From contig JAJFIX010000046.1 of NCBI GenBank assembly GCA_021774575.1, positions 124,001 to 188,000 of the forward strand: a DNA stretch of 64,000 nucleotides, written 5' to 3'. Below are positions 1-64,000 of this stretch, one piece after another. Numbering within the stretch: position 1 is the stretch's first letter; each line of letters begins with the position of its first letter. A model generated the notes under the pieces. The model did not search any database and was not told the origin of the DNA. It saw only the letters and a program-made list of their open reading frames with translations. The position numbers and the translations under genes are program-made. The DNA is from Alphaproteobacteria bacterium (GTDB lineage Bacteria; Pseudomonadota; Alphaproteobacteria; UBA6615).

Positions 1-710
1 AAATAGGGCGTATCGCGTTCCCAATCTTGAAACTCTGCAGTATCGGCGGCGAGCATGGCGTCGAAAAAAGCGGTATACTGAGCCTCGTCCATCGGGCAGT
101 TGATATAGTCCTTGCCGGTGCCGCCGGGGCCTTCTTTGTCGTAGCGGGACTGAAACCATGCAATGTCGAAATCGATACTGTCGAAATAGACAATTGGCGC
201 AATAGCATCGAAAAATGCCAGACCGTCATCGCCGGTGAGGGCGCTGACGGCAGCGGTCAGTCCCGGCGAGGTTAGAGGGCCGGTTGCGACAATGACATTA
301 TCCCAGTCGGCCGGGGGCAACTCGGCAATTTCGCCCCGTTCTATGGTTACGTTGGGGTGATCGCCCAGCGCTTTGGTCACATGATCAGCAAACCCATCCC
401 GGTCGACGGCAAGCGCCCCGCCCGCTGGGACTTTGTGGGCGTCGGCCGCTGCCAGGATAAGTGAGCCGGATCGCCGCATCTCTTCATGCAAGAGCCCGAC
501 CGCATTGCCCTGCCAATCATCAGAGCGAAAGGAATTGGAGCAAACGAGCTCGGCGAGACGATCCGTCTGATGCGCTTTTGTGCCCTGAACCGGGCGCATT
601 TCATGCACTATGACTGGCGCCCCGGCCTGGGCTATTTGCCAGGCGGCTTCGCTGCCGGCAAGGCCGCCGCCAATAACATGTATTTCGTCTTGTAGCTTCT
701 GACTCGTCAT
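1..710 (-). CDS. trmFO: TrmFO, folate-dependent tRNA (uracil-54 C5)-methyltransferase, 3' part cut by window edge
   Basis: The reverse strand reads in frame from an ATG at 708-710 to the window edge, giving the first 236 or so residues. The N-terminus begins [16 protein letters not shown] and continues [12 protein letters not shown], an FAD-binding GxGxxG dinucleotide fold, followed by VHEMRP and LVCSNS, which are characteristic of the TrmFO/Gid family. The enzyme uses methylenetetrahydrofolate and FADH2 to methylate U54 in the T-loop of tRNAs in the cytoplasm, replacing SAM-dependent TrmA in alphaproteobacteria and Firmicutes. The open frame leaves the window, so the C-terminal part is not seen. 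The gene diverges from the lipoprotein gene that starts near 834. Confidence 0.93.
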
Positions 711-833
711 GGGCTGTCCGGTCTCATATAACGTTTCGAGATAAAATTTCCTCGATGGGTCTCATTTTCCCCGGCGAGGGTCAAGGGCGGATAAATGCCG
801 CATTTTATGAGGAAGACGAGAGGCGTAAACAAG

Positions 834-1748
834 ATGGCAAATTCACGTAATTTTCGTCGTTTAGTGATTGCCGCGCCCACTAAATTGCCGGTGGGCAAAT
901 TGATGTTGGTCGGAATGATGGTCGGTTTGATAGCGGGTTGTACCGTGATTTCTCGAGAAAAAGGTCTCCAGGCGCCGGACGCAGCCCCGCGCGATGAGAT
1001 TGAATTTGAATTACTGCCGCCTCTGGATACGAGTTCGGCAAATCTATCGGGCGCAGTCGCTTTGCCGTTGCCTGGATCCGCACCGACGGATGTAGCTGTG
1101 CCGGGTGGCGCGACGTCCGGGAGCGCTTGTCGTGGTGAAGCCCTTTATCGGATAACCTTCGCCGCGACCTGGTCGCCTGAAACCCATCCGGCGCGATATC
1201 CCGATGGTGCTCATTTTTCCCGGCCTGTCGCGATATCCCATAGCGCCGGAGCGGGATTCTGGGCGTTTGGCAATTTCGCCAGCGCCGGCGTTGAGCAAAT
1301 GGCAGAGAGCGGTGGCACACAGATTTTACGCGAAGAACTCACGTCGCTGAATGCCGGTGGGCAAGCCGGGGAGGCCGTCATCGGCAATAGTTTCGCCGCC
1401 CCGGGTGAAGAAACAATGGAGCTTTCAGTCACTGCCGACCGGCCTCAAATATCCTATGTCTCGATGCTCGCGCCAAGCCCCGACTGGTTTGTCGGCGTCA
1501 GTGGATTGGATACCTGCGGCCGCAATGGCTGGATTGAAGAGATAGAAGTCGCCGTCTTTCCCATCGACGCCGGAACCGACGATGGTCGTAGTTTCGGTGC
1601 TGAAAATGTCGACAGCGATACAAAGCATTTCGTTGCCTTGTTGAGCGCCAGCGGCGATACCCCGTTGCGCGATATAGGCCGGCTCGAATTCGGCAAGCTC
1701 CTGTTCACCCGGATCGGGACGTCCAGCGAAACGGCGACGGTCGAGTGA
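834..1748 (+). CDS. Exported lipoprotein with a Spondin_N domain
   Basis: The N-terminus ends in a hydrophobic stretch and a lipobox, LMLVGMMVGLIAGC, so the protein should be lipidated and held at the outer membrane. The central 200 residues contain FAATWSPETHPARYP, AHFSRPV, GVEQMAESG and SYVSMLAPSPDWFVGVSGL, which match the Spondin_N family first known from F-spondin and common in marine bacterial exported proteins. The function in bacteria is unknown; a surface or matrix-binding role is an inference. The start at 834 is chosen because GAGAGG precedes it; ATGs at 795 and 807 are in frame. The n-region of the signal is long for either choice, so an internal start nearer the hydrophobic stretch is possible. 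Confidence 0.8.
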   Translation: MANSRNFRRLVIAAPTKLPVGKLMLVGMMVGLIAGCTVISREKGLQAPDAAPRDEIEFELLPPLDTSSANLSGAVALPLPGSAPTDVAVPGGATSGSACRGEALYRITFAATWSPETHPARYPDGAHFSRPVAISHSAGAGFWAFGNFASAGVEQMAESGGTQILREELTSLNAGGQAGEAVIGNSFAAPGEETMELSVTADRPQISYVSMLAPSPDWFVGVSGLDTCGRNGWIEEIEVAVFPIDAGTDDGRSFGAENVDSDTKHFVALLSASGDTPLRDIGRLEFGKLLFTRIGTSSETATVE

Positions 1749-1781
1749 GGGGGTAGCGACTAGTATGCTCGGCAAATCATA

Positions 1782-4640
1782 TTACGCCCGCTTTTTTGCT
1801 CTGCGTTTTTTCACCGACGGCAAATAGGGGGCCAAATATTCGCCAGTGTAGCTTCCCGGTGTCTGTGCGACTTCTTCGGGAGTGCCAGCGGCGACCAGGC
1901 GGCCGCCCTTGTCGCCGCCTTCGGGGCCGAGGTCGATGATCCAATCGGCGGTTTTGATGACTTCGAGATTATGCTCGATGACGATCACCGTATTGCCCTG
2001 GTCGACCAGCGTGTGAAGAACCTCCAATAGCTTGCGGACATCGTCGAAATGTAGGCCGGTCGTAGGTTCATCCAGAATATAGAGGGTCTGGCCGGTCGAG
2101 CGGCGAGCCAGTTCCTTGGCCAGTTTGACCCGCTGGGCCTCACCACCAGAAAGAGTGGTCGCCTGCTGGCCGACATGGATATAGCCCAGCCCGACTTTCT
2201 CCAAGGTTTCCATTTTGCCACGGATCGACGGCACGGCCTTGAAAAATATCGCCGCCTCTTCAACGGTCATGTCGAGAATGTCGGCGATAGATTTGCCGCG
2301 ATAGAGCACTTCCAGGGTTTCCCGGTTATAACGCCGGCCTTCACAGACATCGCAGGTGACAAAGACGTCGGGTAAAAAGTGCATTTCGATTTTAATAACG
2401 CCGTCGCCCTGGCAGGCTTCGCATCGCCCGCCTTTAACATTGAACGAAAAGCGGCCCGGCTTATAGCCCCGGGCCTTGGATTCGGGCAGACCGGTAAACC
2501 ACTCGCGGATCGGGCCGAAGGCGCCAGTATAGGTCGCAGGGTTGGAACGCGGCGTTCGGCCAATTGGCGATTGATCGATATCGATGACTTTGTCGACATG
2601 TTCGAGCCCGGTAATCGCGTCATGGTCACCGGCATATTTGCGCGCCCGGTTGAGGGTCCGGGCAGCGGCCGGAAATAGCGTGTTGACGATCAGTGAGGAT
2701 TTACCCCCCCCTGAAACACCAGTGACGCAGGTCAGGGTACCGAGGGGAAAGGCGACGTCGATATTGTCGAGATTATTCTCCCGCGCCCCGGTCACTTTTA
2801 GATAATGCCCGTTCGTCGCAGTTCGCCGGTCGGCGGGGATGGGGATTTGCATTTGGCCGGTCATATATTGGCCGGTCAGGCTTTTCGGATTTTTCAGCAC
2901 TTTTTCCGGAATGCCCTGGGCGACGACTTTGCCCCCATGAATACCGGCGCCTGGGCCCATGTCGACGAGATAATCGGCCGTAGCGATCGCCTCTTCATCA
3001 TGTTCAACAACAATCACCGTATTGCCCAGGTCGCGCAACCGCCGCAGGGTTTCCAGCAAACGTTCGTTGTCACGCTGATGCAAACCGATCGACGGTTCAT
3101 CAAGCACATAAAGCACGCCGGTGAGGCCCGACCCAATTTGCGATGCCAGTCGAATACGTTGGCTTTCGCCCCCCGAAAGAGTTCCAGATGTACGGTTGAG
3201 GGTCAAATAATCGAGCCCGACCGCATTGAGAAATTCCAGCCGTTCGCCGATCTCCTTGAGAATACGGGCGCCGATCTCGCGTTCTTTTTTGGTCAGGGCC
3301 TTGGGCAGTTTTTTTGCCCAGGCCCCGGCTTGGGCGATTGACATGGCGGTTATTTCGGAAATCGTCAGCCCGTCGATTTTAACCGCGAGCGCTTGGGGTT
3401 TGAGCCGCAGCCCGTGGCAGGTCTCGCAGGGTTGGGTGACAAAATATTTGCCCAATTCCTCGCGAACCCAGTTCGAATCCGTTTCCCGGTATCGCCGCTC
3501 CATATTGGAGATGACACCTTCGAATGGCTTGGTGGTTTGATATTGGCGCATGCCGTCATCGTAGGTCATGGTGACCTTGGTCTCGCCTGAACCAAACAGA
3601 AGGATCGCACGAAACTCCGGCGTCAGATCGCGCCAGCTGTCGCCCACGCTGGTTTTGTAATGCCGGGCCAAACTATCGAGGGTTTGGATGTAATATTGGC
3701 TCGATGATTTCGACCAGGGCGCAATTGCGCCTTCGCGCAAACTTCGTTCCGGATGGGGAACGACCAGGTCCGGGTCGACCGCCATGGAGGTGCCGAGCCC
3801 GTCGCAAACCGGGCAGGCCCCATGGGGGTTATTAAAAGAAAACAGCCGCGGTTCGATTTCCTCAATGGTGAACCCAGAAACCGGACAGGCAAATTTAGCA
3901 GAAAACAACGTTTCCTCGCCGGTATCGGCATCCTCGGCGATGGCCAACCCATCGGCTAGGTCCAGGGCTGGTTCAAGACTGTCGGCGAGACGCTGGGCCA
4001 ATCCATCGCGCACAACGACCCGGTCGACGACCACGGCAATATCGTGTTTTTTCTTTTTATCAAGGGCGGGAACGGCGTCAATTTCGTACATCTCGCCGTC
4101 GATTTTGACCCGTTGGAAGCCCCTTTTTTGCAAGTCGGCGAGTTCCTTGCGGTACTCTCCCTTGCGGCCCCGAACAATTGGCGCCAGCAGATAGAGCCTC
4201 TTTCCGTCTTCCATTTCCATCACCTTATCGACCATTTGACTTACGGTCTGTGAGGTAATGGGAAGGCCCGTGGCGGGCGAATAAGGGATGCCGACCCGGG
4301 CATAAAGTAGGCGCAGATAGTCGTAAATTTCGGTCACCGTGCCGACGGTCGAGCGAGGATTGCGGCTGGTGGTTTTTTGTTCGATCGAGATTGCCGGAGA
4401 AAGGCCGTCGATAGAATCGACGTCGGGCTTTTGCATCAATTCCAGAAATTGGCGCGCATAAGCCGACAGGCTCTCGACATAGCGGCGCTGCCCTTCGGCA
4501 TAAATTGTATCGAAGGCCAGTGACGACTTGCCCGAGCCTGACAAGCCGGTGATCACCACCAGCGCGTCGCGGGGCAGCTCGACATTGACGTCGCGCAAAT
4601 TATGTTCGCGCGCACCGCGCACAATAATTTTATCCAGCAT
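1782..4640 (-). CDS. uvrA: UvrA, excinuclease ABC subunit A
   Basis: This 952-residue protein has the family's usual length and two ABC-type ATPase halves. It starts [15 protein letters not shown], followed by the first Walker A (GLSGSGKSS) and the [20 protein letters not shown] block. LSGGESQRI and LSGGEAQRV are the two ABC signatures, and CEACQGDG with CDVCEGRR forms the C-terminal zinc module. UvrA recognises damaged DNA with UvrB in nucleotide excision repair. In the first zinc module one cysteine pair reads CPVSG, so one of the four usual cysteines is serine; I recall this from other alphaproteobacteria but cannot check it here. It diverges from ssb across a region with a LexA-like site. 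Confidence 0.98.
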
Positions 4641-4770
4641 GTCGGATCTTCTCGGCTTTCTGCATTTTGGTTTTCTGCATAGGAGAGCTTCGACATACCC
4701 CCTGAGGCGACAGATGCCAAGCGCTGGATCCCTGTTGTGGGCAAAGTTTGGGGCGCAGCTCTTGCCATAA

Positions 4771-4785
4771 GAACAAAACGTGAAT
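4771..4785. promoter_or_regulatory. Candidate LexA (SOS) box between uvrA and ssb
   Basis: GAAC, seven bases, then GAAT. Alphaproteobacterial LexA binds GTTC-N7-GTTC (equivalently GAAC-N7-GAAC), so this is a one-mismatch site. It lies in the 281-bp divergent region between uvrA and ssb, two genes often under SOS control in this class. No binding evidence is available. Confidence 0.5.
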
Positions 4786-4921
4786 ATTGTTCATATTGGC
4801 CACTGTGGATAGAGTCGCCGCAAGTGACTTGTGGCGACGCGGCTTGGGTGTCTAGCTTGGCCGGAAATTTGAAAATAGGAATAACGGCTGGCTCGCATGG
4901 GCTGGCAATGGGAGAACGAAG

Positions 4922-5419
4922 ATGGCAGGTAGCCTCAATAAAGTGACACTGATCGGTAATCTTGGCCGGGATCCGGAAATTCGGGCGATGCAGTCCGGCG
5001 ACCGGGTGTGCAATCTGGCTGTGGCGACGTCGGAGCGTTGGAAAGACAAACAATCGGGCGAACAGCGGGAAAAAACCGAATGGCATCGCGTGGTGGTTTT
5101 CGACCAACAGATTGTCGATATTTGCGAACGCTATTTACAGAAGGGCCGTAAGGTCTATCTTGAAGGGCAGCTGCAGACACGAAAATGGACAGATCAGAGC
5201 GGTGTCGAAAAATATACCACAGAGATCGTGCTGCAGCGCTTTCGCGGCCAGTTGATCATGCTCGACGGTGGCCGGGAGTCCGGTGGCGACTACGGCTCAC
5301 CGCAGGCGCCGACCGAAATGTCCGGTCCCGGTAATGGGAATGCTGGCGGCGGCGGGAATTTGCCGTCAGGTGGTGCCGGGGGCGGTGGAGACGACCTCGA
5401 TGATGAAATTCCGTTTTAG
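4922..5419 (+). CDS. ssb: Single-stranded DNA-binding protein SSB
   Basis: The 165-residue protein starts MAGSLNKVTLIGNLGRDPE, the classic SSB N-terminus. An OB fold covers about residues 1-110 (EWHRVVVF, YLQKGRKVYLEGQLQTRKW), a glycine-rich linker follows, and the acidic tail DDLDDEIPF recruits partner proteins such as PriA, RecG and polymerase III. It protects single-stranded DNA in replication, repair and recombination. GGGAGAACGAAG sits in front of the ATG. It is divergent from uvrA, as in many proteobacteria. Confidence 0.98.
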   Translation: MAGSLNKVTLIGNLGRDPEIRAMQSGDRVCNLAVATSERWKDKQSGEQREKTEWHRVVVFDQQIVDICERYLQKGRKVYLEGQLQTRKWTDQSGVEKYTTEIVLQRFRGQLIMLDGGRESGGDYGSPQAPTEMSGPGNGNAGGGGNLPSGGAGGGGDDLDDEIPF

Positions 5420-5431
5420 CAATCGGCAAAG

Positions 5432-5704
5432 CTAGGGCGCGCCGGAACTGTCGGATTTGCCGTTTTCACCTTTTGCCTCAAGGTGTTTTGCCTCAAGGTG
5501 TTTTGCCTCAATGCGGGCAGCTTGAATTGGTGGGCAGGGGACTGTGGCATAGGAACAAAATACGCAGCAGTCGCCAGCTAATGGTTTGAGGATTTTGCCG
5601 CAACCCTTGCATTCGTAGAAATATTGGCAGGCGTCGGTTGGCATTTCCTCCACCGCCTTGTGATCGCATTCGGGGCAAGTGATTTTGGTCAACATTTCAA
5701 TCAT
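5432..5704 (-). CDS. Small cysteine-rich zinc-binding protein with GDCCxxC motif
   Basis: From ATG 5704 the product is 90 residues: a CPECDH pair, FYECKGCG, then GDCCVFCSYATVPCPPIQ. The two CxxC pairs predict a zinc ribbon, and the GDCCVFCSYGT block marks a conserved family of unknown function widespread in proteobacteria. The open frame runs upstream to 5986, but that extension has no family resemblance and would overlap the divergent DUF3105 gene, so the short form is chosen; ATG 5695 is an alternative. The C-terminus carries a tandem EAKHL repeat coded by 15-bp DNA repeats, probably a dispensable tail. The function is not known; a metal or redox role is inference. Confidence 0.75.
   Translation of the reverse strand: MIEMLTKITCPECDHKAVEEMPTDACQYFYECKGCGKILKPLAGDCCVFCSYATVPCPPIQAARIEAKHLEAKHLEAKGENGKSDSSGAP
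5471..5513. repeat. 15-bp tandem repeat, 2.9 copies
   Basis: TTTTGCCTCAAGGTG occurs at 5471-5485 and 5486-5500, with a nearly complete third copy to 5513. It lies inside the C-terminal coding part of the GDCCxxC protein and codes for EAKHL repeats. Copy number is likely to vary between strains through slippage. Confidence 0.85.
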
Positions 5705-5969
5705 GGCGTCCGGAGGGGCGTTTTGCACGGCATTTGGCCTGTTTTGTCTAAATTGGTGAAGGGTCTGGTGCGAAAATGGAGGCTCAGTTTTGGCGTATCG
5801 GTGAATACTAGCGCAAATCGGTGGCAATTTGAGCGAAGAAATGCGCGAAGATTTGAATTGGCGCGGCTTTGGGCGTTCCTTTATGCTGCCGTCGCATTTG
5901 CGAGTAAGCCGTGCTGCCAGTATGTCGCGCTGATCGATCACGAGGGATCTTACAAAGGATATATAAGTC

Positions 5970-6542
5970 ATGGCCCAACCAAACAATCAGTCCAAGAAGC
6001 TCCTGATGGCCGTCGCAGCAGCGGTGGTTGTAGCAATCGGAGCGGTGATGCTGTTCGGGGGATCGGGTGGGTCCGGCGGCGGTGGCGGGTTTGCGCTTGG
6101 CCCAGATTTCGATGCCGACGCGCTGCGGGCGCAGATTGAAACGATGGAAGACAGGGGGAACAATCATGTTTCCAACGCCGTTGATTATGGTGATGACTTC
6201 CCGACATCGGGGCCTCATGCGTCATCATGGTTGCCGCCCGGTTTTTATGATGGCTCGCAAATTGTCATTCCCGAAATGATCGTCCATTCGATGGAGCATG
6301 GGTACGCCATTATCTATTTTGATGAACCGGGAACGGCGGCGGTTGATCAAATTCGTGAGTGGACGTTGCGGTATCAAGGCGAGTGGGATGGCATTGTCGC
6401 CGTTGCCCGCCCTGGGTTGGGTCGCGAAGTTGTCCTCACTGCTTGGACCAAGCGTTTGCGGCTGGCCGAATTTTCCGCCGATGCTGCCTGGGTTTTTGTC
6501 GATGATTTTCGTGGCCGTGGCCCGGAAAATGCGGTTCGCTAA
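5970..6542 (+). CDS. Membrane-anchored DUF3105 protein
   Basis: The 190-residue protein has an N-terminal transmembrane anchor (residues about 10-30, LLMAVAAAVVVAIGAVMLFG), a glycine-rich linker, then a periplasmic DUF3105 domain. Family hallmarks are NHV near residue 64, FPTSGPHASSW, VHSMEHGYAIIYF and the C-terminal LTAWTKRLRL. The histidine-rich set (NHV, SGPH, HSMEHG) suggests a metal or cofactor site, but the family has no established function. AAAGGAT lies 10 bases before the ATG. The downstream TfoX-N gene begins 44 bases later and may be co-transcribed. Confidence 0.8.
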   Translation: MAQPNNQSKKLLMAVAAAVVVAIGAVMLFGGSGGSGGGGGFALGPDFDADALRAQIETMEDRGNNHVSNAVDYGDDFPTSGPHASSWLPPGFYDGSQIVIPEMIVHSMEHGYAIIYFDEPGTAAVDQIREWTLRYQGEWDGIVAVARPGLGREVVLTAWTKRLRLAEFSADAAWVFVDDFRGRGPENAVR

Positions 6543-6586
6543 TTTACCCGGTGCACAATCGACGCTAAGGCCGACGGTTTAGGCAT

Positions 6587-6916
6587 ATGGCCTATAATGA
6601 AACATTGGCTGACCGGGTTCGCGCCCGGCTATCTGGACGCACCGACAGCAGCGAACGAAAGATGTTCGGCGGGCTTTGTTTCATGATCAACGGCAATATG
6701 TGCTGTGGCGTCAGCCAAGAAGATTTGATGTTACGCGTTGGGCCGGAGTGCGAGGCGGCGGCTTTGGCCCTGCCGGATGCGCGACCGTGCGATTTTACCG
6801 GTCGGCCTATGACCGGAATGGTGTTTATCGGGCCGGCGGGACAGGCGACGGATGAAGAGCTCGACAATGGATTGGCGCTTGCTCTTGCCTTTGTCAGTGC
6901 GTTACCACCCAAATAA
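6587..6916 (+). CDS. TfoX/Sxy N-terminal domain protein
   Basis: The 109-residue protein consists only of a TfoX_N domain: ERKMFGGLCFMINGNMCCGV, LMLRVGP, and MTGMVFIGP near the C-terminus. Full-length Sxy/TfoX proteins regulate competence in gammaproteobacteria, but the stand-alone N-domain is common in alphaproteobacteria without a known role, so competence should not be assumed. A strong hairpin terminator follows 15 bases after the stop. Confidence 0.85.
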   Translation: MAYNETLADRVRARLSGRTDSSERKMFGGLCFMINGNMCCGVSQEDLMLRVGPECEAAALALPDARPCDFTGRPMTGMVFIGPAGQATDEELDNGLALALAFVSALPPK

Positions 6917-6931
6917 ATCTGGTTACAAGAA

Positions 6932-6960
6932 AAACCCGCCCCGAAAAACGGGGCGGGTTT
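6932..6960. terminator. Rho-independent terminator, probably bidirectional
   Basis: A perfect 12-bp stem (AAACCCGCCCCG with its complement) closes a five-A loop; T-rich ends occur on both strands. It sits between the convergent TfoX-N gene (ending 6916) and the exported protein gene ending at 6990, so it can serve both. Confidence 0.9.
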
Positions 6961-6989
6961 CTTGTGCGCCAATTGTAAAGGACTGGGGT

Positions 6990-7427
6990 TCAGCGCACGA
7001 GTTCTACAGTTGGCTCTCCGGCAATGCCGGTGAGTGGTCGTCCGGGCTCCAGGTCGGCCCGGCCACCGGCAATGCTGCCGCTGCCGCCGCTACGGGCGGC
7101 AAACGGGCAGCCGTGGGTCAGGATGCCAAACAGGCCGTATTTGCTACAGGCCTCGCTGTCTTGATGGCTTGAACTCTGGGCGCTGGATTGCCCATTTCCC
7201 GATCCGGGATAACCAGATCCGTGATGATAGGTGCCGTTCAAAATGCCAAGGGGGGCGAAGATCAAATTCAGCCCGGCTGTCGCCACGTGACTTGCGCCGT
7301 ATAAATGGGCGCCCGGGTCGGCATGGATTGCTGCAGCCTCTTCCGATTGCTGGGCCGCAGCCGGGGTAATTAATGCGCCAGCAGTCAAGAGACTGGCGCA
7401 AATGGCCAGGGGGATGCCAGGTTTCAT
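6990..7427 (-). CDS. Small exported protein of unknown function
   Basis: From ATG 7427 the product is 145 residues, with AAAGGAAG placed eight bases before the start. It opens with a Sec signal (MKPGIPLAICASLLTAGALI then TPAAAQQ, probable cleavage after AAA). The mature part is about 120 residues, with a short hydrophobic segment (ATAGLNLIFAPLGILNG), a Gly/Ser/His-rich middle and two cysteines (EACSKYG, THGCPF) that could form a disulfide. I do not recognise the family. It ends at the shared terminator, so it is a single-gene unit. Confidence 0.6.
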   Translation of the reverse strand: MKPGIPLAICASLLTAGALITPAAAQQSEEAAAIHADPGAHLYGASHVATAGLNLIFAPLGILNGTYHHGSGYPGSGNGQSSAQSSSHQDSEACSKYGLFGILTHGCPFAARSGGSGSIAGGRADLEPGRPLTGIAGEPTVELVR

Positions 7428-7848
7428 CTCGGTACTTCCTTTCAATGCCAGGACCCGCAGCGCTAGACCGCCATCAGAGGCAAATCCGTTCGCTGCTGGT
7501 TTGAGGGCGCGTGCCCTCTAATTCGCAATTGATTCCTGATGGGTGATGATCACCGGGGCCAGGAACCGGTTACGTGTCTCAAAAACATGCGATTAGCCTG
7601 CCAGGGCCACCGCGACGCCCATATTTCGGGTGCGCCAATATGGTCAACCTTAAACGCCGAAATTCACCGCCGAAATCTTCGCCAAATATATCGCCAAATA
7701 TATCGTCCGATGATCGTTTGAGAGGTTTGTATTGGTGTGGCGAACCGCGTATGATACGCCACCACAACACTTGCCACCCGGCGCTTATATGGGAATCTTA
7801 ACTCCCACGATTAAGCAATTGATTTAACTAGATACATGATCGTCTGAT
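7428..7848. other. Intergenic region upstream of gyrA
   Basis: About 420 bases without a credible gene; the open frames present have no ribosome site or family resemblance. It should carry the promoters of gyrA (rightward) and of the exported protein (leftward). The only structure seen is a 12-bp direct repeat, GCCAAATATATC, at 7681-7692 and 7693-7704. Confidence 0.5.
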
Positions 7849-10680
7849 TTGTCAAACGAAACACCGACTCGACCCCCCGATCAAGACATAACGCCCGTCG
7901 CCATCGAAGAGGAGATGAAACGCTCCTATCTCGATTACGCGATGAGCGTCATCGTCTCACGTGCCATTCCCGACGTGCGCGACGGCCTGAAGCCGGTGCA
8001 CCGGCGCATCCTCTATGGGATGAAGGAAAGCGGCTACGACTATAACCGGCCCTTTCGTAAATCGGCGCGCATTACCGGTGAAGTGATGGGTAAGTACCAT
8101 CCCCATGGCAATCAGGCGATTTACGATGCCATGGTTCGCATGGCCCAAGATTTTTCGATGCGATTGATGCTGGTCGATGGCCAAGGCAATTTCGGGTCGA
8201 TGGACGGTGATCCGCCAGCGGCGGAACGCTATACCGAAGCGCGACTATCGAAGGCGGCTCATTCTCTGCTCGATGATATCGACAAAGACACAGTCGATTT
8301 TCAACCCAATTATGACGAGAGCGAAAGCGAACCGGTTGTTCTGCCTGCGCGTTTCCCCAATTTGCTGGTCAATGGGGCCGGGGGCATCGCGGTCGGTATG
8401 GCGACTAATATCCCGCCACATAATCTGGGTGAGGTCATTGATGCGTGCTGCGCCTATATTGATAACCCGGAAATTGCCTTCGAAGAGCTACTAACCCATG
8501 TAAAAGGCCCGGATTTTCCGACCGGCGGCCAAATCATGGGGGTGAGTGGTCTTCGGTCCGCCTTCGCCACCGGTCGTGGGTCGGTGGTTATTCGGGCCAA
8601 GGCCCATTTCGAAGAAGTCCGATCCGGGCGCAACGCGATCATCGTTACCGAGATCCCCTATCAGGTCAATAAATCGCGGATGCTTGAACGCATTGCTGAA
8701 ATCGTCAACGATAAGACCGTCGAAGGCATTTCTGATTTGCGTGACGAATCTGATCGCCACGGCTTGCGGGTGGTCATCGAGCTCAAGCGTGACGCGGTAC
8801 AGGAAGTCGTATTGAACCAGCTATACCGGTTCACCCAATTGCAGACCAGTTTCGGCGTCAATATGCTGGCCCTGAACGGCGGCAAGCCGCAGCAGATGGG
8901 CCTGAAGGACATCATTGCCGCCTTTGTCACTTTCCGCGAGGAAGTGATTGATCGGCGGACAAAATATCTTCTCGCCCGGGCCCGTGAACGGGCCCATGTG
9001 CTGGTTGGTCTGGCCGTCGCGGTGGCCAATCTCGACACCATTATTAAATTAATTCGCGAGGCCAGCGACCCGGCCGAAGCGCGTGCGGGCTTGGTCAATA
9101 GGGCCTGGCCGGCGGAAATTATCCGACCGATGATCGAGCTGGTTGCCGACCCCGGACGGGGTATCGATGCCGACGGCAATTATCGTATGTCGGAAGAGCA
9201 GGCCAAGGCGATTTTGGAACTGCGCCTGCATCGCTTGACCGGGCTTGAGCGCGATAAGATCGGCGACGATCTGAAAACCTTGGTGGCAAAAATCCAAAAC
9301 TATCTGGAAATTTTGGCCAGCCGAGACCTGCTCTATGGGATTTTGCGTGACGAACTGATTGAGATGAAAGAGGCCTTTGCCGATGAACGGCGAACCGAAA
9401 TCATCGAAGGCGAGTTCGAGCATGACATTGAGGATTTAATTCAACGGGAAGATATGATCGTGACGGTTACCCGTGGCGGTTATATCAAGCGGGTCCCGCT
9501 ATCAACTTACCGGGCCCAGAGACGGGGTGGCAAAGGCCGGTCCGGCATGACGATGAAGGACGAGGATCTCGTCACCAACGTCTTTGTGCTCAATACCCAC
9601 ACACCGGTTTTATTCTTCTCGTCCCGAGGCATGGTCTACACGCTCAAGGTTTATAAATTGCCCGTCGGAACGCCACAGGCGCGGGGTAAGGCATTGATCA
9701 ATTTGCTGCCGCTGGACAAAGATGAGACGATTACCACCCTCATGCCGTTGCCCGAAGATGAGGCGAGCTGGGACTCTCTTGGTGTCGTCTTTGCCACAGC
9801 TTTTGGCAATATACGGCGGAACAAGTTAAGCGACTTTACCAATATCAAGGCCAACGGCAAGATCGCAATGAAGCTGCTTGAAGGCGATAGCCTGATTGGT
9901 GTTGCGGCTTGTGATGATCGCGACGACGTTTTCCTGGCCACGGCAAACGGCAAGTCAATCCGGTTTTCGGTTACCGATGTGCGGGTCTTTTCCGGGCGAA
10001 CATCTGTTGGTGTGCGCGGAATTCGCCTTGGGACGATAAAGAATGGGGGGGCGGCAAAGAAAGGCGTGGCGGCCGATGAAGTCATCTCGCTGTCGATTTT
10101 GCGCCATGTTGATGCCGAAACCGAAGAACGCGATGGCTATCTCAAGCGCCGGCGCGCCGAAGGCTCGCAAGATGCGCAAACCGCACGGTCGGCTCTATCG
10201 GACGAGCGTTATGGCGAGCTTGGGCCTCAAGAGCAGCTTATTCTCACCGTTACCGCCGATGGCTATGGCAAGCGCAGCTCGGCCTTCGAATATCGGGTAA
10301 CCGGACGCGGCGGGCAGGGCATAACCAATATCGATCTCGGCCGCGATGCCAATCAAGTCGTCGCCTCTTTCCCCATCGAGGCGGGCTCGGACCTGGTGCT
10401 GATTACCGATGGTGGGCAAACGATCCGTACCCGCGTTGATGATATCCGCATCGTCGGTCGGTCGACCCGTGGGGTCATCGTTTTCCGCGTTGCCGAGGGT
10501 GAAAAAGTCGTTTCGGTGACCCCCTTTGCTGACGATGAGGATGATGACGAGGGAACCACAGAAGGGCCGGCTGATATCGATGGCGAAATCGTGACACCCG
10601 TCTCAGAAGTGGTGCCGGACACAGAAGTGGCGCCGGACGGGGAAAATGACAATTCGGAACAGGGCCCGTCGGATGCCTAA
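7849..10680 (+). CDS. gyrA: DNA gyrase subunit A
   Basis: The 943-residue protein is full length, with residues [20 protein letters not shown] at the N-terminus, catalytic tyrosine 128 in the RYTEARL motif, and the gyrase-specific GyrA box QRRGGKG in the C-terminal beta-pinwheel. The tail of about 50 residues is very acidic. It forms the A2B2 gyrase with GyrB and introduces negative supercoils. The start is a TTG at 7849: the in-frame ATG at 7915 would remove conserved residues, and no better upstream start exists. At the quinolone-pocket positions equivalent to E. coli D82 and S83 the protein has Asn88 and Gln89, while the D87 equivalent is kept. Its last eight bases overlap coaD. Confidence 0.97.
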
Positions 10681-11170
10681 AAGCGCGCGTATCGGGGTCT
10701 ATCCGGGCACATTTGATCCGTTCACTAATGGTCATCGTGACATTATCGTCCGGGCGTCGAAAATCTGTGATGTTCTAGTCGTTGGCGTGGCGCAGAATAT
10801 TGGCAAAGAGCCTTTATTTACCGCCGATGAGCGTGCGGCGATGGCAACCACCGACCTTGCTGGATATGACGGCCCAGCCGAAATTAGGGTCGAAATATTC
10901 GATAATTTGCTGATGGATTTCGCTGCAGAGCAGAAGGCCGATTGCATCGTGCGAGGGCTACGTCCGGTTTCCGATTTCGAATATGAATTCCAAATGGCGG
11001 CAATGAATGCACGTCTCAATGACGAGATTGAGACCATCTTTTTGATGGCGTCGGAACGCAATCTTTTCATTGCCTCTCGATTGGTCAAAGAAATCGGCCG
11101 ACTGGGTGGTGATATTTCGAGCTTTGTTTCGCCGCAAGTGGCTCATCGGGTTTTAGACAGGTTGGGGTGA
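10673..11170 (+). CDS. coaD: Phosphopantetheine adenylyltransferase CoaD
   Basis: The 165-residue product from ATG 10673 matches the family length. [14 protein letters not shown] contains the nucleotidyltransferase TxGH motif, followed by [28 protein letters not shown] and the C-terminal [13 protein letters not shown]. It transfers AMP to 4'-phosphopantetheine in the penultimate step of coenzyme A synthesis. The start overlaps the gyrA stop by eight bases, so translation is probably coupled. The open frame extends nine codons upstream, inside gyrA, but MPKSARIG fits the family start. Confidence 0.96.
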
Positions 11171-11302
11171 GGATACCGGCCCAACTCCTGCTTAATGAGC
11201 CCAAGTACATCAATCAAGTACATCGAATTGAACCGACCGAAAATCTCAGATTACCACCGAATGGACCTGGACCCGACGCGGCGCCACCTCGTAAAAACGG
11301 TT

Positions 11303-12514
11303 ATGCTTAGGAAGTATGTGACTGTCAGATACTGGTCGCGGGCGGTCTCCTTAGTGATGTTGGCGACCCTTGGGGGCGCCACCGCCGCATGCATTCAGCG
11401 CCCAGCCGTGCCCGTGGTGACGTCTTCGTTCCCCGCGCCGGTTGCTGTCGCTCCAAATACGAATGCGCCATACTCTAATTATTATGATCCCTCTAATTAT
11501 TATGATCCCTCTAATTCTTTTGATCCCTCTAATTCTTTTGATCCCAATGTCTATGGCTCACCACAGAGTGCGGCAAATTCGTATCAGCCTGGACGCTACG
11601 ACCCGACGCCGAATGGCCAATTGCCGGTTCGGGGCGCGCCGTCTGCCGCCGAACGGGGATGGGCGGGGCCGGGGGTTGCCCAGGGTCAGGCGTTCGATAA
11701 TATCTACCAAAACCGGTCTTCGTCTGCCGTGACGCCGGTGTCTCCCTATGGGGTCAGTCGAACCACGGCAGGGTCTTTCACACAGCCGATCCAGCCTTAT
11801 GTATATGCGACGGAGCCCACGTCGTCTGGTTTGTCGCCTGCACCGGTTGCGGTTACGCAACCCAGAGGTATGGCGCCTGTGGTTATGGCGCCTGTGGTTG
11901 TGGCGCCCGGAACAGTCGAACCTGACCGGCATCCCGGCTACGCATTTTCACCGGTAGCCGGGCCACAGGCGCTGAATGGCAGCCCAAATGCTGGTGTTAG
12001 ATCAAATAATAATTCAAACTCTCAAATGAGGAATATCTTGGAAGATTTACTTTATCTCGATTTGCCCCAGGGCCGTGTCGTCATCCAAATGCGCCCTGAT
12101 TTGGCGCCGCGCCACGTGATGCGGATTAAGGAATTGACCCGGGAAGGGTTTTACGACGGGTCTGCATTCTGGCGGGTGATCGATGGATTTATGGCCCAGA
12201 CCGGCGATCCCAGCGGCACCGGTTTTGGCGGCTCGGGGGTACGGCTCGGTGCTGAATTTTCCGATGTTAAACATATCCGCGGCACCGTTTCGATGGCTCG
12301 GGGCCAAGATGTTGATAGCGCCGACAGCCAATTTTTCATCGTCCTCGACGAGGCGCCGTGGTTGGACAACCAATATACGGTCTGGGGTGAAGTTATTGAG
12401 GGCATGGATTATATCGACGCCTTGCCCCGCGGAAACGCGGACGGCAATGGCTCGGTGGAAAACCCGGAAAGCATAACCCATTTGACGGTGGCCTCCGACG
12501 CGGCGGCAAACTAG
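11303..12514 (+). CDS. Cyclophilin-type peptidyl-prolyl isomerase, lipoprotein with long repeat-rich linker
   Basis: From ATG 11303 the protein has 403 residues; an upstream in-frame ATG at 11195 is possible. A hydrophobic stretch ending LGGATAAC is a lipobox, so export and lipidation are predicted. About 200 low-complexity residues follow, with four copies of an SN(Y/S)(Y/F)DP hexapeptide and an MAPVV repeat. The C-terminal 150 residues are a cyclophilin domain: FWRVIDGFMAQTGDP, GGSGVRLGAEF, GTVSMARG, SQFFIVL, YTVWGEVIEGMDYID. The usual His of the FHRVI motif is Trp. It probably isomerises prolyl bonds during folding of envelope proteins; the linker may let it span the periplasm, which is inference. 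Confidence 0.85.
   Translation: MLRKYVTVRYWSRAVSLVMLATLGGATAACIQRPAVPVVTSSFPAPVAVAPNTNAPYSNYYDPSNYYDPSNSFDPSNSFDPNVYGSPQSAANSYQPGRYDPTPNGQLPVRGAPSAAERGWAGPGVAQGQAFDNIYQNRSSSAVTPVSPYGVSRTTAGSFTQPIQPYVYATEPTSSGLSPAPVAVTQPRGMAPVVMAPVVVAPGTVEPDRHPGYAFSPVAGPQALNGSPNAGVRSNNNSNSQMRNILEDLLYLDLPQGRVVIQMRPDLAPRHVMRIKELTREGFYDGSAFWRVIDGFMAQTGDPSGTGFGGSGVRLGAEFSDVKHIRGTVSMARGQDVDSADSQFFIVLDEAPWLDNQYTVWGEVIEGMDYIDALPRGNADGNGSVENPESITHLTVASDAAAN
11474..11545 (+). repeat. 18-bp tandem repeat, four copies
   Basis: Four head-to-tail 18-bp units, two reading TCTAATTATTATGATCCC and two with CTTTT in place of TATTA. They code for the hexapeptide repeats in the linker of the cyclophilin lipoprotein. The two sequence versions suggest successive duplications. 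Confidence 0.9.
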
Positions 12515-12539
12515 CCCTCGGTATTAGTAAAGGCGGGCA

Positions 12540-13157
12540 ATGCAGGACCTAAAAAGTCAAAAAGAGCTACGCGATCATTACGGTACGCCTAGCGAGATTT
12601 CGGCAAATAAAGATCTAGACCGGCTTGATGAGCATTCTATCCGGTTTATTTCGCTATCGCCATTTGCCGTTCTCGGCACGGCGGATCTAGCGGGAAATTG
12701 CGAGGTATCGCCCCGGGGCGACGCGCCGGGTTTTGTCCATGTTGAAAACCCGACAACACTCCAACTCCCCGACCGGGCAGGCAATAATCGGGCCGATAGC
12801 AATAGTAAATTGATTGCCAATCCGAAAGCGTCGATCATTTTCTTCGTACCGGGGCTCGGTGAGACCCTACGCGTTAGCGGCAGTGTCCGCATACGAATTG
12901 ACGAGGGTTTGCGCGCCCGTTTCACCAGTCATGGCAAAGCGCCGCGAGCCGTACTGGAAATGGACATTACCCGGGTTATTTTCCAATGCCAAAAGGCCCT
13001 TCTGCGTTCCGGACTGTGGGACCCGGACAGGCGCATCGATCGGGAGACAGAGGGCGTCGCATCGCTGGGAGCAATCTTTGCCGATCAAATCGGCACCCTG
13101 GACCCGGACCGCGCCGAGGCTCTGATCGAAAGCTCGGTAAAAGAACGTATGTGGTAA
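12540..13157 (+). CDS. PPOX-class FMN-binding protein, MSMEG_1061-like
   Basis: The 205-residue protein has the split-barrel flavoprotein fold of the pyridoxamine 5'-phosphate oxidase superfamily. Visible signs are FAVLGTADLAGNCEVSPRGD, LQLPDRAGNNRADS, and FFVPGLGETLRVSGS. These fit the subgroup named after M. smegmatis MSMEG_1061, flavin-dependent reductases of unsettled substrate. It is cytoplasmic. It stands alone between the cyclophilin gene and tRNA-Lys. Confidence 0.8.
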   Translation: MQDLKSQKELRDHYGTPSEISANKDLDRLDEHSIRFISLSPFAVLGTADLAGNCEVSPRGDAPGFVHVENPTTLQLPDRAGNNRADSNSKLIANPKASIIFFVPGLGETLRVSGSVRIRIDEGLRARFTSHGKAPRAVLEMDITRVIFQCQKALLRSGLWDPDRRIDRETEGVASLGAIFADQIGTLDPDRAEALIESSVKERMW

Positions 13158-13260
13158 CTCGACCACCAACAGCGCCGCAAACAGTATTGCCTCTTGATCA
13201 GCAACGCGCATGGCGTTAAACGGTGTGCGGCTCGACATTGTCGGCCATCCACAATTATGT

Positions 13261-13336
13261 GGGCGCGTAGCTCAGCTGGTAGAGCATCTGACTTTTAATC
13301 AGACGGTCACAGGTTCGAACCCTGTCGCGCTCACCA
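13261..13336 (+). tRNA. tRNA-Lys (anticodon UUU)
   Basis: A 76-base cloverleaf with GGGCGCG paired to CGCGCTC in the acceptor stem, AGCTCAGCTGGTAGAGC in the D arm, anticodon TTT at 13294-13296, T arm ACAGG-TTCGAAC-CCTGT, and encoded CCA at 13334-13336. It reads AAA/AAG lysine codons. The adjacent HigA/HigB remnant and exported genes fit a tRNA-side accessory segment, but no att repeat of the tRNA end was found nearby. Confidence 0.97.
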
Positions 13337-13409
13337 TAAATTCGTTTATTTTTAATGGCTTGTGGTGGCGCCTCTCGGCCAAGCTCAGATCTCGGTCGAG
13401 GGTCTTATT

Positions 13410-13703
13410 CTATTCCGCGGCCGCGTCGTACCTCGATACGTTGATTGCGTCCGCGTTTTTTTGCGCCCGCCAAAGATCGTATTCGCCCTGTTGCTGTATC
13501 CAGCTGCGCGCCGTGCCGCCGAATGCCTTTTCTAGCCTAATTGCCATTTCCGGCGAAATTCCGGATCTGCCATTGAGTAATTCCGATAGCGATTGGCGGC
13601 TGATATGTAGAACCTTTGCGGCATCGGTTACGCTCAGCTCAAGCGGGTTGAGACATAACTCGCGAACCGTTTCGCCTGGATGGGGCGGGCTTGCCATTTC
13701 CAT
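13410..13703 (-). CDS. higA: HigA-family antitoxin (HTH XRE)
   Basis: The 97-residue protein starts MEMASPPHPGETVRELCLNP, the typical HigA/VapI N-terminus (HPGExL). A helix-turn-helix follows at residues about 25-60 (TDAAKVLHISRQSLSELLNG, ISPEMAIRLEKAFG) and then TARSWIQQQGEYDLWRA. HigA normally binds and neutralises the mRNA interferase HigB and represses the operon. Its partner gene immediately upstream is broken, so HigA here is probably an orphan antitoxin. AGAGGAGC lies before the start. Confidence 0.9.
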   Translation of the reverse strand: MEMASPPHPGETVRELCLNPLELSVTDAAKVLHISRQSLSELLNGRSGISPEMAIRLEKAFGGTARSWIQQQGEYDLWRAQKNADAINVSRYDAAAE

Positions 13704-13715
13704 GTTTAGCTCCTC

Positions 13716-13997
13716 TTAGTGATAATCCACGAGGTCCACGTCGCAAATATTTCCGAATTCGTCGAAGCGTCAAATAAGGCGCTAATTGCCGGAGACGTTC
13801 ACCGTCCAGAAGCCAGCATGGTCGCCCTTCAGCGGATGTAACCGGGCGCCAGGCAGGTCTAAGTCCCTCGGCTCACCTGCTGTTTTGAGTACAGCCAGAA
13901 GATTTCGCACCGGCGTGACCCAATTCGGATCAAGGCACCGGGCGACATCCTTTTCGTAAAATCGCTTCAAGCCCCTGTGCCGAAAATTCAGGATAAT
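13716..13997 (-). pseudogene. higB: HigB-type toxin gene inactivated by two stop codons and loss of start
   Basis: Read on the reverse strand, the frame gives NFRHRGLKRFYEKDVARCL, then RDLDLPGARLHPLKGDHAGFWTVNVSGN, a TAG at 13782-13784, RLI, a TGA at 13770-13772, and RFDEFGNICDVDLVDYH before TAA at 13716-13718. HigB proteins read VSGNWRLxFRF here, so the two stops replace a Trp and an aromatic residue. The expected initiator position reads ATT, and no ATG is available. The order toxin then antitoxin, 12 bases apart, is normal for higBA. A truncated peptide from TTG 13970 could still be made but would lack the C-terminal strands. Confidence 0.88.
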
Positions 13998-14113
13998 GCA
14001 ACAAAGCGTAATCCGTCAGGCGACGGCTGTCAATATTCGGAACGATGACAGGCGCGCCAACGGCGCACCAATAGTGCCCTTGGTTACGAATAATTAGGAT
14101 ATATGGCGTCACG

Positions 14114-14149
14114 GGGGAGTCGCACCGAATTACGGCTCCCCGGTGCGAC
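14114..14149. other. Pair of mutually exclusive stem-loops
   Basis: GTCGCACCG (14119-14127) can pair with CGGTGCGAC (14141-14149), and overlapping GGGGAG (14114-14119) with CTCCCC (14136-14141). The two stems compete for the same bases. The role is unknown; the region lies between the HigB remnant and a small exported protein gene. Confidence 0.6.
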
Positions 14150-14155
14150 GCAATC

Positions 14156-14206
14156 GTTCTCGACCTGCCGGCGTTCTCGACCTGCCGGCGTTCTCGACCG
14201 GCCGGG
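14156..14206. repeat. 17-bp tandem repeat, three copies
   Basis: GTTCTCGACCTGCCGGC at 14156-14172 and 14173-14189, with a third copy at 14190-14206 carrying changes at its 3' end. It follows a stem-loop and lies in a stretch with no convincing gene, adjacent to the degraded higB. Confidence 0.9.
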
Positions 14207-14227
14207 TTGATATCGCCCAAAATAATG

Positions 14228-14536
14228 CTATTCCGGCGCCAGACAGTTTTCGTTGCGTTGGTTGCAGAGGATTTTGGATTGTGTGATGTGAGCGCCGGTT
14301 TCTTGACCGCTGGTCAGCAAAACAGTGCCGTCGGTTACGTCGTGGCAAAAATCGCGATCGGCGATATTGTTGACGAAACGATCATTTAGATGGTTTTCCG
14401 TGTGGCAGACAAACCATTCATTGCCTGCATCGCGCTGGGTGAAATCGGTTAGCTCGTCGGCATTTTCTTCGGCGAACGCTATGCCGATGTTCCCGGCAAA
14501 CAGAACCGCTGTAATGACAATAGTAGCTGATTTCAT
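14228..14536 (-). CDS. Small exported protein of unknown function
   Basis: The 102-residue product starts MKSATIVITAVLFAGNIGIA with cleavage likely after AFA, so the mature protein is about 80 residues and periplasmic. The mature part has four cysteines (FVCHTENH, RDFCHDV, ILCNQ, ENCLAPE) and several histidines, suggesting disulfides or metal binding. GAAAGATAAATCCG precedes the ATG. I do not recognise the family. It follows the Moco-fold lipoprotein gene by about 80 bases on the same strand and may be co-expressed. Confidence 0.6.
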   Translation of the reverse strand: MKSATIVITAVLFAGNIGIAFAEENADELTDFTQRDAGNEWFVCHTENHLNDRFVNNIADRDFCHDVTDGTVLLTSGQETGAHITQSKILCNQRNENCLAPE

Positions 14537-14617
14537 CGGATTTATCTTTCTTTGCTGTGTTTTAAAATTTGCTGGAAAGCAGTACCAGCTCGGCGCCGCA
14601 TAGTGCGTGGTATCGGG

Positions 14618-15181
14618 TCACTCCACACCAATGTGGAATATCCCCCAAACGAGATCTCTGTCGTCTTCTGCTGTGCGTCCGTCGATTGTTCCGGGGGCAA
14701 AGACCAGCCAGGTCGGTCCACGACCGCCTGTCGGTAGCGGCGTGCCATCAGATTGGATGGCAAGAATTGCATCGGATCGGACCAGGGTCTCGCGGTCAAA
14801 TTCGACTGTATATCCGTCGAAAGCCTTCACCGAAACGGTTGAGCCTGTGGCCCCAACGTGGGTCAGTAGATCGCTAACCAGCGGACCGCGCGCTGTCACC
14901 TCGTCGTTCCAATTCGGGTATTTTGCCGTTACCTCATGTTGGTCGAAAGCCGCGAGGTCATCAGCGGAAAAGGCGTAAGCTGTCTCGAACTGGATGCTGT
15001 GAAAATTAAAAAAAGCGTCGTGGAAAGGCTCGAACCGGGGTCGATTTGTCTGCTCAATTGCCCCGGTGATCGTCACTATTGTGGGGCCTGTACCGGTTTC
15101 GGTCGTGGTGCATGCGCCCGGTACCAGCGCGAGTGTTATCGCCAGGGTCAGGGCCTTAGTTGCATTTAAATACTTGTACAT
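14618..15181 (-). CDS. Lipoprotein with oxidoreductase molybdopterin-binding-like fold
   Basis: The 187-residue protein has a signal ending in LVPGAC (lipobox), so it is probably an envelope lipoprotein. HEVTAKYPNWNDEVTARGPLVSDLLTHVGA, FDGYTVEFDRETLVRSDAILA, and LPTGGRGPTWLVFAPG match the small molybdopterin-oxidoreductase-like (sulfite oxidase fold) family. The cofactor-binding cysteine of true sulfite oxidases is not visible, so catalysis with molybdopterin is doubtful; a ligand-binding role is as likely. It lies just downstream of another exported protein gene on the same strand (24-base gap). Confidence 0.7.
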   Translation of the reverse strand: MYKYLNATKALTLAITLALVPGACTTTETGTGPTIVTITGAIEQTNRPRFEPFHDAFFNFHSIQFETAYAFSADDLAAFDQHEVTAKYPNWNDEVTARGPLVSDLLTHVGATGSTVSVKAFDGYTVEFDRETLVRSDAILAIQSDGTPLPTGGRGPTWLVFAPGTIDGRTAEDDRDLVWGIFHIGVE

Positions 15182-15204
15182 TCAATAAACTCATTAGGTG
15201 GTGA

Positions 15205-16146
15205 TCACGGGCCGGAGCGCACAATATCGCGCACAGTCGCGGTTTCAAACATCAGGTGAATAAACGGTTGTTCGCGACCATTCGGCAATCGGAAATTTGT
15301 CGGCAACGGCTGCTTTTGCATACCGCCCTGTGGGGTCACGATCATATCGGGCAGCAATAAATGAGTGTGTACTCCATTTGCCAAGTGAAGTTCGTTGTCA
15401 AACAGCAACCGGTAACGATCATGATCGGGGCTGCGGACCCGCTCGGTCGTCATGAAGTGAACCATCCGATTGTCGGCAACCATGAAACCGTCCACATAGA
15501 ATTGCGCCATGCCCCAAAAGGCGCCAATGACATTGGACGTCGGTTGCAACCGCGTGCCAAAGCCGGTGCGACCATGCAAAACCCCATTGATCAGGACGCC
15601 GCCAAAAAAGGGATGGGCGTGTCCCACGGGCAATATGCGTGTCAGGATAACGTTATATTGATGGCTGCCGTCGGGACTGGTGAAAAAGAACTCAGCTTGC
15701 GCATTATCTTGGGAAGCGGCGTTATCGGTGGCACTGAGGTCGGTCATACGTGCCTGCAGCCCGCCGCCGACGGATGCAAAAAAATCTGAAAAAGCCGTTG
15801 GGCTAATTGTCGTGGTGAAGGAACGGCCGTCCCGCGAGACGATACGGTCGGTAAGAGGGACGCCAATGTCGGGCTCGGCGCCGAAGGGATTTTGCGGCGT
15901 ACCGAAAAGTGCGGGATCAAGGCGCCTGGGACCGGGAAAAATCCATCGAACGGCATTGCCGGGTTCCTGAGTGACGGAAATCGAGCGACCGATATCACCT
16001 TGGGAAATGCCTGGGCCTTCATGCCCTGCATGGGATTGGGGGGGCGCGATAATCATGAGAAGGACCGCGACGGCGAGGCCGATATTATGTCGGGGCTGCA
16101 ATTTTTTCTGATTATTCTGTACGGAATTCTGCGGCATATGCCCCAT
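15205..16146 (-). CDS. Exported protein of unknown function
   Basis: The 313-residue protein has an N-terminal hydrophobic signal (IGLAVAVLLMIIAPPQSHAG, cleavage likely after SHA). The mature part is mainly beta-rich, with WIFPGPRRLDPALFGTPQNPFGAEPDIG, several histidines in ILPVGHAHPFFGG and VHTHLLLPDM, and no further membrane segment. I do not recognise the family; the His clusters could bind metal. It heads a probable three-gene exported set with the Moco-fold lipoprotein and the small cysteine-rich protein downstream. An internal ATG at 16137 could be the start instead. Confidence 0.6.
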   Translation of the reverse strand: MGHMPQNSVQNNQKKLQPRHNIGLAVAVLLMIIAPPQSHAGHEGPGISQGDIGRSISVTQEPGNAVRWIFPGPRRLDPALFGTPQNPFGAEPDIGVPLTDRIVSRDGRSFTTTISPTAFSDFFASVGGGLQARMTDLSATDNAASQDNAQAEFFFTSPDGSHQYNVILTRILPVGHAHPFFGGVLINGVLHGRTGFGTRLQPTSNVIGAFWGMAQFYVDGFMVADNRMVHFMTTERVRSPDHDRYRLLFDNELHLANGVHTHLLLPDMIVTPQGGMQKQPLPTNFRLPNGREQPFIHLMFETATVRDIVRSGP

Positions 16147-16266
16147 ATCTCGCGATCATTGCATCGCGAGCCCCCTCCCAATTTTGGCGAACTAATCCAC
16201 GCATTTTTAATATCACGTTGATTTAGTCCCTTGCGCCCGAGCCTTGTGCTGGGGCATGACCTCAAT

Positions 16267-17286
16267 ATGACAATTTTGAGCGTCCTTGACCAGTCGCCTA
16301 TAAGGGAAGGCGGGCTGGCAGCCGATGCGATCGGCGAAACGGTCGAGCTGGCTCGGGCTGCCGAAGCGCTCGGCTATGCTCGCTACTGGGTTGCCGAGCA
16401 TCATAGTCACCCCGGACTGGCGGGATCGGCCCCGGAAATTTTAATCGGCCAGATTGCCGCGCAGACCAAAACGATACGGGTCGGTTCGGGCGGTGTCATG
16501 CTGAGCCATTACAGCCCTTATAAGGTCGCGGAGAATTTCCGGCTCCTCGAGACGCTTTTTCCCGGGCGCATTGACCTCGGCATTGGACGGGCGCCGGGCG
16601 GAACGTCCCAGGCGACGTCGGCGCTTCAGGTCGGGCCAGGCGCTCTTGGCACCGAGCATTTCGGCACTCAACTTGCCGACTTAATTGACTATGTCGGCGA
16701 TACACTGCCCCCCGAGCATCCGTTATCGGGGCTTTTTGCCAATCCTCGGGGACCGACCCAGCCCGATATATGGGTGCTTGGCTCAAGTGATCAAAGTGCG
16801 GCTTTGGCGGCGCATTTTGGTCTGCCGCTTTCGTTTGCTCATTTTATTACGGGTGAGGGCGGGCAGCGTGTAATGGCCGCCTATCGAAGTCATTTCAAAC
16901 CATCGGTCGCGAACCCGAAACCACGCGGGAGTATCGGTGTCCATGTTGTGTGCGCCGACACCGCCGAAGAGGCCGACCGGCTGGCCCGCAGTCGCGATCT
17001 TTGGTGGAACCGGCTAGAAATGGGCAATCCGACAACCGTACCATCGGTAGGCGAAGCCGAAAGTCAGCATTATAGCGAGCGGGAATTGCAGCGCATTGCC
17101 TATAATCGTCAACGCCAGGTGATCGGTGCCCCGGAGCAGGTGCGCGCTGAATTGGAGACTCTGGGGGCCGAATATGGGGTCGATGAGTTCGTCGTTCTGA
17201 CCGTTGTTCACGATTATTCGGCGCGATTGCGGTCTTATGAATTATTGGCCGAACTTATGGAAATCAGTTCTGCATCACTGCAATGA
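16267..17286 (+). CDS. LLM-class flavin-dependent monooxygenase, MsnO8-like
   Basis: From ATG 16267 the protein has 339 residues and starts MTILSVLDQSPIREGG. RYWVAEHHSHPGLAGSAPE, IRVGSGGVMLSHYSPYKVAE, FPGRIDLGIGRAPG and LPLSFAHFI match the luciferase-like MsnO8/YhbW subgroup. Such TIM-barrel enzymes use reduced FMN and oxygen, with an unknown substrate in this subgroup. An upstream in-frame start at 16231 lacks family resemblance. The 3' end overlaps the convergent MlaC-like gene by 23 bases. Confidence 0.88.
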   Translation: MTILSVLDQSPIREGGLAADAIGETVELARAAEALGYARYWVAEHHSHPGLAGSAPEILIGQIAAQTKTIRVGSGGVMLSHYSPYKVAENFRLLETLFPGRIDLGIGRAPGGTSQATSALQVGPGALGTEHFGTQLADLIDYVGDTLPPEHPLSGLFANPRGPTQPDIWVLGSSDQSAALAAHFGLPLSFAHFITGEGGQRVMAAYRSHFKPSVANPKPRGSIGVHVVCADTAEEADRLARSRDLWWNRLEMGNPTTVPSVGEAESQHYSERELQRIAYNRQRQVIGAPEQVRAELETLGAEYGVDEFVVLTVVHDYSARLRSYELLAELMEISSASLQ

Positions 17287-17998
17287 GTCCACGAATTGAA
17301 CCGTCATTTCTATCTAGAATTCTCGCATATTCGTCGTGTTTGCGTTCAATCAGGCTGCTTTGCCGGAATGAGATGTCATAGATAGCCGGCCGTCCGTCAA
17401 TTTGTTCTACACTCCAATTTATGACTGTTGATGAATTGGGGGAGGCAAACACCGTCGGGACAGTGACCCGTAGCCGTCTTGGTCGGGTATTTTGGCGAAT
17501 TTCCTTCGGTTCAAAAAAGGTGAAATTGCCCTGGGGAAACCCGCCGACCAGCCGGTCGGCCAGATAGAGCCCGAATGCGGTCAAAAAATCCGTGCGTTCA
17601 TCATCTGCTGCCGCGTCCCAATATCGCCCCAATAGACGCAGGCCGATCGAATCAGTCGAGAAATTATCCGAGAAAATGGATGAAAATTGAACGCCAGTTT
17701 GATCTGCAGTGGTGCGTGTTGTGTCAATCGCCCTTGTTCCTTCCTCAATCACCGATTGGACGAGGTCGGTGGAGGCACTCATAAAGGCGGATTTAGGGTC
17801 TTGCGCGACGGCAGCGCTATAATTTGTCTGGAGCGCCAAAAATATTAGGAGGCATGGCGCAATTATTGGCGCAGAACCAGCTCGATGGATAACGGAGTGT
17901 GGTAAACCCAAGAGAAATAAGGACCGGCGGACGATTAAGCCGCCAAAGGACGAAAATCGGCACAGCGAAAAATTCGATAGAATTTGCCCGGTATTCAT
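17264..17998 (-). CDS. MlaC-like phospholipid-binding ABC transporter auxiliary protein
   Basis: The 244-residue product has an N-terminal hydrophobic segment (PIIAPCLLIFLALQTN, cleavage likely near AVAQD), so it is periplasmic. The rest fits the MlaC/Ttg2D family: a helical start (DLVQSVIEEGTRAID), LGRYWDAAADDERTDFLTAFGLYLADRL, VINWSVEQIDGRPAIYDI and YARILDRNDGSIRGLIAVM. MlaC carries phospholipids between the MlaFEDB transporter and the outer membrane; no mlaFEDB genes lie nearby, so the partner is elsewhere or the role is different. The true start may be downstream of the listed ATG, as the n-region is long. Confidence 0.75.
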   Translation of the reverse strand: MNTGQILSNFSLCRFSSFGGLIVRRSLFLLGLPHSVIHRAGSAPIIAPCLLIFLALQTNYSAAVAQDPKSAFMSASTDLVQSVIEEGTRAIDTTRTTADQTGVQFSSIFSDNFSTDSIGLRLLGRYWDAAADDERTDFLTAFGLYLADRLVGGFPQGNFTFFEPKEIRQNTRPRRLRVTVPTVFASPNSSTVINWSVEQIDGRPAIYDISFRQSSLIERKHDEYARILDRNDGSIRGLIAVMQN

Positions 17999-18163
17999 GG
18001 GGGTGCGCCAAACTCCCTCGTTAATGTTGGTCGATGGGCGAAATATCGGCGGCTAGTCACGTCAATTAGGCGGCGCCATTTATCGAAATTGAGAAAATCA
18101 GCGAATTAATGTCGCCGGGGCCTATCCGGGGCGCGCCAACTGTCGTCGTTCTGCCTCAAATGA

Positions 18164-18194
18164 AAAATGGGCGACCCTAAGGATCGCCCATTTT
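18164..18194 (-). terminator. Rho-independent terminator of the first small exported gene
   Basis: An 11-bp perfect stem, TCGCCCATTTT with its complement, and a nine-base loop, followed on the reverse strand by T residues. It lies 29 bases beyond the stop at 18223. Confidence 0.85.
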
Positions 18195-18222
18195 AAACTT
18201 CGAAAGAAATTCTGCCCCCCGA

Positions 18223-18543
18223 CTACTGGTCCTCGTAACCTTCTAAGCGAAAGTTAGGGATAGCACCAAGGATAGCGACCGGCGCGACAAGCGCTTGGTG
18301 AAACAGCAGATATACTGGCTTGAAAATATTAACGATGTTGCCACCGCCAACATAAAAACCGTCTTCCCCCAGGCCACCGGCCCGATCAAGCAGAACCAGC
18401 GCATTCTCTTCAACCATCCGACCATTGTCTTCAATGGCGGCGGCTGGACTTGCGAGAACGCCCGCCCCAATAACCGCTGCTGCGGCCATTACGATAACGC
18501 GCGAGGCGTACCCTTTTTTGTTTAGTTTTGTATCGGTATTCAT
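18223..18543 (-). CDS. Small exported protein, member A of a three-gene family
   Basis: From ATG 18543, with GAGAGG just before it and GGAGG further up, the product has 106 residues. A Sec signal (VIVMAAAAVIGAGVLASPAAA) leaves about 67 mature residues beginning IEDNGR. It has GFYVGGGNIVNIFKPVYLLF and QALVAPVAILGAIP, an amphipathic or membrane-seeking segment, and ends LEGYEDQ. It resembles the products at 19027 and 19518 in order of elements: signal, acidic start, aromatic-Gly/NPW-type block, hydrophobic stretch, and a Y-E end. I know no function. It has its own terminator. Confidence 0.6.
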   Translation of the reverse strand: MNTDTKLNKKGYASRVIVMAAAAVIGAGVLASPAAAIEDNGRMVEENALVLLDRAGGLGEDGFYVGGGNIVNIFKPVYLLFHQALVAPVAILGAIPNFRLEGYEDQ

Positions 18544-19026
18544 GGCCTCTCGAAACCTCCAATAAAGCATGGATCAAGCATTCGTAATGCAGATCTGAAA
18601 CTATTGGCATCGAACGCTGCTGACACCACTCATTTGAGTGAGGTTGTGACTTGGCAGGCTAACGGTCTGTGGTTAACTTCTATAACGTTGGTTCGTAGGC
18701 TGAAAAATGCGGTAATTTAATGTATTCCAATTATGCCGTAAGTCATTGAAAATAAGATATATATTAACTAAATATTTAGGAAATAGAGGCAGAAAACATC
18801 CAGCTAATCATCCACAGTCAGATGTTGCCATATTGCCACCGGCTTGCTTAATCATTCCGGGTTTGGGCTAATTCCGAGGCTTGGCGGTCAGGTATCATAT
18901 GTTCTCCGATAGAGTGGAGTGAGAGACGAAAAACGAGAGACGCCCCACCGGGCGCCTCAAAACTCCGTTCTCATTAATTCAAAAAATTAGCCCACCGCCC
19001 ATCGGGCAAGCAAGGCAGAATACAAA
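18544..19026. other. Intergenic, AT-rich, with one weak hairpin
   Basis: No gene is supported. The part 18740-18785 is very AT-rich. A short stem CGCCC/GGGCG at 18941-18954, followed on the reverse strand by TCTCTCGTTTTT, may end transcription of the gene at 19027-19341. The promoter of the 18223-18543 gene should also be here. Confidence 0.45.
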
Positions 19027-19341
19027 TCAACCCTGATTTTCGTATTCCTGTTGTCTTCTGACAATTTCCCACGGCGCTTTTAGGATGTATATGGGAACGC
19101 GGACCGCGTAGCTCACAACCTTGTAGGCGACCTTAAAGGGTGTCCAGGGGTTGAAGTAATATTGCATATCCGAATACCCGTTCCGGTCGCCTTCTTCCAT
19201 GGCTTGGGCTTTGGGGGCAACAGCCGAACTCAGCGCCAGCGCGAAGATAATTGTCGCAAGCACTGAGAAACGTGCCGTGCGGGGGCTGCCAAAATTTCCA
19301 ATAGGCAAACGACGTTGGCTTGTCACACGTTGCTTTAGCAT
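19027..19341 (-). CDS. Small exported protein, member B of a three-gene family
   Basis: The 104-residue protein has a long basic n-region and a signal (FSVLATIIFALALSSAVAP, cleavage after AQA), leaving about 56 residues beginning MEEGDRNGYSD. The mature part contains YYFNPWTPFKVAYKVVSYAV, then RVPIYILKAPWEIV, and ends EYENQG. NPW, FK, the S-AV-P spacing and the Y-E end are shared with member C at 19518. It starts MLKQ, as does member C. The amphipathic, basic middle suggests membrane association, which is inference. Confidence 0.6.
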   Translation of the reverse strand: MLKQRVTSQRRLPIGNFGSPRTARFSVLATIIFALALSSAVAPKAQAMEEGDRNGYSDMQYYFNPWTPFKVAYKVVSYAVRVPIYILKAPWEIVRRQQEYENQG

Positions 19342-19462
19342 ACTAACTCCCTGGAACTTTCAAGTTCGCGTCAGATACAATTTCAAAGGCATAGCGTATC
19401 GGGACTCCCAGCCCTTATGCAAGTTCATATTCCGCTTACCCGAGGTAAATTCGGGCAAGAAA

Positions 19463-19488
19463 AAAGGGCGGCCTGCCGGCCGCCCTTT
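19463..19488 (-). terminator. Rho-independent terminator of small exported gene C
   Basis: An 11-bp perfect stem AAAGGGCGGCC with its complement, a four-base loop TGCC, and a T-run on the reverse strand. It lies 30 bases after the stop of the 19518 gene. Confidence 0.9.
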
Positions 19489-19517
19489 CCAAATAACTGA
19501 ACTAAATAAACTTTTTA

Positions 19518-19769
19518 TCAGCCTTCATAACCATCGCGCTGTCCCTGCCACAGGCTGAGAGGCGCTGATACGGCAAGGGAGAGAATTTTGAATGGCAGTT
19601 TTACAATAAACCACGGGTTTACACCAAGAATGTATAGTCCGTTCGGGTCCCGGGCGCCATCTTCAGCGGCAATAACCGGGGACGTGGAAACGGCAATCGA
19701 ACCAAGTGATACAAGTGCTGCAGCAACGATCGCGCGCGACGCGCGACTTTTCTTTACTTGTTTTAGCAT
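19518..19769 (-). CDS. Small exported protein, member C of a three-gene family
   Basis: From ATG 19769, with GGGAGGT eight bases upstream, the product has 83 residues. A signal (AIVAAALVSLGSIAVSTSP, cleavage near IAA) leaves about 48 residues: AEDGARDPNGLYILGVNPWF, IVKLPFKILSLAVSAPLSLW, ending RDGYEG. The NPW-(x)n-FK-(x)n-S-AV-(x)n-P pattern matches member B, and GLY/GFY plus GYE match member A. The order of genes on the reverse strand is C, B, A, each with its own leader and terminator, so they look like tandem duplicates that diverged. Confidence 0.62.
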   Translation of the reverse strand: MLKQVKKSRASRAIVAAALVSLGSIAVSTSPVIAAEDGARDPNGLYILGVNPWFIVKLPFKILSLAVSAPLSLWQGQRDGYEG

Positions 19770-20191
19770 TTTAGACCTCCCGCACATGTGTTTGAGATTA
19801 TGTAGAGTTGCAGTCTACTGGGCGTCAATGAAGTTGGCACCTTCCTTTTGGAAGAAATTTGGGGACAACATCCAGGTAGAGGTAATTATACAACGTCGAA
19901 TTAGCCTTCGTGGCAGCGTGTTCAGCTTGGGCCTGGATAGGTATATTTAATGTAGGTTAACTATTTGTAATAAATGGGTAAAAATGATGCCGAATTCGGA
20001 CTATCTACGTTTCTGTGGGCGCTCATGAGGGTTGTTAAAAAGCAACATGTTTGAGAAATTGTGGCACCTGTGGGCAATTATTCTAAATTTACATTTTGGT
20101 CGCTGACAATTTTGCTGCGACTCGACTAAATTTTAAGGCGGTGACGATTTGGCAAATTGGAGGCGTTTAAGCAAGTCAAAGTTTAGGCCCG
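19770..20191. other. Intergenic, no gene seen
   Basis: About 420 AT-rich bases between the small exported genes and the LuxR-type regulator. It should carry the promoter of the 19518 gene. I see no RNA gene, repeat or clear operator. Confidence 0.5.
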
Positions 20192-21397
20192 TCAGTATGT
20201 CTTCGCAAACCTGCGAATGGGCGCCGGGCCGCTCAGGATAACGCGGATAATATCTGCCTGACGTTCGGTCTCGGTCTTTGCCATGATCTGCTTCAAATGG
20301 GTGCGCGCCGTATTATAGGTGATGCCGAGGGACGATGCTGCGGCGTCAAGGGTGGAGCCTTGCACCAAGAGCACGCACAGATTCGATTCAGCCGGGGTCA
20401 TAGAATAGACGGAGCGCAGCTGAGCGGGGTCAATTTGGATGCCGACATGGGGGTCGACGATAATTAACAGCACCGACTTTTCGATTTTTTCCGGGGCGAG
20501 GCGGTCGGAAGCGGTCGGCTCCGGCGAAAGAGGGAAAATGATGAGGTGTGACGGTGGGAGACCGGCTGTTCCGCCTAGCTTCAATCCGACATCAATGGGC
20601 ATATCCTCTTGCCCCCAATTTGCCTCTATCTGCGCCAGTGTTTCATCAAACTCCTGCCCATTGAGGCCGGGGCCTAGGTTCAGTCGTCCGAAATCGTCGA
20701 TGAAAAAATCTGTTGAGGCAAGCGCTTGTTCGGCTCGCTTATTGCTGGCGCGAACCTTACGTCCATCCAGGTCCAGAATAATGACCCCATGTCGCATATG
20801 GTCCAGAGCCGTTAGGGCTGCCCCGAGAGTCTGGTGTGATTGGGTCAACCTCGCGCTGACGGTCAGCGCATGCTCCAAATAGGGGCCAAGCAAGCCCAGC
20901 TCATCGCTTTCGGCACTGCTGAATTCGGGCATTGTTTCAGGTCGGGCGGCGACCAAAATTTGCGCTCGCCTGTGGTCGTTTCTCATTGTTCCCAATAAAA
21001 TATGGTGCATCGCGCGTGGCGCTAGAAATTCGCTGTAAAATCGTGACGCGAAAAAATCGTGGTCACTGACAAGCTCGTGGCGATGCCATATTTGTCCGGC
21101 AAGTTGAAAGTTTTGCTCGGTCAAAAACAGTGTGTTTTGCACGGCAAAAATATCGCGATAATGGCGCGCAGTACCATTGTCATTCGTTGTCGTTAATTCG
21201 ATTTCGCCGTGTTTGGATTCGAAGTCGTGGGAATAAACTTCAACCAACGGTGCGTCTATCAAACTGGATATCGACCTGAGAGCATTGTGCCATCGGGCGG
21301 CGGTTGTGCTCGATTCCATAATAAGGCGAATTGTATCCAAAATAGGCATTTCCGCGCGTGTACGGTTAGTTTTATCGCCGCTTATTCCATTCACCAT
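20192..21397 (-). CDS. LuxR-family transcriptional regulator with PAS-like sensor part, no receiver
   Basis: The 401-residue protein ends in a LuxR helix-turn-helix at about residues 330-390: MTPAESNLCVLLVQGSTLDA, ASSLGITYNTARTHLKQIMAKT. The N-terminal 320 residues hold two sensor-like parts, one around WHNALRSISSLIDAPLVEVY and one PAS-like around HMRHGVIILDLDGRKVRASN. There is no response-regulator receiver domain. The gene starts 28 bases after the stop of the large histidine kinase on the same strand, so the two are an operon, yet direct phosphotransfer is not possible in the usual way. It may respond to a ligand itself. Confidence 0.82.
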   Translation of the reverse strand: MVNGISGDKTNRTRAEMPILDTIRLIMESSTTAARWHNALRSISSLIDAPLVEVYSHDFESKHGEIELTTTNDNGTARHYRDIFAVQNTLFLTEQNFQLAGQIWHRHELVSDHDFFASRFYSEFLAPRAMHHILLGTMRNDHRRAQILVAARPETMPEFSSAESDELGLLGPYLEHALTVSARLTQSHQTLGAALTALDHMRHGVIILDLDGRKVRASNKRAEQALASTDFFIDDFGRLNLGPGLNGQEFDETLAQIEANWGQEDMPIDVGLKLGGTAGLPPSHLIIFPLSPEPTASDRLAPEKIEKSVLLIIVDPHVGIQIDPAQLRSVYSMTPAESNLCVLLVQGSTLDAAASSLGITYNTARTHLKQIMAKTETERQADIIRVILSGPAPIRRFAKTY

Positions 21398-21425
21398 TTC
21401 ATATCACTCATTGCTTCACCGGATC

Positions 21426-24400
21426 CTACCCGGCATCGGTTGTCTGGGGGGCCAACGGAACCACGACCGCAAACATTGAGCCGGCTCCCGGTGTTGAGTG
21501 TAGGGTGATTTCGTGATTGAGCAGATGGCTCAGACGCGCCGCGATTGCCAATCCTAAGCCGAGGCCTTTGTTTGAGTCGATCCGTTGACGGCCAAATTGA
21601 TAAAATTCTTCGAAAATCTTTTCTTGCTCGTCGGGGGGGATGCCAGCCCCCTGGTCCCAAACTTGGATCGCAAGATGGTCGCCACGACGACGGCAACCCA
21701 GGAGAACTTTCTTGCCATCGGCAAATTTCAGCGCATTCGACATAAAGTTGCCGATTATTCTCTTGATAAGAATTGGGTCGGTAAACAGCATGAGGTCACT
21801 GGAAACGACACATAGATCGATGCCATAGGCTTCGGCTTCGGGCTCAAACCGGGTTGCCATGTCGCCAATTATATCTCCGGTGTGGGTGGCCATAATGTCG
21901 GGAACGATGACGCCGGCATCCAATTTCGAGATATCTAATAGGGCATCGAGCAATGTCGAGGTCACGCCCAGCGCGGCCCCCAAACCATTTACCGCGTGAT
22001 CGCGTCTTTTTGGATCCTCGGTATTTTCCAGCGTGTGCAGAAGGAGGCGCATGCCCTGCAAGGGTTGGCGCAAATCATGGCTCGCGGCGGCGAGAAACCG
22101 AGATTTCGATAAATTCGCCTGTTCGGCGATCGATTTGGCCTGACGCAGTTCTGCCTCATTTTTTCGTTGTTCGGTGATGTCAAAGGTAATCGCGAAATAG
22201 CCTTGCAGAATTCCTCCATCGTCGAAATCGGGGACCAAATTGCAATATCCGGACCGCAGGTCTTTCTCGTCGCCGGGGCGCGGAAGTTCGAATTCTATTG
22301 TTGCCGGTATGCTTTCCACGATTGCTTGCTTCGTCAAATCCGAAAGCTCGCGATAATAAATCGAGCCGTCTAGCTCGTCCGGCAATTTTCCGACAATTTC
22401 TGCTGAGCCGCGTCTGAACCAATCTTCAAGTGCCGTGTTCACCCATTGGTATCTTCCCTCGGTATCTAGGTAGGAAATGAATTGGGGAAAGGCATTTGTC
22501 ATTACCCGGAGACGTCGTTCGTTATCACGGAGCGCAACTTCGACGGCTTTTTGTTCCGTAATGTCGTCGGCAATAGCGAAATTGCCTCTATATTCACCAT
22601 TCTCATCCATAATCGGGTAGCCCGCGATCGAAAGGGTCGATATCGTTCCATCCGGGTGCGGAAGTTCAAGCAAATAACGGCTGCCTTCGCCTCTCCTTCT
22701 TAGGGGCTCGACTTCACGAAACTTATCGCCATATGCCGGAACGAGTTCCACACTTTTTTTGCCGGTTGCCTCGTCGCGGCTTATACCGAAAATTTCAAGC
22801 ATTCTGTCGTTGACGAAAACGACGACGCCATTTTCATCTTCGATGACCAGTCCGTCGTTCATGGTTTCTACCAGCCGCCGGTACCGGCTTTCGCTTTCCT
22901 TCAGCTCGATTTCGGCAAGTTTTCGGTCGGTAATATCGCGACCAACGGATTGAATTTCAACGACTTTTCCTGTTTCATCTAGGATCGGCGTATCGATCCA
23001 ATGAACCCAACGCATTTCATTATTTGCCGTCACCGCGCGGCGTTCAGCCAACTGAGGCATGGTTTTATTGCTCGCCAAAATACTTCGATATTTTTCTGCG
23101 TCTTCTTCGGGCAATCTTGAAAAAACCGACTGGCCCAGCAGTTTCTCTCGGGGTTCGCCGACAAATCGGCAGAGAGCGTCATTGGCAAAAGTTCGGGTGC
23201 CGTCGGCCAAGCTACGCCCGATCAAGTCGCTTTGACTGTCAACAACCGTGCGATATCGCGCTTCACTGCGCCGCAGCTCTTCTTCGGCGCGTTTTGCATT
23301 CGTAATATCGGTGCTTACGCTAATAAAGCCGCGTAGTTCTCCTTCCGGACTACGATCGGGTATGTAGGTGCCTTGCACATGCCGTTCGCCGATATCCTTG
23401 TACGGCAGGTTTTTTTCATATGTTACCTGGCGGCCGCTTCGTGCGGCGTCCAACTCCGGTGCAATGAGGTAGGCCGCGTGCTCGCCGATGACATCGCGCA
23501 CATGTAGCCCGCAAATTTCATCGATTTTACGGCCAAACCATCTTTCGTATGCTTTGTTGACAGTGATGTAGCGCAAATCGGTGCCGATATAGCTGATTAA
23601 CACCGGCACGGCGTCCATGATTGCCCGCAGCCTGTCTTCCGCAATTTGTCGCGCTTCCTCGGCTGCTCTCTGGTCGGTAATATCCAGGCCGAAGAACTGA
23701 TATTCAGTGATATTATCATTTTCATCGAATATAGCTTTGTTGACAAAATGATACCATCGTAGGTTGCCTTCCGCATCAACGACAGGGTCGTCTATTTCGG
23801 CGGTTGGATTGTTTTTTGTGATGCTTGCAAAGTGAGTTTTTATTTCTCTTTGGCGTTCCTCGGAAACATTTCCCTGCAAGAAATGCTTGCCGATGAGTTC
23901 CTCGCGGGGCTTTCCGTGTAATTTGCACATTGCGTCGTTGACAAATGTGAGCATTCCGGCGGAGTCAAATCGACCGACTGTTTGCATTTGCTGTTCGACA
24001 ATATTGCGTAATCGCGCCTCATTTTCCTTCAGCGCCTGCTCAATTTCCTTGATGCCAGTAATATTGGTCGCGATCGTTCCCAGTCCGACGACTTCATTTG
24101 ATGAGGACATGATCGGAAATTTGGAAACTAATGACGTTTCCTCGCGATCCGGCAGGACAACCTTGACCTCATGGGTGATTGGTTTTTGTGTCTTGAGCAC
24201 CACTGCGTCCAATTTTTGCATGTCGGCAGCGGTTTCGGGTGGCAGGTTCCAGGCGGTTTTCTGTCCGATCAGCCCGCCTTTCTCGCCGCCGAGTGTTTTT
24301 TCGGCGACCGGGTTCACCAGGATGTAGCGTCCTTGCGTGTCCTTGATGGCAATGCCGACCGGCACATTCTCCATCACCGCTTTAAGTAAGCGTTCGCTTT

Positions 24401-25592
24401 CCTCAAGTGATTCTTCCGTCTTGCGCCGCTCGGTAAGGTCCGACATTGCGCTGAAAAAGCCGATTTGAGTCCCGCTATCGTCGAAATTAGGAACGCATGA
24501 TCGCTCGACGAAACACGTCAAGCCTTGCGGCGATTCTATCCAGCCGCTCCAAGCAAATTCCTTGCCAGACATTGCTTTCTCTAGAAACCCACTAATTGCC
24601 GCTTTGTTTTTTGGGCCGATGAGGTCTTTGGCTCGCTTCCCCTCTATTTCCACACGCGGCCGACCGTACCAATTTTCGTAGGCGGCGTTGACATAAACAT
24701 AGCGCCCCTCTGCGTCGACATAACTGATGTGCATAGGCAGGGCGTCGGTAATTTTGCGCATCTCTTCCATTGCGTCGCGTGTGCGCGCTTCACTCGATAT
24801 TATTTTGGCTTCCGCGTCTCTGATATGGCTGATATCGGTTGAAATGGTAACTACACCAACGACATCGTCGGTTTCTGAGATCATCGGGAACTTCGTCATC
24901 ATCAGTGCGTCGCCTCGCCGCCCTGCCAGGCGGGGGGCGGTCTCTTCGGCTATGGTTTCTCTGGTATCAATGACACGTCGGTCCATGGCCCGCATTTCTG
25001 TGCGCATTTCCGGCTGCATGAAATCGGTTGAGGGGCTGCCGATTAGCGTTTGCTGACCGCGATTGATATATTTTTCTGCGGCGGTATTGGCGTAAATAAA
25101 CCGTCCGTCCAAATTTTTGATGGTTACTCTTGCCGGTACTTTTTCCAAAACCGATGCCAGGAGTTTTCGGTTTTTTTCAAATGATCGGTTTTGCCCGAGG
25201 TCGTTTGCATTATCCGTATCTGATCCAACCAGGGGCGCCGAAAGACCGTCTTGGCGGAAAATTAGGGCCCTGGAGAATGTCATTATGCCGGCAAAAGTTA
25301 CAGCCAAGCCACTCAAGAATATCGACCAAACCCAAGGTAGGGCCACAGTTGGGGAAATGTCGGATGGGCCCGCCGGCGTTGCGTTGAAATAGGTGGAAGT
25401 CGAGGCCGCCAAATCTATGATTAGGGCCGATACAATGAAGGCGATGCCCGCGACGACGATACATATAGGTGCTCTAGGCAATCGATTTGGTCGCGGCAAC
25501 AACAAGCGGCAAATTTGGAAAAGCGCCAGAAAAGCGGTGGCAAGTATCGCAAATTCTGCAATTAGGGTAACTGGTGAACTGGGTATGTTCAT
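21426..25592 (-). CDS. Membrane histidine kinase with about eight PAS domains
   Basis: The 1388-residue protein has three predicted membrane segments in the first 110 residues, then about eight consecutive PAS/PAC units of roughly 125 residues each (recurring GRYxxVN, ISTDI/ITDR endings) from about 135 to 1150. The HisKA box SRFLAAASHDLRQPLQ places the phosphorylated histidine near 1172. The ATPase part shows NFMSNALKFADG (N box), WDQGAGIPPDE (G1) and GLGLGLAIAARL (G2). No receiver or HPt domain is attached. The signal is unknown; PAS units commonly bind haem, flavin or small molecules. Its operon partner is the receiver-less LuxR protein downstream. Confidence 0.93.
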   Translation of the reverse strand: MNIPSSPVTLIAEFAILATAFLALFQICRLLLPRPNRLPRAPICIVVAGIAFIVSALIIDLAASTSTYFNATPAGPSDISPTVALPWVWSIFLSGLAVTFAGIMTFSRALIFRQDGLSAPLVGSDTDNANDLGQNRSFEKNRKLLASVLEKVPARVTIKNLDGRFIYANTAAEKYINRGQQTLIGSPSTDFMQPEMRTEMRAMDRRVIDTRETIAEETAPRLAGRRGDALMMTKFPMISETDDVVGVVTISTDISHIRDAEAKIISSEARTRDAMEEMRKITDALPMHISYVDAEGRYVYVNAAYENWYGRPRVEIEGKRAKDLIGPKNKAAISGFLEKAMSGKEFAWSGWIESPQGLTCFVERSCVPNFDDSGTQIGFFSAMSDLTERRKTEESLEESERLLKAVMENVPVGIAIKDTQGRYILVNPVAEKTLGGEKGGLIGQKTAWNLPPETAADMQKLDAVVLKTQKPITHEVKVVLPDREETSLVSKFPIMSSSNEVVGLGTIATNITGIKEIEQALKENEARLRNIVEQQMQTVGRFDSAGMLTFVNDAMCKLHGKPREELIGKHFLQGNVSEERQREIKTHFASITKNNPTAEIDDPVVDAEGNLRWYHFVNKAIFDENDNITEYQFFGLDITDQRAAEEARQIAEDRLRAIMDAVPVLISYIGTDLRYITVNKAYERWFGRKIDEICGLHVRDVIGEHAAYLIAPELDAARSGRQVTYEKNLPYKDIGERHVQGTYIPDRSPEGELRGFISVSTDITNAKRAEEELRRSEARYRTVVDSQSDLIGRSLADGTRTFANDALCRFVGEPREKLLGQSVFSRLPEEDAEKYRSILASNKTMPQLAERRAVTANNEMRWVHWIDTPILDETGKVVEIQSVGRDITDRKLAEIELKESESRYRRLVETMNDGLVIEDENGVVVFVNDRMLEIFGISRDEATGKKSVELVPAYGDKFREVEPLRRRGEGSRYLLELPHPDGTISTLSIAGYPIMDENGEYRGNFAIADDITEQKAVEVALRDNERRLRVMTNAFPQFISYLDTEGRYQWVNTALEDWFRRGSAEIVGKLPDELDGSIYYRELSDLTKQAIVESIPATIEFELPRPGDEKDLRSGYCNLVPDFDDGGILQGYFAITFDITEQRKNEAELRQAKSIAEQANLSKSRFLAAASHDLRQPLQGMRLLLHTLENTEDPKRRDHAVNGLGAALGVTSTLLDALLDISKLDAGVIVPDIMATHTGDIIGDMATRFEPEAEAYGIDLCVVSSDLMLFTDPILIKRIIGNFMSNALKFADGKKVLLGCRRRGDHLAIQVWDQGAGIPPDEQEKIFEEFYQFGRQRIDSNKGLGLGLAIAARLSHLLNHEITLHSTPGAGSMFAVVVPLAPQTTDAG

Positions 25593-25771
25593 CGTGTTTG
25601 CCTTATAAAATTGGCCACGGCGGGCTATCTTCGTCGGGCAAGGGCCAAACAGTTTACGGCGGCTTAGAACTCAACAGCGAATATAGCTTGTATAGATTTT
25701 AGCGCCCTTGAGAATCTGCAGGATATAGGGTATCGGACTTTAATGGATACAAATACGGAAAAGGGGAAATC

Positions 25772-26056
25772 ATGAGCAAGGCAGCATTTGTCGAACGGGT
25801 CGCAAAAAAAGGCAAGTTGAGTTCAGCCGAAGCCAAGCGGATGGTCGACCTCGTATTTGGCGAGATTGAGGGCGGGCTTAAATCAGCGAAAAAAGAGGGT
25901 CGTTACACGATCGGCACCCTCGGAACTTTTTCTGTGACCAAGCGCGCGGCTAGGATGGGACGCAATCCCAGGACTGGCGAGCCTATTAAAATTAAAGCGT
26001 CTAAGGGGCTGAAATTCAAGCCTGCGGCGGCGTTACGCAAAGCGGCTGGTTGTTAA
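25772..26056 (+). CDS. HU/IHF-family DNA-binding protein
   Basis: The 94-residue protein starts MSKAAFVERVAKKGKLSSAEAKRMVD and has the beta-arm signature TLGTFSVTKRAARMGRNPRTGEPIKIKASKGLKFKPAAALR, so it is a nucleoid protein that bends DNA. It is the typical length of HU. AAGGGGAAATC precedes the ATG. A strong terminator follows at 26122, making this a single-gene unit. Confidence 0.95.
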   Translation: MSKAAFVERVAKKGKLSSAEAKRMVDLVFGEIEGGLKSAKKEGRYTIGTLGTFSVTKRAARMGRNPRTGEPIKIKASKGLKFKPAAALRKAAGC

Positions 26057-26121
26057 ACGAAGTCCCAAAGTTCGCAGTGAGCATACTGTGAACTTGAGGC
26101 GGGTCGAATTTTCTAGAAATT

Positions 26122-26154
26122 GAGTCACCGGACCTGTTCGGGGCTCTTTTTTTT
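26122..26154 (+). terminator. Rho-independent terminator of the HU gene
   Basis: A ten-base-pair stem with one bulged A (GAGTC-A-CCGGA against TTCGGGGCTC), a CCTG loop and eight T residues directly after. It is 65 bases past the HU stop. Confidence 0.9.
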
Positions 26155-26210
26155 GGATTGCTTCTAGCTTATTTGTCGTTTGTGCTGGTTTAACTAGGGC
26201 CGGTTGTTGC

Positions 26211-26233
26211 GGGCGCCATATCCTATGGCGCCC
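26211..26233. other. Perfect 10-bp hairpin of unknown role
   Basis: GGGCGCCATA, a TCC loop, then TATGGCGCCC. No T-run follows directly on either strand, so it is not a standard terminator. It lies between HU and the hydroxyacid dehydrogenase gene and could be an operator or RNA structure. Confidence 0.6.
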
Positions 26234-26389
26234 CGTTGGTTTTGGGCCAGAGGCGAATTTTTGATTGGCCTTTGATTGATTTGCCGTTTTCAACGCATGA
26301 CGAATGTGTTACTCGCTTGCCGCAACAGCCTTATCTGTAAAGATTTGCCCTATTTTTGAGAATTAATCCGGACTGAAAGGACGCCCCCT

Positions 26390-27364
26390 ATGGCATCGCC
26401 AATCGTCGCTGTATCGGACAGTGTATTTCCTAATCTCGACAGCGCTAAAGCCGCCCTGTCGGGCCTGAATGCAGAACTGAGATTGGCGGCTGAGCCAACG
26501 CCCGAAGCAATCATGGAGGTTGCGGCCGAGGCTGATGGATTGTTGGTCACATACGCAAAAATTACCGGTGAAATGATCGCCGGAATGAAGAACTGCAAAG
26601 TTATTTCGCGGTTTGGCATTGGCGTTGATAATTTGGATGTCGAGGCGGCCACTAAGGCTGGAATTGTCATTACCTATGTGCCTGACTATTGCATCGACGA
26701 GGTTTCAGATCATGCAATGGCGCTGCTCTTGACCCTTGCCCGCAAAACGGCGCTTTCCAGCGGTCTCGCCCACCAGGGTAGATGGGAAATGCCAGCGGTT
26801 GTGCCGATTAATCGGCTTCGTGGCCGGACCCTTGGCCTGGTTGGTTTTGGCAATATACCCCAAGTTGTGGCGCCAAAAGCCCAGGCATTTGGGATCAAGG
26901 TTACTACGTCGGATCCGTTTATTCCTGATGAGGTTGCTGCAAAGGCTGGCGTTGAAAAGGTCGAATTTGATGAGCTTTTGGCCCAGTCCGATTATATTTC
27001 GGTGCATGCGCCGTTGTTGCCGGCGACCCATCATCTGTTCGGCGCCGACGCGTTTGCAAAAATGCGAGATCATGCGATTTTGATAAACACGGCGCGCGGA
27101 CCGCTGGTCGATAATGCTGCCTTGGCCAAGGCTCTCGACGATGGTCAGATCGGTGGCGCCGGTCTCGACGTAACCGACCCCGAGCCGCCGCTTGCCGATT
27201 CGCCGCTCTTTGGCCGTGACAATGTCATTTTGACGCCGCACACAGGCTTCTATTCGATTGAGGCGCTCGAAGAGCTGCAATCCAAGGCAGCCAAAGATGT
27301 TGCGGCGGTGCTTGCGGGAGAACGGCCCGTCTATCCGATCAATAAAGAAGTGCTGGATAAATAG
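26390..27364 (+). CDS. D-2-hydroxyacid dehydrogenase, C-terminal-binding-protein (CtBP)-like
   Basis: The 324-residue protein has the two-domain D-hydroxyacid dehydrogenase fold: the NAD site around TLGLVGFGNIPQVVAPKAQA, catalytic Arg in NTARGPLVDNAAL, Glu in DVTDPEPP and His in LTPHTGFYS. The early VSRFGIGVDNLDVEAATKAG block and CtBP-type spacing are clear. It oxidises a D-2-hydroxy acid or reduces a 2-oxo acid with NAD(P); the substrate is unknown. GAAAGGACGC lies before the start, and the next gene uses the same leader sequence, so the two are translated alike. It begins a three-gene rightward unit with the zinc dehydrogenase and rhodanese genes. Confidence 0.88.
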   Translation: MASPIVAVSDSVFPNLDSAKAALSGLNAELRLAAEPTPEAIMEVAAEADGLLVTYAKITGEMIAGMKNCKVISRFGIGVDNLDVEAATKAGIVITYVPDYCIDEVSDHAMALLLTLARKTALSSGLAHQGRWEMPAVVPINRLRGRTLGLVGFGNIPQVVAPKAQAFGIKVTTSDPFIPDEVAAKAGVEKVEFDELLAQSDYISVHAPLLPATHHLFGADAFAKMRDHAILINTARGPLVDNAALAKALDDGQIGGAGLDVTDPEPPLADSPLFGRDNVILTPHTGFYSIEALEELQSKAAKDVAAVLAGERPVYPINKEVLDK

Positions 27365-27406
27365 TCACTCATCGCCCGTAAGACCCATATTTGAAAGGAC
27401 GCACCG

Positions 27407-28420
27407 ATGAAGGCAATGGTGTTGACCGCGCCCAGCGCAGTGATCCTTGAGGAACACAAGGATCCGCTCCCCGACAGTGGCGAGAGCTTGGTCAAGGTTA
27501 CGCATACCGGCATTTGCGGTACCGATTTGAAGATATTTCAGGGCGGTATACCCGTTGGTTATCCATTGATCATGGGGCACGAGACCGTTGGTGAGGTGGT
27601 AAAGGCGCCGACCGGCGCCGATGCGAAAGTGGGCACGCGGGTCATTGTCGACCCGGTTTACTATTGCGGAAAATGCTATCAATGCCGGGCTGGCCAGACC
27701 CATATTTGTCCCAATGGTGGTATTCTTGGCCGGGACCGGGATGGGGGCTTTGCCGAGCTGGTTTCAGCACCGGCCAACAATCTTTTCCCGCTGCCCGACG
27801 GCATTGACGAGGCGCAGGCACCGCTGGTTCAGGTTCTGACCACCTGTTTGCATGCCCATCGCTTGGCCGATATTTTTCCGTCTGAGGCGGTTGTTGTAAT
27901 TGGTCTCGGTGTGACCGGCCTGCTGCATATCCAGTTGGCCAAGGCGCGGGGCGCCTATCCGGTGATTGGCGTGACCCGATCAAAATGGAAACGCGATGTT
28001 GCCGAGCAGCTCGGTGCTGATTTCACTTTTGCGCCCGGTGACGATATTATTCAGCAGATCCTTGATGTGACCGATGGGCGCGGGGCGGATTTGGTTATCG
28101 AATCCGTTGGCAAATCTGTTGTGCTGGCCCAGGCCATGGAAATGGTGCGTATCGGCGGTCGTATTTTACCATTTGGTATATACACCGATAAAAGCGCCGA
28201 GCTGCCATTTTATCAGTTCTACTATAAAGAGATTGATATCATCAATGCCCGGGCCGCCAAAGGCGAGGATTATCCAGCCTGCTTAGATCTGGTGCGTCGC
28301 GGAGTTGTTGATCTCAAAACCATCGTCAGCCACAATATGCCGATGGACAAGCTCGGCGGTGCCCTAAATATGTTGGAAAATGAAGAGCCGGGCCGATTGA
28401 AAATTATCCTGGACCACTAG
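27407..28420 (+). CDS. Zinc-dependent medium-chain alcohol dehydrogenase
   Basis: The 337-residue protein shows the catalytic zinc ligands C-G-T-D in HTGICGTDLKIFQGG and GHE in IMGHETVGEV, the structural zinc cysteines in YYCGKCYQCRAGQTHICPNG, and a Rossmann NAD site around VVVIGLGVTGLLHIQ. It oxidises an alcohol or polyol to the carbonyl compound; the substrate is unknown. The gene is 42 bases from the hydroxyacid dehydrogenase, has GAAAGGACGC before the ATG, and is followed one base later by the rhodanese gene, so it is part of one operon. Confidence 0.93.
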   Translation: MKAMVLTAPSAVILEEHKDPLPDSGESLVKVTHTGICGTDLKIFQGGIPVGYPLIMGHETVGEVVKAPTGADAKVGTRVIVDPVYYCGKCYQCRAGQTHICPNGGILGRDRDGGFAELVSAPANNLFPLPDGIDEAQAPLVQVLTTCLHAHRLADIFPSEAVVVIGLGVTGLLHIQLAKARGAYPVIGVTRSKWKRDVAEQLGADFTFAPGDDIIQQILDVTDGRGADLVIESVGKSVVLAQAMEMVRIGGRILPFGIYTDKSAELPFYQFYYKEIDIINARAAKGEDYPACLDLVRRGVVDLKTIVSHNMPMDKLGGALNMLENEEPGRLKIILDH

Positions 28421-28421
28421 C

Positions 28422-29261
28422 GTGGCAGATCCAATTGTCACCACGGATTGGTTGAGCGATCATCTTGGCGACGAGAATTTGTCTTGCCTGGAAGTTTCGA
28501 TGGATCCCGGCCGCAGTGTCTATGAGGCCGGGCATATTCCTGGCGCGCACCGGTGTTATTGGAAAAACTGGTGTTGGCACGCCACCGATCGTCAGATGAT
28601 TTCGCCCGAAAAAATGGCCGAAAGATTAGCAGCAAACGGTATCGGGCCGGAGACCAAACTTGTCCTATATGGCGACCCAGTGCAGTTTGGAACCTATGCC
28701 TATTGGGCGTTTTACATGGCCGGGCACCGAAATTTGTTTCTCTTGGACGGTGGCCGGGAAAAGTGGGTGACCGAGGGTCGCGCGATGACGACGGAAATAC
28801 CGACGCCGCGTCGCGTCGTTTATCCGGTGCCACCGGTGGGCGATTGCAATATGCGCATAGGTCGTGATGATGTGCTGGCCCATCTTCAAGACAAGGGCCG
28901 GGTGCTTTTGGATGCGCGCACTCCGGAAGAGTATAATGGAACCCGGGTTATGCCCGAACCGAATTTCGATCACGGCGCGGAGCGGTATGGCCGCATTCCG
29001 GGAGCGGCGCATTTCTATTATCAGGACCTCTTGACCGAAGATAATAGTTTTAAGAGCGCGCAGGATCTTGAAGCGTTATTTCGGGCTGCCGGAGCGGCAC
29101 CGGATCAGACGCGGGAGGTCGCCGTTTATTGCCGTCTCAGCCACCGGGCTACTCTCGTCTGGGTTGCGGCAAAATATATTCTCGGCTGGGATCACGTTAA
29201 AATTTATGATGGATCATGGACCGAGTGGGGCTCAATTGTCGGGATGCCCGTCGAGCTATAG
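28422..29261 (+). CDS. Two-domain rhodanese, thiosulfate/3-mercaptopyruvate sulfurtransferase
   Basis: The 279-residue protein has two rhodanese domains; the C-terminal active loop is YCRLSHRATLVW with the catalytic Cys. GHIPGAHRCYWKNW and RTPEEYNG are further landmarks. The loop sequence CRLSHRA differs from the CGSGVT loop of classical mercaptopyruvate sulfurtransferases, so substrate preference is open. The start is GTG 28422, one base after the upstream stop. The first domain lacks an obvious catalytic cysteine in its loop, as usual for this family. It probably handles sulfur released by the pathway encoded upstream. Confidence 0.88.
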   Translation: MADPIVTTDWLSDHLGDENLSCLEVSMDPGRSVYEAGHIPGAHRCYWKNWCWHATDRQMISPEKMAERLAANGIGPETKLVLYGDPVQFGTYAYWAFYMAGHRNLFLLDGGREKWVTEGRAMTTEIPTPRRVVYPVPPVGDCNMRIGRDDVLAHLQDKGRVLLDARTPEEYNGTRVMPEPNFDHGAERYGRIPGAAHFYYQDLLTEDNSFKSAQDLEALFRAAGAAPDQTREVAVYCRLSHRATLVWVAAKYILGWDHVKIYDGSWTEWGSIVGMPVEL

Positions 29262-29268
29262 GCGCCGT

Positions 29269-30114
29269 TCAGCGTTTCGGTACGGCGACGGCCTTAAATC
29301 CACGGGTAGCCTTTGGCACCGCATCTTCAATTGGAAAACGTTCCGCCGAAGAGCCACCGACATACCCGTCGAGGCGCGGCTCTAATTTCAACAAGGCGGT
29401 GAAATCGTCCGGCGTTTCGATGGCGCCGCCGTGACAGGTCACTATGAGGTCCGCGTGCCTTGCTGCCAGCGCATCGAGTATTGCGGCGGCACGGGCGGCT
29501 CCCGTCTCGACTTGCATAACCGTTTGAGAGCCAATAGTGCCGCCCGAACTATTGCCGAAATGTGTGATGATGTTGTTTACACCTGCCTCGGCCATCGCCA
29601 GGGCTTCTTCCGGCGTCGTGCAAAAGGCCTTGGTAAACATGTCCTGGGATGAGGCATAGCCCAAGGTCTCGACCTCGTTGGCGTAGCCCAATCCAGTTTC
29701 TTCGAGGTCTTTGCGGAAATTGCCGTCAATCAGCGCCACCGTTGGGCAATTCATCACACCATCAAAGCCGATATCGGCCAATTGTCCGACAAAACGAGCC
29801 ATATCACGGGTTGGGTCGGATCCCAGCACACCGGCGATGACCGGCGTGTCGCCAACGGCCTGGACGATCGACCGTTCGCCGAGTTTGGCGGTTATTGCAT
29901 TGGCGTCGCCAATTGGCAGGTAGCCGGCCATTGAAGAGAGGCCCTGCATGCGAAAATGGGCGAGATTGAAGGTGGTAACGAGGTCTGCACCGCCCAATGC
30001 TGCCATTTTTGCCGTAATGCCGGTACCGCAAAGCGCGTCATAGATCGCCCGTCCGGCGTCGCGCTCGGCGGCGAGCCTGGAGACGACATCGGATTTGGTA
30101 TATTTTGCTGCCAT
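29269..30114 (-). CDS. Phosphoenolpyruvate hydrolase-like TIM-barrel protein (PF09370 type)
   Basis: The 281-residue protein matches the family annotated as PEP hydrolase or signal transduction protein: AGRAIYDALCGTGITAKMAA, GGADLVTTFNLAHFRMQG, PVIAGVLGSDPTRDM, FDGVMNCPTVALIDG, NNIITHFG and VTCHGGAIETPDDF. The family forms the C-terminal TIM barrel of the plant virus-resistance protein Tm-1; its substrate is not established. It starts 14 bases after the PEP-synthase-like gene, and the other half of a Tm-1-like protein is encoded at 34772. It converges with the rhodanese gene with a seven-base gap. Confidence 0.85.
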   Translation of the reverse strand: MAAKYTKSDVVSRLAAERDAGRAIYDALCGTGITAKMAALGGADLVTTFNLAHFRMQGLSSMAGYLPIGDANAITAKLGERSIVQAVGDTPVIAGVLGSDPTRDMARFVGQLADIGFDGVMNCPTVALIDGNFRKDLEETGLGYANEVETLGYASSQDMFTKAFCTTPEEALAMAEAGVNNIITHFGNSSGGTIGSQTVMQVETGAARAAAILDALAARHADLIVTCHGGAIETPDDFTALLKLEPRLDGYVGGSSAERFPIEDAVPKATRGFKAVAVPKR

Positions 30115-30128
30115 TGCGTGACCTAGCT

Positions 30129-31466
30129 CTACATATAGGGTTTCTGGCTCGCCGTTCCTGATTTATCGGCGATCCATCGAACGATACCAGCGACGCCATC
30201 CACGCCAACTTGCGACCCGTCGGGTATTTGAGTGGTCGCATCGAGCACACCAAGAACCACGGGCACACCGCGTTCGCGCGCCAGAGACGCCAAGTGCGAG
30301 GTCGAACCGCCGAGTTCGGCGACCACACCGGCGACCTTGGGCAGGACCGTGGCCAGGGCCGGACCGGCAACCTTGGTCACCAGCACGTCACCGTAATTGA
30401 CTCGGCCAATTTCACATTCGCAATTGATGACGCAGGCGCGTCCCGCGCCCCAGCCCATGCCGCCGGGATGGCCGCGCAATCCAGGGTGTTTGAGCCAAAT
30501 CGCGTCGGGCACCGGGGCGGGTTCCAAGGCGAGGGGCCGAGCTTGAAGCATTTTAATGCCCGCTTCATCCATTGCCCACTCGATTTCGACGGGCTGGCCC
30601 ATCATTTTAGCCGCGGTTTCCATATATTTGACCAGTTCTAAAACCTGATCCTCGTTGAGGCAGGGCTCACTCACCAAGTCTTTTTCTATGGCCTTGGCAG
30701 TCGGTCCGGCGCCGTGGACGCTGCACTGAATACCGTGGGCTTTGCGTCCGGCCATCGTGTCGACAAGCTCGCCTTCGCCATTAATGTCGTAGCGGTCGGG
30801 AACGACTTCACCTTGGGCGATGGACTCTCCCAAGCCCCAGGTTGCTGTGACGGAACAGCCGCCACTCGGCGTGCGGCTGAGGCCACCGCCAGATGCAATG
30901 GCCTGTACAAGGGGTTGCACCAACACCGACATGCCGGTCTCGGCCGGTCTGATACCGGCGGCTTCCATATATTGAAGGGCGCGTGAGGACCAAAGGGCGC
31001 CCCAACAGGCGCGCACCGCCGTGATAAAGTCGGTCTCATTGTCGATGCCGAGAAATGTTTGGAATTGACCGGCAAAGGAGGAGCCTTCGGTGTCTTCCAT
31101 TAAAGCCGATGACCGCACGGCGACGGGCATGACATTGCCGTTTTCGTCAGGCTCACCAGTGAGCTCGCGGTAGGCGGCCAGTAATTCACCATTGATTGCG
31201 TCGGCGATCGGCGCATCGAACATGGCGATCCGCACTTTGCTCACATAGGGTCGAGAATCGAGAAAGCCGAGTTCGCCGGCCATGCGGGCCGCTTCGTCGA
31301 GGTCGAGGGAGGCGATTTGCGCCATATAGGCATCGGCGCCGAGGCAAAATCCGCCAGGAAAGGGGAGGCCGGCTTGCCCAAGGGCTGCTTGGTTGGCGGC
31401 CTTCGGGCCAAAACGATTGGCATCGGTCGCGGCCGGGTCGGTCAGGGGAACGACAAACGCTGGCAT
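30129..31466 (-). CDS. PEP-synthase-like protein with ATP-grasp and phosphohistidine domains only
   Basis: From ATG 31466 (AGAGGTG seven bases upstream) the protein has 445 residues. Residues about 1-330 are a PPDK/PEP-synthase N-terminal ATP-binding domain: GPKAANQAALGQAGLPFPGG, PVAVRSSALMEDTEGSSFAG, WGALWSSRAL, VEIEWA and MLQARPL. The C-terminal swivel domain has the phosphohistidine motif GGSTSHLASLARERGVPVVLG, His near 388. The PEP/pyruvate-binding TIM barrel of PEP synthase (about 350 further residues) is missing; the gene stops at a normal domain boundary. A TIM-barrel protein is encoded next door. It may phosphorylate a small molecule through phosphohistidine. Confidence 0.85.
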   Translation of the reverse strand: MPAFVVPLTDPAATDANRFGPKAANQAALGQAGLPFPGGFCLGADAYMAQIASLDLDEAARMAGELGFLDSRPYVSKVRIAMFDAPIADAINGELLAAYRELTGEPDENGNVMPVAVRSSALMEDTEGSSFAGQFQTFLGIDNETDFITAVRACWGALWSSRALQYMEAAGIRPAETGMSVLVQPLVQAIASGGGLSRTPSGGCSVTATWGLGESIAQGEVVPDRYDINGEGELVDTMAGRKAHGIQCSVHGAGPTAKAIEKDLVSEPCLNEDQVLELVKYMETAAKMMGQPVEIEWAMDEAGIKMLQARPLALEPAPVPDAIWLKHPGLRGHPGGMGWGAGRACVINCECEIGRVNYGDVLVTKVAGPALATVLPKVAGVVAELGGSTSHLASLARERGVPVVLGVLDATTQIPDGSQVGVDGVAGIVRWIADKSGTASQKPYM

Positions 31467-31492
31467 TTTATCACCTCTTTCGCAAAAATGCA

Positions 31493-31521
31493 GACGGCCG
31501 GGCAAATCTCGCCCGGCCGTC
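31493..31521 (-). terminator. Strong hairpin between two operon genes, possible terminator or attenuator
   Basis: A perfect 11-bp stem, GACGGCCGGGC with its complement and a seven-base loop, followed on the reverse strand by TGCATTTTT. It lies between the M24 homologue stop (31560) and the PEP-synthase-like start (31466), so some transcripts from the palindrome-controlled promoter may end here. Confidence 0.7.
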
Positions 31522-31559
31522 CATATGCACGTCACGTTGTTATCTAGAGACGCCGATCC

Positions 31560-32819
31560 CTAGTGGGGCATCGGGTCGATAACCGTGATTTGGTTGACCG
31601 GGAAGTTGGTGACAACTTCCGTCTCGTCGGCATGAACAATCTGCATCTCTTCGATGCGGACACCATATTTAAACGGCTTGCCGTGCTGTGTTTCGAGGGC
31701 GAAGACCATGCCTTCTTTGATCTCGATCGGGTGATCGAGGGACCAAATGCGGCTAATGACCGGCGGATCGTACTGGGCAAGACCCAGTCCGTGGCCCCAC
31801 AAGTTGGCCGCTGCCTGATCTTCCTCTTCATAGCCCCAGGCTTCTTTTGCCGACGGCCATTTCAAGGCGATGTCGCGGGTCGATGCGCCAACCTTGACCG
31901 CTTCCATCGAGCTCTGCAGCCAATCAAGCGCTTCTGAATATGTATCCTTCATTTCCTGGGTCGGTTCGCGACCAACACAATAGGTGCGGTAGTAGCAAGA
32001 CTTGTAACCGTTCCAGGTCAGGGCGGCCAAATCCATGAACACGATATCGCCGGGCTGAATGATCCGATCGGTAAAGTTCCGCCAGTTCGGCCACGTGTTG
32101 GGACCCGAAGAGACAATCACGTCTTCGACGTCTTCCATACCCGGAATATTATAGAGGAATTCCATGATATGAGCGGTCACTTGGTTTTCCGTGATGCCGG
32201 GGCGCAGGAATTTCATGCATTCCCAATGGGCTGCGTCGCCGATCGCGCCGACGATGCGCATGCACTCTTGCTCGTCTTCGTTTTTGATCGCACGGGCTTC
32301 CATCATCGGGCTCATACCGTCAACCCATTCAATGCCTTCGGCCTTGAAATGCTCGAGCATATTGATGTCGATGAAGTCGCAACCAAGTTTTTCACCGGCA
32401 ACGCCGTGGCGGGCCATTTCTTCCTTGATGGCGTTGGTGAACTTTGTCACCTGCTGGTTCGATGCGCCACCGGCGGCACCTTTGATCCATGCATAGGAAT
32501 AGCGGATATTCTCTTCCGGGATCCACGGGCAATGGCGGCCGATCTGGGCGCCGATATCGCCTTGCTCAAACAGCACTGGTTGGCCGTCGCCGCACAGCAG
32601 CGCATAACGCAGACCTGGCTTCAGGCGGTTCCAACCCGGGGTCAGAGTGCTGGTGATGTAGCGAACATTTTCATCATACATGCACAAAATGGCGCCAAGC
32701 CCATGTGCTTTCATCCGTGCCCGGGCACTCTCCAGCCGATATTTACGTAGCCGGTCCCAATTAACCTTTTGCTGCCAATCCGTGCCGGTGATGCCGAAGT
32801 TAGCGGTACCGTATCTCAT
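31560..32819 (-). CDS. M24-family metallopeptidase homologue with one metal ligand replaced
   Basis: From ATG 32819 (AGGGG upstream) the protein has 419 residues with the pita-bread fold of the Xaa-Pro dipeptidase/DddP group. The dinuclear metal site can be traced: Asp263 in FMDLAALTW, then GYKSCYYRTY where the usual second Asp is Cys275, His343 in WGHGLGLAQYDPP, Glu376 in ALETQHG and Glu390 in RIEEMQIV. Four of five ligands are present. DddP, a DMSP lyase, belongs to this superfamily, so the activity need not be peptidase. It is the first gene after the palindrome at 32896. A GTG at 32855 is an alternative start. Confidence 0.85.
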   Translation of the reverse strand: MRYGTANFGITGTDWQQKVNWDRLRKYRLESARARMKAHGLGAILCMYDENVRYITSTLTPGWNRLKPGLRYALLCGDGQPVLFEQGDIGAQIGRHCPWIPEENIRYSYAWIKGAAGGASNQQVTKFTNAIKEEMARHGVAGEKLGCDFIDINMLEHFKAEGIEWVDGMSPMMEARAIKNEDEQECMRIVGAIGDAAHWECMKFLRPGITENQVTAHIMEFLYNIPGMEDVEDVIVSSGPNTWPNWRNFTDRIIQPGDIVFMDLAALTWNGYKSCYYRTYCVGREPTQEMKDTYSEALDWLQSSMEAVKVGASTRDIALKWPSAKEAWGYEEEDQAAANLWGHGLGLAQYDPPVISRIWSLDHPIEIKEGMVFALETQHGKPFKYGVRIEEMQIVHADETEVVTNFPVNQITVIDPMPH

Positions 32820-32895
32820 ATGCTTGAACCCCTGAATTTGACTGTCGATCCGCACGGATCCGCCAGCCTTGCCCTAATTCGTTACTAATCGCCTC

Positions 32896-32911
32896 AGTCC
32901 TTTATAAGACT
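32896..32911. promoter_or_regulatory. Palindromic operator copy 1
   Basis: AGTCCTTTATAAGACT, two changes from the perfect version at 48268. It lies 77 bases upstream of the M24 homologue start and 148 bases from the convergently oriented flavoprotein stop. Confidence 0.8.
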
Positions 32912-33059
32912 GTGACTGTTACCGGCCTTTCTTAGCCGATAACGCATGCGTGACGCAACGGCGAAGCCGACCATTTTGGTCGGATTTCTCCAAAATAAGT
33001 CATTTTTTGGTACGAGAGCGCCGCTTCCGCGCCATGGCGCGAATTTTCACAGTTCGGGA

Positions 33060-34754
33060 TCACAAAAGGGCGTTGGTTTCAAAGTGGATTGATCCGGGTG
33101 CGTGCTGGGTCAGTCGGGTCGCAACCCGCCAATTCTTATCGTCCGGGGCCGGAAAATCGATTCGAAAATGGGCGCCCCGGCTTTCTTCACGGTTTAATGC
33201 CGCAGTGCCGAGAATGCGGCCTAATAGGGCCAGGTTCGCCACAGATAGAGCACTTTCGAGCTCTTGACCCATGACTTTGGACGATGTCTGGGCGTTGTCG
33301 GAGAGGCGCATTTTGGGCACATCGTCACGTTCGATCCGCTCAAATCCGTCGATTGCGTCTCGGCATTTGGCGCCATCGCGAATCGGACCCAGTTTTTCGT
33401 GCGCCAGCAGTCGAATTTGCATCCTGATATCGGCCTGCAACGGACCGCTTCGCCTGGCGGTTAGCCCGGCGAGCCAATCCTGCGTCGATTCGGGGATTGA
33501 AGTCGGCGAAAGGGACGCTTTTGGACTATTGTTTACGGCGCGGGCCGCCTCCCGCCCGGCGCGGCGACCAAAGACCAGGGATGCAGATAAAGCTGACCCG
33601 CCAATTCTATTGCCGCCATGGATGCCGCCTGCGGTTTCGCCGGCGGCCCATAGCCCGGAAACCGGCGTTTGTCCATTTGCATCAATTTCCAGCCCGCCCA
33701 GCCAGGTATGGCTACCCGGTGCAACCTCCAGCGGGGTTTGGGTGATATCGATGCCGCGGTGGAGGCAGGTTTTATAGACGTGCGGGATCTGCTTGAGCAA
33801 CGTTTCCTTTGGAATTGCAGTTGCATCCATGAATATGCCGCCGGTCAGCCCGGCGCGGCCCGCATGAATTTCACGGGCCATCGCCAAAATGACTTCACTG
33901 CGGGTGCTGCGCTCTGCCGTATCAGGAAAATAGCGCTTCAGGAATTCTTCGCCGTCTTGATTGCGGAAAACTGCTCCGGCATTAATAAATCCGGTTGGGT
34001 GGGGGGCAAAGCCGAACAATTCCTTGGGTGAGCAGCACATTGCCTGGAAATCGATCATTTCGATCCCAATCAGCGGCGCGCCAGCGCGAAAGCCGAGGAC
34101 ATAGCCGTCACCCGTCACCTGAGGCGGGTTATCGTTGACGTAAAATAAGCCGCTACCGCCACCGGTACATAAGATCGTTTGGCGCGCCGAGTAGGAAACC
34201 AGAACGCCTGCTGCGTAATCGACCCCCCAAGCGCCAATGACTTTTTCATCTTGCTTGATCAAGTCGATAATCGATATCAACGAATGCTTTTCAATGCGCG
34301 CGTCGGCCCGCAGTTTGCGCGACAGGGTCTTGGTCACCATGTTGCCGGTCGTATCGTAATGGTGGACGGCGCGCGGATGGGTGTGGTTGGGAAATGGCTT
34401 GAGGTCGAGGTCGCCATTGTCGTCGGTGACGAATTCCGCTCCCCAGTCGCGCATATCGTTGACGATATCGATGATGCCGTGGGTCCATATTTCGGCCAAT
34501 TCCGGGTTTATCAATTCCCCGCCATGTTCGAGAATTTCAGCCAAATGCTGCTGTGGACTGTCGTCTTTACCCATTGCGGCGGCAAAACCGCCGCGCGCGA
34601 CTGTTGTCGTGCCGCTAGTAGCGCGTCCCTTGGTTGCTTGGACGACCCTAACCCCGGCTTCGGCGCACTCGAATGCGGCCATGCTGGCGGCGGCGCCGCC
34701 GCCGACGATCAGCACATCGGTTTCAAAGTGTCGGGTGACAATATCCAAAGCCAT
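33060..34754 (-). CDS. FAD-dependent oxidoreductase, fumarate reductase/succinate dehydrogenase flavoprotein-like
   Basis: The 564-residue protein has an N-terminal FAD site (DVLIVGGGAAASMAAFECAE), CTGGGSGLF, APHPTGF equivalent to the HPTG active-site motif, and HGGNRIGGSALSASLVFGRRAG near the C-terminal part of the FAD domain. The C-terminal helical domain resembles FrdA/SdhA and aspartate oxidase. No iron-sulfur subunit or cytochrome gene is near, so it is more likely a soluble alpha,beta-dehydrogenase or amine-type oxidase than a membrane complex. It follows the Tm-1-like gene by 17 bases, so both should be expressed together. Confidence 0.87.
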   Translation of the reverse strand: MALDIVTRHFETDVLIVGGGAAASMAAFECAEAGVRVVQATKGRATSGTTTVARGGFAAAMGKDDSPQQHLAEILEHGGELINPELAEIWTHGIIDIVNDMRDWGAEFVTDDNGDLDLKPFPNHTHPRAVHHYDTTGNMVTKTLSRKLRADARIEKHSLISIIDLIKQDEKVIGAWGVDYAAGVLVSYSARQTILCTGGGSGLFYVNDNPPQVTGDGYVLGFRAGAPLIGIEMIDFQAMCCSPKELFGFAPHPTGFINAGAVFRNQDGEEFLKRYFPDTAERSTRSEVILAMAREIHAGRAGLTGGIFMDATAIPKETLLKQIPHVYKTCLHRGIDITQTPLEVAPGSHTWLGGLEIDANGQTPVSGLWAAGETAGGIHGGNRIGGSALSASLVFGRRAGREAARAVNNSPKASLSPTSIPESTQDWLAGLTARRSGPLQADIRMQIRLLAHEKLGPIRDGAKCRDAIDGFERIERDDVPKMRLSDNAQTSSKVMGQELESALSVANLALLGRILGTAALNREESRGAHFRIDFPAPDDKNWRVATRLTQHAPGSIHFETNALL

Positions 34755-34771
34755 TTTGCCGTTAGCCTTTC

Positions 34772-36019
34772 TTATCTTTGTTGCTGCATCAGGTCTGCGA
34801 ACGCCTTCAGGCAGGCATCGGCAAATTCGGGATCATTGATATGGAGATCGAATTCTTCGATCCGGCCCCGCTTCAATTTCTTTTTAAGCGCTTGAGTAAA
34901 TGGCGCGTCGAACCCAGGCTCAAACCATGGTCCAAGGTCATTACCGTCGAGATCTTGGACCCGAAGGGTGCTTTGCTGACTAAAGCCACGCTTGGGGATG
35001 AGGACGGCAACGGGGCCCGTCGCCGCGTTCAACCGTTCGGCCATGAGCGCGCCGAGTTTTTCATATTCCTCTTCATTGGTCCGCATCAGCAAGTTTTCGA
35101 CACTGTAATGATGGAATTCCCGGTCTCGATACCGATCCGGGACTTCGCCGACCCACCAATTGGTGAAATCGATGGATCCGGGCACGATCACTTGCGCCAG
35201 TCCAGCCGCCCCAGCCGCGCGCAAACGGTCATCCCCGGCGCTGTAGACGCCACCGGTGATAAGATCGGTGAGTTCAGAAGTCGTAAAATCTATGACACCG
35301 GCTAACTCGCCGATACCGGCGAGATATTCCAGAGCCTTGCCGCCTGGGCCGGAGGCGTGAAACTGGATCACTTCAAAACCGTCATCGGTGAGCTTGCGGG
35401 TTATCCGGTTGACCGGCTCTTGCAAGTTTCCAAATGTTGAAATGCCGACAAGCGGCTGGTTTGCTGGTACTGCATCGGATGGACCGTGCCAGGCCGCTGC
35501 CATTCCGGCAATCGCGTGGGCGGCATTTTCGATGACGGCCCGGGTGATGCGATTAAGTGAAATATCGCCAATTGTTGGAAACATGATGATGTCGGATTGG
35601 GCGACGTGCCATTGGACTACGGCTGTTGCCGCGACAGGGGTGATCATTCCTTTGGGAAAAAGTGGGGGAAGGGCGCGCATCAGGGCGCAAGCCATGGTCG
35701 ATCCGTTTGCGCCGCCGATCCCGATGACCCCGGATATCTCGCCGCTGTCGAATTTTTCTTCCAAGGTCCGAATGCCGCCTTCGACCATTGTCGTCGCCGC
35801 CTCGGCCCGTGACATTTCAGCGATGGCGGTCCAAGTCGTGCCCGAGGCCTGGGCAAGGACGTCGCCGGAGACCGCACCCCAATCGTTTTCGTGGGGCCGT
35901 AAAGATAAATCGATGACCCAAGGGGTGATCCCAATGCGTCCCAGTGCATCGCAGAAAAACCGAACTTCTTCGGTCTTGCTGTCCAGCGTGGCTAATACGG
36001 CGATTTCTAGTTTCGGCAT
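34772..36019 (-). CDS. Tm-1-like ATP-binding domain protein (UPF0261)
   Basis: The 415-residue protein starts MPKLEIAVLATLDSKTEEVR, with GVIGIGGANGSTMACALMRALP, GMITPVAATAVVQWHVAQSDIIMFPTIGD, LVGISTFGNLQEPVNRIT and MLPKRG-like VLIPKRGFSQQ. These are UPF0261 landmarks. In plant Tm-1 this domain binds ATP and is fused to a PF09370 TIM barrel; here that barrel is a separate gene at 29269. The function in bacteria is unknown. The gene heads a two-gene unit with the FrdA-like flavoprotein, directly after a terminator. Confidence 0.9.
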   Translation of the reverse strand: MPKLEIAVLATLDSKTEEVRFFCDALGRIGITPWVIDLSLRPHENDWGAVSGDVLAQASGTTWTAIAEMSRAEAATTMVEGGIRTLEEKFDSGEISGVIGIGGANGSTMACALMRALPPLFPKGMITPVAATAVVQWHVAQSDIIMFPTIGDISLNRITRAVIENAAHAIAGMAAAWHGPSDAVPANQPLVGISTFGNLQEPVNRITRKLTDDGFEVIQFHASGPGGKALEYLAGIGELAGVIDFTTSELTDLITGGVYSAGDDRLRAAGAAGLAQVIVPGSIDFTNWWVGEVPDRYRDREFHHYSVENLLMRTNEEEYEKLGALMAERLNAATGPVAVLIPKRGFSQQSTLRVQDLDGNDLGPWFEPGFDAPFTQALKKKLKRGRIEEFDLHINDPEFADACLKAFADLMQQQR

Positions 36020-36088
36020 TGCAGTCGATTATCCAGCGAAATCATAATGCACAACGCTTATAGCCCATATCGAACGGTTCACGAAAAA

Positions 36089-36120
36089 GGGCCGGTTTGG
36101 TGTGTGTCCCAAACCGGCCC
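36089..36120 (-). terminator. Rho-independent terminator of the DRE-TIM gene
   Basis: A perfect 12-bp stem GGGCCGGTTTGG with its complement and an eight-base loop, followed on the reverse strand by five T residues. It closes the 36155-37378 transcript and separates it from the Tm-1-like unit. Confidence 0.92.
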
Positions 36121-36154
36121 GTATCGCAAAACCAAGATTGAAAACCCGAAAGGG

Positions 36155-37378
36155 TTAGGCGGCAAGCGTGTCCTCGGCGAGTTTCTTGAACTCGTCATTG
36201 GTCATCAAGCGCTTGTTGATCAGTCCCCAATCCTTGACCGCCATCAAGACAGTCATGGCTTGGTCGGCGTCGGCGGTGATCTGGTTGCGCGCCAGCCATT
36301 CCTTGCACGTATCGATGCCGCTGCCTTTGCCCATGACGGTCTCAGGCTCTTTCTGTCCGACCATTGAGGGGCGGAACGGGAACACGGCGGTTTGGTTTTC
36401 GTAGCCGCAATTTAGCAGCCAAGTGGCGATGATGCCGCTTTCAACCTTGAACAGGTCGTCGCCAACGATCGGGCGATTATTCGGGATGATGGCGCCCGAG
36501 ATCTGCTGGACCATATCGGCAAGACCCTTTAACTTCTCGGTCTTGATACCGATATCGATATTGTAGAGGGTTTTGAGTGCCATCACGGTCTCTTCCATTG
36601 GCACGTTGCCGGCGCGCTCGCCCAAGCCGAGTACGGTCGACTGGATGACTTCGACGCCTTCGGCGACGGCCATCAGCGTGTTGGCAACACCGAGACCGTA
36701 ATCCATGTGGAAATGAGCCTCAAGCGGCACGTCGATCCGGGCCTTCACGGCGCGGACAAAATACTGCATGGCGTGGATCGAGGTGGCGCCCATCGTGTCG
36801 ACCAGGGCCAAACCATCCATATGGCCTTCTTTTCCGACCTTGGTGATCAAGTCGAGCACCCAGGTGAGGTCGGACCGGGTGAAATCGATCGGGAAGAAAA
36901 TCACCTGCAACCCTTTTTCATGGGCATAAGCGGTGGACTCGATGGAGAGATCGATGGCCCGTTCGAGTTCCCAACGATAACCAAGTTCAATCAGATGCTT
37001 GCTCGACGGAACTTCCATGATAACGCCGCTGACGCCGCTATCGACGGCGCGCTGCACATCGTCGACCATGCAGCGGGCAAAGGCATAAATGTCGGGTCCA
37101 AAATCGCGTTTGGCAAGTTCCTCGACGACCCGTGCGTCGTCTTTGGAGACCACGGGCATACCCGCTTCGATACGGTGGACGCCAGCCTCGGCCAGACCTT
37201 CGGCGATCCGGATCTTATCGTCGAAATCGAACGCGAGTCCGGCTTGTTGCTCGCCATCACGCAGAGTGACGTCATGGATTTTGATCTGTTTTGGAAAATT
37301 GAACTGGGAGGTAACTTCGTCGGCGAAGTTCCAGGGCGATGTGTGCCAGTTCTCATTAATCCAAGGTGTATCGGTCAT
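36155..37378 (-). CDS. DRE-TIM metallolyase (isopropylmalate/homocitrate synthase-like)
   Basis: From ATG 37378 (GGAGAGAGACCC before it) the product has 407 residues. IKIHDVTLRDGEQQAGL is the DRE motif, AHFHMDYGLGVANTLMAV supplies the metal-binding HxH, and VLGLGERAGNVPMEE is the GxGERAGN block of 2-isopropylmalate and homocitrate synthases. These enzymes condense an acyl-CoA with a 2-oxo acid or cleave the product. The regulatory domain of LeuA is missing, and the surroundings are catabolic, so this is unlikely to be leuA; citramalate-, homocitrate- or HMG-like reactions are all possible. A palindrome lies 117 bases upstream. Confidence 0.85.
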   Translation of the reverse strand: MTDTPWINENWHTSPWNFADEVTSQFNFPKQIKIHDVTLRDGEQQAGLAFDFDDKIRIAEGLAEAGVHRIEAGMPVVSKDDARVVEELAKRDFGPDIYAFARCMVDDVQRAVDSGVSGVIMEVPSSKHLIELGYRWELERAIDLSIESTAYAHEKGLQVIFFPIDFTRSDLTWVLDLITKVGKEGHMDGLALVDTMGATSIHAMQYFVRAVKARIDVPLEAHFHMDYGLGVANTLMAVAEGVEVIQSTVLGLGERAGNVPMEETVMALKTLYNIDIGIKTEKLKGLADMVQQISGAIIPNNRPIVGDDLFKVESGIIATWLLNCGYENQTAVFPFRPSMVGQKEPETVMGKGSGIDTCKEWLARNQITADADQAMTVLMAVKDWGLINKRLMTNDEFKKLAEDTLAA

Positions 37379-37494
37379 GGGTCTCTCTCCTTTGATGGGG
37401 GCCATCTACTGGAAGTCAGTCGGCGGCTTTCGATGGGCCCCCCACGCGGCGCGCATATGAGGCCAATTACCTAGAATTTCGGCGGCAACATACC

Positions 37495-37510
37495 GGTCTT
37501 ACATAAGTCC
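37495..37510. promoter_or_regulatory. Palindromic operator copy 2
   Basis: GGTCTTACATAAGTCC, three changes from the copy at 48268. It lies 117 bases upstream of the DRE-TIM gene start, between that gene and the Ldh gene. Confidence 0.8.
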
Positions 37511-37566
37511 TGCAATGGCCAGTTGGGCCTTGCGTGACAAAATGAAGCGCAATTATGGAGTGTCGG

Positions 37567-38625
37567 TCAAAGGAGGGGTGAAATTGTGAGGTCCACAGCC
37601 ATTTCCGCCAAACCTTCGAGCAGAGCTGGGTGGACTGGAATTCCCGATTTTAATCGTGATCCGCGCAATTTAGCGCTGCGTTCGCCGGGCAATCTAATTT
37701 CCTCGACTCCGGGCAGGGTCGGCGAGGCCTTCATCGCATCGATAATTGCGTCGACTTGGGCGCCGAATTGGTCGATCTCGGCAAAATTGGCGATTGCCAG
37801 GGCACAGATGAATTGGCCGGTATTGGTCGTGGTTACGAAATCTTTGCTGAAATCAATCACGTCTCGACCCATTGCCGCACCGTTCAGCGTACCGGCAAGC
37901 AGGCCGAGCATTAAAGCTAGGCCGTATCCCTTTGCACCGCCGATTGGCAGCAGCAAACCCTCATGGGATCGCTGGGGGTCAGTAAGCGGTTTGCCCTGCC
38001 GGTCGACCATCCAGCCTTCAGGCATTTGTTCGCCCCGCTGGGCCGCGGTCTTAACCTTGCCATAGGACGAGACCGTCGTTGCCATATCGAGGACGATATC
38101 CCGGTGGCGGGAGGCGGGAACGGCGATTGAAATCGGGTTTGTCGATAACAGAAGCTCGGTCCCGCCCCAGGGCGGCATGTGATTGGCGCTGCCGACGGCG
38201 CCATAGATACCGATCATGTCGTGTGCCAGCGGCATGCGGGAATAGAGCATGGCCGGCCCAGCGTGATTGGAATTGCGCATACCAACCCAGCCAATACCAG
38301 TCTGCTTTGCCTTTTCGATTGCGATCTCGGTCGCCCGTGCGACGACCAAGTGTCCCATACCATTATCGCCGTCGATCAGGGCTGTGGCCGGTGCCTCGCG
38401 AATGATTTTTATTTCAGGATCAACGTTCATACCGCCCGCTTGGATGCGTTCTATGTAACCCGGCAGCCTAAAAACACCGTGAGTGTCGATGCCGTGCAGG
38501 TCTGCGTCCGCCATCAATTTCGCGGTTTGCTCCGCGCCGGAATTTAGAAATCCCACCGCCTTCAGCGCGTTGGCAATAAATGTCTCAAGCTCGGTCAGCG
38601 GGACTGTCGGCCAATCGTCGCTCAT
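37567..38625 (-). CDS. Ldh2-family malate/L-lactate/ureidoglycolate dehydrogenase
   Basis: The 352-residue protein has the family marks MADADLHGIDTHGVFRLPGY, MGHLVVARATEIAIEKA, VGMRNSNHAGPAMLY, LLSTNPISIAVPA, VLDMATTVSSYGKVKTAA and LPIGGAKGYGLALML. These NAD(P)-dependent enzymes interconvert 2-hydroxy and 2-oxo acids using a fold unrelated to classical lactate dehydrogenase. It overlaps the upstream cupin gene by four bases (ATGA), so the two are translationally coupled. The palindrome at 39105 should control both. Confidence 0.93.
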   Translation of the reverse strand: MSDDWPTVPLTELETFIANALKAVGFLNSGAEQTAKLMADADLHGIDTHGVFRLPGYIERIQAGGMNVDPEIKIIREAPATALIDGDNGMGHLVVARATEIAIEKAKQTGIGWVGMRNSNHAGPAMLYSRMPLAHDMIGIYGAVGSANHMPPWGGTELLLSTNPISIAVPASRHRDIVLDMATTVSSYGKVKTAAQRGEQMPEGWMVDRQGKPLTDPQRSHEGLLLPIGGAKGYGLALMLGLLAGTLNGAAMGRDVIDFSKDFVTTTNTGQFICALAIANFAEIDQFGAQVDAIIDAMKASPTLPGVEEIRLPGERSAKLRGSRLKSGIPVHPALLEGLAEMAVDLTISPLL

Positions 38626-39035
38626 TTACGGTCAACCAAGTCTTTGGGCGATAGATGCGCCACGGTTTCACCGGTCTCGGCAAAAGTGCGGGTTACTGTT
38701 TCCGACGCGTAAACCCACAATATGGTCAGTGGCCCATCTCCAGTATTGATAAAGCGGTGAGGGACACCAGCAGGTATGAAGGTCGTATCATTGGGGCCGA
38801 CCGTCTGGGTCTTACCTTCAATTTCGGCTTCCGCCGTGCCATCGAGGATGGTCACCTGTTCGTCGCAATTATGGCTATGGACGGGAACTTTCTTTCCGGC
38901 GGGGAATTTGGTTATACCCGAGGTGAACCCGGTGCCGCCAAAACGCTCCTTGCCGACAAGCAATGTCGTCTCGACCCCGTCTCCGCGCGCAAATACTGGT
39001 AATTCATCAAGCCTGAGCACCGCGCCGTTCGTCAT
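38622..39035 (-). CDS. Cupin-domain protein
   Basis: From ATG 39035 the product has 137 residues with a single beta-barrel cupin: GTGFTSGITKFPAGKKVPVHSHNCDEQVTILDGTAEAEIEG and PAGVPHRFINTGDGPLTILWVY. HSH, the following Glu and PHRF histidines form the usual metal site. Such small cupins act as isomerases, lyases or dioxygenases, or sense ligands; the substrate is unknown. GGAG lies ten bases before the start. The 3' end overlaps the Ldh gene by four bases. Confidence 0.9.
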   Translation of the reverse strand: MTNGAVLRLDELPVFARGDGVETTLLVGKERFGGTGFTSGITKFPAGKKVPVHSHNCDEQVTILDGTAEAEIEGKTQTVGPNDTTFIPAGVPHRFINTGDGPLTILWVYASETVTRTFAETGETVAHLSPKDLVDRK

Positions 39036-39104
39036 GACATTATTCTCCGTTTGGCCCCAACTTTGCGGCCCCAACACTGCTTCGTTGACAGTTTAGCATA
39101 GCCA

Positions 39105-39120
39105 AGTCTTATATAAGTCA
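39105..39120. promoter_or_regulatory. Palindromic operator copy 3, in a divergent promoter region
   Basis: AGTCTTATATAAGTCA, two changes from the copy at 48268. It sits 70 bases from the cupin start (leftward) and 41 bases from the Gfo/Idh start (rightward), so one site can control both directions, including the GntR gene itself. Confidence 0.85.
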
Positions 39121-39160
39121 TAGAATGAGTTCTAGATTTATCGAAACAGGGGTACGGGTC

Positions 39161-40222
39161 ATGAAGACGATCAATGTCGGTGTTATTGGGACTGGCTGGT
39201 GCGGTGGCATTCGCGCTGAAACTTGCGCGCGCAACGCGCTGGTCAAAGATTTGCACATTGCCGAAACCAATCCCGAGCGTCTCGCGGAAATGGTCAAAGC
39301 GACCAATCCGGTGACCGCAACCGATGATTATCAGGAATTGCTGGCAAATCCCGACATCGACGCCGTGATGATATCGGCCACCCCCGAGACCGTCCATTAT
39401 CCAATGACCAAGGACGCGTTGAATGCTGGCAAACATGTGCTGCTGGAAAAACCTTTTGCCCTTGAACTGGCCGAGGCCGATGAGCTTACCGAACTCGCCA
39501 AGGCAAAAAACCTGAAACTCTCCATCGCCTACTCTCAGCGGTTTAATCCCAAATATGCCTATGTAAAGCAGTCGATTGAGGACGGCACTCTTGGGGTTCC
39601 GGTGAGTGCGTTGGTCAGCCGCCATATCACCCGCAGTCTTGGCCAGAAAATTGGTGGCCGGATTAAATTGTCGCCGGCGGCGATGGAGGCCACCCATGAT
39701 CTCGATTTTGTGCTCTGGTGCATGGAGCCGGCAAAGCCGATCCGGGTTTATGCCCAAGCCGTCAATAAGGTGATGATGCCGACCCATGGCGTCGCCGATT
39801 GCATGTGGATCACCATAACCATGGATGATGGCACGGTGCTAAATGTTGGGGCGGGCTGGATCCTGCCGCCGGGCTACCCGAATTTTTCCGCGACAACGAT
39901 CGAGTTTATCGGGTCCGAAGGCGCTTTGATGATCGATGACAGCCATAAGGACGTCATCTTGAATACAATGTCTGACGGTATGCGCCTGCCGATGTCGACC
40001 ATGCCCGGTGAGCAGGTGTCCCATGTTTACGCCGGCCCGATGGCCGCCGAGACGGTATATTTCTGCGAGGCAGTTGCCTTTGATCGTCCGGTCATGGTCA
40101 AGCCTGAGCAAGCACGCCAGGTGATGGAGGTCTATATGGCCGCCGACATCTCGGCTGAAACCAATGAGCCGGTTTCCCTGCCGATCGCGCCGGAATTAAT
40201 TCCCCTGGCCATGGCGAGCTAG
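39161..40222 (+). CDS. Gfo/Idh/MocA-family oxidoreductase
   Basis: From ATG 39161 the protein has 353 residues. The Rossmann motif is INVGVIGTGWCGGIRAETCA, followed by ATPETVHYPMTKDALNAGKHVLLEKPFALELAEADEL, where EKP is the family's catalytic and nucleotide-binding hallmark. These NAD(P) enzymes typically oxidise sugars, inositol or their acids; the substrate here is unknown. It is the first gene after operator copy 3 and is followed 17 bases later by the GntR regulator, so the regulator is probably autoregulated through this transcript. Confidence 0.92.
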   Translation: MKTINVGVIGTGWCGGIRAETCARNALVKDLHIAETNPERLAEMVKATNPVTATDDYQELLANPDIDAVMISATPETVHYPMTKDALNAGKHVLLEKPFALELAEADELTELAKAKNLKLSIAYSQRFNPKYAYVKQSIEDGTLGVPVSALVSRHITRSLGQKIGGRIKLSPAAMEATHDLDFVLWCMEPAKPIRVYAQAVNKVMMPTHGVADCMWITITMDDGTVLNVGAGWILPPGYPNFSATTIEFIGSEGALMIDDSHKDVILNTMSDGMRLPMSTMPGEQVSHVYAGPMAAETVYFCEAVAFDRPVMVKPEQARQVMEVYMAADISAETNEPVSLPIAPELIPLAMAS

Positions 40223-40239
40223 GGGCGGAGGTTTCGACC

Positions 40240-41034
40240 GTGGCTGCGGGCAAGTCGATCACCATCCCTAAGGATACCAAATCTGCGGGGGCGAACAGAG
40301 CCGGGGCGAAACGCGCACCGGTGATGTCCGACCGCGCGCCGCTCTATGAGCAGGTTGGCTATTTCATTCGCCAACGCCTGATCGATAATTATTGGAAGCC
40401 GGGGACCGCCTTGCCGAGTGAGATCGAACTCGGCAAGGAACTCGGCGTCAGCCAAGGAACCGTGCGCAAAGCCCTGGATGATATGGTTGCTGATCATCTG
40501 CTGTATCGCCGCCAAGGGCTGGGGACTTTTGTTTCCGAATATACGGATCGACGGGCGCTCTATCTGTTTTTCAACTTGATGGATGAGCAAGGCACACGTG
40601 TTTTGCCAGAAAACAACATTCTTGAATGCGGTCCGCGAAAGGCGAGCAAGCTCGAATGTGACCGGCTACGGCTCAGGGCGAACGCAAAGGTGATTAGGCT
40701 CTCCCGGGTCCGATCGCTGAAAGGGGTGCCAACAATTCTGGAGACGATTTCAGTATCCCAGCGCCTGTTCCCCGGACTTGGGCGCGACGGCAATTTGCCC
40801 CCCCATCTTTATCGCCATTACCAAACCGAATACGGCATTTCTATTGCCAAGGCCGATGAGCGGGCGAGGGCAATAGCCGCATCCGATCAACAGGCGGCCC
40901 ACCTCAATGTTGAACCGGGCTCACCGCTGTTGGAAATAGAACGGGTGGCAATTACGCTGGATGCAAAGCCGGTCGAACTGCGGGTCAGCCGTTGCGAGAC
41001 CAGCGTCTATCAGTTCTGCGCCGAGCGAGGTTAG
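40240..41034 (+). CDS. GntR-family regulator, HutC subfamily; likely regulator of the island
   Basis: The 264-residue protein starts at GTG 40240 with GGCGGAGG upstream. The winged helix-turn-helix spans about residues 30-100 (APLYEQVGYFIRQRLI, LPSEIELGKELGVSQGTVRKALDDM, GLGTFVSE). The C-terminal part is a UTRA ligand-binding domain (VIRLSRVRSLKGVPTILETI, SPLLEIERVAITLDAKPVELRVS). HutC-type regulators bind GT-rich palindromes and release DNA on binding the pathway substrate. Five 16-bp palindromes with GT and AC ends surround this gene, so it is the natural candidate to bind them; this is inference. The stop overlaps the convergent hydroxyacid oxidase gene by four bases. Confidence 0.93.
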   Translation: MAAGKSITIPKDTKSAGANRAGAKRAPVMSDRAPLYEQVGYFIRQRLIDNYWKPGTALPSEIELGKELGVSQGTVRKALDDMVADHLLYRRQGLGTFVSEYTDRRALYLFFNLMDEQGTRVLPENNILECGPRKASKLECDRLRLRANAKVIRLSRVRSLKGVPTILETISVSQRLFPGLGRDGNLPPHLYRHYQTEYGISIAKADERARAIAASDQQAAHLNVEPGSPLLEIERVAITLDAKPVELRVSRCETSVYQFCAERG

Positions 41035-42107
41035 GTCAGCCGGTTGTCGGCGAGACCGGGAAACGCACTCATTTCGTGGGCGGGCCCGACCGCCGTCGCG
41101 GCTGCGGTGTAGGCGGGTGTTAGGTCTTGGATTTTGGTCACACCTAGATAGGCCATGGTCATTCTAAATTCCGCCGCAAGAATTTCTAAACTGCGTTGGA
41201 GGGTCTCGGCTCCACCGGCGCCGAGCGCCCAAGCCTGAAGTTTGCCGATTGCCACGGTGTCGGCGCCAAGGGCCAGGGCTTTAGCGATATCGGTGCCGCG
41301 CAGAATACCGCCGTCGAAAACGATCTCACATTTTCCTTTGGCGACGGCGGCAATTTCGGGAAGGCATTCAATTGTCCCGCGTCCATGGTCGAGTGTGCGG
41401 CCGCCGTGGTTGGAAACCCAAATCGCATCGACGCCGCGTGCAACGGCGATTTCTGCATCCTCGGCGGTGGTCAAGCCTTTGACCAGCAGGGGCAACCCCG
41501 CCGCGTCGCGATACCGTTCCAACCGGTCCCAGGTGAGCTTGTCTTGATTAATACGGTCTGGATTTGTCCGGTGTTTTGGTGCGATCCACCGACCAAGTTT
41601 GACATTTGCGCTGGGTGCCATCACGGCGGAATCGACACAAAATGAAAATGCCTTATAGCCGCATCCTTTGATCCGCCGCAGCATATCGAAGACCCATTCA
41701 TCATCACCTTGAATGTAAAACTGATAGAATTTATTGGTTTCTTCTGCGGATGCCCCTTCTTCGGGATCGGTCTGCGAAGTTGAACTTATGACCTGGACCG
41801 TGCCAAATTTTGCCGCGGCTCTGGCTGCTTCCACGGCACCTGCCGGGTGCATCTTTTTCATATTGCCCATCGGCGCGAGAATGGCTGGAATCGTAAGGTC
41901 ATGGCCGAGCAGCGTCCCACCGGTGTCGATATCGCTGACATCGCGCAACATGCGTGGGCGTAATGCTATTTGATCGAGGGCCAGCCGGTTGCGGCGCAGG
42001 GTCGTTTCAGATTCGGTCCCGCCGCCAATGAAATCCCAGATTTCCTGATCGAGGGATTTGTGCGCGGCTTCGATGATCTGCTGGTTGCTTGTGTAGTCTG
42101 TGCTCAT
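41031..42107 (-). CDS. FMN-dependent alpha-hydroxy-acid dehydrogenase/oxidase (LldD-like)
   Basis: The 358-residue protein has the glycolate oxidase/lactate dehydrogenase fold: WDFIGGGTESETTLRRN, PAILAPMGNMKKMHPAGAVE, LVKGLTTAEDAEIAVARGVD, the catalytic His in WVSNHGGRTLDHGRGTIE and FDGGILRGTDIAKALALGADTV at the FMN phosphate. It oxidises an L-2-hydroxy acid to the 2-oxo acid. No N-terminal membrane helix is seen. It diverges from a 3-hydroxyisobutyrate-dehydrogenase-like gene with 62 bases between them, with no palindrome in that gap. Confidence 0.9.
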   Translation of the reverse strand: MSTDYTSNQQIIEAAHKSLDQEIWDFIGGGTESETTLRRNRLALDQIALRPRMLRDVSDIDTGGTLLGHDLTIPAILAPMGNMKKMHPAGAVEAARAAAKFGTVQVISSTSQTDPEEGASAEETNKFYQFYIQGDDEWVFDMLRRIKGCGYKAFSFCVDSAVMAPSANVKLGRWIAPKHRTNPDRINQDKLTWDRLERYRDAAGLPLLVKGLTTAEDAEIAVARGVDAIWVSNHGGRTLDHGRGTIECLPEIAAVAKGKCEIVFDGGILRGTDIAKALALGADTVAIGKLQAWALGAGGAETLQRSLEILAAEFRMTMAYLGVTKIQDLTPAYTAAATAVGPAHEMSAFPGLADNRLT

Positions 42108-42169
42108 GCCGCGATAATAGCAAAAATTGGCTAGCGTGGGCCGAAATCATTGAACGAGGAACATGATAA

Positions 42170-43045
42170 ATGGAAGCGTCGGTCGGGATAATCGGTTTGG
42201 GCAATATGGGCGGTGGTATTGTGTCCGCCTTCCTCGAAAAGGGAGGCTCGATATTCCTTTGGGATATTGAGGCGACGGCGGGCGAAAAATTTGCCGATCG
42301 GGCCGGGGCAACTTGGTTGCCGCCTGCCGAAATGGCGGCCGAGGCAGATGTTATTTTGTTTGCGGTGCCATCTTCGCGTCAGATTGAACAAGTTTTTTTT
42401 GAAGGGGATGAGGTTCTTGGCGCCGCGACACCGGGGACAATTTTGGTCGACCTGACAACTTCCGATCCAGGATATACCAAGGACCTCGCATCACGCGCGG
42501 CTGCGGCAGGCCTTTTTTACCTCGATGCTGGGATGAGCGGTGGTGCCCAAGGTGCTGCCGAAGGGCGTTTGACGCTGATGATCGGGGGAGACGCCGAGAT
42601 ATTTGCCAAGGCGAAGCCGGTGCTTGAACATTTTGCCAAAGGGCTTTTTCATATGGGGCCTTCGGGGGCCGGCCACACGGCGAAACTTTTACAAAATATG
42701 GTAACCCATACGATTTTTCTGGCGACCTGCGAAGCTGGGCGGCTCGGGGAGCGGGCAGGTATTGACCTGTCGAAGCTGATTGATCTGTTCAATGTCAGTA
42801 ATGCTCGCTCGTTCATTAGTGAGCGGCGATTTCCCGATCATATCGTTTCGGAAAAATGGGACGGAAAATCGAGGGTTTTTAACCTGCATAAGGATTTGGG
42901 GCTGGCGGTAGAGATGGCCGAAGGTCTGGGCCTAACGTCGGCGTTTGGCCGAACGACCTTGGCAGCGCTGCAAAAAGCCGTCGATATGGGCATGGAAGAA
43001 AGTGATTTTACGCATCTCTATTCGGCCTATGAGGATTTGCGCTAG
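42170..43045 (+). CDS. 3-Hydroxyisobutyrate dehydrogenase-like beta-hydroxyacid dehydrogenase (first of two)
   Basis: The 291-residue protein shows VGIIGLGNMGGGIVSAFLEKG (NAD site), DLTTSDPGYTKDLASRAAA, YLDAGMSGGAQGAAEGRLTLMIGGD (substrate loop), and GPSGAGHTAKLLQNMV with the catalytic Lys. It oxidises a beta-hydroxy acid; tartronate semialdehyde reductase or a related reaction is possible. A second, distinct member is at 48352. It converges with the DctP-like gene with ten bases between stops. Confidence 0.9.
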   Translation: MEASVGIIGLGNMGGGIVSAFLEKGGSIFLWDIEATAGEKFADRAGATWLPPAEMAAEADVILFAVPSSRQIEQVFFEGDEVLGAATPGTILVDLTTSDPGYTKDLASRAAAAGLFYLDAGMSGGAQGAAEGRLTLMIGGDAEIFAKAKPVLEHFAKGLFHMGPSGAGHTAKLLQNMVTHTIFLATCEAGRLGERAGIDLSKLIDLFNVSNARSFISERRFPDHIVSEKWDGKSRVFNLHKDLGLAVEMAEGLGLTSAFGRTTLAALQKAVDMGMEESDFTHLYSAYEDLR

Positions 43046-43055
43046 GCCTTTGGTA

Positions 43056-43976
43056 TTAGGCGAGTGCGAGGTCGATCAGTTCTTGCCCCAATCGAGCGCT
43101 TTCCGCCTCGACGACCGGGGCAACCACCGTTTCAAAGGCGTTTCGCTCGTTTTCTGTGAGCTCCACGATGGCGTTTTTGACCGGGTCTAACTTTGCCAAA
43201 ACCTCGTCATCGCTGGCGCGGGCAAACCCGTGCTGGGCCGTTGTTGCAATTACCAGAGCTTCGCTTATGGCCGCCTGGACCTGTGTTCCCCATGAGTCAT
43301 AGCTTGGGGCGTGGGCCAGTACGGCGACAAATCCGAGAAAATGGCCCGACAAGGTAATGTGGCGGTGATGCTCATGGATCCCAAAATTATAAATATTGGA
43401 AAGCGGGTTATCTTGGGCGTCGACGGTGCCGGTTTTCACCGCGGCGGGCAGGTCCTTTACGTCGATGAATGTGGGGTCAAAGCCCATGGCCCGGAATGTC
43501 GCTTGATGCAGAGCGCTGTCGCCGGTGCGAATTTTTAGGTCCTGGCAATCGGCTGGGGTGCGAATTGGGTGAACGCCGTTGGTTATATGCCGGTATCCAT
43601 TATCCCAGAACCCAAGCAACCGGTAGTCAGAGTTTGCCGCCACACGTTCTTTTAGGTAATCACCTAATTCCCCATCGAGAGCGAAATAGGTACGCTCTCT
43701 ATCAGTCATGGTGAACGGCAGGTCGAGAGCCGCAATATCGGGAAAACGTCCGGCCAAATAACTGGTCGCAAAATAGCAAAAACTACGGCTTCCTTCCTCA
43801 ACCATGGTCAAAATTTCGGCGGCTTTGTGACCGCGTTCGGTCACGTTACCATCGAGCTCAAATGAAAGATCGTTGCCCAATCGTGCCTTGAGTTCGGCGC
43901 CAAAAATTTCGGCGGCCCGATTGTGAACCGATTGGGGCGGTTGGTAACCAGCTAGACTGAGGTGTAAGTCGTTCAT
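43056..43976 (-). CDS. DctP-like TRAP solute-binding protein without a signal peptide
   Basis: The 306-residue protein has the DctP/YiaO fold: LSFELDGNVTERGHKAAEILTMVEEGSRSFCYF, GRFPDIAALDLPF, IRTPADCQDLKIRTGDSALHQATFRAMGFDPTFI and the conserved QDNPLSNIYNFGIHEHHRHITLSGH. However, it begins MNDLHLSLAGYQPPQSVHNR, straight into the first beta-strand with no hydrophobic export signal. No dctQ or dctM gene is present. It starts inside the last codon of the upstream gene (four-base ATGA overlap). A cytoplasmic binding protein that senses or buffers the substrate is possible; a missed upstream start is excluded by the overlap. Confidence 0.82.
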   Translation of the reverse strand: MNDLHLSLAGYQPPQSVHNRAAEIFGAELKARLGNDLSFELDGNVTERGHKAAEILTMVEEGSRSFCYFATSYLAGRFPDIAALDLPFTMTDRERTYFALDGELGDYLKERVAANSDYRLLGFWDNGYRHITNGVHPIRTPADCQDLKIRTGDSALHQATFRAMGFDPTFIDVKDLPAAVKTGTVDAQDNPLSNIYNFGIHEHHRHITLSGHFLGFVAVLAHAPSYDSWGTQVQAAISEALVIATTAQHGFARASDDEVLAKLDPVKNAIVELTENERNAFETVVAPVVEAESARLGQELIDLALA

Positions 43977-44728
43977 TGCTCGTGTTCACCGATCGGCGGC
44001 CATATGCGCGTGCCGATGGAAGGAGAGCCTGGTGCATGCAAAGTGGTGCGCACGATTTTGCCGGTCCATTCTTTTTCGTTGAGGGCGAGCCCTTCATGGG
44101 GTTCCTCGAAGTTCTTCAGCCGGGCCTCAAGGCTGGTGAACTCATATAAGATTGCGTGCTTGATCCAGCCCGAAGCGGCGAGATATTTCCGGGTTGAAAT
44201 CGAGCCGGGCATCCGGGCCATGAACGGAAATCGATATTGGGCGTACCAGGACCCAAGCATCATTTCATCTTCATATTCCTTCATTCGGAAATTTCCGAAT
44301 TGGATCGCCGGACCCGGTGTGCCGCCGGGGGCGCGCTTATCGTACTCGGGACCGTTAATACGTTCTTCCTCGGCCAGTATGGCGGTCCTCAATTCGGTCC
44401 GGCGGCCAAGCATTTCCTGGGCTTTGGCATCTCGGTTTTCCGGCCGCCAGGCCGCGTTGGATTGGAAAAACATGTGAGGTGAGGCGGCACCGATCAACAT
44501 CACATATTGGGTGCCGGTGCCGAGGCTGGCCTCGTCGGTATAGGAAATAATCTTGTTTTGCACATGGGTCATGCCTTCGCCACCGCCCTCGATTTTATAG
44601 TGGGCGGCCCAGGCAATGCCAGGAGAAGCGGTCAGTTGGGGCAGGTAGCTCCCGTGAAGCCAGTCGATATAGTCTTGCGCGCCATCCTCGGCCAAATCGT
44701 ACCAGCTCGCCCAGACACCTCTGTCCAT
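43973..44728 (-). CDS. Unrecognised protein with two Dabb-like halves, coupled to the DctP-like gene
   Basis: From ATG 44728, with GGGAGATGGG upstream, the product has 251 residues and no signal or membrane segment. Each half resembles a dimeric alpha-beta barrel (Dabb/EthD) domain: WYDLAEDGAQDYIDWLHGSY at the N-terminus and GWIKHAILYEFTSLEARLKN, then GKIVRTTLHAPGSPSIGTRI at the C-terminus. I do not recognise a named family. A hairpin terminator lies just upstream, so this gene pair may have a separate promoter or depend on readthrough from tctC. The coupling suggests it acts with the DctP-like protein. Confidence 0.6.
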   Translation of the reverse strand: MDRGVWASWYDLAEDGAQDYIDWLHGSYLPQLTASPGIAWAAHYKIEGGGEGMTHVQNKIISYTDEASLGTGTQYVMLIGAASPHMFFQSNAAWRPENRDAKAQEMLGRRTELRTAILAEEERINGPEYDKRAPGGTPGPAIQFGNFRMKEYEDEMMLGSWYAQYRFPFMARMPGSISTRKYLAASGWIKHAILYEFTSLEARLKNFEEPHEGLALNEKEWTGKIVRTTLHAPGSPSIGTRIWPPIGEHEQ

Positions 44729-44770
44729 CACCCATCTCCCGAATATGTCGACTAATCTCGAAAAGAAAAA

Positions 44771-44797
44771 CGGGGCGGTATATAAAATACCGCCCCG
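44771..44797 (-). terminator. Rho-independent terminator of tctC
   Basis: A perfect 11-bp stem, CGGGGCGGTAT with its complement, a five-base loop, and on the reverse strand TTTTTCTTTT. It lies 27 bases past the tctC stop. Confidence 0.9.
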
Positions 44798-44824
44798 CAG
44801 TAACACTCAAGAGAGCGTTAGGTA

Positions 44825-45790
44825 TCAGCCGCCAACGAGGGCTTCAACCAATGACTTAAAGGCAGCACTTTGCGGTCCACGAAGGACCTCGTAGTCAGTG
44901 CCGTCCTGATAGGAAGAGATGTCTTCCTGCAAGTTGCTCATCAGGCGCTGATATGTGCGGTTATCATTCAAAGCACCAAATGCCTCACGTAGCGTTGCGA
45001 GATTTGCAGCCGGGATGTCTTTATGTGCAAAGACCACCCGCATCATGAAACCAAGATCCTCGGAAAGGCCGAGTTCGGAGAAGGTCGGGGCGCCAAACAG
45101 GCTTTCCGGGCCGCCAACACCGAGGGCGGTAACCTGGTCTCCGAACCGGTTTACGTTGGCCGGGAACATGATGGCAAAATCAACTTCACCTGTCACGATC
45201 GCCTGGGACAGCGGTCCGCCACCCTGGAAACCGACAAACTCGACTTTATCGAGCACGCCGCGTTCTTGAAGGATACGGGCACCCGGAACATGGGTCGCAC
45301 CGAACTGGCCGCTATGTCCGAACTTGATCGTGCCCGGTGCCGCCTCGATTGCTGCAATCAGCTCGTCGAGTGATGTCCAGCCGCGCGATGACTGGGAAAA
45401 CAAGACGTGGGGGGCAAAGTTGATACGAGCAACGGTGACAAAGTCATCGGTGTCATAGGGCAGGTCAGTCGCGTGTTTCTGCATCTGATCGAAGAAATTG
45501 TGCGAATAGAGCAGAACATGGCCGCTATGATCGGTGTTGCTGGCGAAAGCTTCTTGGCCAACAACGCCACCGCCGCCCGGAGTCGGGCGAATGATCATCG
45601 GTTGACCGAGCAAGTCAGCCATGACGCTGGAAAATGCGCGACCGGTCAAATCATGGGATCCGCCAGCGCCCATCGGCAAAATAACTTCAACCGGCTTGGA
45701 GGGGAAACCTTGGGCCAAGGCGACGCCAGCAGTCATAGTGACGGCGACAACTGCGCCCAATGCAGTGGTCGTGATATTACGAAGGTTCAT
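44825..45790 (-). CDS. tctC: Tripartite tricarboxylate transporter substrate-binding protein TctC (Bug family)
   Basis: The 321-residue protein has a signal peptide (ITTTALGAVVAVTMTAGVALA, cleavage after ALA) and the mature start QGFPSKPVEVILPMGAGGSHDLTGRAF, the Bug/TctC family signature. It captures a carboxylic acid in the periplasm for TctAB. The gene is on the same strand as tctA and tctB but has its own palindrome (45892) 101 bases upstream and its own terminator, allowing higher expression than the membrane parts. Confidence 0.93.
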   Translation of the reverse strand: MNLRNITTTALGAVVAVTMTAGVALAQGFPSKPVEVILPMGAGGSHDLTGRAFSSVMADLLGQPMIIRPTPGGGGVVGQEAFASNTDHSGHVLLYSHNFFDQMQKHATDLPYDTDDFVTVARINFAPHVLFSQSSRGWTSLDELIAAIEAAPGTIKFGHSGQFGATHVPGARILQERGVLDKVEFVGFQGGGPLSQAIVTGEVDFAIMFPANVNRFGDQVTALGVGGPESLFGAPTFSELGLSEDLGFMMRVVFAHKDIPAANLATLREAFGALNDNRTYQRLMSNLQEDISSYQDGTDYEVLRGPQSAAFKSLVEALVGG

Positions 45791-45891
45791 TTACCTTCCT
45801 CCCTGTTGGGACCCAGGCGGGTCATTCCGGCTCCGGAATTTCACCATGGGGCCTCTGTGATCGGCATCTTGAAAGTCGATGCCATTTTAAA

Positions 45892-45907
45892 GGTCTTATA
45901 GCAGACC
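45892..45907. promoter_or_regulatory. Palindromic operator copy 4
   Basis: GGTCTTATAGCAGACC, three changes from the copy at 48268 and extended by one matching base pair on each side (A at 45891, T at 45908). It lies 101 bases upstream of tctC. Confidence 0.8.
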
Positions 45908-46014
45908 TTATCGTTGTCGGCCATTTGAGGGCCGCATTATGTCAAACTTCGAATGTCGATAAAATCAGAAAATTCTACCGATCATCGAAATTATGCACCG
46001 TATTTTCGCCGTTG

Positions 46015-47538
46015 TCAGGTTCCTTCCGCCATACGTCGTCGTAATTTAACGGATCGGCGCCACAAGAAGTAGGCGATCAGTGGCGTTGCGATAAGGAACG
46101 CCAGGGCAATCGGCCGTGATGTCAGGAGATACGGGACCATTTCGCCGCTTGATAGCGCCAGGGTCTGGCTAAAAGCTTCTTCGAGTGGACGCGCGAGAAT
46201 GAATGCCATGGCCAAGGGCGCTACATCGAAACGCAATTTACGTAGAATGTAGCCCAGCACGCCAAAGAAAATGAGATAGATGATTTCAAAGGGCTGGTTG
46301 TGGAAAACCATCGAACCAGCAAAGGCAAAGATGATCGTCAGAGGAAGTAAAATGGATTTTCGAATTGTGACCAGGCGAGCAAACATAGGTATTGTCGCCC
46401 AGCCGATACCCAAGAAGAGTACATTAGCGATGACCATAGAAATTAAAACGGCGTAGACCATTGGGCCGCTTTCGATCATCAGCTCGGGCCCCGGCGTCAG
46501 ACCCTGAATCATAAATGCACCCAAGAGAATGGCAGTTACATTGTCGCCTGGAATGCCCAAAGTCAGCATGGGTACCATAGTTGGGCCGTTGACCGCATTA
46601 TTAGCGGTCTCGGCGGCGGCAATACCTTCCAGTTCACCGTGGCCGAAAGTCTCGGGATGGTCGGATGCATTTTTGGCTGCCGCATACCCCATGAATGCAG
46701 CGACAACCTGACCAACACCGGGAACCATGCCGATCCATGTTCCGATCATCGTCGAGCGGCACATGGTCTTGAAGCACCGCCGAAGATCGGCGCGTGTCAA
46801 CCGCTCGGTATTTCGAATGTCGATGCTCTTATCTCGAATATAGGATGCCGCGCGTTTTTCGACAGCTGAGAAAATTTCAGGCACGGCAAACAACCCGATC
46901 AGCATTGGCAAAATGGGAATGCCGCCGGTTAGTGGAAACCAGCCGAAGGTAAATCGGGTAATCAAGCCGATTGGTGCCGTGCCGATCATGGCAAAGCCAA
47001 TACCAATAAAGACCATTATCAAGCTCTTGATAAACAATCCGTTCGTCGTCGAGGCAATCACCACCAGTGACAAGATCAGGACGCTCATCAATTCCGGTGG
47101 GCCGAATTGCAGGGCGATATAAGCGATCGGCGCGATCATCACGATGGTAACGATATCACTGATAAAATCACCAAACACGGAGGCCGCTAGGCCCATTTCC
47201 AAGGCTTTTCGCGCCTTGCCCTGCTTGGTCAACGCGGGTCCGTCGAAGGTCGTCGCGACGGCAGCGCCGGTGCCGGGCATCGATATCAAAATAGCTGGTA
47301 TCGAGCCTCCATAGATGCCTCCCTTATAGATACCGATTAAGAAGGGAAGGCCGATCAACGGGTCCATGTTGAACGAAAAAGGCAGCAATATCGCCATCGC
47401 CATAATGGTCGTAAAACCGGGCAAGGATCCGACGAGCATACCAAAAAATAGGCCAATGGCGATCATGGCGAATATTCGGATCACCTCATCGCCGAAAACG
47501 AGCCCTAATCCACTGGTGAAGCTACCGAAAAGATCCAT
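46015..47538 (-). CDS. tctA: Tripartite tricarboxylate transporter large permease TctA
   Basis: The 507-residue protein has about 11-12 membrane segments and the family blocks GLFFGMLVGSLPGFTTIMAMAILLPF, GGSIPAILISMPGTGAAVATTFDG and GVGQVVAAFMGYAAAKNASDHPE plus PMLTLGIPGDNVTAILLGAF. It forms the transport channel with TctB, powered by an ion gradient. It follows tctB by 79 bases in the same direction, so the two share operator copy 5. Confidence 0.95.
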   Translation of the reverse strand: MDLFGSFTSGLGLVFGDEVIRIFAMIAIGLFFGMLVGSLPGFTTIMAMAILLPFSFNMDPLIGLPFLIGIYKGGIYGGSIPAILISMPGTGAAVATTFDGPALTKQGKARKALEMGLAASVFGDFISDIVTIVMIAPIAYIALQFGPPELMSVLILSLVVIASTTNGLFIKSLIMVFIGIGFAMIGTAPIGLITRFTFGWFPLTGGIPILPMLIGLFAVPEIFSAVEKRAASYIRDKSIDIRNTERLTRADLRRCFKTMCRSTMIGTWIGMVPGVGQVVAAFMGYAAAKNASDHPETFGHGELEGIAAAETANNAVNGPTMVPMLTLGIPGDNVTAILLGAFMIQGLTPGPELMIESGPMVYAVLISMVIANVLFLGIGWATIPMFARLVTIRKSILLPLTIIFAFAGSMVFHNQPFEIIYLIFFGVLGYILRKLRFDVAPLAMAFILARPLEEAFSQTLALSSGEMVPYLLTSRPIALAFLIATPLIAYFLWRRSVKLRRRMAEGT

Positions 47539-47617
47539 TTTACGCCTCGTGACCGGCCACAGGCCGTTCGTTCGAAATACGCGGGATCACCCCCGCTACT
47601 GAAAGCAACCTTGCCCG

Positions 47618-48229
47618 TTACTGAAACCAACCTTGAATGAAGTCGACGGTTGGCCCGACCCATTGTCGATATACCCATTCCATCTCGGGAGATTCGGGCA
47701 AGGACTGCAATAGATATCGGGTGAAGATGAGATAGATAAAGGCCGGCATCACAATGCTGACGATGACGCCGAGAATCCAGTTTCGATTGCCAAAAAAAGT
47801 GCTCAGCACAAAAATGAGCAGTACTGAGGGAATAAAAAACCCGATTTTAATTGCGCCCCAGTCAATCCCGATATGACGGCCTGCGACGTCGCCGATGACG
47901 ACAAAAACATAAAGCGATGTAACGCCAATTGTGACCAGAACATTGGTGATTGCCTCACGGTCCATTTCGGCAAACAAGTTGGTCTCGGAGAGCCTAAAAC
48001 TAATGGCAAAATAAATGCAGCTAATCAAAAACAAGCCGATTGCCACGAGCCGTGGGAAAAGCTCGGGATCGAGGTCGTTGCTGATACCGATGGTAATACG
48101 GGGTTTTTGGATCTGATATGGGATAATGATATAGAGGCCAATCGCCGCCGCTATGAGGATGAGCGCCACGACCGTATTAAAATTGAACCGCGTGCCGACG
48201 CCAGAACCGCCAGTAATTCCTTTAGCCAA
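47618..48229 (-). CDS. tctB: Tripartite tricarboxylate transporter small permease TctB
   Basis: The 203-residue protein has four predicted membrane segments (FNTVVALILIAAAIGLYIII, LFPRLVAIGLFLISCIYFAI, VTIGVTSLYVFVVIGDV, GAIKIGFFIPSVLLIFVLST) with an insertion after the first, the TctB pattern (ISNDLDPELFPRLV). It is the small membrane subunit of the TctCBA system. The palindrome at 48268 lies 39 bases upstream. Confidence 0.88.
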   Translation of the reverse strand: MAKGITGGSGVGTRFNFNTVVALILIAAAIGLYIIIPYQIQKPRITIGISNDLDPELFPRLVAIGLFLISCIYFAISFRLSETNLFAEMDREAITNVLVTIGVTSLYVFVVIGDVAGRHIGIDWGAIKIGFFIPSVLLIFVLSTFFGNRNWILGVIVSIVMPAFIYLIFTRYLLQSLPESPEMEWVYRQWVGPTVDFIQGWFQ

Positions 48230-48267
48230 GCCTTGGTCCTCCCTTTTCGCAGGGTCTACGCATTTTT

Positions 48268-48283
48268 AGTCTTATATAAGACC
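48268..48283. promoter_or_regulatory. Palindromic operator copy 5, the most perfect copy
   Basis: AGTCTTATATAAGACC, whose inner 14 bases GTCTTATATAAGAC are a perfect palindrome. It lies 39 bases upstream of tctB, a position where a bound protein would block transcription. Confidence 0.85.
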
Positions 48284-48351
48284 CGGAATTCTAGGGGACC
48301 GTATGGCCGCACTCCCCAATTGTCAAGCAATGCTACTTGCTCGTGAAAATA

Positions 48352-49218
48352 TCAGTCCGGTGTATTTAGGACGGTATAGACAGCCGCGATGTCCTCATCG
48401 GGATGGTTTTCTCTGGCGGCGGCATAAAGGGCTTCGGCTTGGTCGAATAACGGCATTTTCGCGCCGACAGATCGACCAAAACCACCAATGACAGTGGTGT
48501 CTTTTTTAAACAAGGCCAAGGGCATTTGTGCCGGGAAATCACCATCAACCATCAGCTCGCCGCGCAGTTTAAACATAGCCGAAGAGGCGGCGGGACTTGT
48601 GTTGGATATTACATCGTGGATCAAGCCAGCATCCAAGCCACCTTTTACCCCCATCGCAATGGCTTCTGCGGCTGCCGCCGTATGGATGGCAACAAGGCAG
48701 TTCGCAACATATTTCATTTTTGAACCGTTGCCGAAGGGACCAACATATCGATGGGCCCGGCTGATTGCCTCGACAACCTGAATGCAGGTTTTATGCGCCG
48801 TCTCGTCTCCGGAAAGATAAACCCCTAAATCTTTGTCCCTGGCTTGTTTGGCGGTGCCGCTGACCGGGCAGTCGAGGAGGGTAACCCCGACAGATGCAAG
48901 CGTGTCATGCATCTTTTGTTTATCTTCAAGCGGCATTGTGCTGGTTTCCATGATCACCGCGCCTTGGGTCGGGTTTGCGGCAATATCGGCTGCGACATCG
49001 TGCAGGGCCTGCATCGTTGGCAATGAGGTGATGGTGACGTCACTTGCTGCTACGACTTGCGCCGGGGATCCAACGGCAATGCCGCCCGCCTCCCTAAATT
49101 CGTCACGCTTGCCGGAGTCGGGTTCATAACCGGTTACGGTGAAACCCGATTTTAGTAGATGTCCGGAAAATGCACTTCCCATTGCACCGATGCCGATCAT
49201 GCCGACCCGCTCAACCAT
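48352..49218 (-). CDS. 3-Hydroxyisobutyrate dehydrogenase-like beta-hydroxyacid dehydrogenase (second of two)
   Basis: From ATG 49218, with GGGAG nine bases upstream, the product has 288 residues: RVGMIGIGAMGSAFSGHLLKSG (NAD site), METSTMPLEDKQKM, LDCPVSGTAKQARDKDLGVYLSG and GPFGNGSKMKYVANCLVAI with the catalytic Lys. It is clearly different in sequence from the homologue at 42170, so this is not a recent duplication. It may work on another intermediate of the same pathway. The glutathione transferase gene lies upstream with 35 bases between. Confidence 0.9.
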   Translation of the reverse strand: MVERVGMIGIGAMGSAFSGHLLKSGFTVTGYEPDSGKRDEFREAGGIAVGSPAQVVAASDVTITSLPTMQALHDVAADIAANPTQGAVIMETSTMPLEDKQKMHDTLASVGVTLLDCPVSGTAKQARDKDLGVYLSGDETAHKTCIQVVEAISRAHRYVGPFGNGSKMKYVANCLVAIHTAAAAEAIAMGVKGGLDAGLIHDVISNTSPAASSAMFKLRGELMVDGDFPAQMPLALFKKDTTVIGGFGRSVGAKMPLFDQAEALYAAARENHPDEDIAAVYTVLNTPD

Positions 49219-49253
49219 TCTGAAATCTCCCATAAAACGTGAATTCGGTGCCG

Positions 49254-49883
49254 CTAGGGCATCGGGATTTCGTTGACAAATTTGGGCACGTGGTACCCTT
49301 TTTGGACGGCTGGCCGTGCCGCTATCGCGACATACCAGCGTTTCAAATGAGGATATTCGTTTAGGTCCATCGTTTGGTAGTCAAAGCGCGAAATCCAAGG
49401 CCATGTCGCAATATCGGCGACCGAATATTCATCAGCGAGATATTCATGATCCGCCAAGCGTCGATCCAAGACGCCATAAAGTCGTTTGGTCTCGTTTAAA
49501 TAACGGGTCTCAGCGTAAGGGGCTTTGCCCTGATTATATTTTACGAAATGGTGGGTCTGGCCGAGCATTGGACCGACACTCCCCATTTGCATCATCAGCC
49601 ATTCCATCATTTGCCAATAGGTCTTGTCGTCAGTGGGGATAAATTGCCCGGTCTTTTTACCCAGATAGAGGAGGATTGCGCCCGATTCCATGATTGAAAT
49701 ATTTTCATCTTGGTCGACAATCGCCGGGATTTTATTGCTTGGGGCAATCTTTAAAAAATCCGGGGCAAACTGATCGTCGTTATTTATATCGATCGGACGG
49801 GTTGCGTAATCGAGACCAATCTCCTCAAGCATGATGGAAGCCTTGCGGCCATTTGGAGTGGTCCACGTGTATAGGTCAATCAT
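49254..49883 (-). CDS. Glutathione S-transferase, YfcG/Ure2-like
   Basis: The 209-residue protein has the Nu/Ure2-type N-terminus LYTWTTPNGRKASIMLEEIGLDYATRPIDI with TPN at the glutathione site, NKIPAIVDQ and MESGAILLYLGKK (the cis-Pro and Glu-Ser glutathione contacts), and a helical C-domain YSVADIATWPWISRF. YfcG-type proteins reduce disulfides with glutathione. It is followed closely by the second beta-hydroxyacid dehydrogenase gene, so the two likely form an operon at the edge of the island. Confidence 0.93.
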   Translation of the reverse strand: MIDLYTWTTPNGRKASIMLEEIGLDYATRPIDINNDDQFAPDFLKIAPSNKIPAIVDQDENISIMESGAILLYLGKKTGQFIPTDDKTYWQMMEWLMMQMGSVGPMLGQTHHFVKYNQGKAPYAETRYLNETKRLYGVLDRRLADHEYLADEYSVADIATWPWISRFDYQTMDLNEYPHLKRWYVAIAARPAVQKGYHVPKFVNEIPMP

Positions 49884-50052
49884 AAGGGTATCTTCTGTCA
49901 GTTTAAATTATTCGGGTCGAACTAGCATGAATGCCCGGATGCCCGCAACGCTCGGCCGACCGCAAAATAAATCATCACTAAAATGGGAATGCGGGATCGT
50001 ATATCCCGACATAGGATTGGTGCGGCGTCCCTAAGTATTGCCGGAATAACGC

Positions 50053-50220
50053 CTATTCGCTCGTTTCCGGCGATTGCTCGTCCGGGGCGTCTTGATCTAC
50101 ATCTGTAGATGCAGCAAGTTCCGCTTTCTCTTTTTTGGCTTCTAACCGCGCTGCTTTCTTGGCTGCTTTTGCCCGCTCACGTTCCATTCGTTCCCATTTG
50201 TAGTTGGGCTTTTGCGCCAT
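50053..50220 (-). CDS. Very small basic protein of unknown function
   Basis: ATG 50220 to TAG 50053 gives 55 residues: MAQKPNYKWERMERERAKAA, then KKAARLEAKKEKAELAASTD and an acidic end. The first two thirds are lysine/arginine-rich and helical, the end is acidic. Similar tiny KPNYxxER proteins are, as I recall, conserved in alphaproteobacteria, with no known function. Length and codon content look coding, and the reading frame is clean from start to stop. A nucleic-acid role is only a guess. Confidence 0.65.
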   Translation of the reverse strand: MAQKPNYKWERMERERAKAAKKAARLEAKKEKAELAASTDVDQDAPDEQSPETSE

Positions 50221-50362
50221 ATTTTAGTCTTTCAGTCGGTTCGCATCAAAAATTTCAGAATTTAGCGTATCAATTAGTAAACTTCGCCACCTGGCAAATT
50301 CGCTGTCGGCGGATGCCGAGGCAACGAATACTGCCAAGCTGCGGTCGTCAATCTAGGCGGCG

Positions 50363-50572
50363 TCAATCTAGAATGACGAGATTTTCCGCCGAAGACTTGC
50401 CATCACGGCCAGGGGCAAGTTCGTATTCAACTTTTTGCCCTTCATTGAGCGATGACAACCCAGCCCGTTCAACGGCTGAAATATGAACAAATGCATCCTT
50501 CGAACCGTCGCTGGGTTCGATGAAGCCAAAACCTTTTGTCGGGTTGAACCATTTCACTGTTCCGGTAGTCAT
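50363..50572 (-). CDS. Cold-shock protein (CspA family)
   Basis: From ATG 50572 the product has 69 residues: TGTVKWFNPTKGFGFIEPSD (RNP1), DAFVHISAVERAG (RNP2), GQKVEYELAPGRDGKSSAENL. It is a single cold-shock domain binding single-stranded RNA and DNA as an RNA chaperone. GAAAGGACG lies before the ATG. The gene is separate from the antiporter operon that ends at 50786. Confidence 0.96.
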   Translation of the reverse strand: MTTGTVKWFNPTKGFGFIEPSDGSKDAFVHISAVERAGLSSLNEGQKVEYELAPGRDGKSSAENLVILD

Positions 50573-50785
50573 ATCGTATTTCGTCCTTTCAGCGTATCTC
50601 AATCAAAACGTATCTCAGTCGAATTGTCCGATCGCACAAGCCGCTCACGGCGACTCCATACCGCTCTACTCTTTTTTTGGGTGATTCGGCGAAGAGCGAA
50701 ATGGGCCGTGGCAGGCACGCTAGGCGAATTTTCGACCCGTGTCACGCCCTACAAGGAGAGGTCTTTTGGTTGAATTGCTCCCAGT

Positions 50786-52468
50786 CTAAAAAAACAACAG
50801 CGCAAACAACCCAAGGGCCACGGTGACCGCAAGCACCATGCTGCCCGTTTCCCAATTGCGTGCCAGAGCCCCACGTGGTTTGACCGGCCGTGTGGCGGCA
50901 GCAATTGTTGTGTCGAGCAGGCGACGGCCCGAAGCTTCAGCCCGGTTGCGTATTCGGCTAATCTTATCGGTGACGGCGAGCGCCGCGACCGTACCAAGCT
51001 TTCGGTAAAACCAGTCAAAATCAAGGCTCAGTGTTAGCGTGCGCTTCATCAGTGGCAGCATCAGAAAGAATGCTAAGCCCGAAAACAGTAGCAATTGGAG
51101 CATCGCCACGACGTGGGGGCCGGTATAGGGAACATAGTCGATCTCGAAAGGCAGAAGGGCATAAAGCGGCGCCGGGTGGACCCCGATGCCGATGCAAAGA
51201 CCAGCAAATAGAATCATCGCCCAGCGCATATTCCAAGGCGGGTCATCGGGGCGCAGCCCGCTATCTTTTTGAAAAAAGACAAACCAGGGAAATTTGATGC
51301 CCGCATGAAGAAAAACTCCTGCCGATGCTGCTGCCAATGCGTACCAGACATAAAGCATATGTTGGTCGACGGCGGCCTGAGCAATCATCGATTTAGTCAC
51401 GAAACCCGATGTTAGCGGAAATGCCGAGATGGCCAGCGCACCGACGATGCCGCAAGTGGCGGTCAGTGGCATCGATTGAAATAGTCCTCCTAGATCGGTG
51501 CATTTTCGCTTCCCAGTCATATACATGACCGATCCTGCCGACATCAAAAGCAGAGCTTTATATATGATATGGGCGAAGGCGTGGGCGGCGGCGCCGTTCA
51601 ACGCCAGCTCCGTGCCAATCCCAATGCCGGTTACCATAAACCCGACCTGGTTGATGATTGAATAGGCCAGGATGCGCCGCATGTCGTTTTCGAGCAGCGC
51701 GTATATGATGCCGTAGAAAATCATGAAAACACCGATATAGATTAAAATTTCAGTGCCAGGAAAGCCGCGCAGCAATACGTACACGGCTGTTTTCGTGGTG
51801 AACGCGGAGAGGAAAACACTGCCGGAAAAACTTGCCTCGGGATAGGCGTCGGGCAGCCAGGCCGATAATGGTGGTGCCCCGGCATTGACCAGAAATCCGG
51901 CGAGAATTAGCCATGTCCCGATGCTGCCGACGCGCATTGGCTCGAAAGCAATCGAACCGGTGTCGACAATCGTCATCGCAATGCCGAACATCAGCACGAC
52001 GCCACCGGCAAAATGCACCAGCGTGTAGCGCATCGAGGCGCGGAAGGAGGCGGGGGTTGCCGCCGACCAGATGACAATGCCGGACCCGATCGCCATCATT
52101 TCCCAGAAAATAAAGACGGTGACGAGGTCACCGGCAAAAGCGACGCCAATCGCCGATCCGGCATAAAGGAAGGCGGCTGAAAGTTCGGCGACACGTTCCT
52201 GCTTGAGGGCAAAGAGCCCACCGGCAAAAGCCATAATCGAAAATATGATGCCGAAAAGGCGGCCCAGCTTGTCACTTCTGAGCGGGTTTAGCTCATAGTC
52301 GAGGAAGGGAATGGCGACCAGGTTGCCGTCGGGCAGGCTGATAATCAAAGCGAGGGTGGTTAGCGGCAGTAGCAAGATGGCCGCCGCGCGGACCGGACCT
52401 GGCAGTAACGGCAACAAAAAGGCGCCGAAAACAAGCACCAGGCCGGGGGGGAAGGCGTCAATGATCAT
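50786..52468 (-). CDS. Mrp/Mbh-type antiporter Nuo-like subunit (third copy)
   Basis: From ATG 52468 (AGGGGG six bases before it) the protein has 560 residues with about 14-16 membrane segments. AGAPPLSAWLPDAYPEASFSGSVFLSAFTTKTAVYVLL carries the conserved helix-7/8 lysine, and FIFWEMMAIGSGIVIW the conserved glutamate of the NuoL/M/N and MrpA/D proton-channel family. It is the last gene of the antiporter operon. Its C-terminus is longer than the MrpD copies. It overlaps the small membrane protein gene by eleven bases. Confidence 0.88.
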   Translation of the reverse strand: MIIDAFPPGLVLVFGAFLLPLLPGPVRAAAILLLPLTTLALIISLPDGNLVAIPFLDYELNPLRSDKLGRLFGIIFSIMAFAGGLFALKQERVAELSAAFLYAGSAIGVAFAGDLVTVFIFWEMMAIGSGIVIWSAATPASFRASMRYTLVHFAGGVVLMFGIAMTIVDTGSIAFEPMRVGSIGTWLILAGFLVNAGAPPLSAWLPDAYPEASFSGSVFLSAFTTKTAVYVLLRGFPGTEILIYIGVFMIFYGIIYALLENDMRRILAYSIINQVGFMVTGIGIGTELALNGAAAHAFAHIIYKALLLMSAGSVMYMTGKRKCTDLGGLFQSMPLTATCGIVGALAISAFPLTSGFVTKSMIAQAAVDQHMLYVWYALAAASAGVFLHAGIKFPWFVFFQKDSGLRPDDPPWNMRWAMILFAGLCIGIGVHPAPLYALLPFEIDYVPYTGPHVVAMLQLLLFSGLAFFLMLPLMKRTLTLSLDFDWFYRKLGTVAALAVTDKISRIRNRAEASGRRLLDTTIAAATRPVKPRGALARNWETGSMVLAVTVALGLFALLFF

Positions 52469-52730
52469 GGTCGTCCCCCTCATAATATGTATCGGGGCGT
52501 TTTAGGACGTAACCGAGGATTTTCGCCCCAACAACCATAATCGCGCAGGTGCCCAGCCCGTACCAGGCATTGAACGCAAACAGTTCGTCGAGACCAAATT
52601 CGCCATGCATATGGACCCGAAGCTCGGCGACAACTGTCAGCGCCAGCATCAATAGTCCGAGGATCCAGAGCTTCTTGATTGTTGCTTTGCGGACCAGCCA
52701 ATGCTTGTCGAGTTCGGAGAGATCACTCAT
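52458..52730 (-). CDS. Small two-helix membrane protein of the antiporter operon
   Basis: From ATG 52730 (ATGA overlap with the upstream stop) the product has 90 residues with two predicted membrane helices: ATIKKLWILGLLMLALTVVA and NAWYGLGTCAIMVVGAKILG, with an amphipathic VHMHGEFGLDELF link and a His/Asp tail DDHDH. It does not match MrpB, C, E, F or G, all of which are present elsewhere in the operon. It may be an accessory subunit; I do not recognise a named family. Confidence 0.75.
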   Translation of the reverse strand: MSDLSELDKHWLVRKATIKKLWILGLLMLALTVVAELRVHMHGEFGLDELFAFNAWYGLGTCAIMVVGAKILGYVLKRPDTYYEGDDHDH

Positions 52731-54229
52731 GGCGCATTTCCTATAACCAGCTGGGCCAGGGTCAGGGCCGGGCCGGGGAAGATAAAAAGCAGGATGGTAC
52801 CGGCGGCCGTTAGGGTAAGAGCGAGCACAACCGGCCATGGGGCCTCACCATGGTCGGCTTTGGCGGTCTCGCCGAGGGTTGCGGCATCGGGTGGCGCGGC
52901 AAAGAAAGCGCGATAAACGATTGGCAAAAAATATCCCGCATTGAGTAGCGTCGATAAGAAAATAACCGCGAGGGCGAGATAGTGCTGGGCGTCAACCGCA
53001 CCCAGGACAATATACCATTTGGAGATGAAGCCGGCAGTTGGTGGCAAACCGATCATTGAGAGCGAGGCAATGCCAAAAGCGGCCATCGTCCACGGCATGC
53101 GTCGCCCAATGCCGCCGAGCTGGCTGACATTGATTTTTTTCGACGCCGTATAGATTGACCCGGCGGCAAAAAAGAGGGTGATCTTACCCAATGCGTGGGC
53201 AGCGATATGCAGTACTGCACCGACCACCGACAACGGCGCCAAAATCGCCGCCGCGAGCACGACATAGGAAAGTTGGCTGACCGTCGAATAGGCCAGTCGG
53301 CGTTTTAGATTGTCGGCGCGCAAAGCAATGATAGAGGCAACGAGAATGGTAAACCCCGCCACATAGACCAGCCACTCGCCGGCCCCGCTGGCCGATAGAT
53401 GTTCGATGCCGAATATATAGACGATCACTTTGACGACGCTAAATACCCCGGCCTTGACCACGGCAACTGCATGCAAAAGCGCACTGACCGGGGTCGGCGC
53501 GACCATCGCCGCTGGAAGCCACCGATGCATCGGCATCAGCGCCGCCTTGCCGATCCCGTACATGTAAAGGAACAGCAGAACCGCCGTCAGCGGCGCGGCT
53601 GGGGTGCCGGCTAGAATTCCCCCTTCAGCAAAATCCATCCGCCCGGTGGCAACCCAGGTCCAGATGATTGCCAGCATGAAAAACCCGATCGACGTGGAAA
53701 TCAGTATGCCGAGATAGGTGCGGCCCGCCTTGACCGCCGCCTCTGTGCCCGCATGGGTGACGAGGGGATAGGTACTAAGGGTGAGCAGTTCATAAAATAC
53801 GAACATGGTCAAAAGGTTGCCGGAAAATGCCAAACCGATTGTGCTGGCGAGGGCGAGGGCGAAAAAGGCGTAGAAACGCGTTTGATTACGTTCTGAATTG
53901 CCGCGCATATAGCCGATTGAATAAATTGAATTAACGATCCAAAGCCCCGAAGCGACCAAGGCAAACAGCATGCCGAGGGGCTCCACGGTAAACCGTAGGG
54001 CAAGGCCCGGCAGCGGTTGGATCAACGTGACGTCGGGCCGCGCTCCGGCAAATACGGATTTTGCCACATAGAGAACACAGGCGAAAAGCGCAGCGGCGGT
54101 GATCATCGTTACTGTCTCGCGCAGATTAGGGCGCGAGCGTGCGGCAAAAATTCCGGCCGTACCGATGAGCGGAATGACGACGGCAAAAAGCACCGCGATT
54201 TCCGGTGTCCAGCTAAACACGCCGGTCAT
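52727..54229 (-). CDS. Mrp-type antiporter NuoL/MrpA-like subunit (second copy)
   Basis: The 500-residue protein has about 14 membrane segments. GIGKAALMPMHRWLPAAMVAPTPVSALLHAVAVVKAGVFSVVKV is the NuoL/MrpA-type helix with the channel lysine and histidine, and NLLTMFVFYELLTLSTYPLV holds the glutamate. It is shorter than MrpA because the C-terminal MrpA part is a separate gene (56516). Its start overlaps the stop of the MrpD gene by four bases. Confidence 0.88.
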   Translation of the reverse strand: MTGVFSWTPEIAVLFAVVIPLIGTAGIFAARSRPNLRETVTMITAAALFACVLYVAKSVFAGARPDVTLIQPLPGLALRFTVEPLGMLFALVASGLWIVNSIYSIGYMRGNSERNQTRFYAFFALALASTIGLAFSGNLLTMFVFYELLTLSTYPLVTHAGTEAAVKAGRTYLGILISTSIGFFMLAIIWTWVATGRMDFAEGGILAGTPAAPLTAVLLFLYMYGIGKAALMPMHRWLPAAMVAPTPVSALLHAVAVVKAGVFSVVKVIVYIFGIEHLSASGAGEWLVYVAGFTILVASIIALRADNLKRRLAYSTVSQLSYVVLAAAILAPLSVVGAVLHIAAHALGKITLFFAAGSIYTASKKINVSQLGGIGRRMPWTMAAFGIASLSMIGLPPTAGFISKWYIVLGAVDAQHYLALAVIFLSTLLNAGYFLPIVYRAFFAAPPDAATLGETAKADHGEAPWPVVLALTLTAAGTILLFIFPGPALTLAQLVIGNAP

Positions 54230-55704
54230 TGTGGGCCCCCTAAGAGCATGGTTGCGGCGGCCCGGGCGGCGGTGATTGTGTCGCCGGTATTAATGCCAAA
54301 ATAAATATTTGCGCCGGTCAGAAACCAAATTGGCACCAGCATGGAAAGTGGTGCCTCTTTGATGTCGGCGCCGGCCTCTGGGTGCCCACGAAAATAAGCG
54401 ATTTCAACAACACGCCAGATGTAGATCATCGCCAGCAACGAACTCGCCAAGACCAGTACGGCGATTGGCCACCAACCGGATTCGAGGGCGGCGCGGATCA
54501 AATACCATTTGGAAATAAATCCAACCGTCAAAGGCGTGCCGACAAGGCTCATGCCGCCAACGACAAATGCTGCCATGGTCCACGGCATGCGCCGACCAAG
54601 CCCAGCCATATCGCTAATTTGTACGCTGCCAATGCGATAGAAAACGGCGCCCAGGGAAAGAAATAGCGCCGACTTCATCAGTGCGTGATTGAACAGGTGT
54701 AAAATCCCGCCAGTGAGGCCGGTGACGCTCAAAAATGAAATGCCCAAGATTATGTAGCCGATCTGGGCGATGCTCGAATAGGCAAGCAGGCGCTTGGCAT
54801 CGTCTTGAAATATGGCGACAGCGGAGCCAATGGTCATGGCAAATAACGCCAATATCATCAGCGGCTGGGCAATCGGCATTGCCGCGACGGCATCGGGCCC
54901 GAAGACCGAAAACAGAATGCGAAGCAGTATATAGACCGCGACCTTGGTTGCTGTTGCGGCCAAAAACGCGGAAACGACCGAAGGCGCATATGTGTAGGCG
55001 TTCGGCAGCCAACCGTGAAAGGGAAACAACGCGATTTTCAGCCCAATGCCGACAATGAGAAAAGCCAGGGCGACGAGGATGGTGCGGGTCTCCATGACCT
55101 CGGGCAGTCTTTGTGCGAGATCGGCAATATTGAGAGTGCCGGTCATCGCATACATCAGCCCAACGGCGATAATGTAGAATGTCGCGCCGATGGTCCCCAT
55201 GATCAAATATTGAAAGGCAGCGGTCAGGGCCCGCCGGTCTTGCCCCATGGCGATCAAGGCGTAGGAGGAGAGCGAGGAAATTTCCAGAAAAACAAAGAGG
55301 TTGAAGGCGTCACCGGTGACCGCAATGCCCAATAAACCGGTGAGATTGAGCAGATAGAGGGTATAAAAAAGATGTGCGCGCGCATTGCTGATTTCTGCGC
55401 CGATACTGCGTGGCGAGAAAACGAGTATGACCGAGCTGATGAGCGAAACCAGGACGGTCATATAAGCGCTCAAAATATCGATCCGGTAGCCAATGCCCCA
55501 AGGGGCAGCCCATCCCCCAAGTTCATAGGTAATGGGGCCGTGCGCGTAGACGGTAATTAATAGGGTTAAGGCAATCCAAAGGCTGGTCAATGTTGCCGCC
55601 AGCGCGACCGTCCAGCAAAATTTACGGAACGGAAAAATCACGCATAAAGGGGCTGCGACCAGCGGCACGATGACTTGAAGGACAGGAATATGGGAGAAAA
55701 TCAC
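54226..55704 (-). CDS. Mrp-type antiporter subunit D
   Basis: The 492-residue protein has about 14 membrane segments with FLVFLEISSLSSYALIAMGQ-type glutamate helix (NLFVFLEISSLSSYAL) and LKIALFPFHGWLPNAYTYAPSVVSAFLAATATKVAVYILL, the MrpD/NuoN lysine helix. It is one of three proton-channel-like subunits of the complex in the inner membrane. The start overlaps the mrpC stop by four bases. Confidence 0.9.
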   Translation of the reverse strand: MIFSHIPVLQVIVPLVAAPLCVIFPFRKFCWTVALAATLTSLWIALTLLITVYAHGPITYELGGWAAPWGIGYRIDILSAYMTVLVSLISSVILVFSPRSIGAEISNARAHLFYTLYLLNLTGLLGIAVTGDAFNLFVFLEISSLSSYALIAMGQDRRALTAAFQYLIMGTIGATFYIIAVGLMYAMTGTLNIADLAQRLPEVMETRTILVALAFLIVGIGLKIALFPFHGWLPNAYTYAPSVVSAFLAATATKVAVYILLRILFSVFGPDAVAAMPIAQPLMILALFAMTIGSAVAIFQDDAKRLLAYSSIAQIGYIILGISFLSVTGLTGGILHLFNHALMKSALFLSLGAVFYRIGSVQISDMAGLGRRMPWTMAAFVVGGMSLVGTPLTVGFISKWYLIRAALESGWWPIAVLVLASSLLAMIYIWRVVEIAYFRGHPEAGADIKEAPLSMLVPIWFLTGANIYFGINTGDTITAARAAATMLLGGPQ

Positions 55705-56093
55705 GTGCCGGCCTCCTGCTCGGCGGCTCGAATTTCTTCTTCCTCAATCGTGCCATAGGCATCGCGAATACGCACAATGAGCGCCAGCCCCAACGCCGTC
55801 GTGGCGATACCGACAACAATCGCCGTCAGAATTAAGACATGGGGCAGGGGGTTAGAATAAACCTCGATATCATCGCCCAATATAGGTGCGGTCCCGCCAT
55901 CCACCTTTGCCATCGAAATATATAAAACGAAAACCGCCGCCTGAAAAATGTTCAGCCCAATCACTTTTTTAATCAGGTTTTCGTGGGCCATAACTGTGTA
56001 AAAACCGATCATCATCAGGATGATAGCGACCCAGTAATTAAGCAGTCCCGGCAAGGCGAAAGCCGGCAGTCCGATCTCGGTCCAGAATTCCAT
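55701..56093 (-). CDS. Mrp-type antiporter subunit C (NuoK-like)
   Basis: The 130-residue protein has three membrane helices in the NuoK/MrpC pattern: NYWVAIILMMIGFYTVMAHENLIKKVIGLNIFQAAVFVLYI and PLPHVLILTAIVVGIATTALGLALIVRI with the conserved glutamates. It is preceded closely by subunit B and overlaps subunit D by four bases, so the operon is translationally coupled. Confidence 0.9.
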   Translation of the reverse strand: MEFWTEIGLPAFALPGLLNYWVAIILMMIGFYTVMAHENLIKKVIGLNIFQAAVFVLYISMAKVDGGTAPILGDDIEVYSNPLPHVLILTAIVVGIATTALGLALIVRIRDAYGTIEEEEIRAAEQEAGT

Positions 56094-56096
56094 TGC

Positions 56097-56519
56097 CTAG
56101 TCGTCCTTATCCTGGCCGGCGAAGACCAGAAACAGGCTAATCATGGCCGCGGCGACGGTAATGCCGACACCAAGCTCGACAATCAAAATGCCAAGATGCT
56201 GGCCATGATGAGGATCATGGGCGAGGGCACTGTAATCGAGGTAAAGCCCGCCATAAATCATGCTAGCGATCCCGGTGCCGGCAAAGATAAGCACCCCAAG
56301 TCCCAACGCCGTTCGCGTCAGCCAAGCCGGGGCGACCCGGCGGGCGTTTTCAAGCCCAAATACCAAGGTATAAAGCACAAAGCCCGAGGCAAAAATTACC
56401 CCGGCCTGAAAACCACCACCTGGGCCAAAATCACCATGAAATTGGACATAGAGCGCGTAAATAAAAATAAACGGCATCAAGAGCTTGGTGACCACTCTGA
56501 CGACGGAATGACTATTCAT
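56097..56519 (-). CDS. Mrp-type antiporter subunit B
   Basis: The 140-residue protein starts MNSHSVVRVVTKLLMPFIFI and has the MrpB block YVQFHGDFGPGGGFQAGVIFASGFVLY followed by LGILIVELGVGITVAAAMI. Four membrane helices are predicted. The start overlaps the DUF4040 gene stop by four bases. Confidence 0.9.
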   Translation of the reverse strand: MNSHSVVRVVTKLLMPFIFIYALYVQFHGDFGPGGGFQAGVIFASGFVLYTLVFGLENARRVAPAWLTRTALGLGVLIFAGTGIASMIYGGLYLDYSALAHDPHHGQHLGILIVELGVGITVAAAMISLFLVFAGQDKDD

Positions 56520-57070
56520 ACCGGGGCCTCCGGATCGATTGCGTCGATTTTTTTGCCATTTTTGCGCGGGCGGCGCCGAGCCCGGCCGAGTAGTAACATC
56601 ACGGCAATTGCGGCGGTAAAAACAACGGTCGTTTCGCCGAGCGTGTCATAGCCGCGATAACTCGCCAACACTACCGTGACAATATTGGGCACACCAGTTT
56701 CGCTGCCACCTTCATCGAGATAGAGATCGGCGACGTGATGGTGGATCGGCGCATTGGGGTCGCCATAGCTCGGCATATCGAGGGTGCCGTACAAAAGCAC
56801 CGCCCCTGTCGCGATGGCGACGATCAACGGCAGAACATCTTTGGGGCGCGACGCCCGGTCTTTGCCTTTGACCAGGGCCAGGGTGCCGAGAAATAAAACC
56901 ATACTTATGCCCGCCCCAACGGCCGCCTCGGTAAATGCGACATCGACCGCATCCATCACGACAAAAAGAGACGCGGCAAGCAGGCTATAAATGCCCGTCA
57001 GCATGGCCGAAGCAAATAGGTTGCGCAGACGCACAATGGCTAATGCGGTTGCCAGCATGAACATCAACAA
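56516..57070 (-). CDS. MrpA C-terminal-like subunit (DUF4040, MbhD/MbhE type)
   Basis: The 184-residue protein has membrane helices in LATALAIVRLRNLFASAMLTGIYSLLAASLFVV and AFTEAAVGAGISMVLFLGTLALVKG, the DUF4040 block, then PNIVTVVLASYRGYDTLGETTVVFTAAIAVMLLL, the MbhE-like part. In Firmicutes Mrp these domains are the C-terminus of MrpA; here they form a separate gene. The start is unsure: TTG 57070 and ATG 57064 lack a ribosome site, and the frame stays open with protein-like sequence (EDLVDIV) up to the mrpG stop, where GGGGAGG precedes an ATC. Confidence 0.82.
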   Translation of the reverse strand: MLMFMLATALAIVRLRNLFASAMLTGIYSLLAASLFVVMDAVDVAFTEAAVGAGISMVLFLGTLALVKGKDRASRPKDVLPLIVAIATGAVLLYGTLDMPSYGDPNAPIHHHVADLYLDEGGSETGVPNIVTVVLASYRGYDTLGETTVVFTAAIAVMLLLGRARRRPRKNGKKIDAIDPEAPV

Positions 57071-57081
57071 TACAATGTCGA

Positions 57082-57438
57082 CTAAATCTTCGATGATGCA
57101 TCCTCCCCATCACCTTGATCCCCGGATGTTTTATGCAGTTTTGGCTTCAGCCCGCTCGACAGCGCGGCTTGGGCCAGTGCATGAGTTGCCGTTGGGCTGG
57201 TGAAAAAGAAAAATAGCAGGATAAAAATTAGTTTGACCGAAACCAGGCTTAGTCCGCCTTGCAGTAGCAATCCGGCGATTAAAAAACCCGCGCCACCGGT
57301 ATCGGTAATTCCTGCGGCATGTTGGCGGGTGAAGAAATCTGGAAAGCGAAGAGCGCCGATCCCGCCGATGACGAGAAACACGCTGCCCGCGATGATCAGT
57401 GCCCAGCTGGCGATGTCGATAACGACCGAAATATCCAT
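57082..57438 (-). CDS. Mrp-type antiporter subunit G
   Basis: The 118-residue protein has three membrane helices with the family block GGIGALRFPDFFTRQHAAGITDTGGAGFLIAGLL and TSPTATHALAQAA. It belongs to the small MrpEFG group found at the start of this operon. Its start directly abuts the mrpF stop. Confidence 0.9.
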   Translation of the reverse strand: MDISVVIDIASWALIIAGSVFLVIGGIGALRFPDFFTRQHAAGITDTGGAGFLIAGLLLQGGLSLVSVKLIFILLFFFFTSPTATHALAQAALSSGLKPKLHKTSGDQGDGEDASSKI

Positions 57439-57726
57439 TTAGAGATCCCCGAGATCATCGCCGGAATGGGGCAGGCCTAAATGGCTGTATTTGAAGAATT
57501 TCATGATCGCGATGGTGCCGATAAAATTGATCAGCGCGTAAACCAGCGCGATGTCGAGAAATTCCGGGCGCCCCATCAAAAACCCAAGGACCGCAATCAG
57601 CAGCACCGTCTTGGTGCCGATCATGTTGATCGCCAAAATGCGATCATAAACCGTTGGCCCGAGAAAGGCGCGGACGAGGGTAATGGCAATGGTTACCAGC
57701 AGCGCAATTGTCGCCGTTGCAAACAT
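57439..57726 (-). CDS. Mrp-type antiporter subunit F
   Basis: The 95-residue protein has three membrane helices with GPTVYDRILAINMIGTKTVLLIAVLGFLMGRPEFLDIALVYALINFIGTIAIMKFF, the MrpF/PhaF signature. Its ATG overlaps the mrpE stop, and its stop touches mrpG, so E, F and G are translated together. Confidence 0.9.
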   Translation of the reverse strand: MFATATIALLVTIAITLVRAFLGPTVYDRILAINMIGTKTVLLIAVLGFLMGRPEFLDIALVYALINFIGTIAIMKFFKYSHLGLPHSGDDLGDL

Positions 57727-58205
57727 CAGCCAACTCCTTCCAGCCAGCTTGCTCGCCGATCCATCTCGCCAGTTGCCAATCCATCCCTTGCGGCAAAAGT
57801 GAGGGCGTGAATTTCGAGTTCACCGTCGACCAAATCGATGGTCACCGTGCCCGGCGTCAAGGTGATGGAATTGGCGTAAATGACTTGGCCCAGCTCAGAT
57901 TTTTGACTCGTCGGAACTTTCATAATATTGGGCTGGATAGCGTTACTGCCGGGGGTTAGCACCGCCCTGGCGACATCAATATTTGCCTTGACGATTTCCC
58001 AGGCCAGCCAGGGAAAATAGATCAGGCTGCGGAGGCTCAAATGGAGCGGATGGCCTTCATGGTCGACCACGTCCATCCGATGCACAACAATGACGGTAAA
58101 TAAGGTCGAGCCGACGCCAAAACCGAGGATCAACGGTTCGTAATGGCCCGACATGAGGAGCCAGGTACCGAATAGGGTGGTGCTAAGGCTGATGAGATGA
58201 AGCAA
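57726..58205 (-). CDS. Mrp-type antiporter subunit E
   Basis: The 159-residue protein has two N-terminal membrane helices, then SLIYFPWLAWEIVKANIDVARAVLTPG and GQVIYANSITLTPGTVTIDL, the MrpE hallmark. It is the first gene of the ten-gene operon running to 50786. The leftward promoter should lie in the 207 bases up to 58412; no operator is evident there. Confidence 0.9.
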   Translation of the reverse strand: MLHLISLSTTLFGTWLLMSGHYEPLILGFGVGSTLFTVIVVHRMDVVDHEGHPLHLSLRSLIYFPWLAWEIVKANIDVARAVLTPGSNAIQPNIMKVPTSQKSELGQVIYANSITLTPGTVTIDLVDGELEIHALTFAARDGLATGEMDRRASWLEGVG

Positions 58206-58412
58206 TGGAACATTCCGTTTTTTTGAGTCCGCCGCAAAATAGGCAAGATTCTACTCTTAAACAATGGTTTCTACGGAATGGCAAAAAGAAGTGGGACCGA
58301 CGCACCGGTCATCGGCAATATGTCGCGACCATCAACTGTTTACCTGAGCGCATCGGATGCTGCATTTTGCCTGGGTAATCTCTTATCATAGCTGCAAAAC
58401 TTAGGATCGGTA

Positions 58413-59021
58413 ATGTTGGAAGCATGGGACCAAAAACTGGCGAAATTGGCCGCGCGGCGACTGGAAAATAGTCGGCTTCACCCCAACCATTTGACCAGCA
58501 TAGGACTTGCGTCCGGGTTGGCTGCGGCGTTTATTTATTCAACCGGTGTTGGATTTTTGACCCATCTGGCTGCGGCAATATTCGTCTTTGCTGTTTGGAT
58601 GGATCACGTTGACGGCGAATTTGCGCGCATTTCCGGAAAAACTAGCAAATTCGGCCATTACTATGATCATGTTTCGGCCTTTACTGGGTATGTCGCGGTT
58701 TTTGTGGGTATTGGCTACGGGCTAAGCCATACGGCGGGGGCTTGGGCGATCCCGGCGGGAATTGTTGCGGGTTTGTCTATTGCCATCACATTTTTGGTGC
58801 GGGTGGTGGTCGAGGAGCGGGCCGGCAAAACGATGGTCGTGCAGGAAAATTTTCTCGGATTTGAGATGGAAGACGCGCTCTATGTGGTCGCGCCGGTGAC
58901 CTGGATAGGTGGCTTAAAATGGCTATTGATCGCCGCCGCACTCATCGCGCCAATATTTATGGCCTATGTTTTGTGGCAGACATGGCATGGACGCAACGCA
59001 ACTGGTGGCTGGTCGGGCTAG
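58413..59021 (+). CDS. CDP-alcohol phosphatidyltransferase-like membrane enzyme of the phosphonate cluster
   Basis: The 202-residue protein has about six membrane helices and the CDP-alcohol transferase motif, with Asp64, Asp67-Gly68, Ala71-Arg72, Gly81 and Asp85 in place (DHVDGEFARISGKTSKFGHYYDHVSA). The eighth, last residue of the motif, normally the Asp that acts as base, is Ala89. N-terminal HPNHLTSIGLASG is also typical. In this position it could transfer aminoethylphosphonate from a CMP-activated form to a diacylglycerol or similar lipid. The missing Asp makes activity uncertain. Its stop abuts the stop of the nucleotidyltransferase gene. Confidence 0.82.
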   Translation: MLEAWDQKLAKLAARRLENSRLHPNHLTSIGLASGLAAAFIYSTGVGFLTHLAAAIFVFAVWMDHVDGEFARISGKTSKFGHYYDHVSAFTGYVAVFVGIGYGLSHTAGAWAIPAGIVAGLSIAITFLVRVVVEERAGKTMVVQENFLGFEMEDALYVVAPVTWIGGLKWLLIAAALIAPIFMAYVLWQTWHGRNATGGWSG

Positions 59022-59786
59022 CTACCTGGGTTCTGGGCCGAGTCCATTCTTTGCCTTGATTGCAGGCCAGGTCTGATTTGCTGCACGTTCAAGGTCGGCA
59101 ACATTGTCGACTTCCGTCCAACCCAGCCCACTCAATTTTTGCACCCGAAAGGCGGCACCACCTGTCGCCGTTTTACATATGACTTCTTCATAATGCCGAT
59201 CCCGGTCGCCGCTTTTCATGAGCGCCTGGGCGGTTTGGCGATAGCGGGCGAGAAAGGCGAGGGACATCGTGGTAATGCCGGCAAATTCACCCAAACTTGC
59301 GTCCCGACGTTCGGCGCTGGCCTGTTTACCTAAATACGTGAGCTGCCCATGGCGATCGGCACAGACATAGACTTCGTCGCCGGAGCCGGAAAGATCGGCG
59401 GTAAACATCACATCGCCATCCGCCTCGATGGCGTGGCGGGCAAAATCACGGTGATAGAGAAGATCGGATTCAAAAATTGAAAAGACCGGGCTGACCAGAT
59501 CGGGCACCGCAACCAGCAGCGACATCATTGAGCCGGTATGGTCATAATCCCGGTTATGCCGAAAACGGATTTTCATCTCGCCATGTCGCGTGCCGATATG
59601 GGCCCGCATCATATCGGCGTGATAGCCGGTGACGATCACCGTTTCGCTAAATCCCGCACCGGCAATGCAATCGAGGGACCGCCGGATCAGCGACCGTCCG
59701 GCAATATCGATCAGCCCCTTGGGGCGGGTCGCGGTGAGGGGGCCGAGGCGCGTGCCTTTGCCCGCCGCCAGGATTACTGCTTGCAT
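59022..59786 (-). CDS. Sugar-1-phosphate/phosphocholine-type nucleotidyltransferase, probable AEP cytidylyltransferase
   Basis: From ATG 59786 the product has 254 residues. The N-terminus MQAVILAAGKGTRLGPLTATRPKGLIDIAGRSLI is an intact nucleotidyltransferase signature (GxGTR, PK), with VTGYHAD, the HTGSMMSLL loop and EVDNVADLERA. This pattern resembles LicC and PntC, which make CDP-choline and CMP-aminoethylphosphonate. Given the neighbours, CMP-AEP is the likely product (inference). It diverges from the transaminase gene. Confidence 0.85.
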   Translation of the reverse strand: MQAVILAAGKGTRLGPLTATRPKGLIDIAGRSLIRRSLDCIAGAGFSETVIVTGYHADMMRAHIGTRHGEMKIRFRHNRDYDHTGSMMSLLVAVPDLVSPVFSIFESDLLYHRDFARHAIEADGDVMFTADLSGSGDEVYVCADRHGQLTYLGKQASAERRDASLGEFAGITTMSLAFLARYRQTAQALMKSGDRDRHYEEVICKTATGGAAFRVQKLSGLGWTEVDNVADLERAANQTWPAIKAKNGLGPEPR

Positions 59787-59845
59787 GCTTGCTCTCCGTT
59801 CAGACACCGAGCATAACGGGCGTACTTTGAGAAATGGAGCGCCCA

Positions 59846-60961
59846 ATGTCGAAACGTTTATTGCTGACCCCCGGCCCGCTGACCACCGCCGATGCGACCC
59901 GTGCGGCAATGCAGCGCGATTGGGGCAGCCGCGACACAGATTTTATCGCCCTGACCGCCCGGGTTCGCGAACGATTGGTCGCGATCTGCCATGGCGGCGA
60001 TGACTATTCGTGTATCCCTCTGCAAGGTAGCGGCACGTTTGCGGTCGAAGCGATGCTAGGTACCTTCGTCGGTCCGACCGATAAGCTACTGGTGCTCGAA
60101 AACGGTGCCTATGGCCGGCGGGCCAGCGCCATTTGCAGGCGTATGAGCCGGGCGCATGTTGCGTTGAGCTGGGACGAGGATACGCCGGTTGATACTGATC
60201 AGTTGAGCGACGCGTTGGCGGCCGATCCTTCGATCACCCATGTTCTGGCGGTCCATGTCGAAACCACTTCGGGGCTCCTCAATCCAATCACTAAAATCGG
60301 CGCGGCCGTGGCTGCCACTGGGCGCCATCTGCTGATTGATGCGATGAGTGCCTTTGGTGCGTTGCCCTTGAGTGCGACCGAGGTTGAGTTCGACGCCGTG
60401 GCCGCTTCGGCAAATAAATGCATTGAGGGCGTACCAGGAATTGGATTTGTTATTGCTCGGAATGAGGCGCTCGAAACAACGGCGGGACATTCACCGGCGA
60501 CAGTTCTTGATCTCTATGAGCAATGGCGCGGATTTGAGGCAAATGGCCAGTGGCGGTTCACACCGCCGACCCATGTGCTGGCGGCATTCGACGCCGCCCT
60601 GGATGGCTTTGAAGCCGAGGGCGGGGTTGCAGGACGCGGCGGGCGGTACCGGCAAAATTGCCGGATCCTGACCCAAGGGCTGACGGCCCTGGGGTTGAAG
60701 CTATACTTGGAACCCGAGGTCCAGGCGCCGATCATTGTAACCGTGCACCAGCCGACAGATCCAAATTTCGATTTCGATAAATTCTACGATTCCCTAGGCG
60801 CCCAGGGACTGGTTATTTATCCGGGTAAACTGACCAAGGTAGATAGTTTTCGTATCGGCTGCATCGGTCAGGTTTTTGCCGACGATATGGCACGGGTGGT
60901 GACGGCGGTTGGGGAGACCCTGGCCGAAATGGGGGTTAGGCTTTCGCCAGAAACGTCTTGA
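59846..60961 (+). CDS. 2-Aminoethylphosphonate:pyruvate transaminase (AEP transaminase)
   Basis: From ATG 59846 (GGAG seven bases upstream; ATG 59834 is in frame) the product has 371 residues. MSKRLLLTPGPLTTADATRA, the early PLP-binding GSGTFAVEAMLGTFV, VHVETTSGLLNPI, DAMSAFGALPL with the PLP Asp, and the lysine in AASANKCIEGVPGIGFVI give a class V PLP transaminase of the AEP type. In this cluster it would run toward synthesis, turning phosphonoacetaldehyde into 2-aminoethylphosphonate. Its end overlaps the convergent decarboxylase gene by 26 bases. Confidence 0.92.
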   Translation: MSKRLLLTPGPLTTADATRAAMQRDWGSRDTDFIALTARVRERLVAICHGGDDYSCIPLQGSGTFAVEAMLGTFVGPTDKLLVLENGAYGRRASAICRRMSRAHVALSWDEDTPVDTDQLSDALAADPSITHVLAVHVETTSGLLNPITKIGAAVAATGRHLLIDAMSAFGALPLSATEVEFDAVAASANKCIEGVPGIGFVIARNEALETTAGHSPATVLDLYEQWRGFEANGQWRFTPPTHVLAAFDAALDGFEAEGGVAGRGGRYRQNCRILTQGLTALGLKLYLEPEVQAPIIVTVHQPTDPNFDFDKFYDSLGAQGLVIYPGKLTKVDSFRIGCIGQVFADDMARVVTAVGETLAEMGVRLSPETS

Positions 60962-62075
60962 ACCGTCGCGCGACTTCGGGCGGTTTTACCGTCGGGCGGC
61001 CGAGTTCCTTGGGCGAACCTGGCGTCATCCGCAAATGGATCAGGTGCGGCCCGGGTTCACCGAGACAATGGGTGAGCGCTTGCATCAATCCCCCAAGCTC
61101 ATCGCACGCCCAGCCCGAACGATAGCTGCAGCAAATGGCTACCCCGGCAAAATCGACGCTCGGCGACACAGTTGACTGGCCGCCGGTCGAATCATGGACG
61201 CCGTTATCGAGCACAATATGAATAAGGTTTTCCGGAGCTTGGGCACCAACGGTCGCCATATTGCCCATTTTCATCAAGGCCGCCCCATCGCCGTCGAGGA
61301 CGATGACGGGTTTTGGCGTGTTTAAAGCCACGCCCAGCCCCATGGCGCTGGCGCAGCCCATCGACCCGACCTGATAGAGATGCTGTTCCCGGTCCGCTAG
61401 GGTAAAGAGCTCGCGCCCGCTTTTGCCGGTTGTTGCGACGATGGCGGCAGTGTCGGGCACCGAGTTCAGGATAGTTTCAAGGGCCTGGGTTCGGCTCGGT
61501 CGCGCCGTATTTGCCAGCCGTTCATGATAACTGCCCTCGGGCCGTTCCGGCTGCCTAGGCTCGTTCAGCCCGTCGTCATGCACCGCGCCTTTGGCCATGA
61601 TGAGCCCATAGGGTAGGGAGGTCGCCGCCATCGAGGCGATTGCGTCATCCAGGCAAGGTTCAATGTCGGCGTCCTGGTCGGGAAACGGTTTGTGTGGGAT
61701 CCGCATGGTCTCGAACAAATCACCGGTGATTTCACCCATTAAAGCGTGCTGCGGTTCGTCCTTGAGCCCAGGTTCGCCGCGCCAAGTTGTGACGACGAGG
61801 CTGGGGATTTGGAACGGAAAATTCAAAGAAGTCAGTGGGTTGACAGTATTTCCTAAACCGGAATTTTGACACATTACAACCGGCATGCGACCGGCAAGCC
61901 AAGCACCGGCGGCAAGCGCCACCGCTTCACCTTCGCTGGTCGCCCCGACATAAGGAGTGTCCGGGTCGCTGATGGTTGCATTGATCAGCGGCGTAAGAAA
62001 AGAGCAGGGCACACCGGTATAGAAATCGATGCCTTTTGCCCTTCCTTCGGCGAGAAACTTGCCAGCGGAAATCAT
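60936..62075 (-). CDS. Phosphonopyruvate decarboxylase
   Basis: The 379-residue protein has a ThDP-dependent fold with FYTGVPCSFLTPLINA, the cofactor-activating Glu in GATSEGEAVALAAGAWLAG, NSGLGNTVNPLTSLNFPFQIP and the C-terminal ThDP motif VLDGDGAALMKMGNMATVGA, N in LDNGVHDSTGG. It removes CO2 from phosphonopyruvate, pulling the unfavourable mutase reaction forward, to give phosphonoacetaldehyde. Its ATG starts at the end of the mutase gene (TAA then ATG), so translation is coupled. Confidence 0.94.
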   Translation of the reverse strand: MISAGKFLAEGRAKGIDFYTGVPCSFLTPLINATISDPDTPYVGATSEGEAVALAAGAWLAGRMPVVMCQNSGLGNTVNPLTSLNFPFQIPSLVVTTWRGEPGLKDEPQHALMGEITGDLFETMRIPHKPFPDQDADIEPCLDDAIASMAATSLPYGLIMAKGAVHDDGLNEPRQPERPEGSYHERLANTARPSRTQALETILNSVPDTAAIVATTGKSGRELFTLADREQHLYQVGSMGCASAMGLGVALNTPKPVIVLDGDGAALMKMGNMATVGAQAPENLIHIVLDNGVHDSTGGQSTVSPSVDFAGVAICCSYRSGWACDELGGLMQALTHCLGEPGPHLIHLRMTPGSPKELGRPTVKPPEVARRFKTFLAKA

Positions 62076-63767
62076 TTAGAAATTACGCGCATTGGCCAGG
62101 TCATAGGCCGTGTTGACGTCGAGCCAGTTGCCCGAGACATAAATGACCCGAGGTTTTTCACCCTTGGCGATCAAACGGGTCATCAAATCGTCCATGGAGG
62201 CGGTGGTGGCGCTGCCTTCGGCTTCCATTGTGGCAATTTCGCCGGCAATCAATTTTGCCCCGCGTGATGTACATTTGGCCAGCCCGATCCAGCGGCCGTG
62301 AGCTTTCTCTAGCTCGATACCGCGGCGTAACTCCTCGAGATAGATAACCTTATCTTCCAGATAATCGCCGGTGAACGGCTCGCTACAGACCGCCAGGTCA
62401 TCGCGTTCCGCCGACACGATATCGGGTCGCTGAGTCCAGAAACTATCGACGACCATGACGATATCGCCCTCAGCTTCGAGCAGTTGATCGACAATGTGGC
62501 TACGCACCATAATATCGCCATAACAAATCAAACAACTGTCATTAAGCACATCGCTCGCTTTGGCGAGGGAGGCAATTTCGCCGGTCGCGGCAAATTCGTC
62601 GTTATCGATGGTTTTAATTTTAGGCAGATCGACGGTCTGTTTCCGGTAGCCGCGAACCACGGAAATATCACGCACGCCGCTTTGATTTAAGTTATCCACC
62701 AGCCGCTGCAACAACGGGCGGCCACGAATATCGAGCATACATTTGGGCCGATCTTGCGTCAGCTCGTCTAGGCCTGAACCCCGAGAAGCGGCCAGGACCA
62801 CCGCACGCATGGCGCCGGCATCGGTGCCCAGATAGCGTTTCTCCGCATCGGCCAGTTCCTGATTGCCAGCGATTTTGAAAATATCACGGACGCTGACGAC
62901 TTCGCCTTCAATTCCAGTCAGGCTCTCTTCTTCAAAAATACGGCGGCTGACATCGCGCATGGCTGTCATGGCGGCGCGTAGATTGTGATTGGCCCAGATC
63001 ACCATCGATATCCCGGCCTCGCGGAAGGCGTCAGCGGGGGTGGCGTAATACATGGTCGGCACGATGACCACTGGCGCCCGATTATTCCAGCCATCCATGA
63101 AGGCAAAGATCTCATCCGGCGTTGATTTTTTTGAGTGCATCAAAATGGCATCAGCGCCCGCTTCGACATAGGCGTTGGCTCGGCGCAAAGCTTCATCCAC
63201 CCCATGCCCGGCGATCAACGCTTCAACCCGGGCGACGATGGAAAAATCCGCGTCTTCCTGGCTGTCTTTTCCGGCTTTGATCTTGCCGCAAAATTCATCC
63301 ATGTTGGCCAAAGGCTGGAAGTCACCGATGAAGGAGTTGGTCTTGGGGAATAGCTTGTCTTCAATACAAACGGCAGCAACATTGCGCTGAGTCAGTTTTT
63401 TGACCAGGCGGCGGAAATTATTGAAATTGCCGTAACCGGTATCGCCATCGAGCATGATCGGTAATTGGGTGGCGTCGGCCATGAATTCCAAGGCTTCCAG
63501 TACCTGAGTCCAAGATGCTTCGTTGGAATCGCGCACTCCCAAGGCGGCCGACATCGATAACCCAGATGCCCAAATGCCCTTAAATCCCGCTTCTTCAACG
63601 ATCTTCGCCGACAAGCCATTATGGGCTTCCATAATGAAGGCCAGATCCGGCGAGGTCAGCATTTCGCGGAATTTGCCCTGCCTGCTGTGTGGGCGTGGTA
63701 CTTCGCCGGTATTGGCGTGAATCGGGGTTACATTTGACGTGGCCTTGTTGCCACTTAAATCGGCCAT
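62076..63767 (-). CDS. Phosphoenolpyruvate mutase fused to a nucleotidyltransferase
   Basis: The 563-residue protein has a PEP mutase in about residues 30-310: [51 protein letters not shown] (the EDKxxxKxNS motif separating mutases from other isocitrate-lyase relatives), and ILMHSKK. The second part begins at residue 320 ([35 protein letters not shown]) and is a nucleotidyltransferase fold. In its nucleotide signature the usual Gly and Arg are Ser and Gly. The mutase makes the carbon-phosphorus bond of phosphonopyruvate; the fused domain is expected to make CMP-AEP but looks altered. It starts the leftward unit with the decarboxylase gene. Confidence 0.94.
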
Positions 63768-63961
63768 GGGGCAATCCTTGCTCGCATTATGGGGGCTTGT
63801 TCTTAAATACGGGTCGATATATGCATGCGCGCACGCGGCGCGCCAAGGTAAATACTACCTAGGCAGACGGCACAATGTCGCATGAGTGGTGCCACCCGTT
63901 GCGCGTTGGCGCGGCTGGTCGCTATTCTAGCGGCTCCTACCAACAAGGAATATTCGATCAC

Positions 63962-64000
63962 ATGTCCGCGACCCGCCTTACGCAAGACCAACTCGACGCC
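63962..64000 (+). CDS. Start of a rightward gene cut by the window edge
   Basis: ATG 63962, with AAGGAA 11 bases before it, opens MSATRLTQDQLDA to the edge. Thirteen residues are too few to identify the product. It diverges from the PEP mutase gene across about 190 bases. Confidence 0.4.
   Translation, partial: MSATRLTQDQLDA

Follow-up and report, generated by a model that had tools for sequence, protein, structure and literature searches.

An SdhR-type palindrome and its candidate HutC regulator in a catabolic island of uncultured alphaproteobacteria

Gene content and predicted operator sites of the island

The window, i.e., the whole 64-kb stretch of DNA analysed, harbors a catabolic island whose genes and predicted operators are collected in Table 1. 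The DRE-TIM gene carries a strong terminator-like hairpin on its 3′ side. For the island enzymes, only a generic TRAP binding-protein model and an uncharacterised UPF0261 subfamily passed the NCBIfam cut-off.

Table 1. Genes and predicted operators of the island (coordinates in the window)
Feature	Position	Strand	Context
PEP_hydrolase-like TIM barrel	29269..30114	-	behind PPDK_N
PPDK_N + PEP-utilizers protein	30129..31535	-	behind M24
M24 metallopeptidase/creatinase-fold protein (DddP-related)	31560..32819	-	first gene behind site 1
Operator site 1 (predicted), AGTCCTTTATAAGACT	32896..32911		76 bp before M24-family gene, ATG 32819
DRE-TIM metallolyase (HMGL-like, isopropylmalate-synthase-like)	36155..37378	-	behind site 2
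Operator site 2 (predicted), GGTCTTACATAAGTCC	37495..37510		116 bp before DRE-TIM (HMGL-like) gene, ATG 37378
Ldh_2 (malate/lactate/sulfolactate-type) dehydrogenase	37567..38625	-	downstream of cupin
Cupin_2 protein	38622..39035	-	divergent from Gfo; site 3 common to both
Operator site 3 (predicted), AGTCTTATATAAGTCA	39105..39120		between divergent cupin-Ldh_2 and Gfo/Idh-gntR operons; 69 bp before cupin, 40 bp before Gfo/Idh
Gfo/Idh/MocA dehydrogenase	39161..40222	+	first gene of operon ending in gntR; predicted core regulon member
HutC-subfamily GntR regulator (GntR + UTRA), helix VSQGTVRKAL	40240..41034	+	likely binder of all sites
tctC, substrate-binding protein of tripartite tricarboxylate transporter (TTT)	44825..45790	-	behind site 4
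Operator site 4 (predicted), GGTCTTATAGCAGACC	45892..45907		101 bp before tctC
tctA	46015..47538	-	behind tctB and site 5
tctB	47618..48229	-	first gene behind site 5
Operator site 5 (predicted), AGTCTTATATAAGACC	48268..48283		38 bp before tctB, TTG 48229

The five near-identical palindromes announced by the original prediction are present, each with 0–3 changes relative to site 5, against a mean of 0.09 expected by chance in 100 shuffles. As had also been claimed, all of them are intergenic and lie solely in control regions, 38–116 bases before start codons, those of M24, DRE-TIM and Gfo being picked by agreement with relatives. A matrix built on 14 family sites upstream of Gfo (13 from relatives, plus site 3) ranks the five as the top places in the window (26.9, 21.1, 19.2, 16.1 and 14.8, the last being site 1), and in the 28 half-sites underlying it C-5, T-4 and T-3 are invariant, while T-6 occurs in 27/28 and G-7 in 24/28. 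The pattern search of the window gave one further match, at 51515, which is also the next-best matrix place (12.8); it is palindromic but lies within a reading frame and scores below the five, and was rejected as an additional operator. The sequence CTTATAGC at 36057, previously read as a partial copy, did not hold up as a half-site: this 8-mer occurs four times in the window, among them site 4 itself and a copy at 41652 within a gene, and it attains no high matrix score. The matrix was applied to the window and to family upstream sequences, and the whole 3.5-Mb genome was searched with IUPAC patterns; there, RGTCTTATATAAGACY with at most two mismatches occurs at nine places, five of which are the island sites, and the background of such matches is approximately one per Mb.

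The candidate regulator and known HutC systems

The protein encoded at 40240 consists of an N-terminal GntR winged helix (PF00392, E 1.2e-16) and a C-terminal UTRA domain (PF07702, E 3.5e-29), the architecture of the HutC subfamily of the GntR family, and it is the sole UTRA protein of the genome and one of its three GntR proteins. The sites had been likened to the GT...AC palindromes of HutC proteins; the GT and AC ends are indeed present, but in GTCTTATATAAGAC they are 10 bases apart, whereas in the usual HutC operator (NyGTMTAKACNy) they are separated by four. SdhR, FarR and NagQ are listed as exceptions to this spacing within the subfamily, and the 14-mer core GTCTTATATAAGAC is part of the SdhR motif as published, TCTTATGTCTTATATAAGACATAAGA (PMC4494728).

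The 14-bp operator core is identical to that of SdhR, and the 40240 protein resembles SdhR further in its recognition helix, which is of SdhR type (a Burkholderia homolog linked to sdh has VSQGTVRKA), its UTRA effector domain and its link to carboxylate metabolism. This Burkholderia homolog is encoded directly before sdhCDAB/gltA, and the palindrome TGTCTTATATAAGACA precedes its gene; in the tree, the 40240 protein groups with the site-bearing homologs and with the SdhR-like protein of Burkholderia (98/93). The SdhR motif of the HutC subfamily is reportedly the work of Suvorova et al. in 2012 and 2015. Orthology with SdhR is not indicated, however: SdhR precedes succinate dehydrogenase genes, whereas the 40240 gntR lies with Gfo/Idh and near TTT and M24 genes; the outer TCTTAT...ATAAGA symmetry of the SdhR motif is not seen in the flanks of the five sites, which were read directly; and the Burkholderia protein, 37% identical to the 40240 protein, branches outside the window clade. 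Since the core lies within the SdhR motif and the homolog before sdhCDAB has the same palindrome, the operator class is already known, while the set of genes controlled is new; the description of the regulon as undescribed thus stands for its gene content but not for its operator (PMC4494728).

A second comparison is offered by GntR/UTRA regulators of sulfolactate-type clusters in Methylobacterium, Paracoccus and Sinorhizobium, which share the helix and carry the same type of palindrome near structural operons and gntR. These clusters encode UxaA/SuyAB-like proteins, Ldh, a hydroxyacid dehydrogenase and a SafE exporter; as in the island, a TTT transporter and an Ldh_2 enzyme often accompany them. 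The pathway differs, however, and no suyAB-like UxaA neighbors, the mark of a SuyR-like regulator, are found among the window genes 27407–49883. In the literature searched, neither the island regulon nor a SuyR with such a motif is described, and SdhR is the only case of TCTTATATAAGA.

Conservation among family genomes

The comparison set comprised 24 family genomes, and order-level sampling gave the same 24. GntR orthologs (53–60%) are present in 17/24 of these, and the palindrome stands upstream of the Gfo ortholog (~60–62% identical) in all 15 GntR-carrying genomes for which upstream sequence was available (matrix scores 13–25). It is absent upstream of Gfo in the three genomes that retain Gfo without GntR (0/3; matrix 2.8–5.8), although these all belong to one genus, so that the contrast may represent a single evolutionary event. 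Gfo paralogs (53–56%) have no convincing site upstream, and palindromes with 0–1 mismatches are restricted, among the family genomes, to those with the regulator. This co-occurrence supports both the single regulon originally proposed and the 40240 protein as its candidate binder.

Several relatives have a comparable site between tctA and tctC, and sites 3–5 (Gfo, tctC and tctBA) form the conserved core of the predicted regulon. The expected conservation did not extend to sites 1 and 2, as none precedes the orthologous M24 (84–90%) and HMGL (77–80%) genes of relatives, which are located away from gntR; these two sites are therefore supported by their sequence likeness and position. In an alternative view, only sites 3–5 function, and the palindromes of sites 1 and 2 have decayed or arose by chance; this would accord with these site-free orthologs and with the lowest score of the five falling to site 1. 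This alternative is considered unlikely, because both sites are 6/8 palindromic and lie 76 bp (site 1) and 116 bp (site 2) before start codons, and because two chance matches between the genes of a single 15-kb segment would be very improbable at the genome background. Sites 1 and 2 are specific to the present genome, in which the regulator has as its neighbor a module that stands apart and carries no site in relatives.

The regulon, presented originally as one across the 16-kb island, appears to extend past it: an unlinked NMT1/TauD ABC-transporter operon on contig 31 has two tandem sites. The NMT1-type operon has one site in 7 GntR-carrying relatives and none by matrix in five other GntR-carrying genomes.

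Recognition helix and operator in distant homologs

Near distant gntR homologs, the palindrome occurs at 11/14 loci with the VSQGT helix vs 0/5 with an S/A-VGT helix (Fisher p 0.005), whereas 99 permuted palindromes match on average 0.3, and at most 2, of the 14 VSQGT loci. No site reached the threshold at the VSQGT-helix loci L197, L200 and L210, or at L199, a near twin of L200. The palindrome-bearing homologs sit in unrelated gene neighborhoods.

These observations bear on the possibility that the palindrome is a real operator of another regulator elsewhere in the genome, with the GntR protein as a bystander. Binding by the 40240 protein is a prediction from sequence, and in one relative (G023) another GntR of UTRA type, whose Arg-containing SRHTVRE helix is ordinary and whose tree branch is long, is encoded 1.4 kb away from a perfect site, where the main regulator acting in trans is nonetheless the likelier binder. 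Against a bystander role stand the tie of the palindrome to helix type beside distant homologs in unrelated surroundings, the absence of the site where Gfo is kept without GntR, and the identical core of the SdhR motif (PMC4494728), and we regard this explanation as highly improbable.

Comparison with NagR/YvoA and DasR suggests how the 40240 protein may read its sites. Domain architecture, the wing QG.GTF and a dimer on a palindrome (here predicted) are common to them, and six bases separate the half-sites if GTCT is aligned with the GTGG of NagR. The dre-site of NagR is GTGGTCTAGACCAC. The operator differs in having C-5 T-4 instead of G-5 G-4 and a GT–AC distance of 10 instead of 4, and Arg38 and Arg48, with which NagR reads G-5 and G-4, correspond to Ile/Met/Phe and Gln, respectively, in VSQGT-type proteins. 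Gln at the Arg48 position and a non-Arg residue at the Arg38 position may thus match GTCT instead of GTGG.

We somewhat favor the broader view that proteins with the VSQGT helix are a specificity class of their own within HutC, in which the loss of the two arginines that read guanine in NagR (38 and 48, with Gln in place of the second) would go along with a half-site shift from GTGG to GTCT at unchanged register. One operator code would then have been retained while the pathways under it came to differ: succinate dehydrogenase in one case, sulfolactate-type or MmgE/PrpD-type acids in others, and Gfo/TTT/M24 in the island. In the present genome, an additional catabolic module would have been captured through the gain of sites. 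This suggests a binding code for a HutC branch that was omitted by the published correlation study.

Proposed regulatory mechanism

With a probability of roughly 0.87, the 40240 protein is an SdhR-type HutC regulator that binds the island and ABC-operon sites. Its dimer would bind the 16-bp palindrome RGTCTTAT/ATAAGACY in the five control regions and the tandem sites before the ABC-transporter operon, most likely repressing transcription until the UTRA domain takes an imported carboxylate or a pathway intermediate. Site 3 would govern both the cupin-Ldh and the Gfo-gntR operons, and the regulator would therefore control its own gene. The five-site observation thereby becomes a testable regulator–operator pair, and genes of obscure role (M24/PPDK_N/PEP-hydrolase-like, DRE-TIM, Gfo/Idh, TTT and the NMT1-TauD ABC operon) would fall into a single regulon in uncultured alphaproteobacteria, a grouping that makes the search for a common substrate narrower.

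Activation or dual regulation by the 40240 protein, instead of repression, appears improbable. Sites 1, 2 and 4, at 76–116 bp from starts, leave room for an upstream position, and promoters are not confidently placed, as the scan over the island gave 13 matches vs 10.5 in shuffles and was left out as evidence for that reason. Repression is favored by the precedent of characterised HutC members, which are mostly repressors, e.g., NagR, and by sites 3 and 5, which lie only 38–40 bp from start codons.

Proposed recognition of the palindromes by the 40240 regulator

The five 16-bp palindromes of the original prediction were recovered at their coordinates by a mismatch search, in which AGTCTTATATAAGACC with up to three mismatches occurs in the window at these five places and once more at 51515 (0.09 expected from shuffled sequence). 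They lie in front of start codons as claimed, 38 to 116 bases before them, and the identities of the genes behind them were checked against Pfam and NCBIfam. Across the whole 3.5-Mb genome, RGTCTTATATAAGACY with up to two mismatches is found at nine places only, five of which are the window palindromes.

The genome encodes three GntR proteins, and its single UTRA-domain protein is the 40240 protein, the proposed binder. Orthologs (53–60% identity) are present in 17 of 24 family genomes, own genome counted, and near-perfect copies of the palindrome near them stand upstream of the Gfo/Idh ortholog and also between tctA and tctC. Where Gfo orthologs (about 60–62% identity) occur with the regulator and with upstream sequence, the site is present in 15 of 15, own genome counted, at 56–114 bases upstream of the start; it is present in none of the three genomes, all of one genus, that keep Gfo and lack the regulator, and Gfo paralogs (53–56% identity) show no convincing site. 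Among the family genomes scanned, palindromes with zero or one mismatch are confined to those carrying the regulator. This co-occurrence strongly supports the predicted assignment of the sites to the 40240 GntR.

When 385 genomes of the class were searched, 12 homologs from beyond the family turned up (32–48% identity), and a plasmid collection gave others, some annotated. Most of these homologs have the recognition helix VSQGT[VMA]RK, with a residue other than Arg at the NagR Arg38 position. At loci picked on protein likeness rather than site presence, GTCTTATATAAGAC with up to two mismatches was found in 11 of 14 with a VSQGT-type helix versus none of five with an S/A-VGT helix (Fisher p 0.005), while 99 permuted palindromes of equal composition matched a mean of 0.3 of the 14 loci and two at most. 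The matches at VSQGT-type loci fall in 17 intergenic places and two within called frames, one of which directly precedes gntR, where the frame call is over-long. Gene neighbourhoods of the distant homologs vary: some are sulfolactate-type clusters that combine UxaA-family genes with Ldh enzymes and SafE/TauE exporters, and others, judged from sequence, hold MmgE/PrpD-like genes with TTT transporters. A Burkholderia homolog adjoins apparent succinate dehydrogenase and citrate synthase genes, with a perfect TGTCTTATATAAGACA upstream of gntR.

Relation to NagR and SdhR

In NagR, Arg38 and Arg48 read G-5 and G-4 of GTGG, a wing glycine contacts G-7, and the half-sites are spaced by six bases (PMC4333415). 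In the NagR register, the window-type operator would have G-7 T-6 C-5 T-4 as its half-site and a spacer of six bases; C-5, T-4 and T-3 do not vary across 14 Gfo-upstream sites. Among 17 aligned family proteins (one truncated at its start), the Arg38 position holds Ile, Met or Phe and the Arg48 position Gln; the wing is conserved. Thus, if this register and these contacts apply, the base changes coincide with positions whose reading residues changed.

A literature search for TCTTATATAAGA found a single paper (Suvorova et al. 2015, PMC4494728), which gives the motif TCTTATGTCTTATATAAGACATAAGA for the HutC-subfamily regulator SdhR; SdhR was omitted from its protein-DNA correlation, its sites not being alignable with the others. 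The window operator equals the inner 14 bases of this motif, and a tree unites site-bearing homologs with the window protein and the SdhR-like protein from Burkholderia in one group (support 98/93), which also includes a long-branch trio with an altered helix and without the site. On these two grounds the 40240 regulator is filed as an SdhR-type member of HutC. It is not called SdhR proper, since it is not adjacent to sdh genes, shares 37% identity with the Burkholderia protein, and its sites are without the outer boxes. The operator class is already known; the regulon content and extension are new as far as the literature searched shows.

Extent of the regulon

The conserved core comprises sites 3, 4 and 5 (Gfo-gntR, tctC and tctBA), whereas sites 1 and 2 are particular to the own genome. 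In relatives, neither M24 orthologs (84–90%) nor DRE-TIM orthologs (77–80%) have a site upstream; the former are clustered with PPDK_N, FrdA-like, Tm-1-like and often alcohol dehydrogenase genes, remote from gntR, and DRE-TIM lies in yet another place. In the own genome, both modules adjoin gntR, and sites stand at two of their promoters.

Sites, genes and hairpins
Feature	Position	Detail
Site 1	32896	before M24
Site 2	37495	before DRE-TIM enzyme
Site 3	39105	between divergent cupin-Ldh_2 and Gfo/Idh-gntR operons
Site 4	45892	before tctC
Site 5	48268	before tctBA
Near-perfect tandem palindromes CTTCTTATATAAGACC, TCTCTTATATAAGAGC	G000 (own genome) contig 31:32075-32115 (L015:10076-10116)	before NMT1-type ABC operon
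Weaker site GGTCTTATAAAAGAGT	L017:7861 (G000 contig 16:160860)	about 24 bp upstream of ChrR-like cupin gene
Perfect or near-perfect site	L104:8436 (G023 contig 2:160435), L094:163 (G003)	before weak Asp/Glu racemase-family match
Terminator-like hairpin	36089-36120, minus strand	strong, 12 pairs; after DRE-TIM gene
Terminator-like hairpin	44770-44798, minus strand	strong, 12 pairs; after tctC
DctP-family (TRAP) binding protein	43056-43976
277-aa protein	43973-44806

Outside the window, the two tandem palindromes are 25 bases apart, and SDR and TauD-family genes follow the ABC operon downstream. In seven relatives that carry the regulator, orthologs of this operon (50–55%) have one site, 28–38 bases ahead of the start. 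The gene with the racemase-family match, in two relatives, is a candidate extra member. In the relative G010, a gene resembling the contig-16 cupin adjoins the M24/PPDK_N/FrdA-like/Tm-1-like cluster.

Proposed mechanism and transcript units

By analogy with its family, the 40240 protein most likely acts as a dimeric repressor, a reading drawn from the nearness of sites 3 and 5 to start codons. An imported carboxylate or an intermediate of the pathway would most likely release it from DNA, an effector proposed because the regulon includes a TTT transporter of a kind that imports carboxylates. Site 3 would serve the divergent pair in common, thereby putting gntR under its own control. Promoter predictions matched at shuffle level and were left out of the evidence.

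The hairpins suggest that the DRE-TIM gene and tctC are each transcribed alone, and that separate promoters without a site serve the Tm-1-like/FrdA-like and 277-aa/DctP pairs. The DctP-family protein, in which no signal peptide can be seen at the start and whose gene has no TRAP membrane genes adjacent, may be cytoplasmic. The 277-aa protein has no match in Pfam or NCBIfam; in many relatives it is about 50% conserved and neighbours Gfo, DctP and Tct genes, and there the DctP-family orthologs, which start alike (e.g., at loci L091 and L096), remain next to it.
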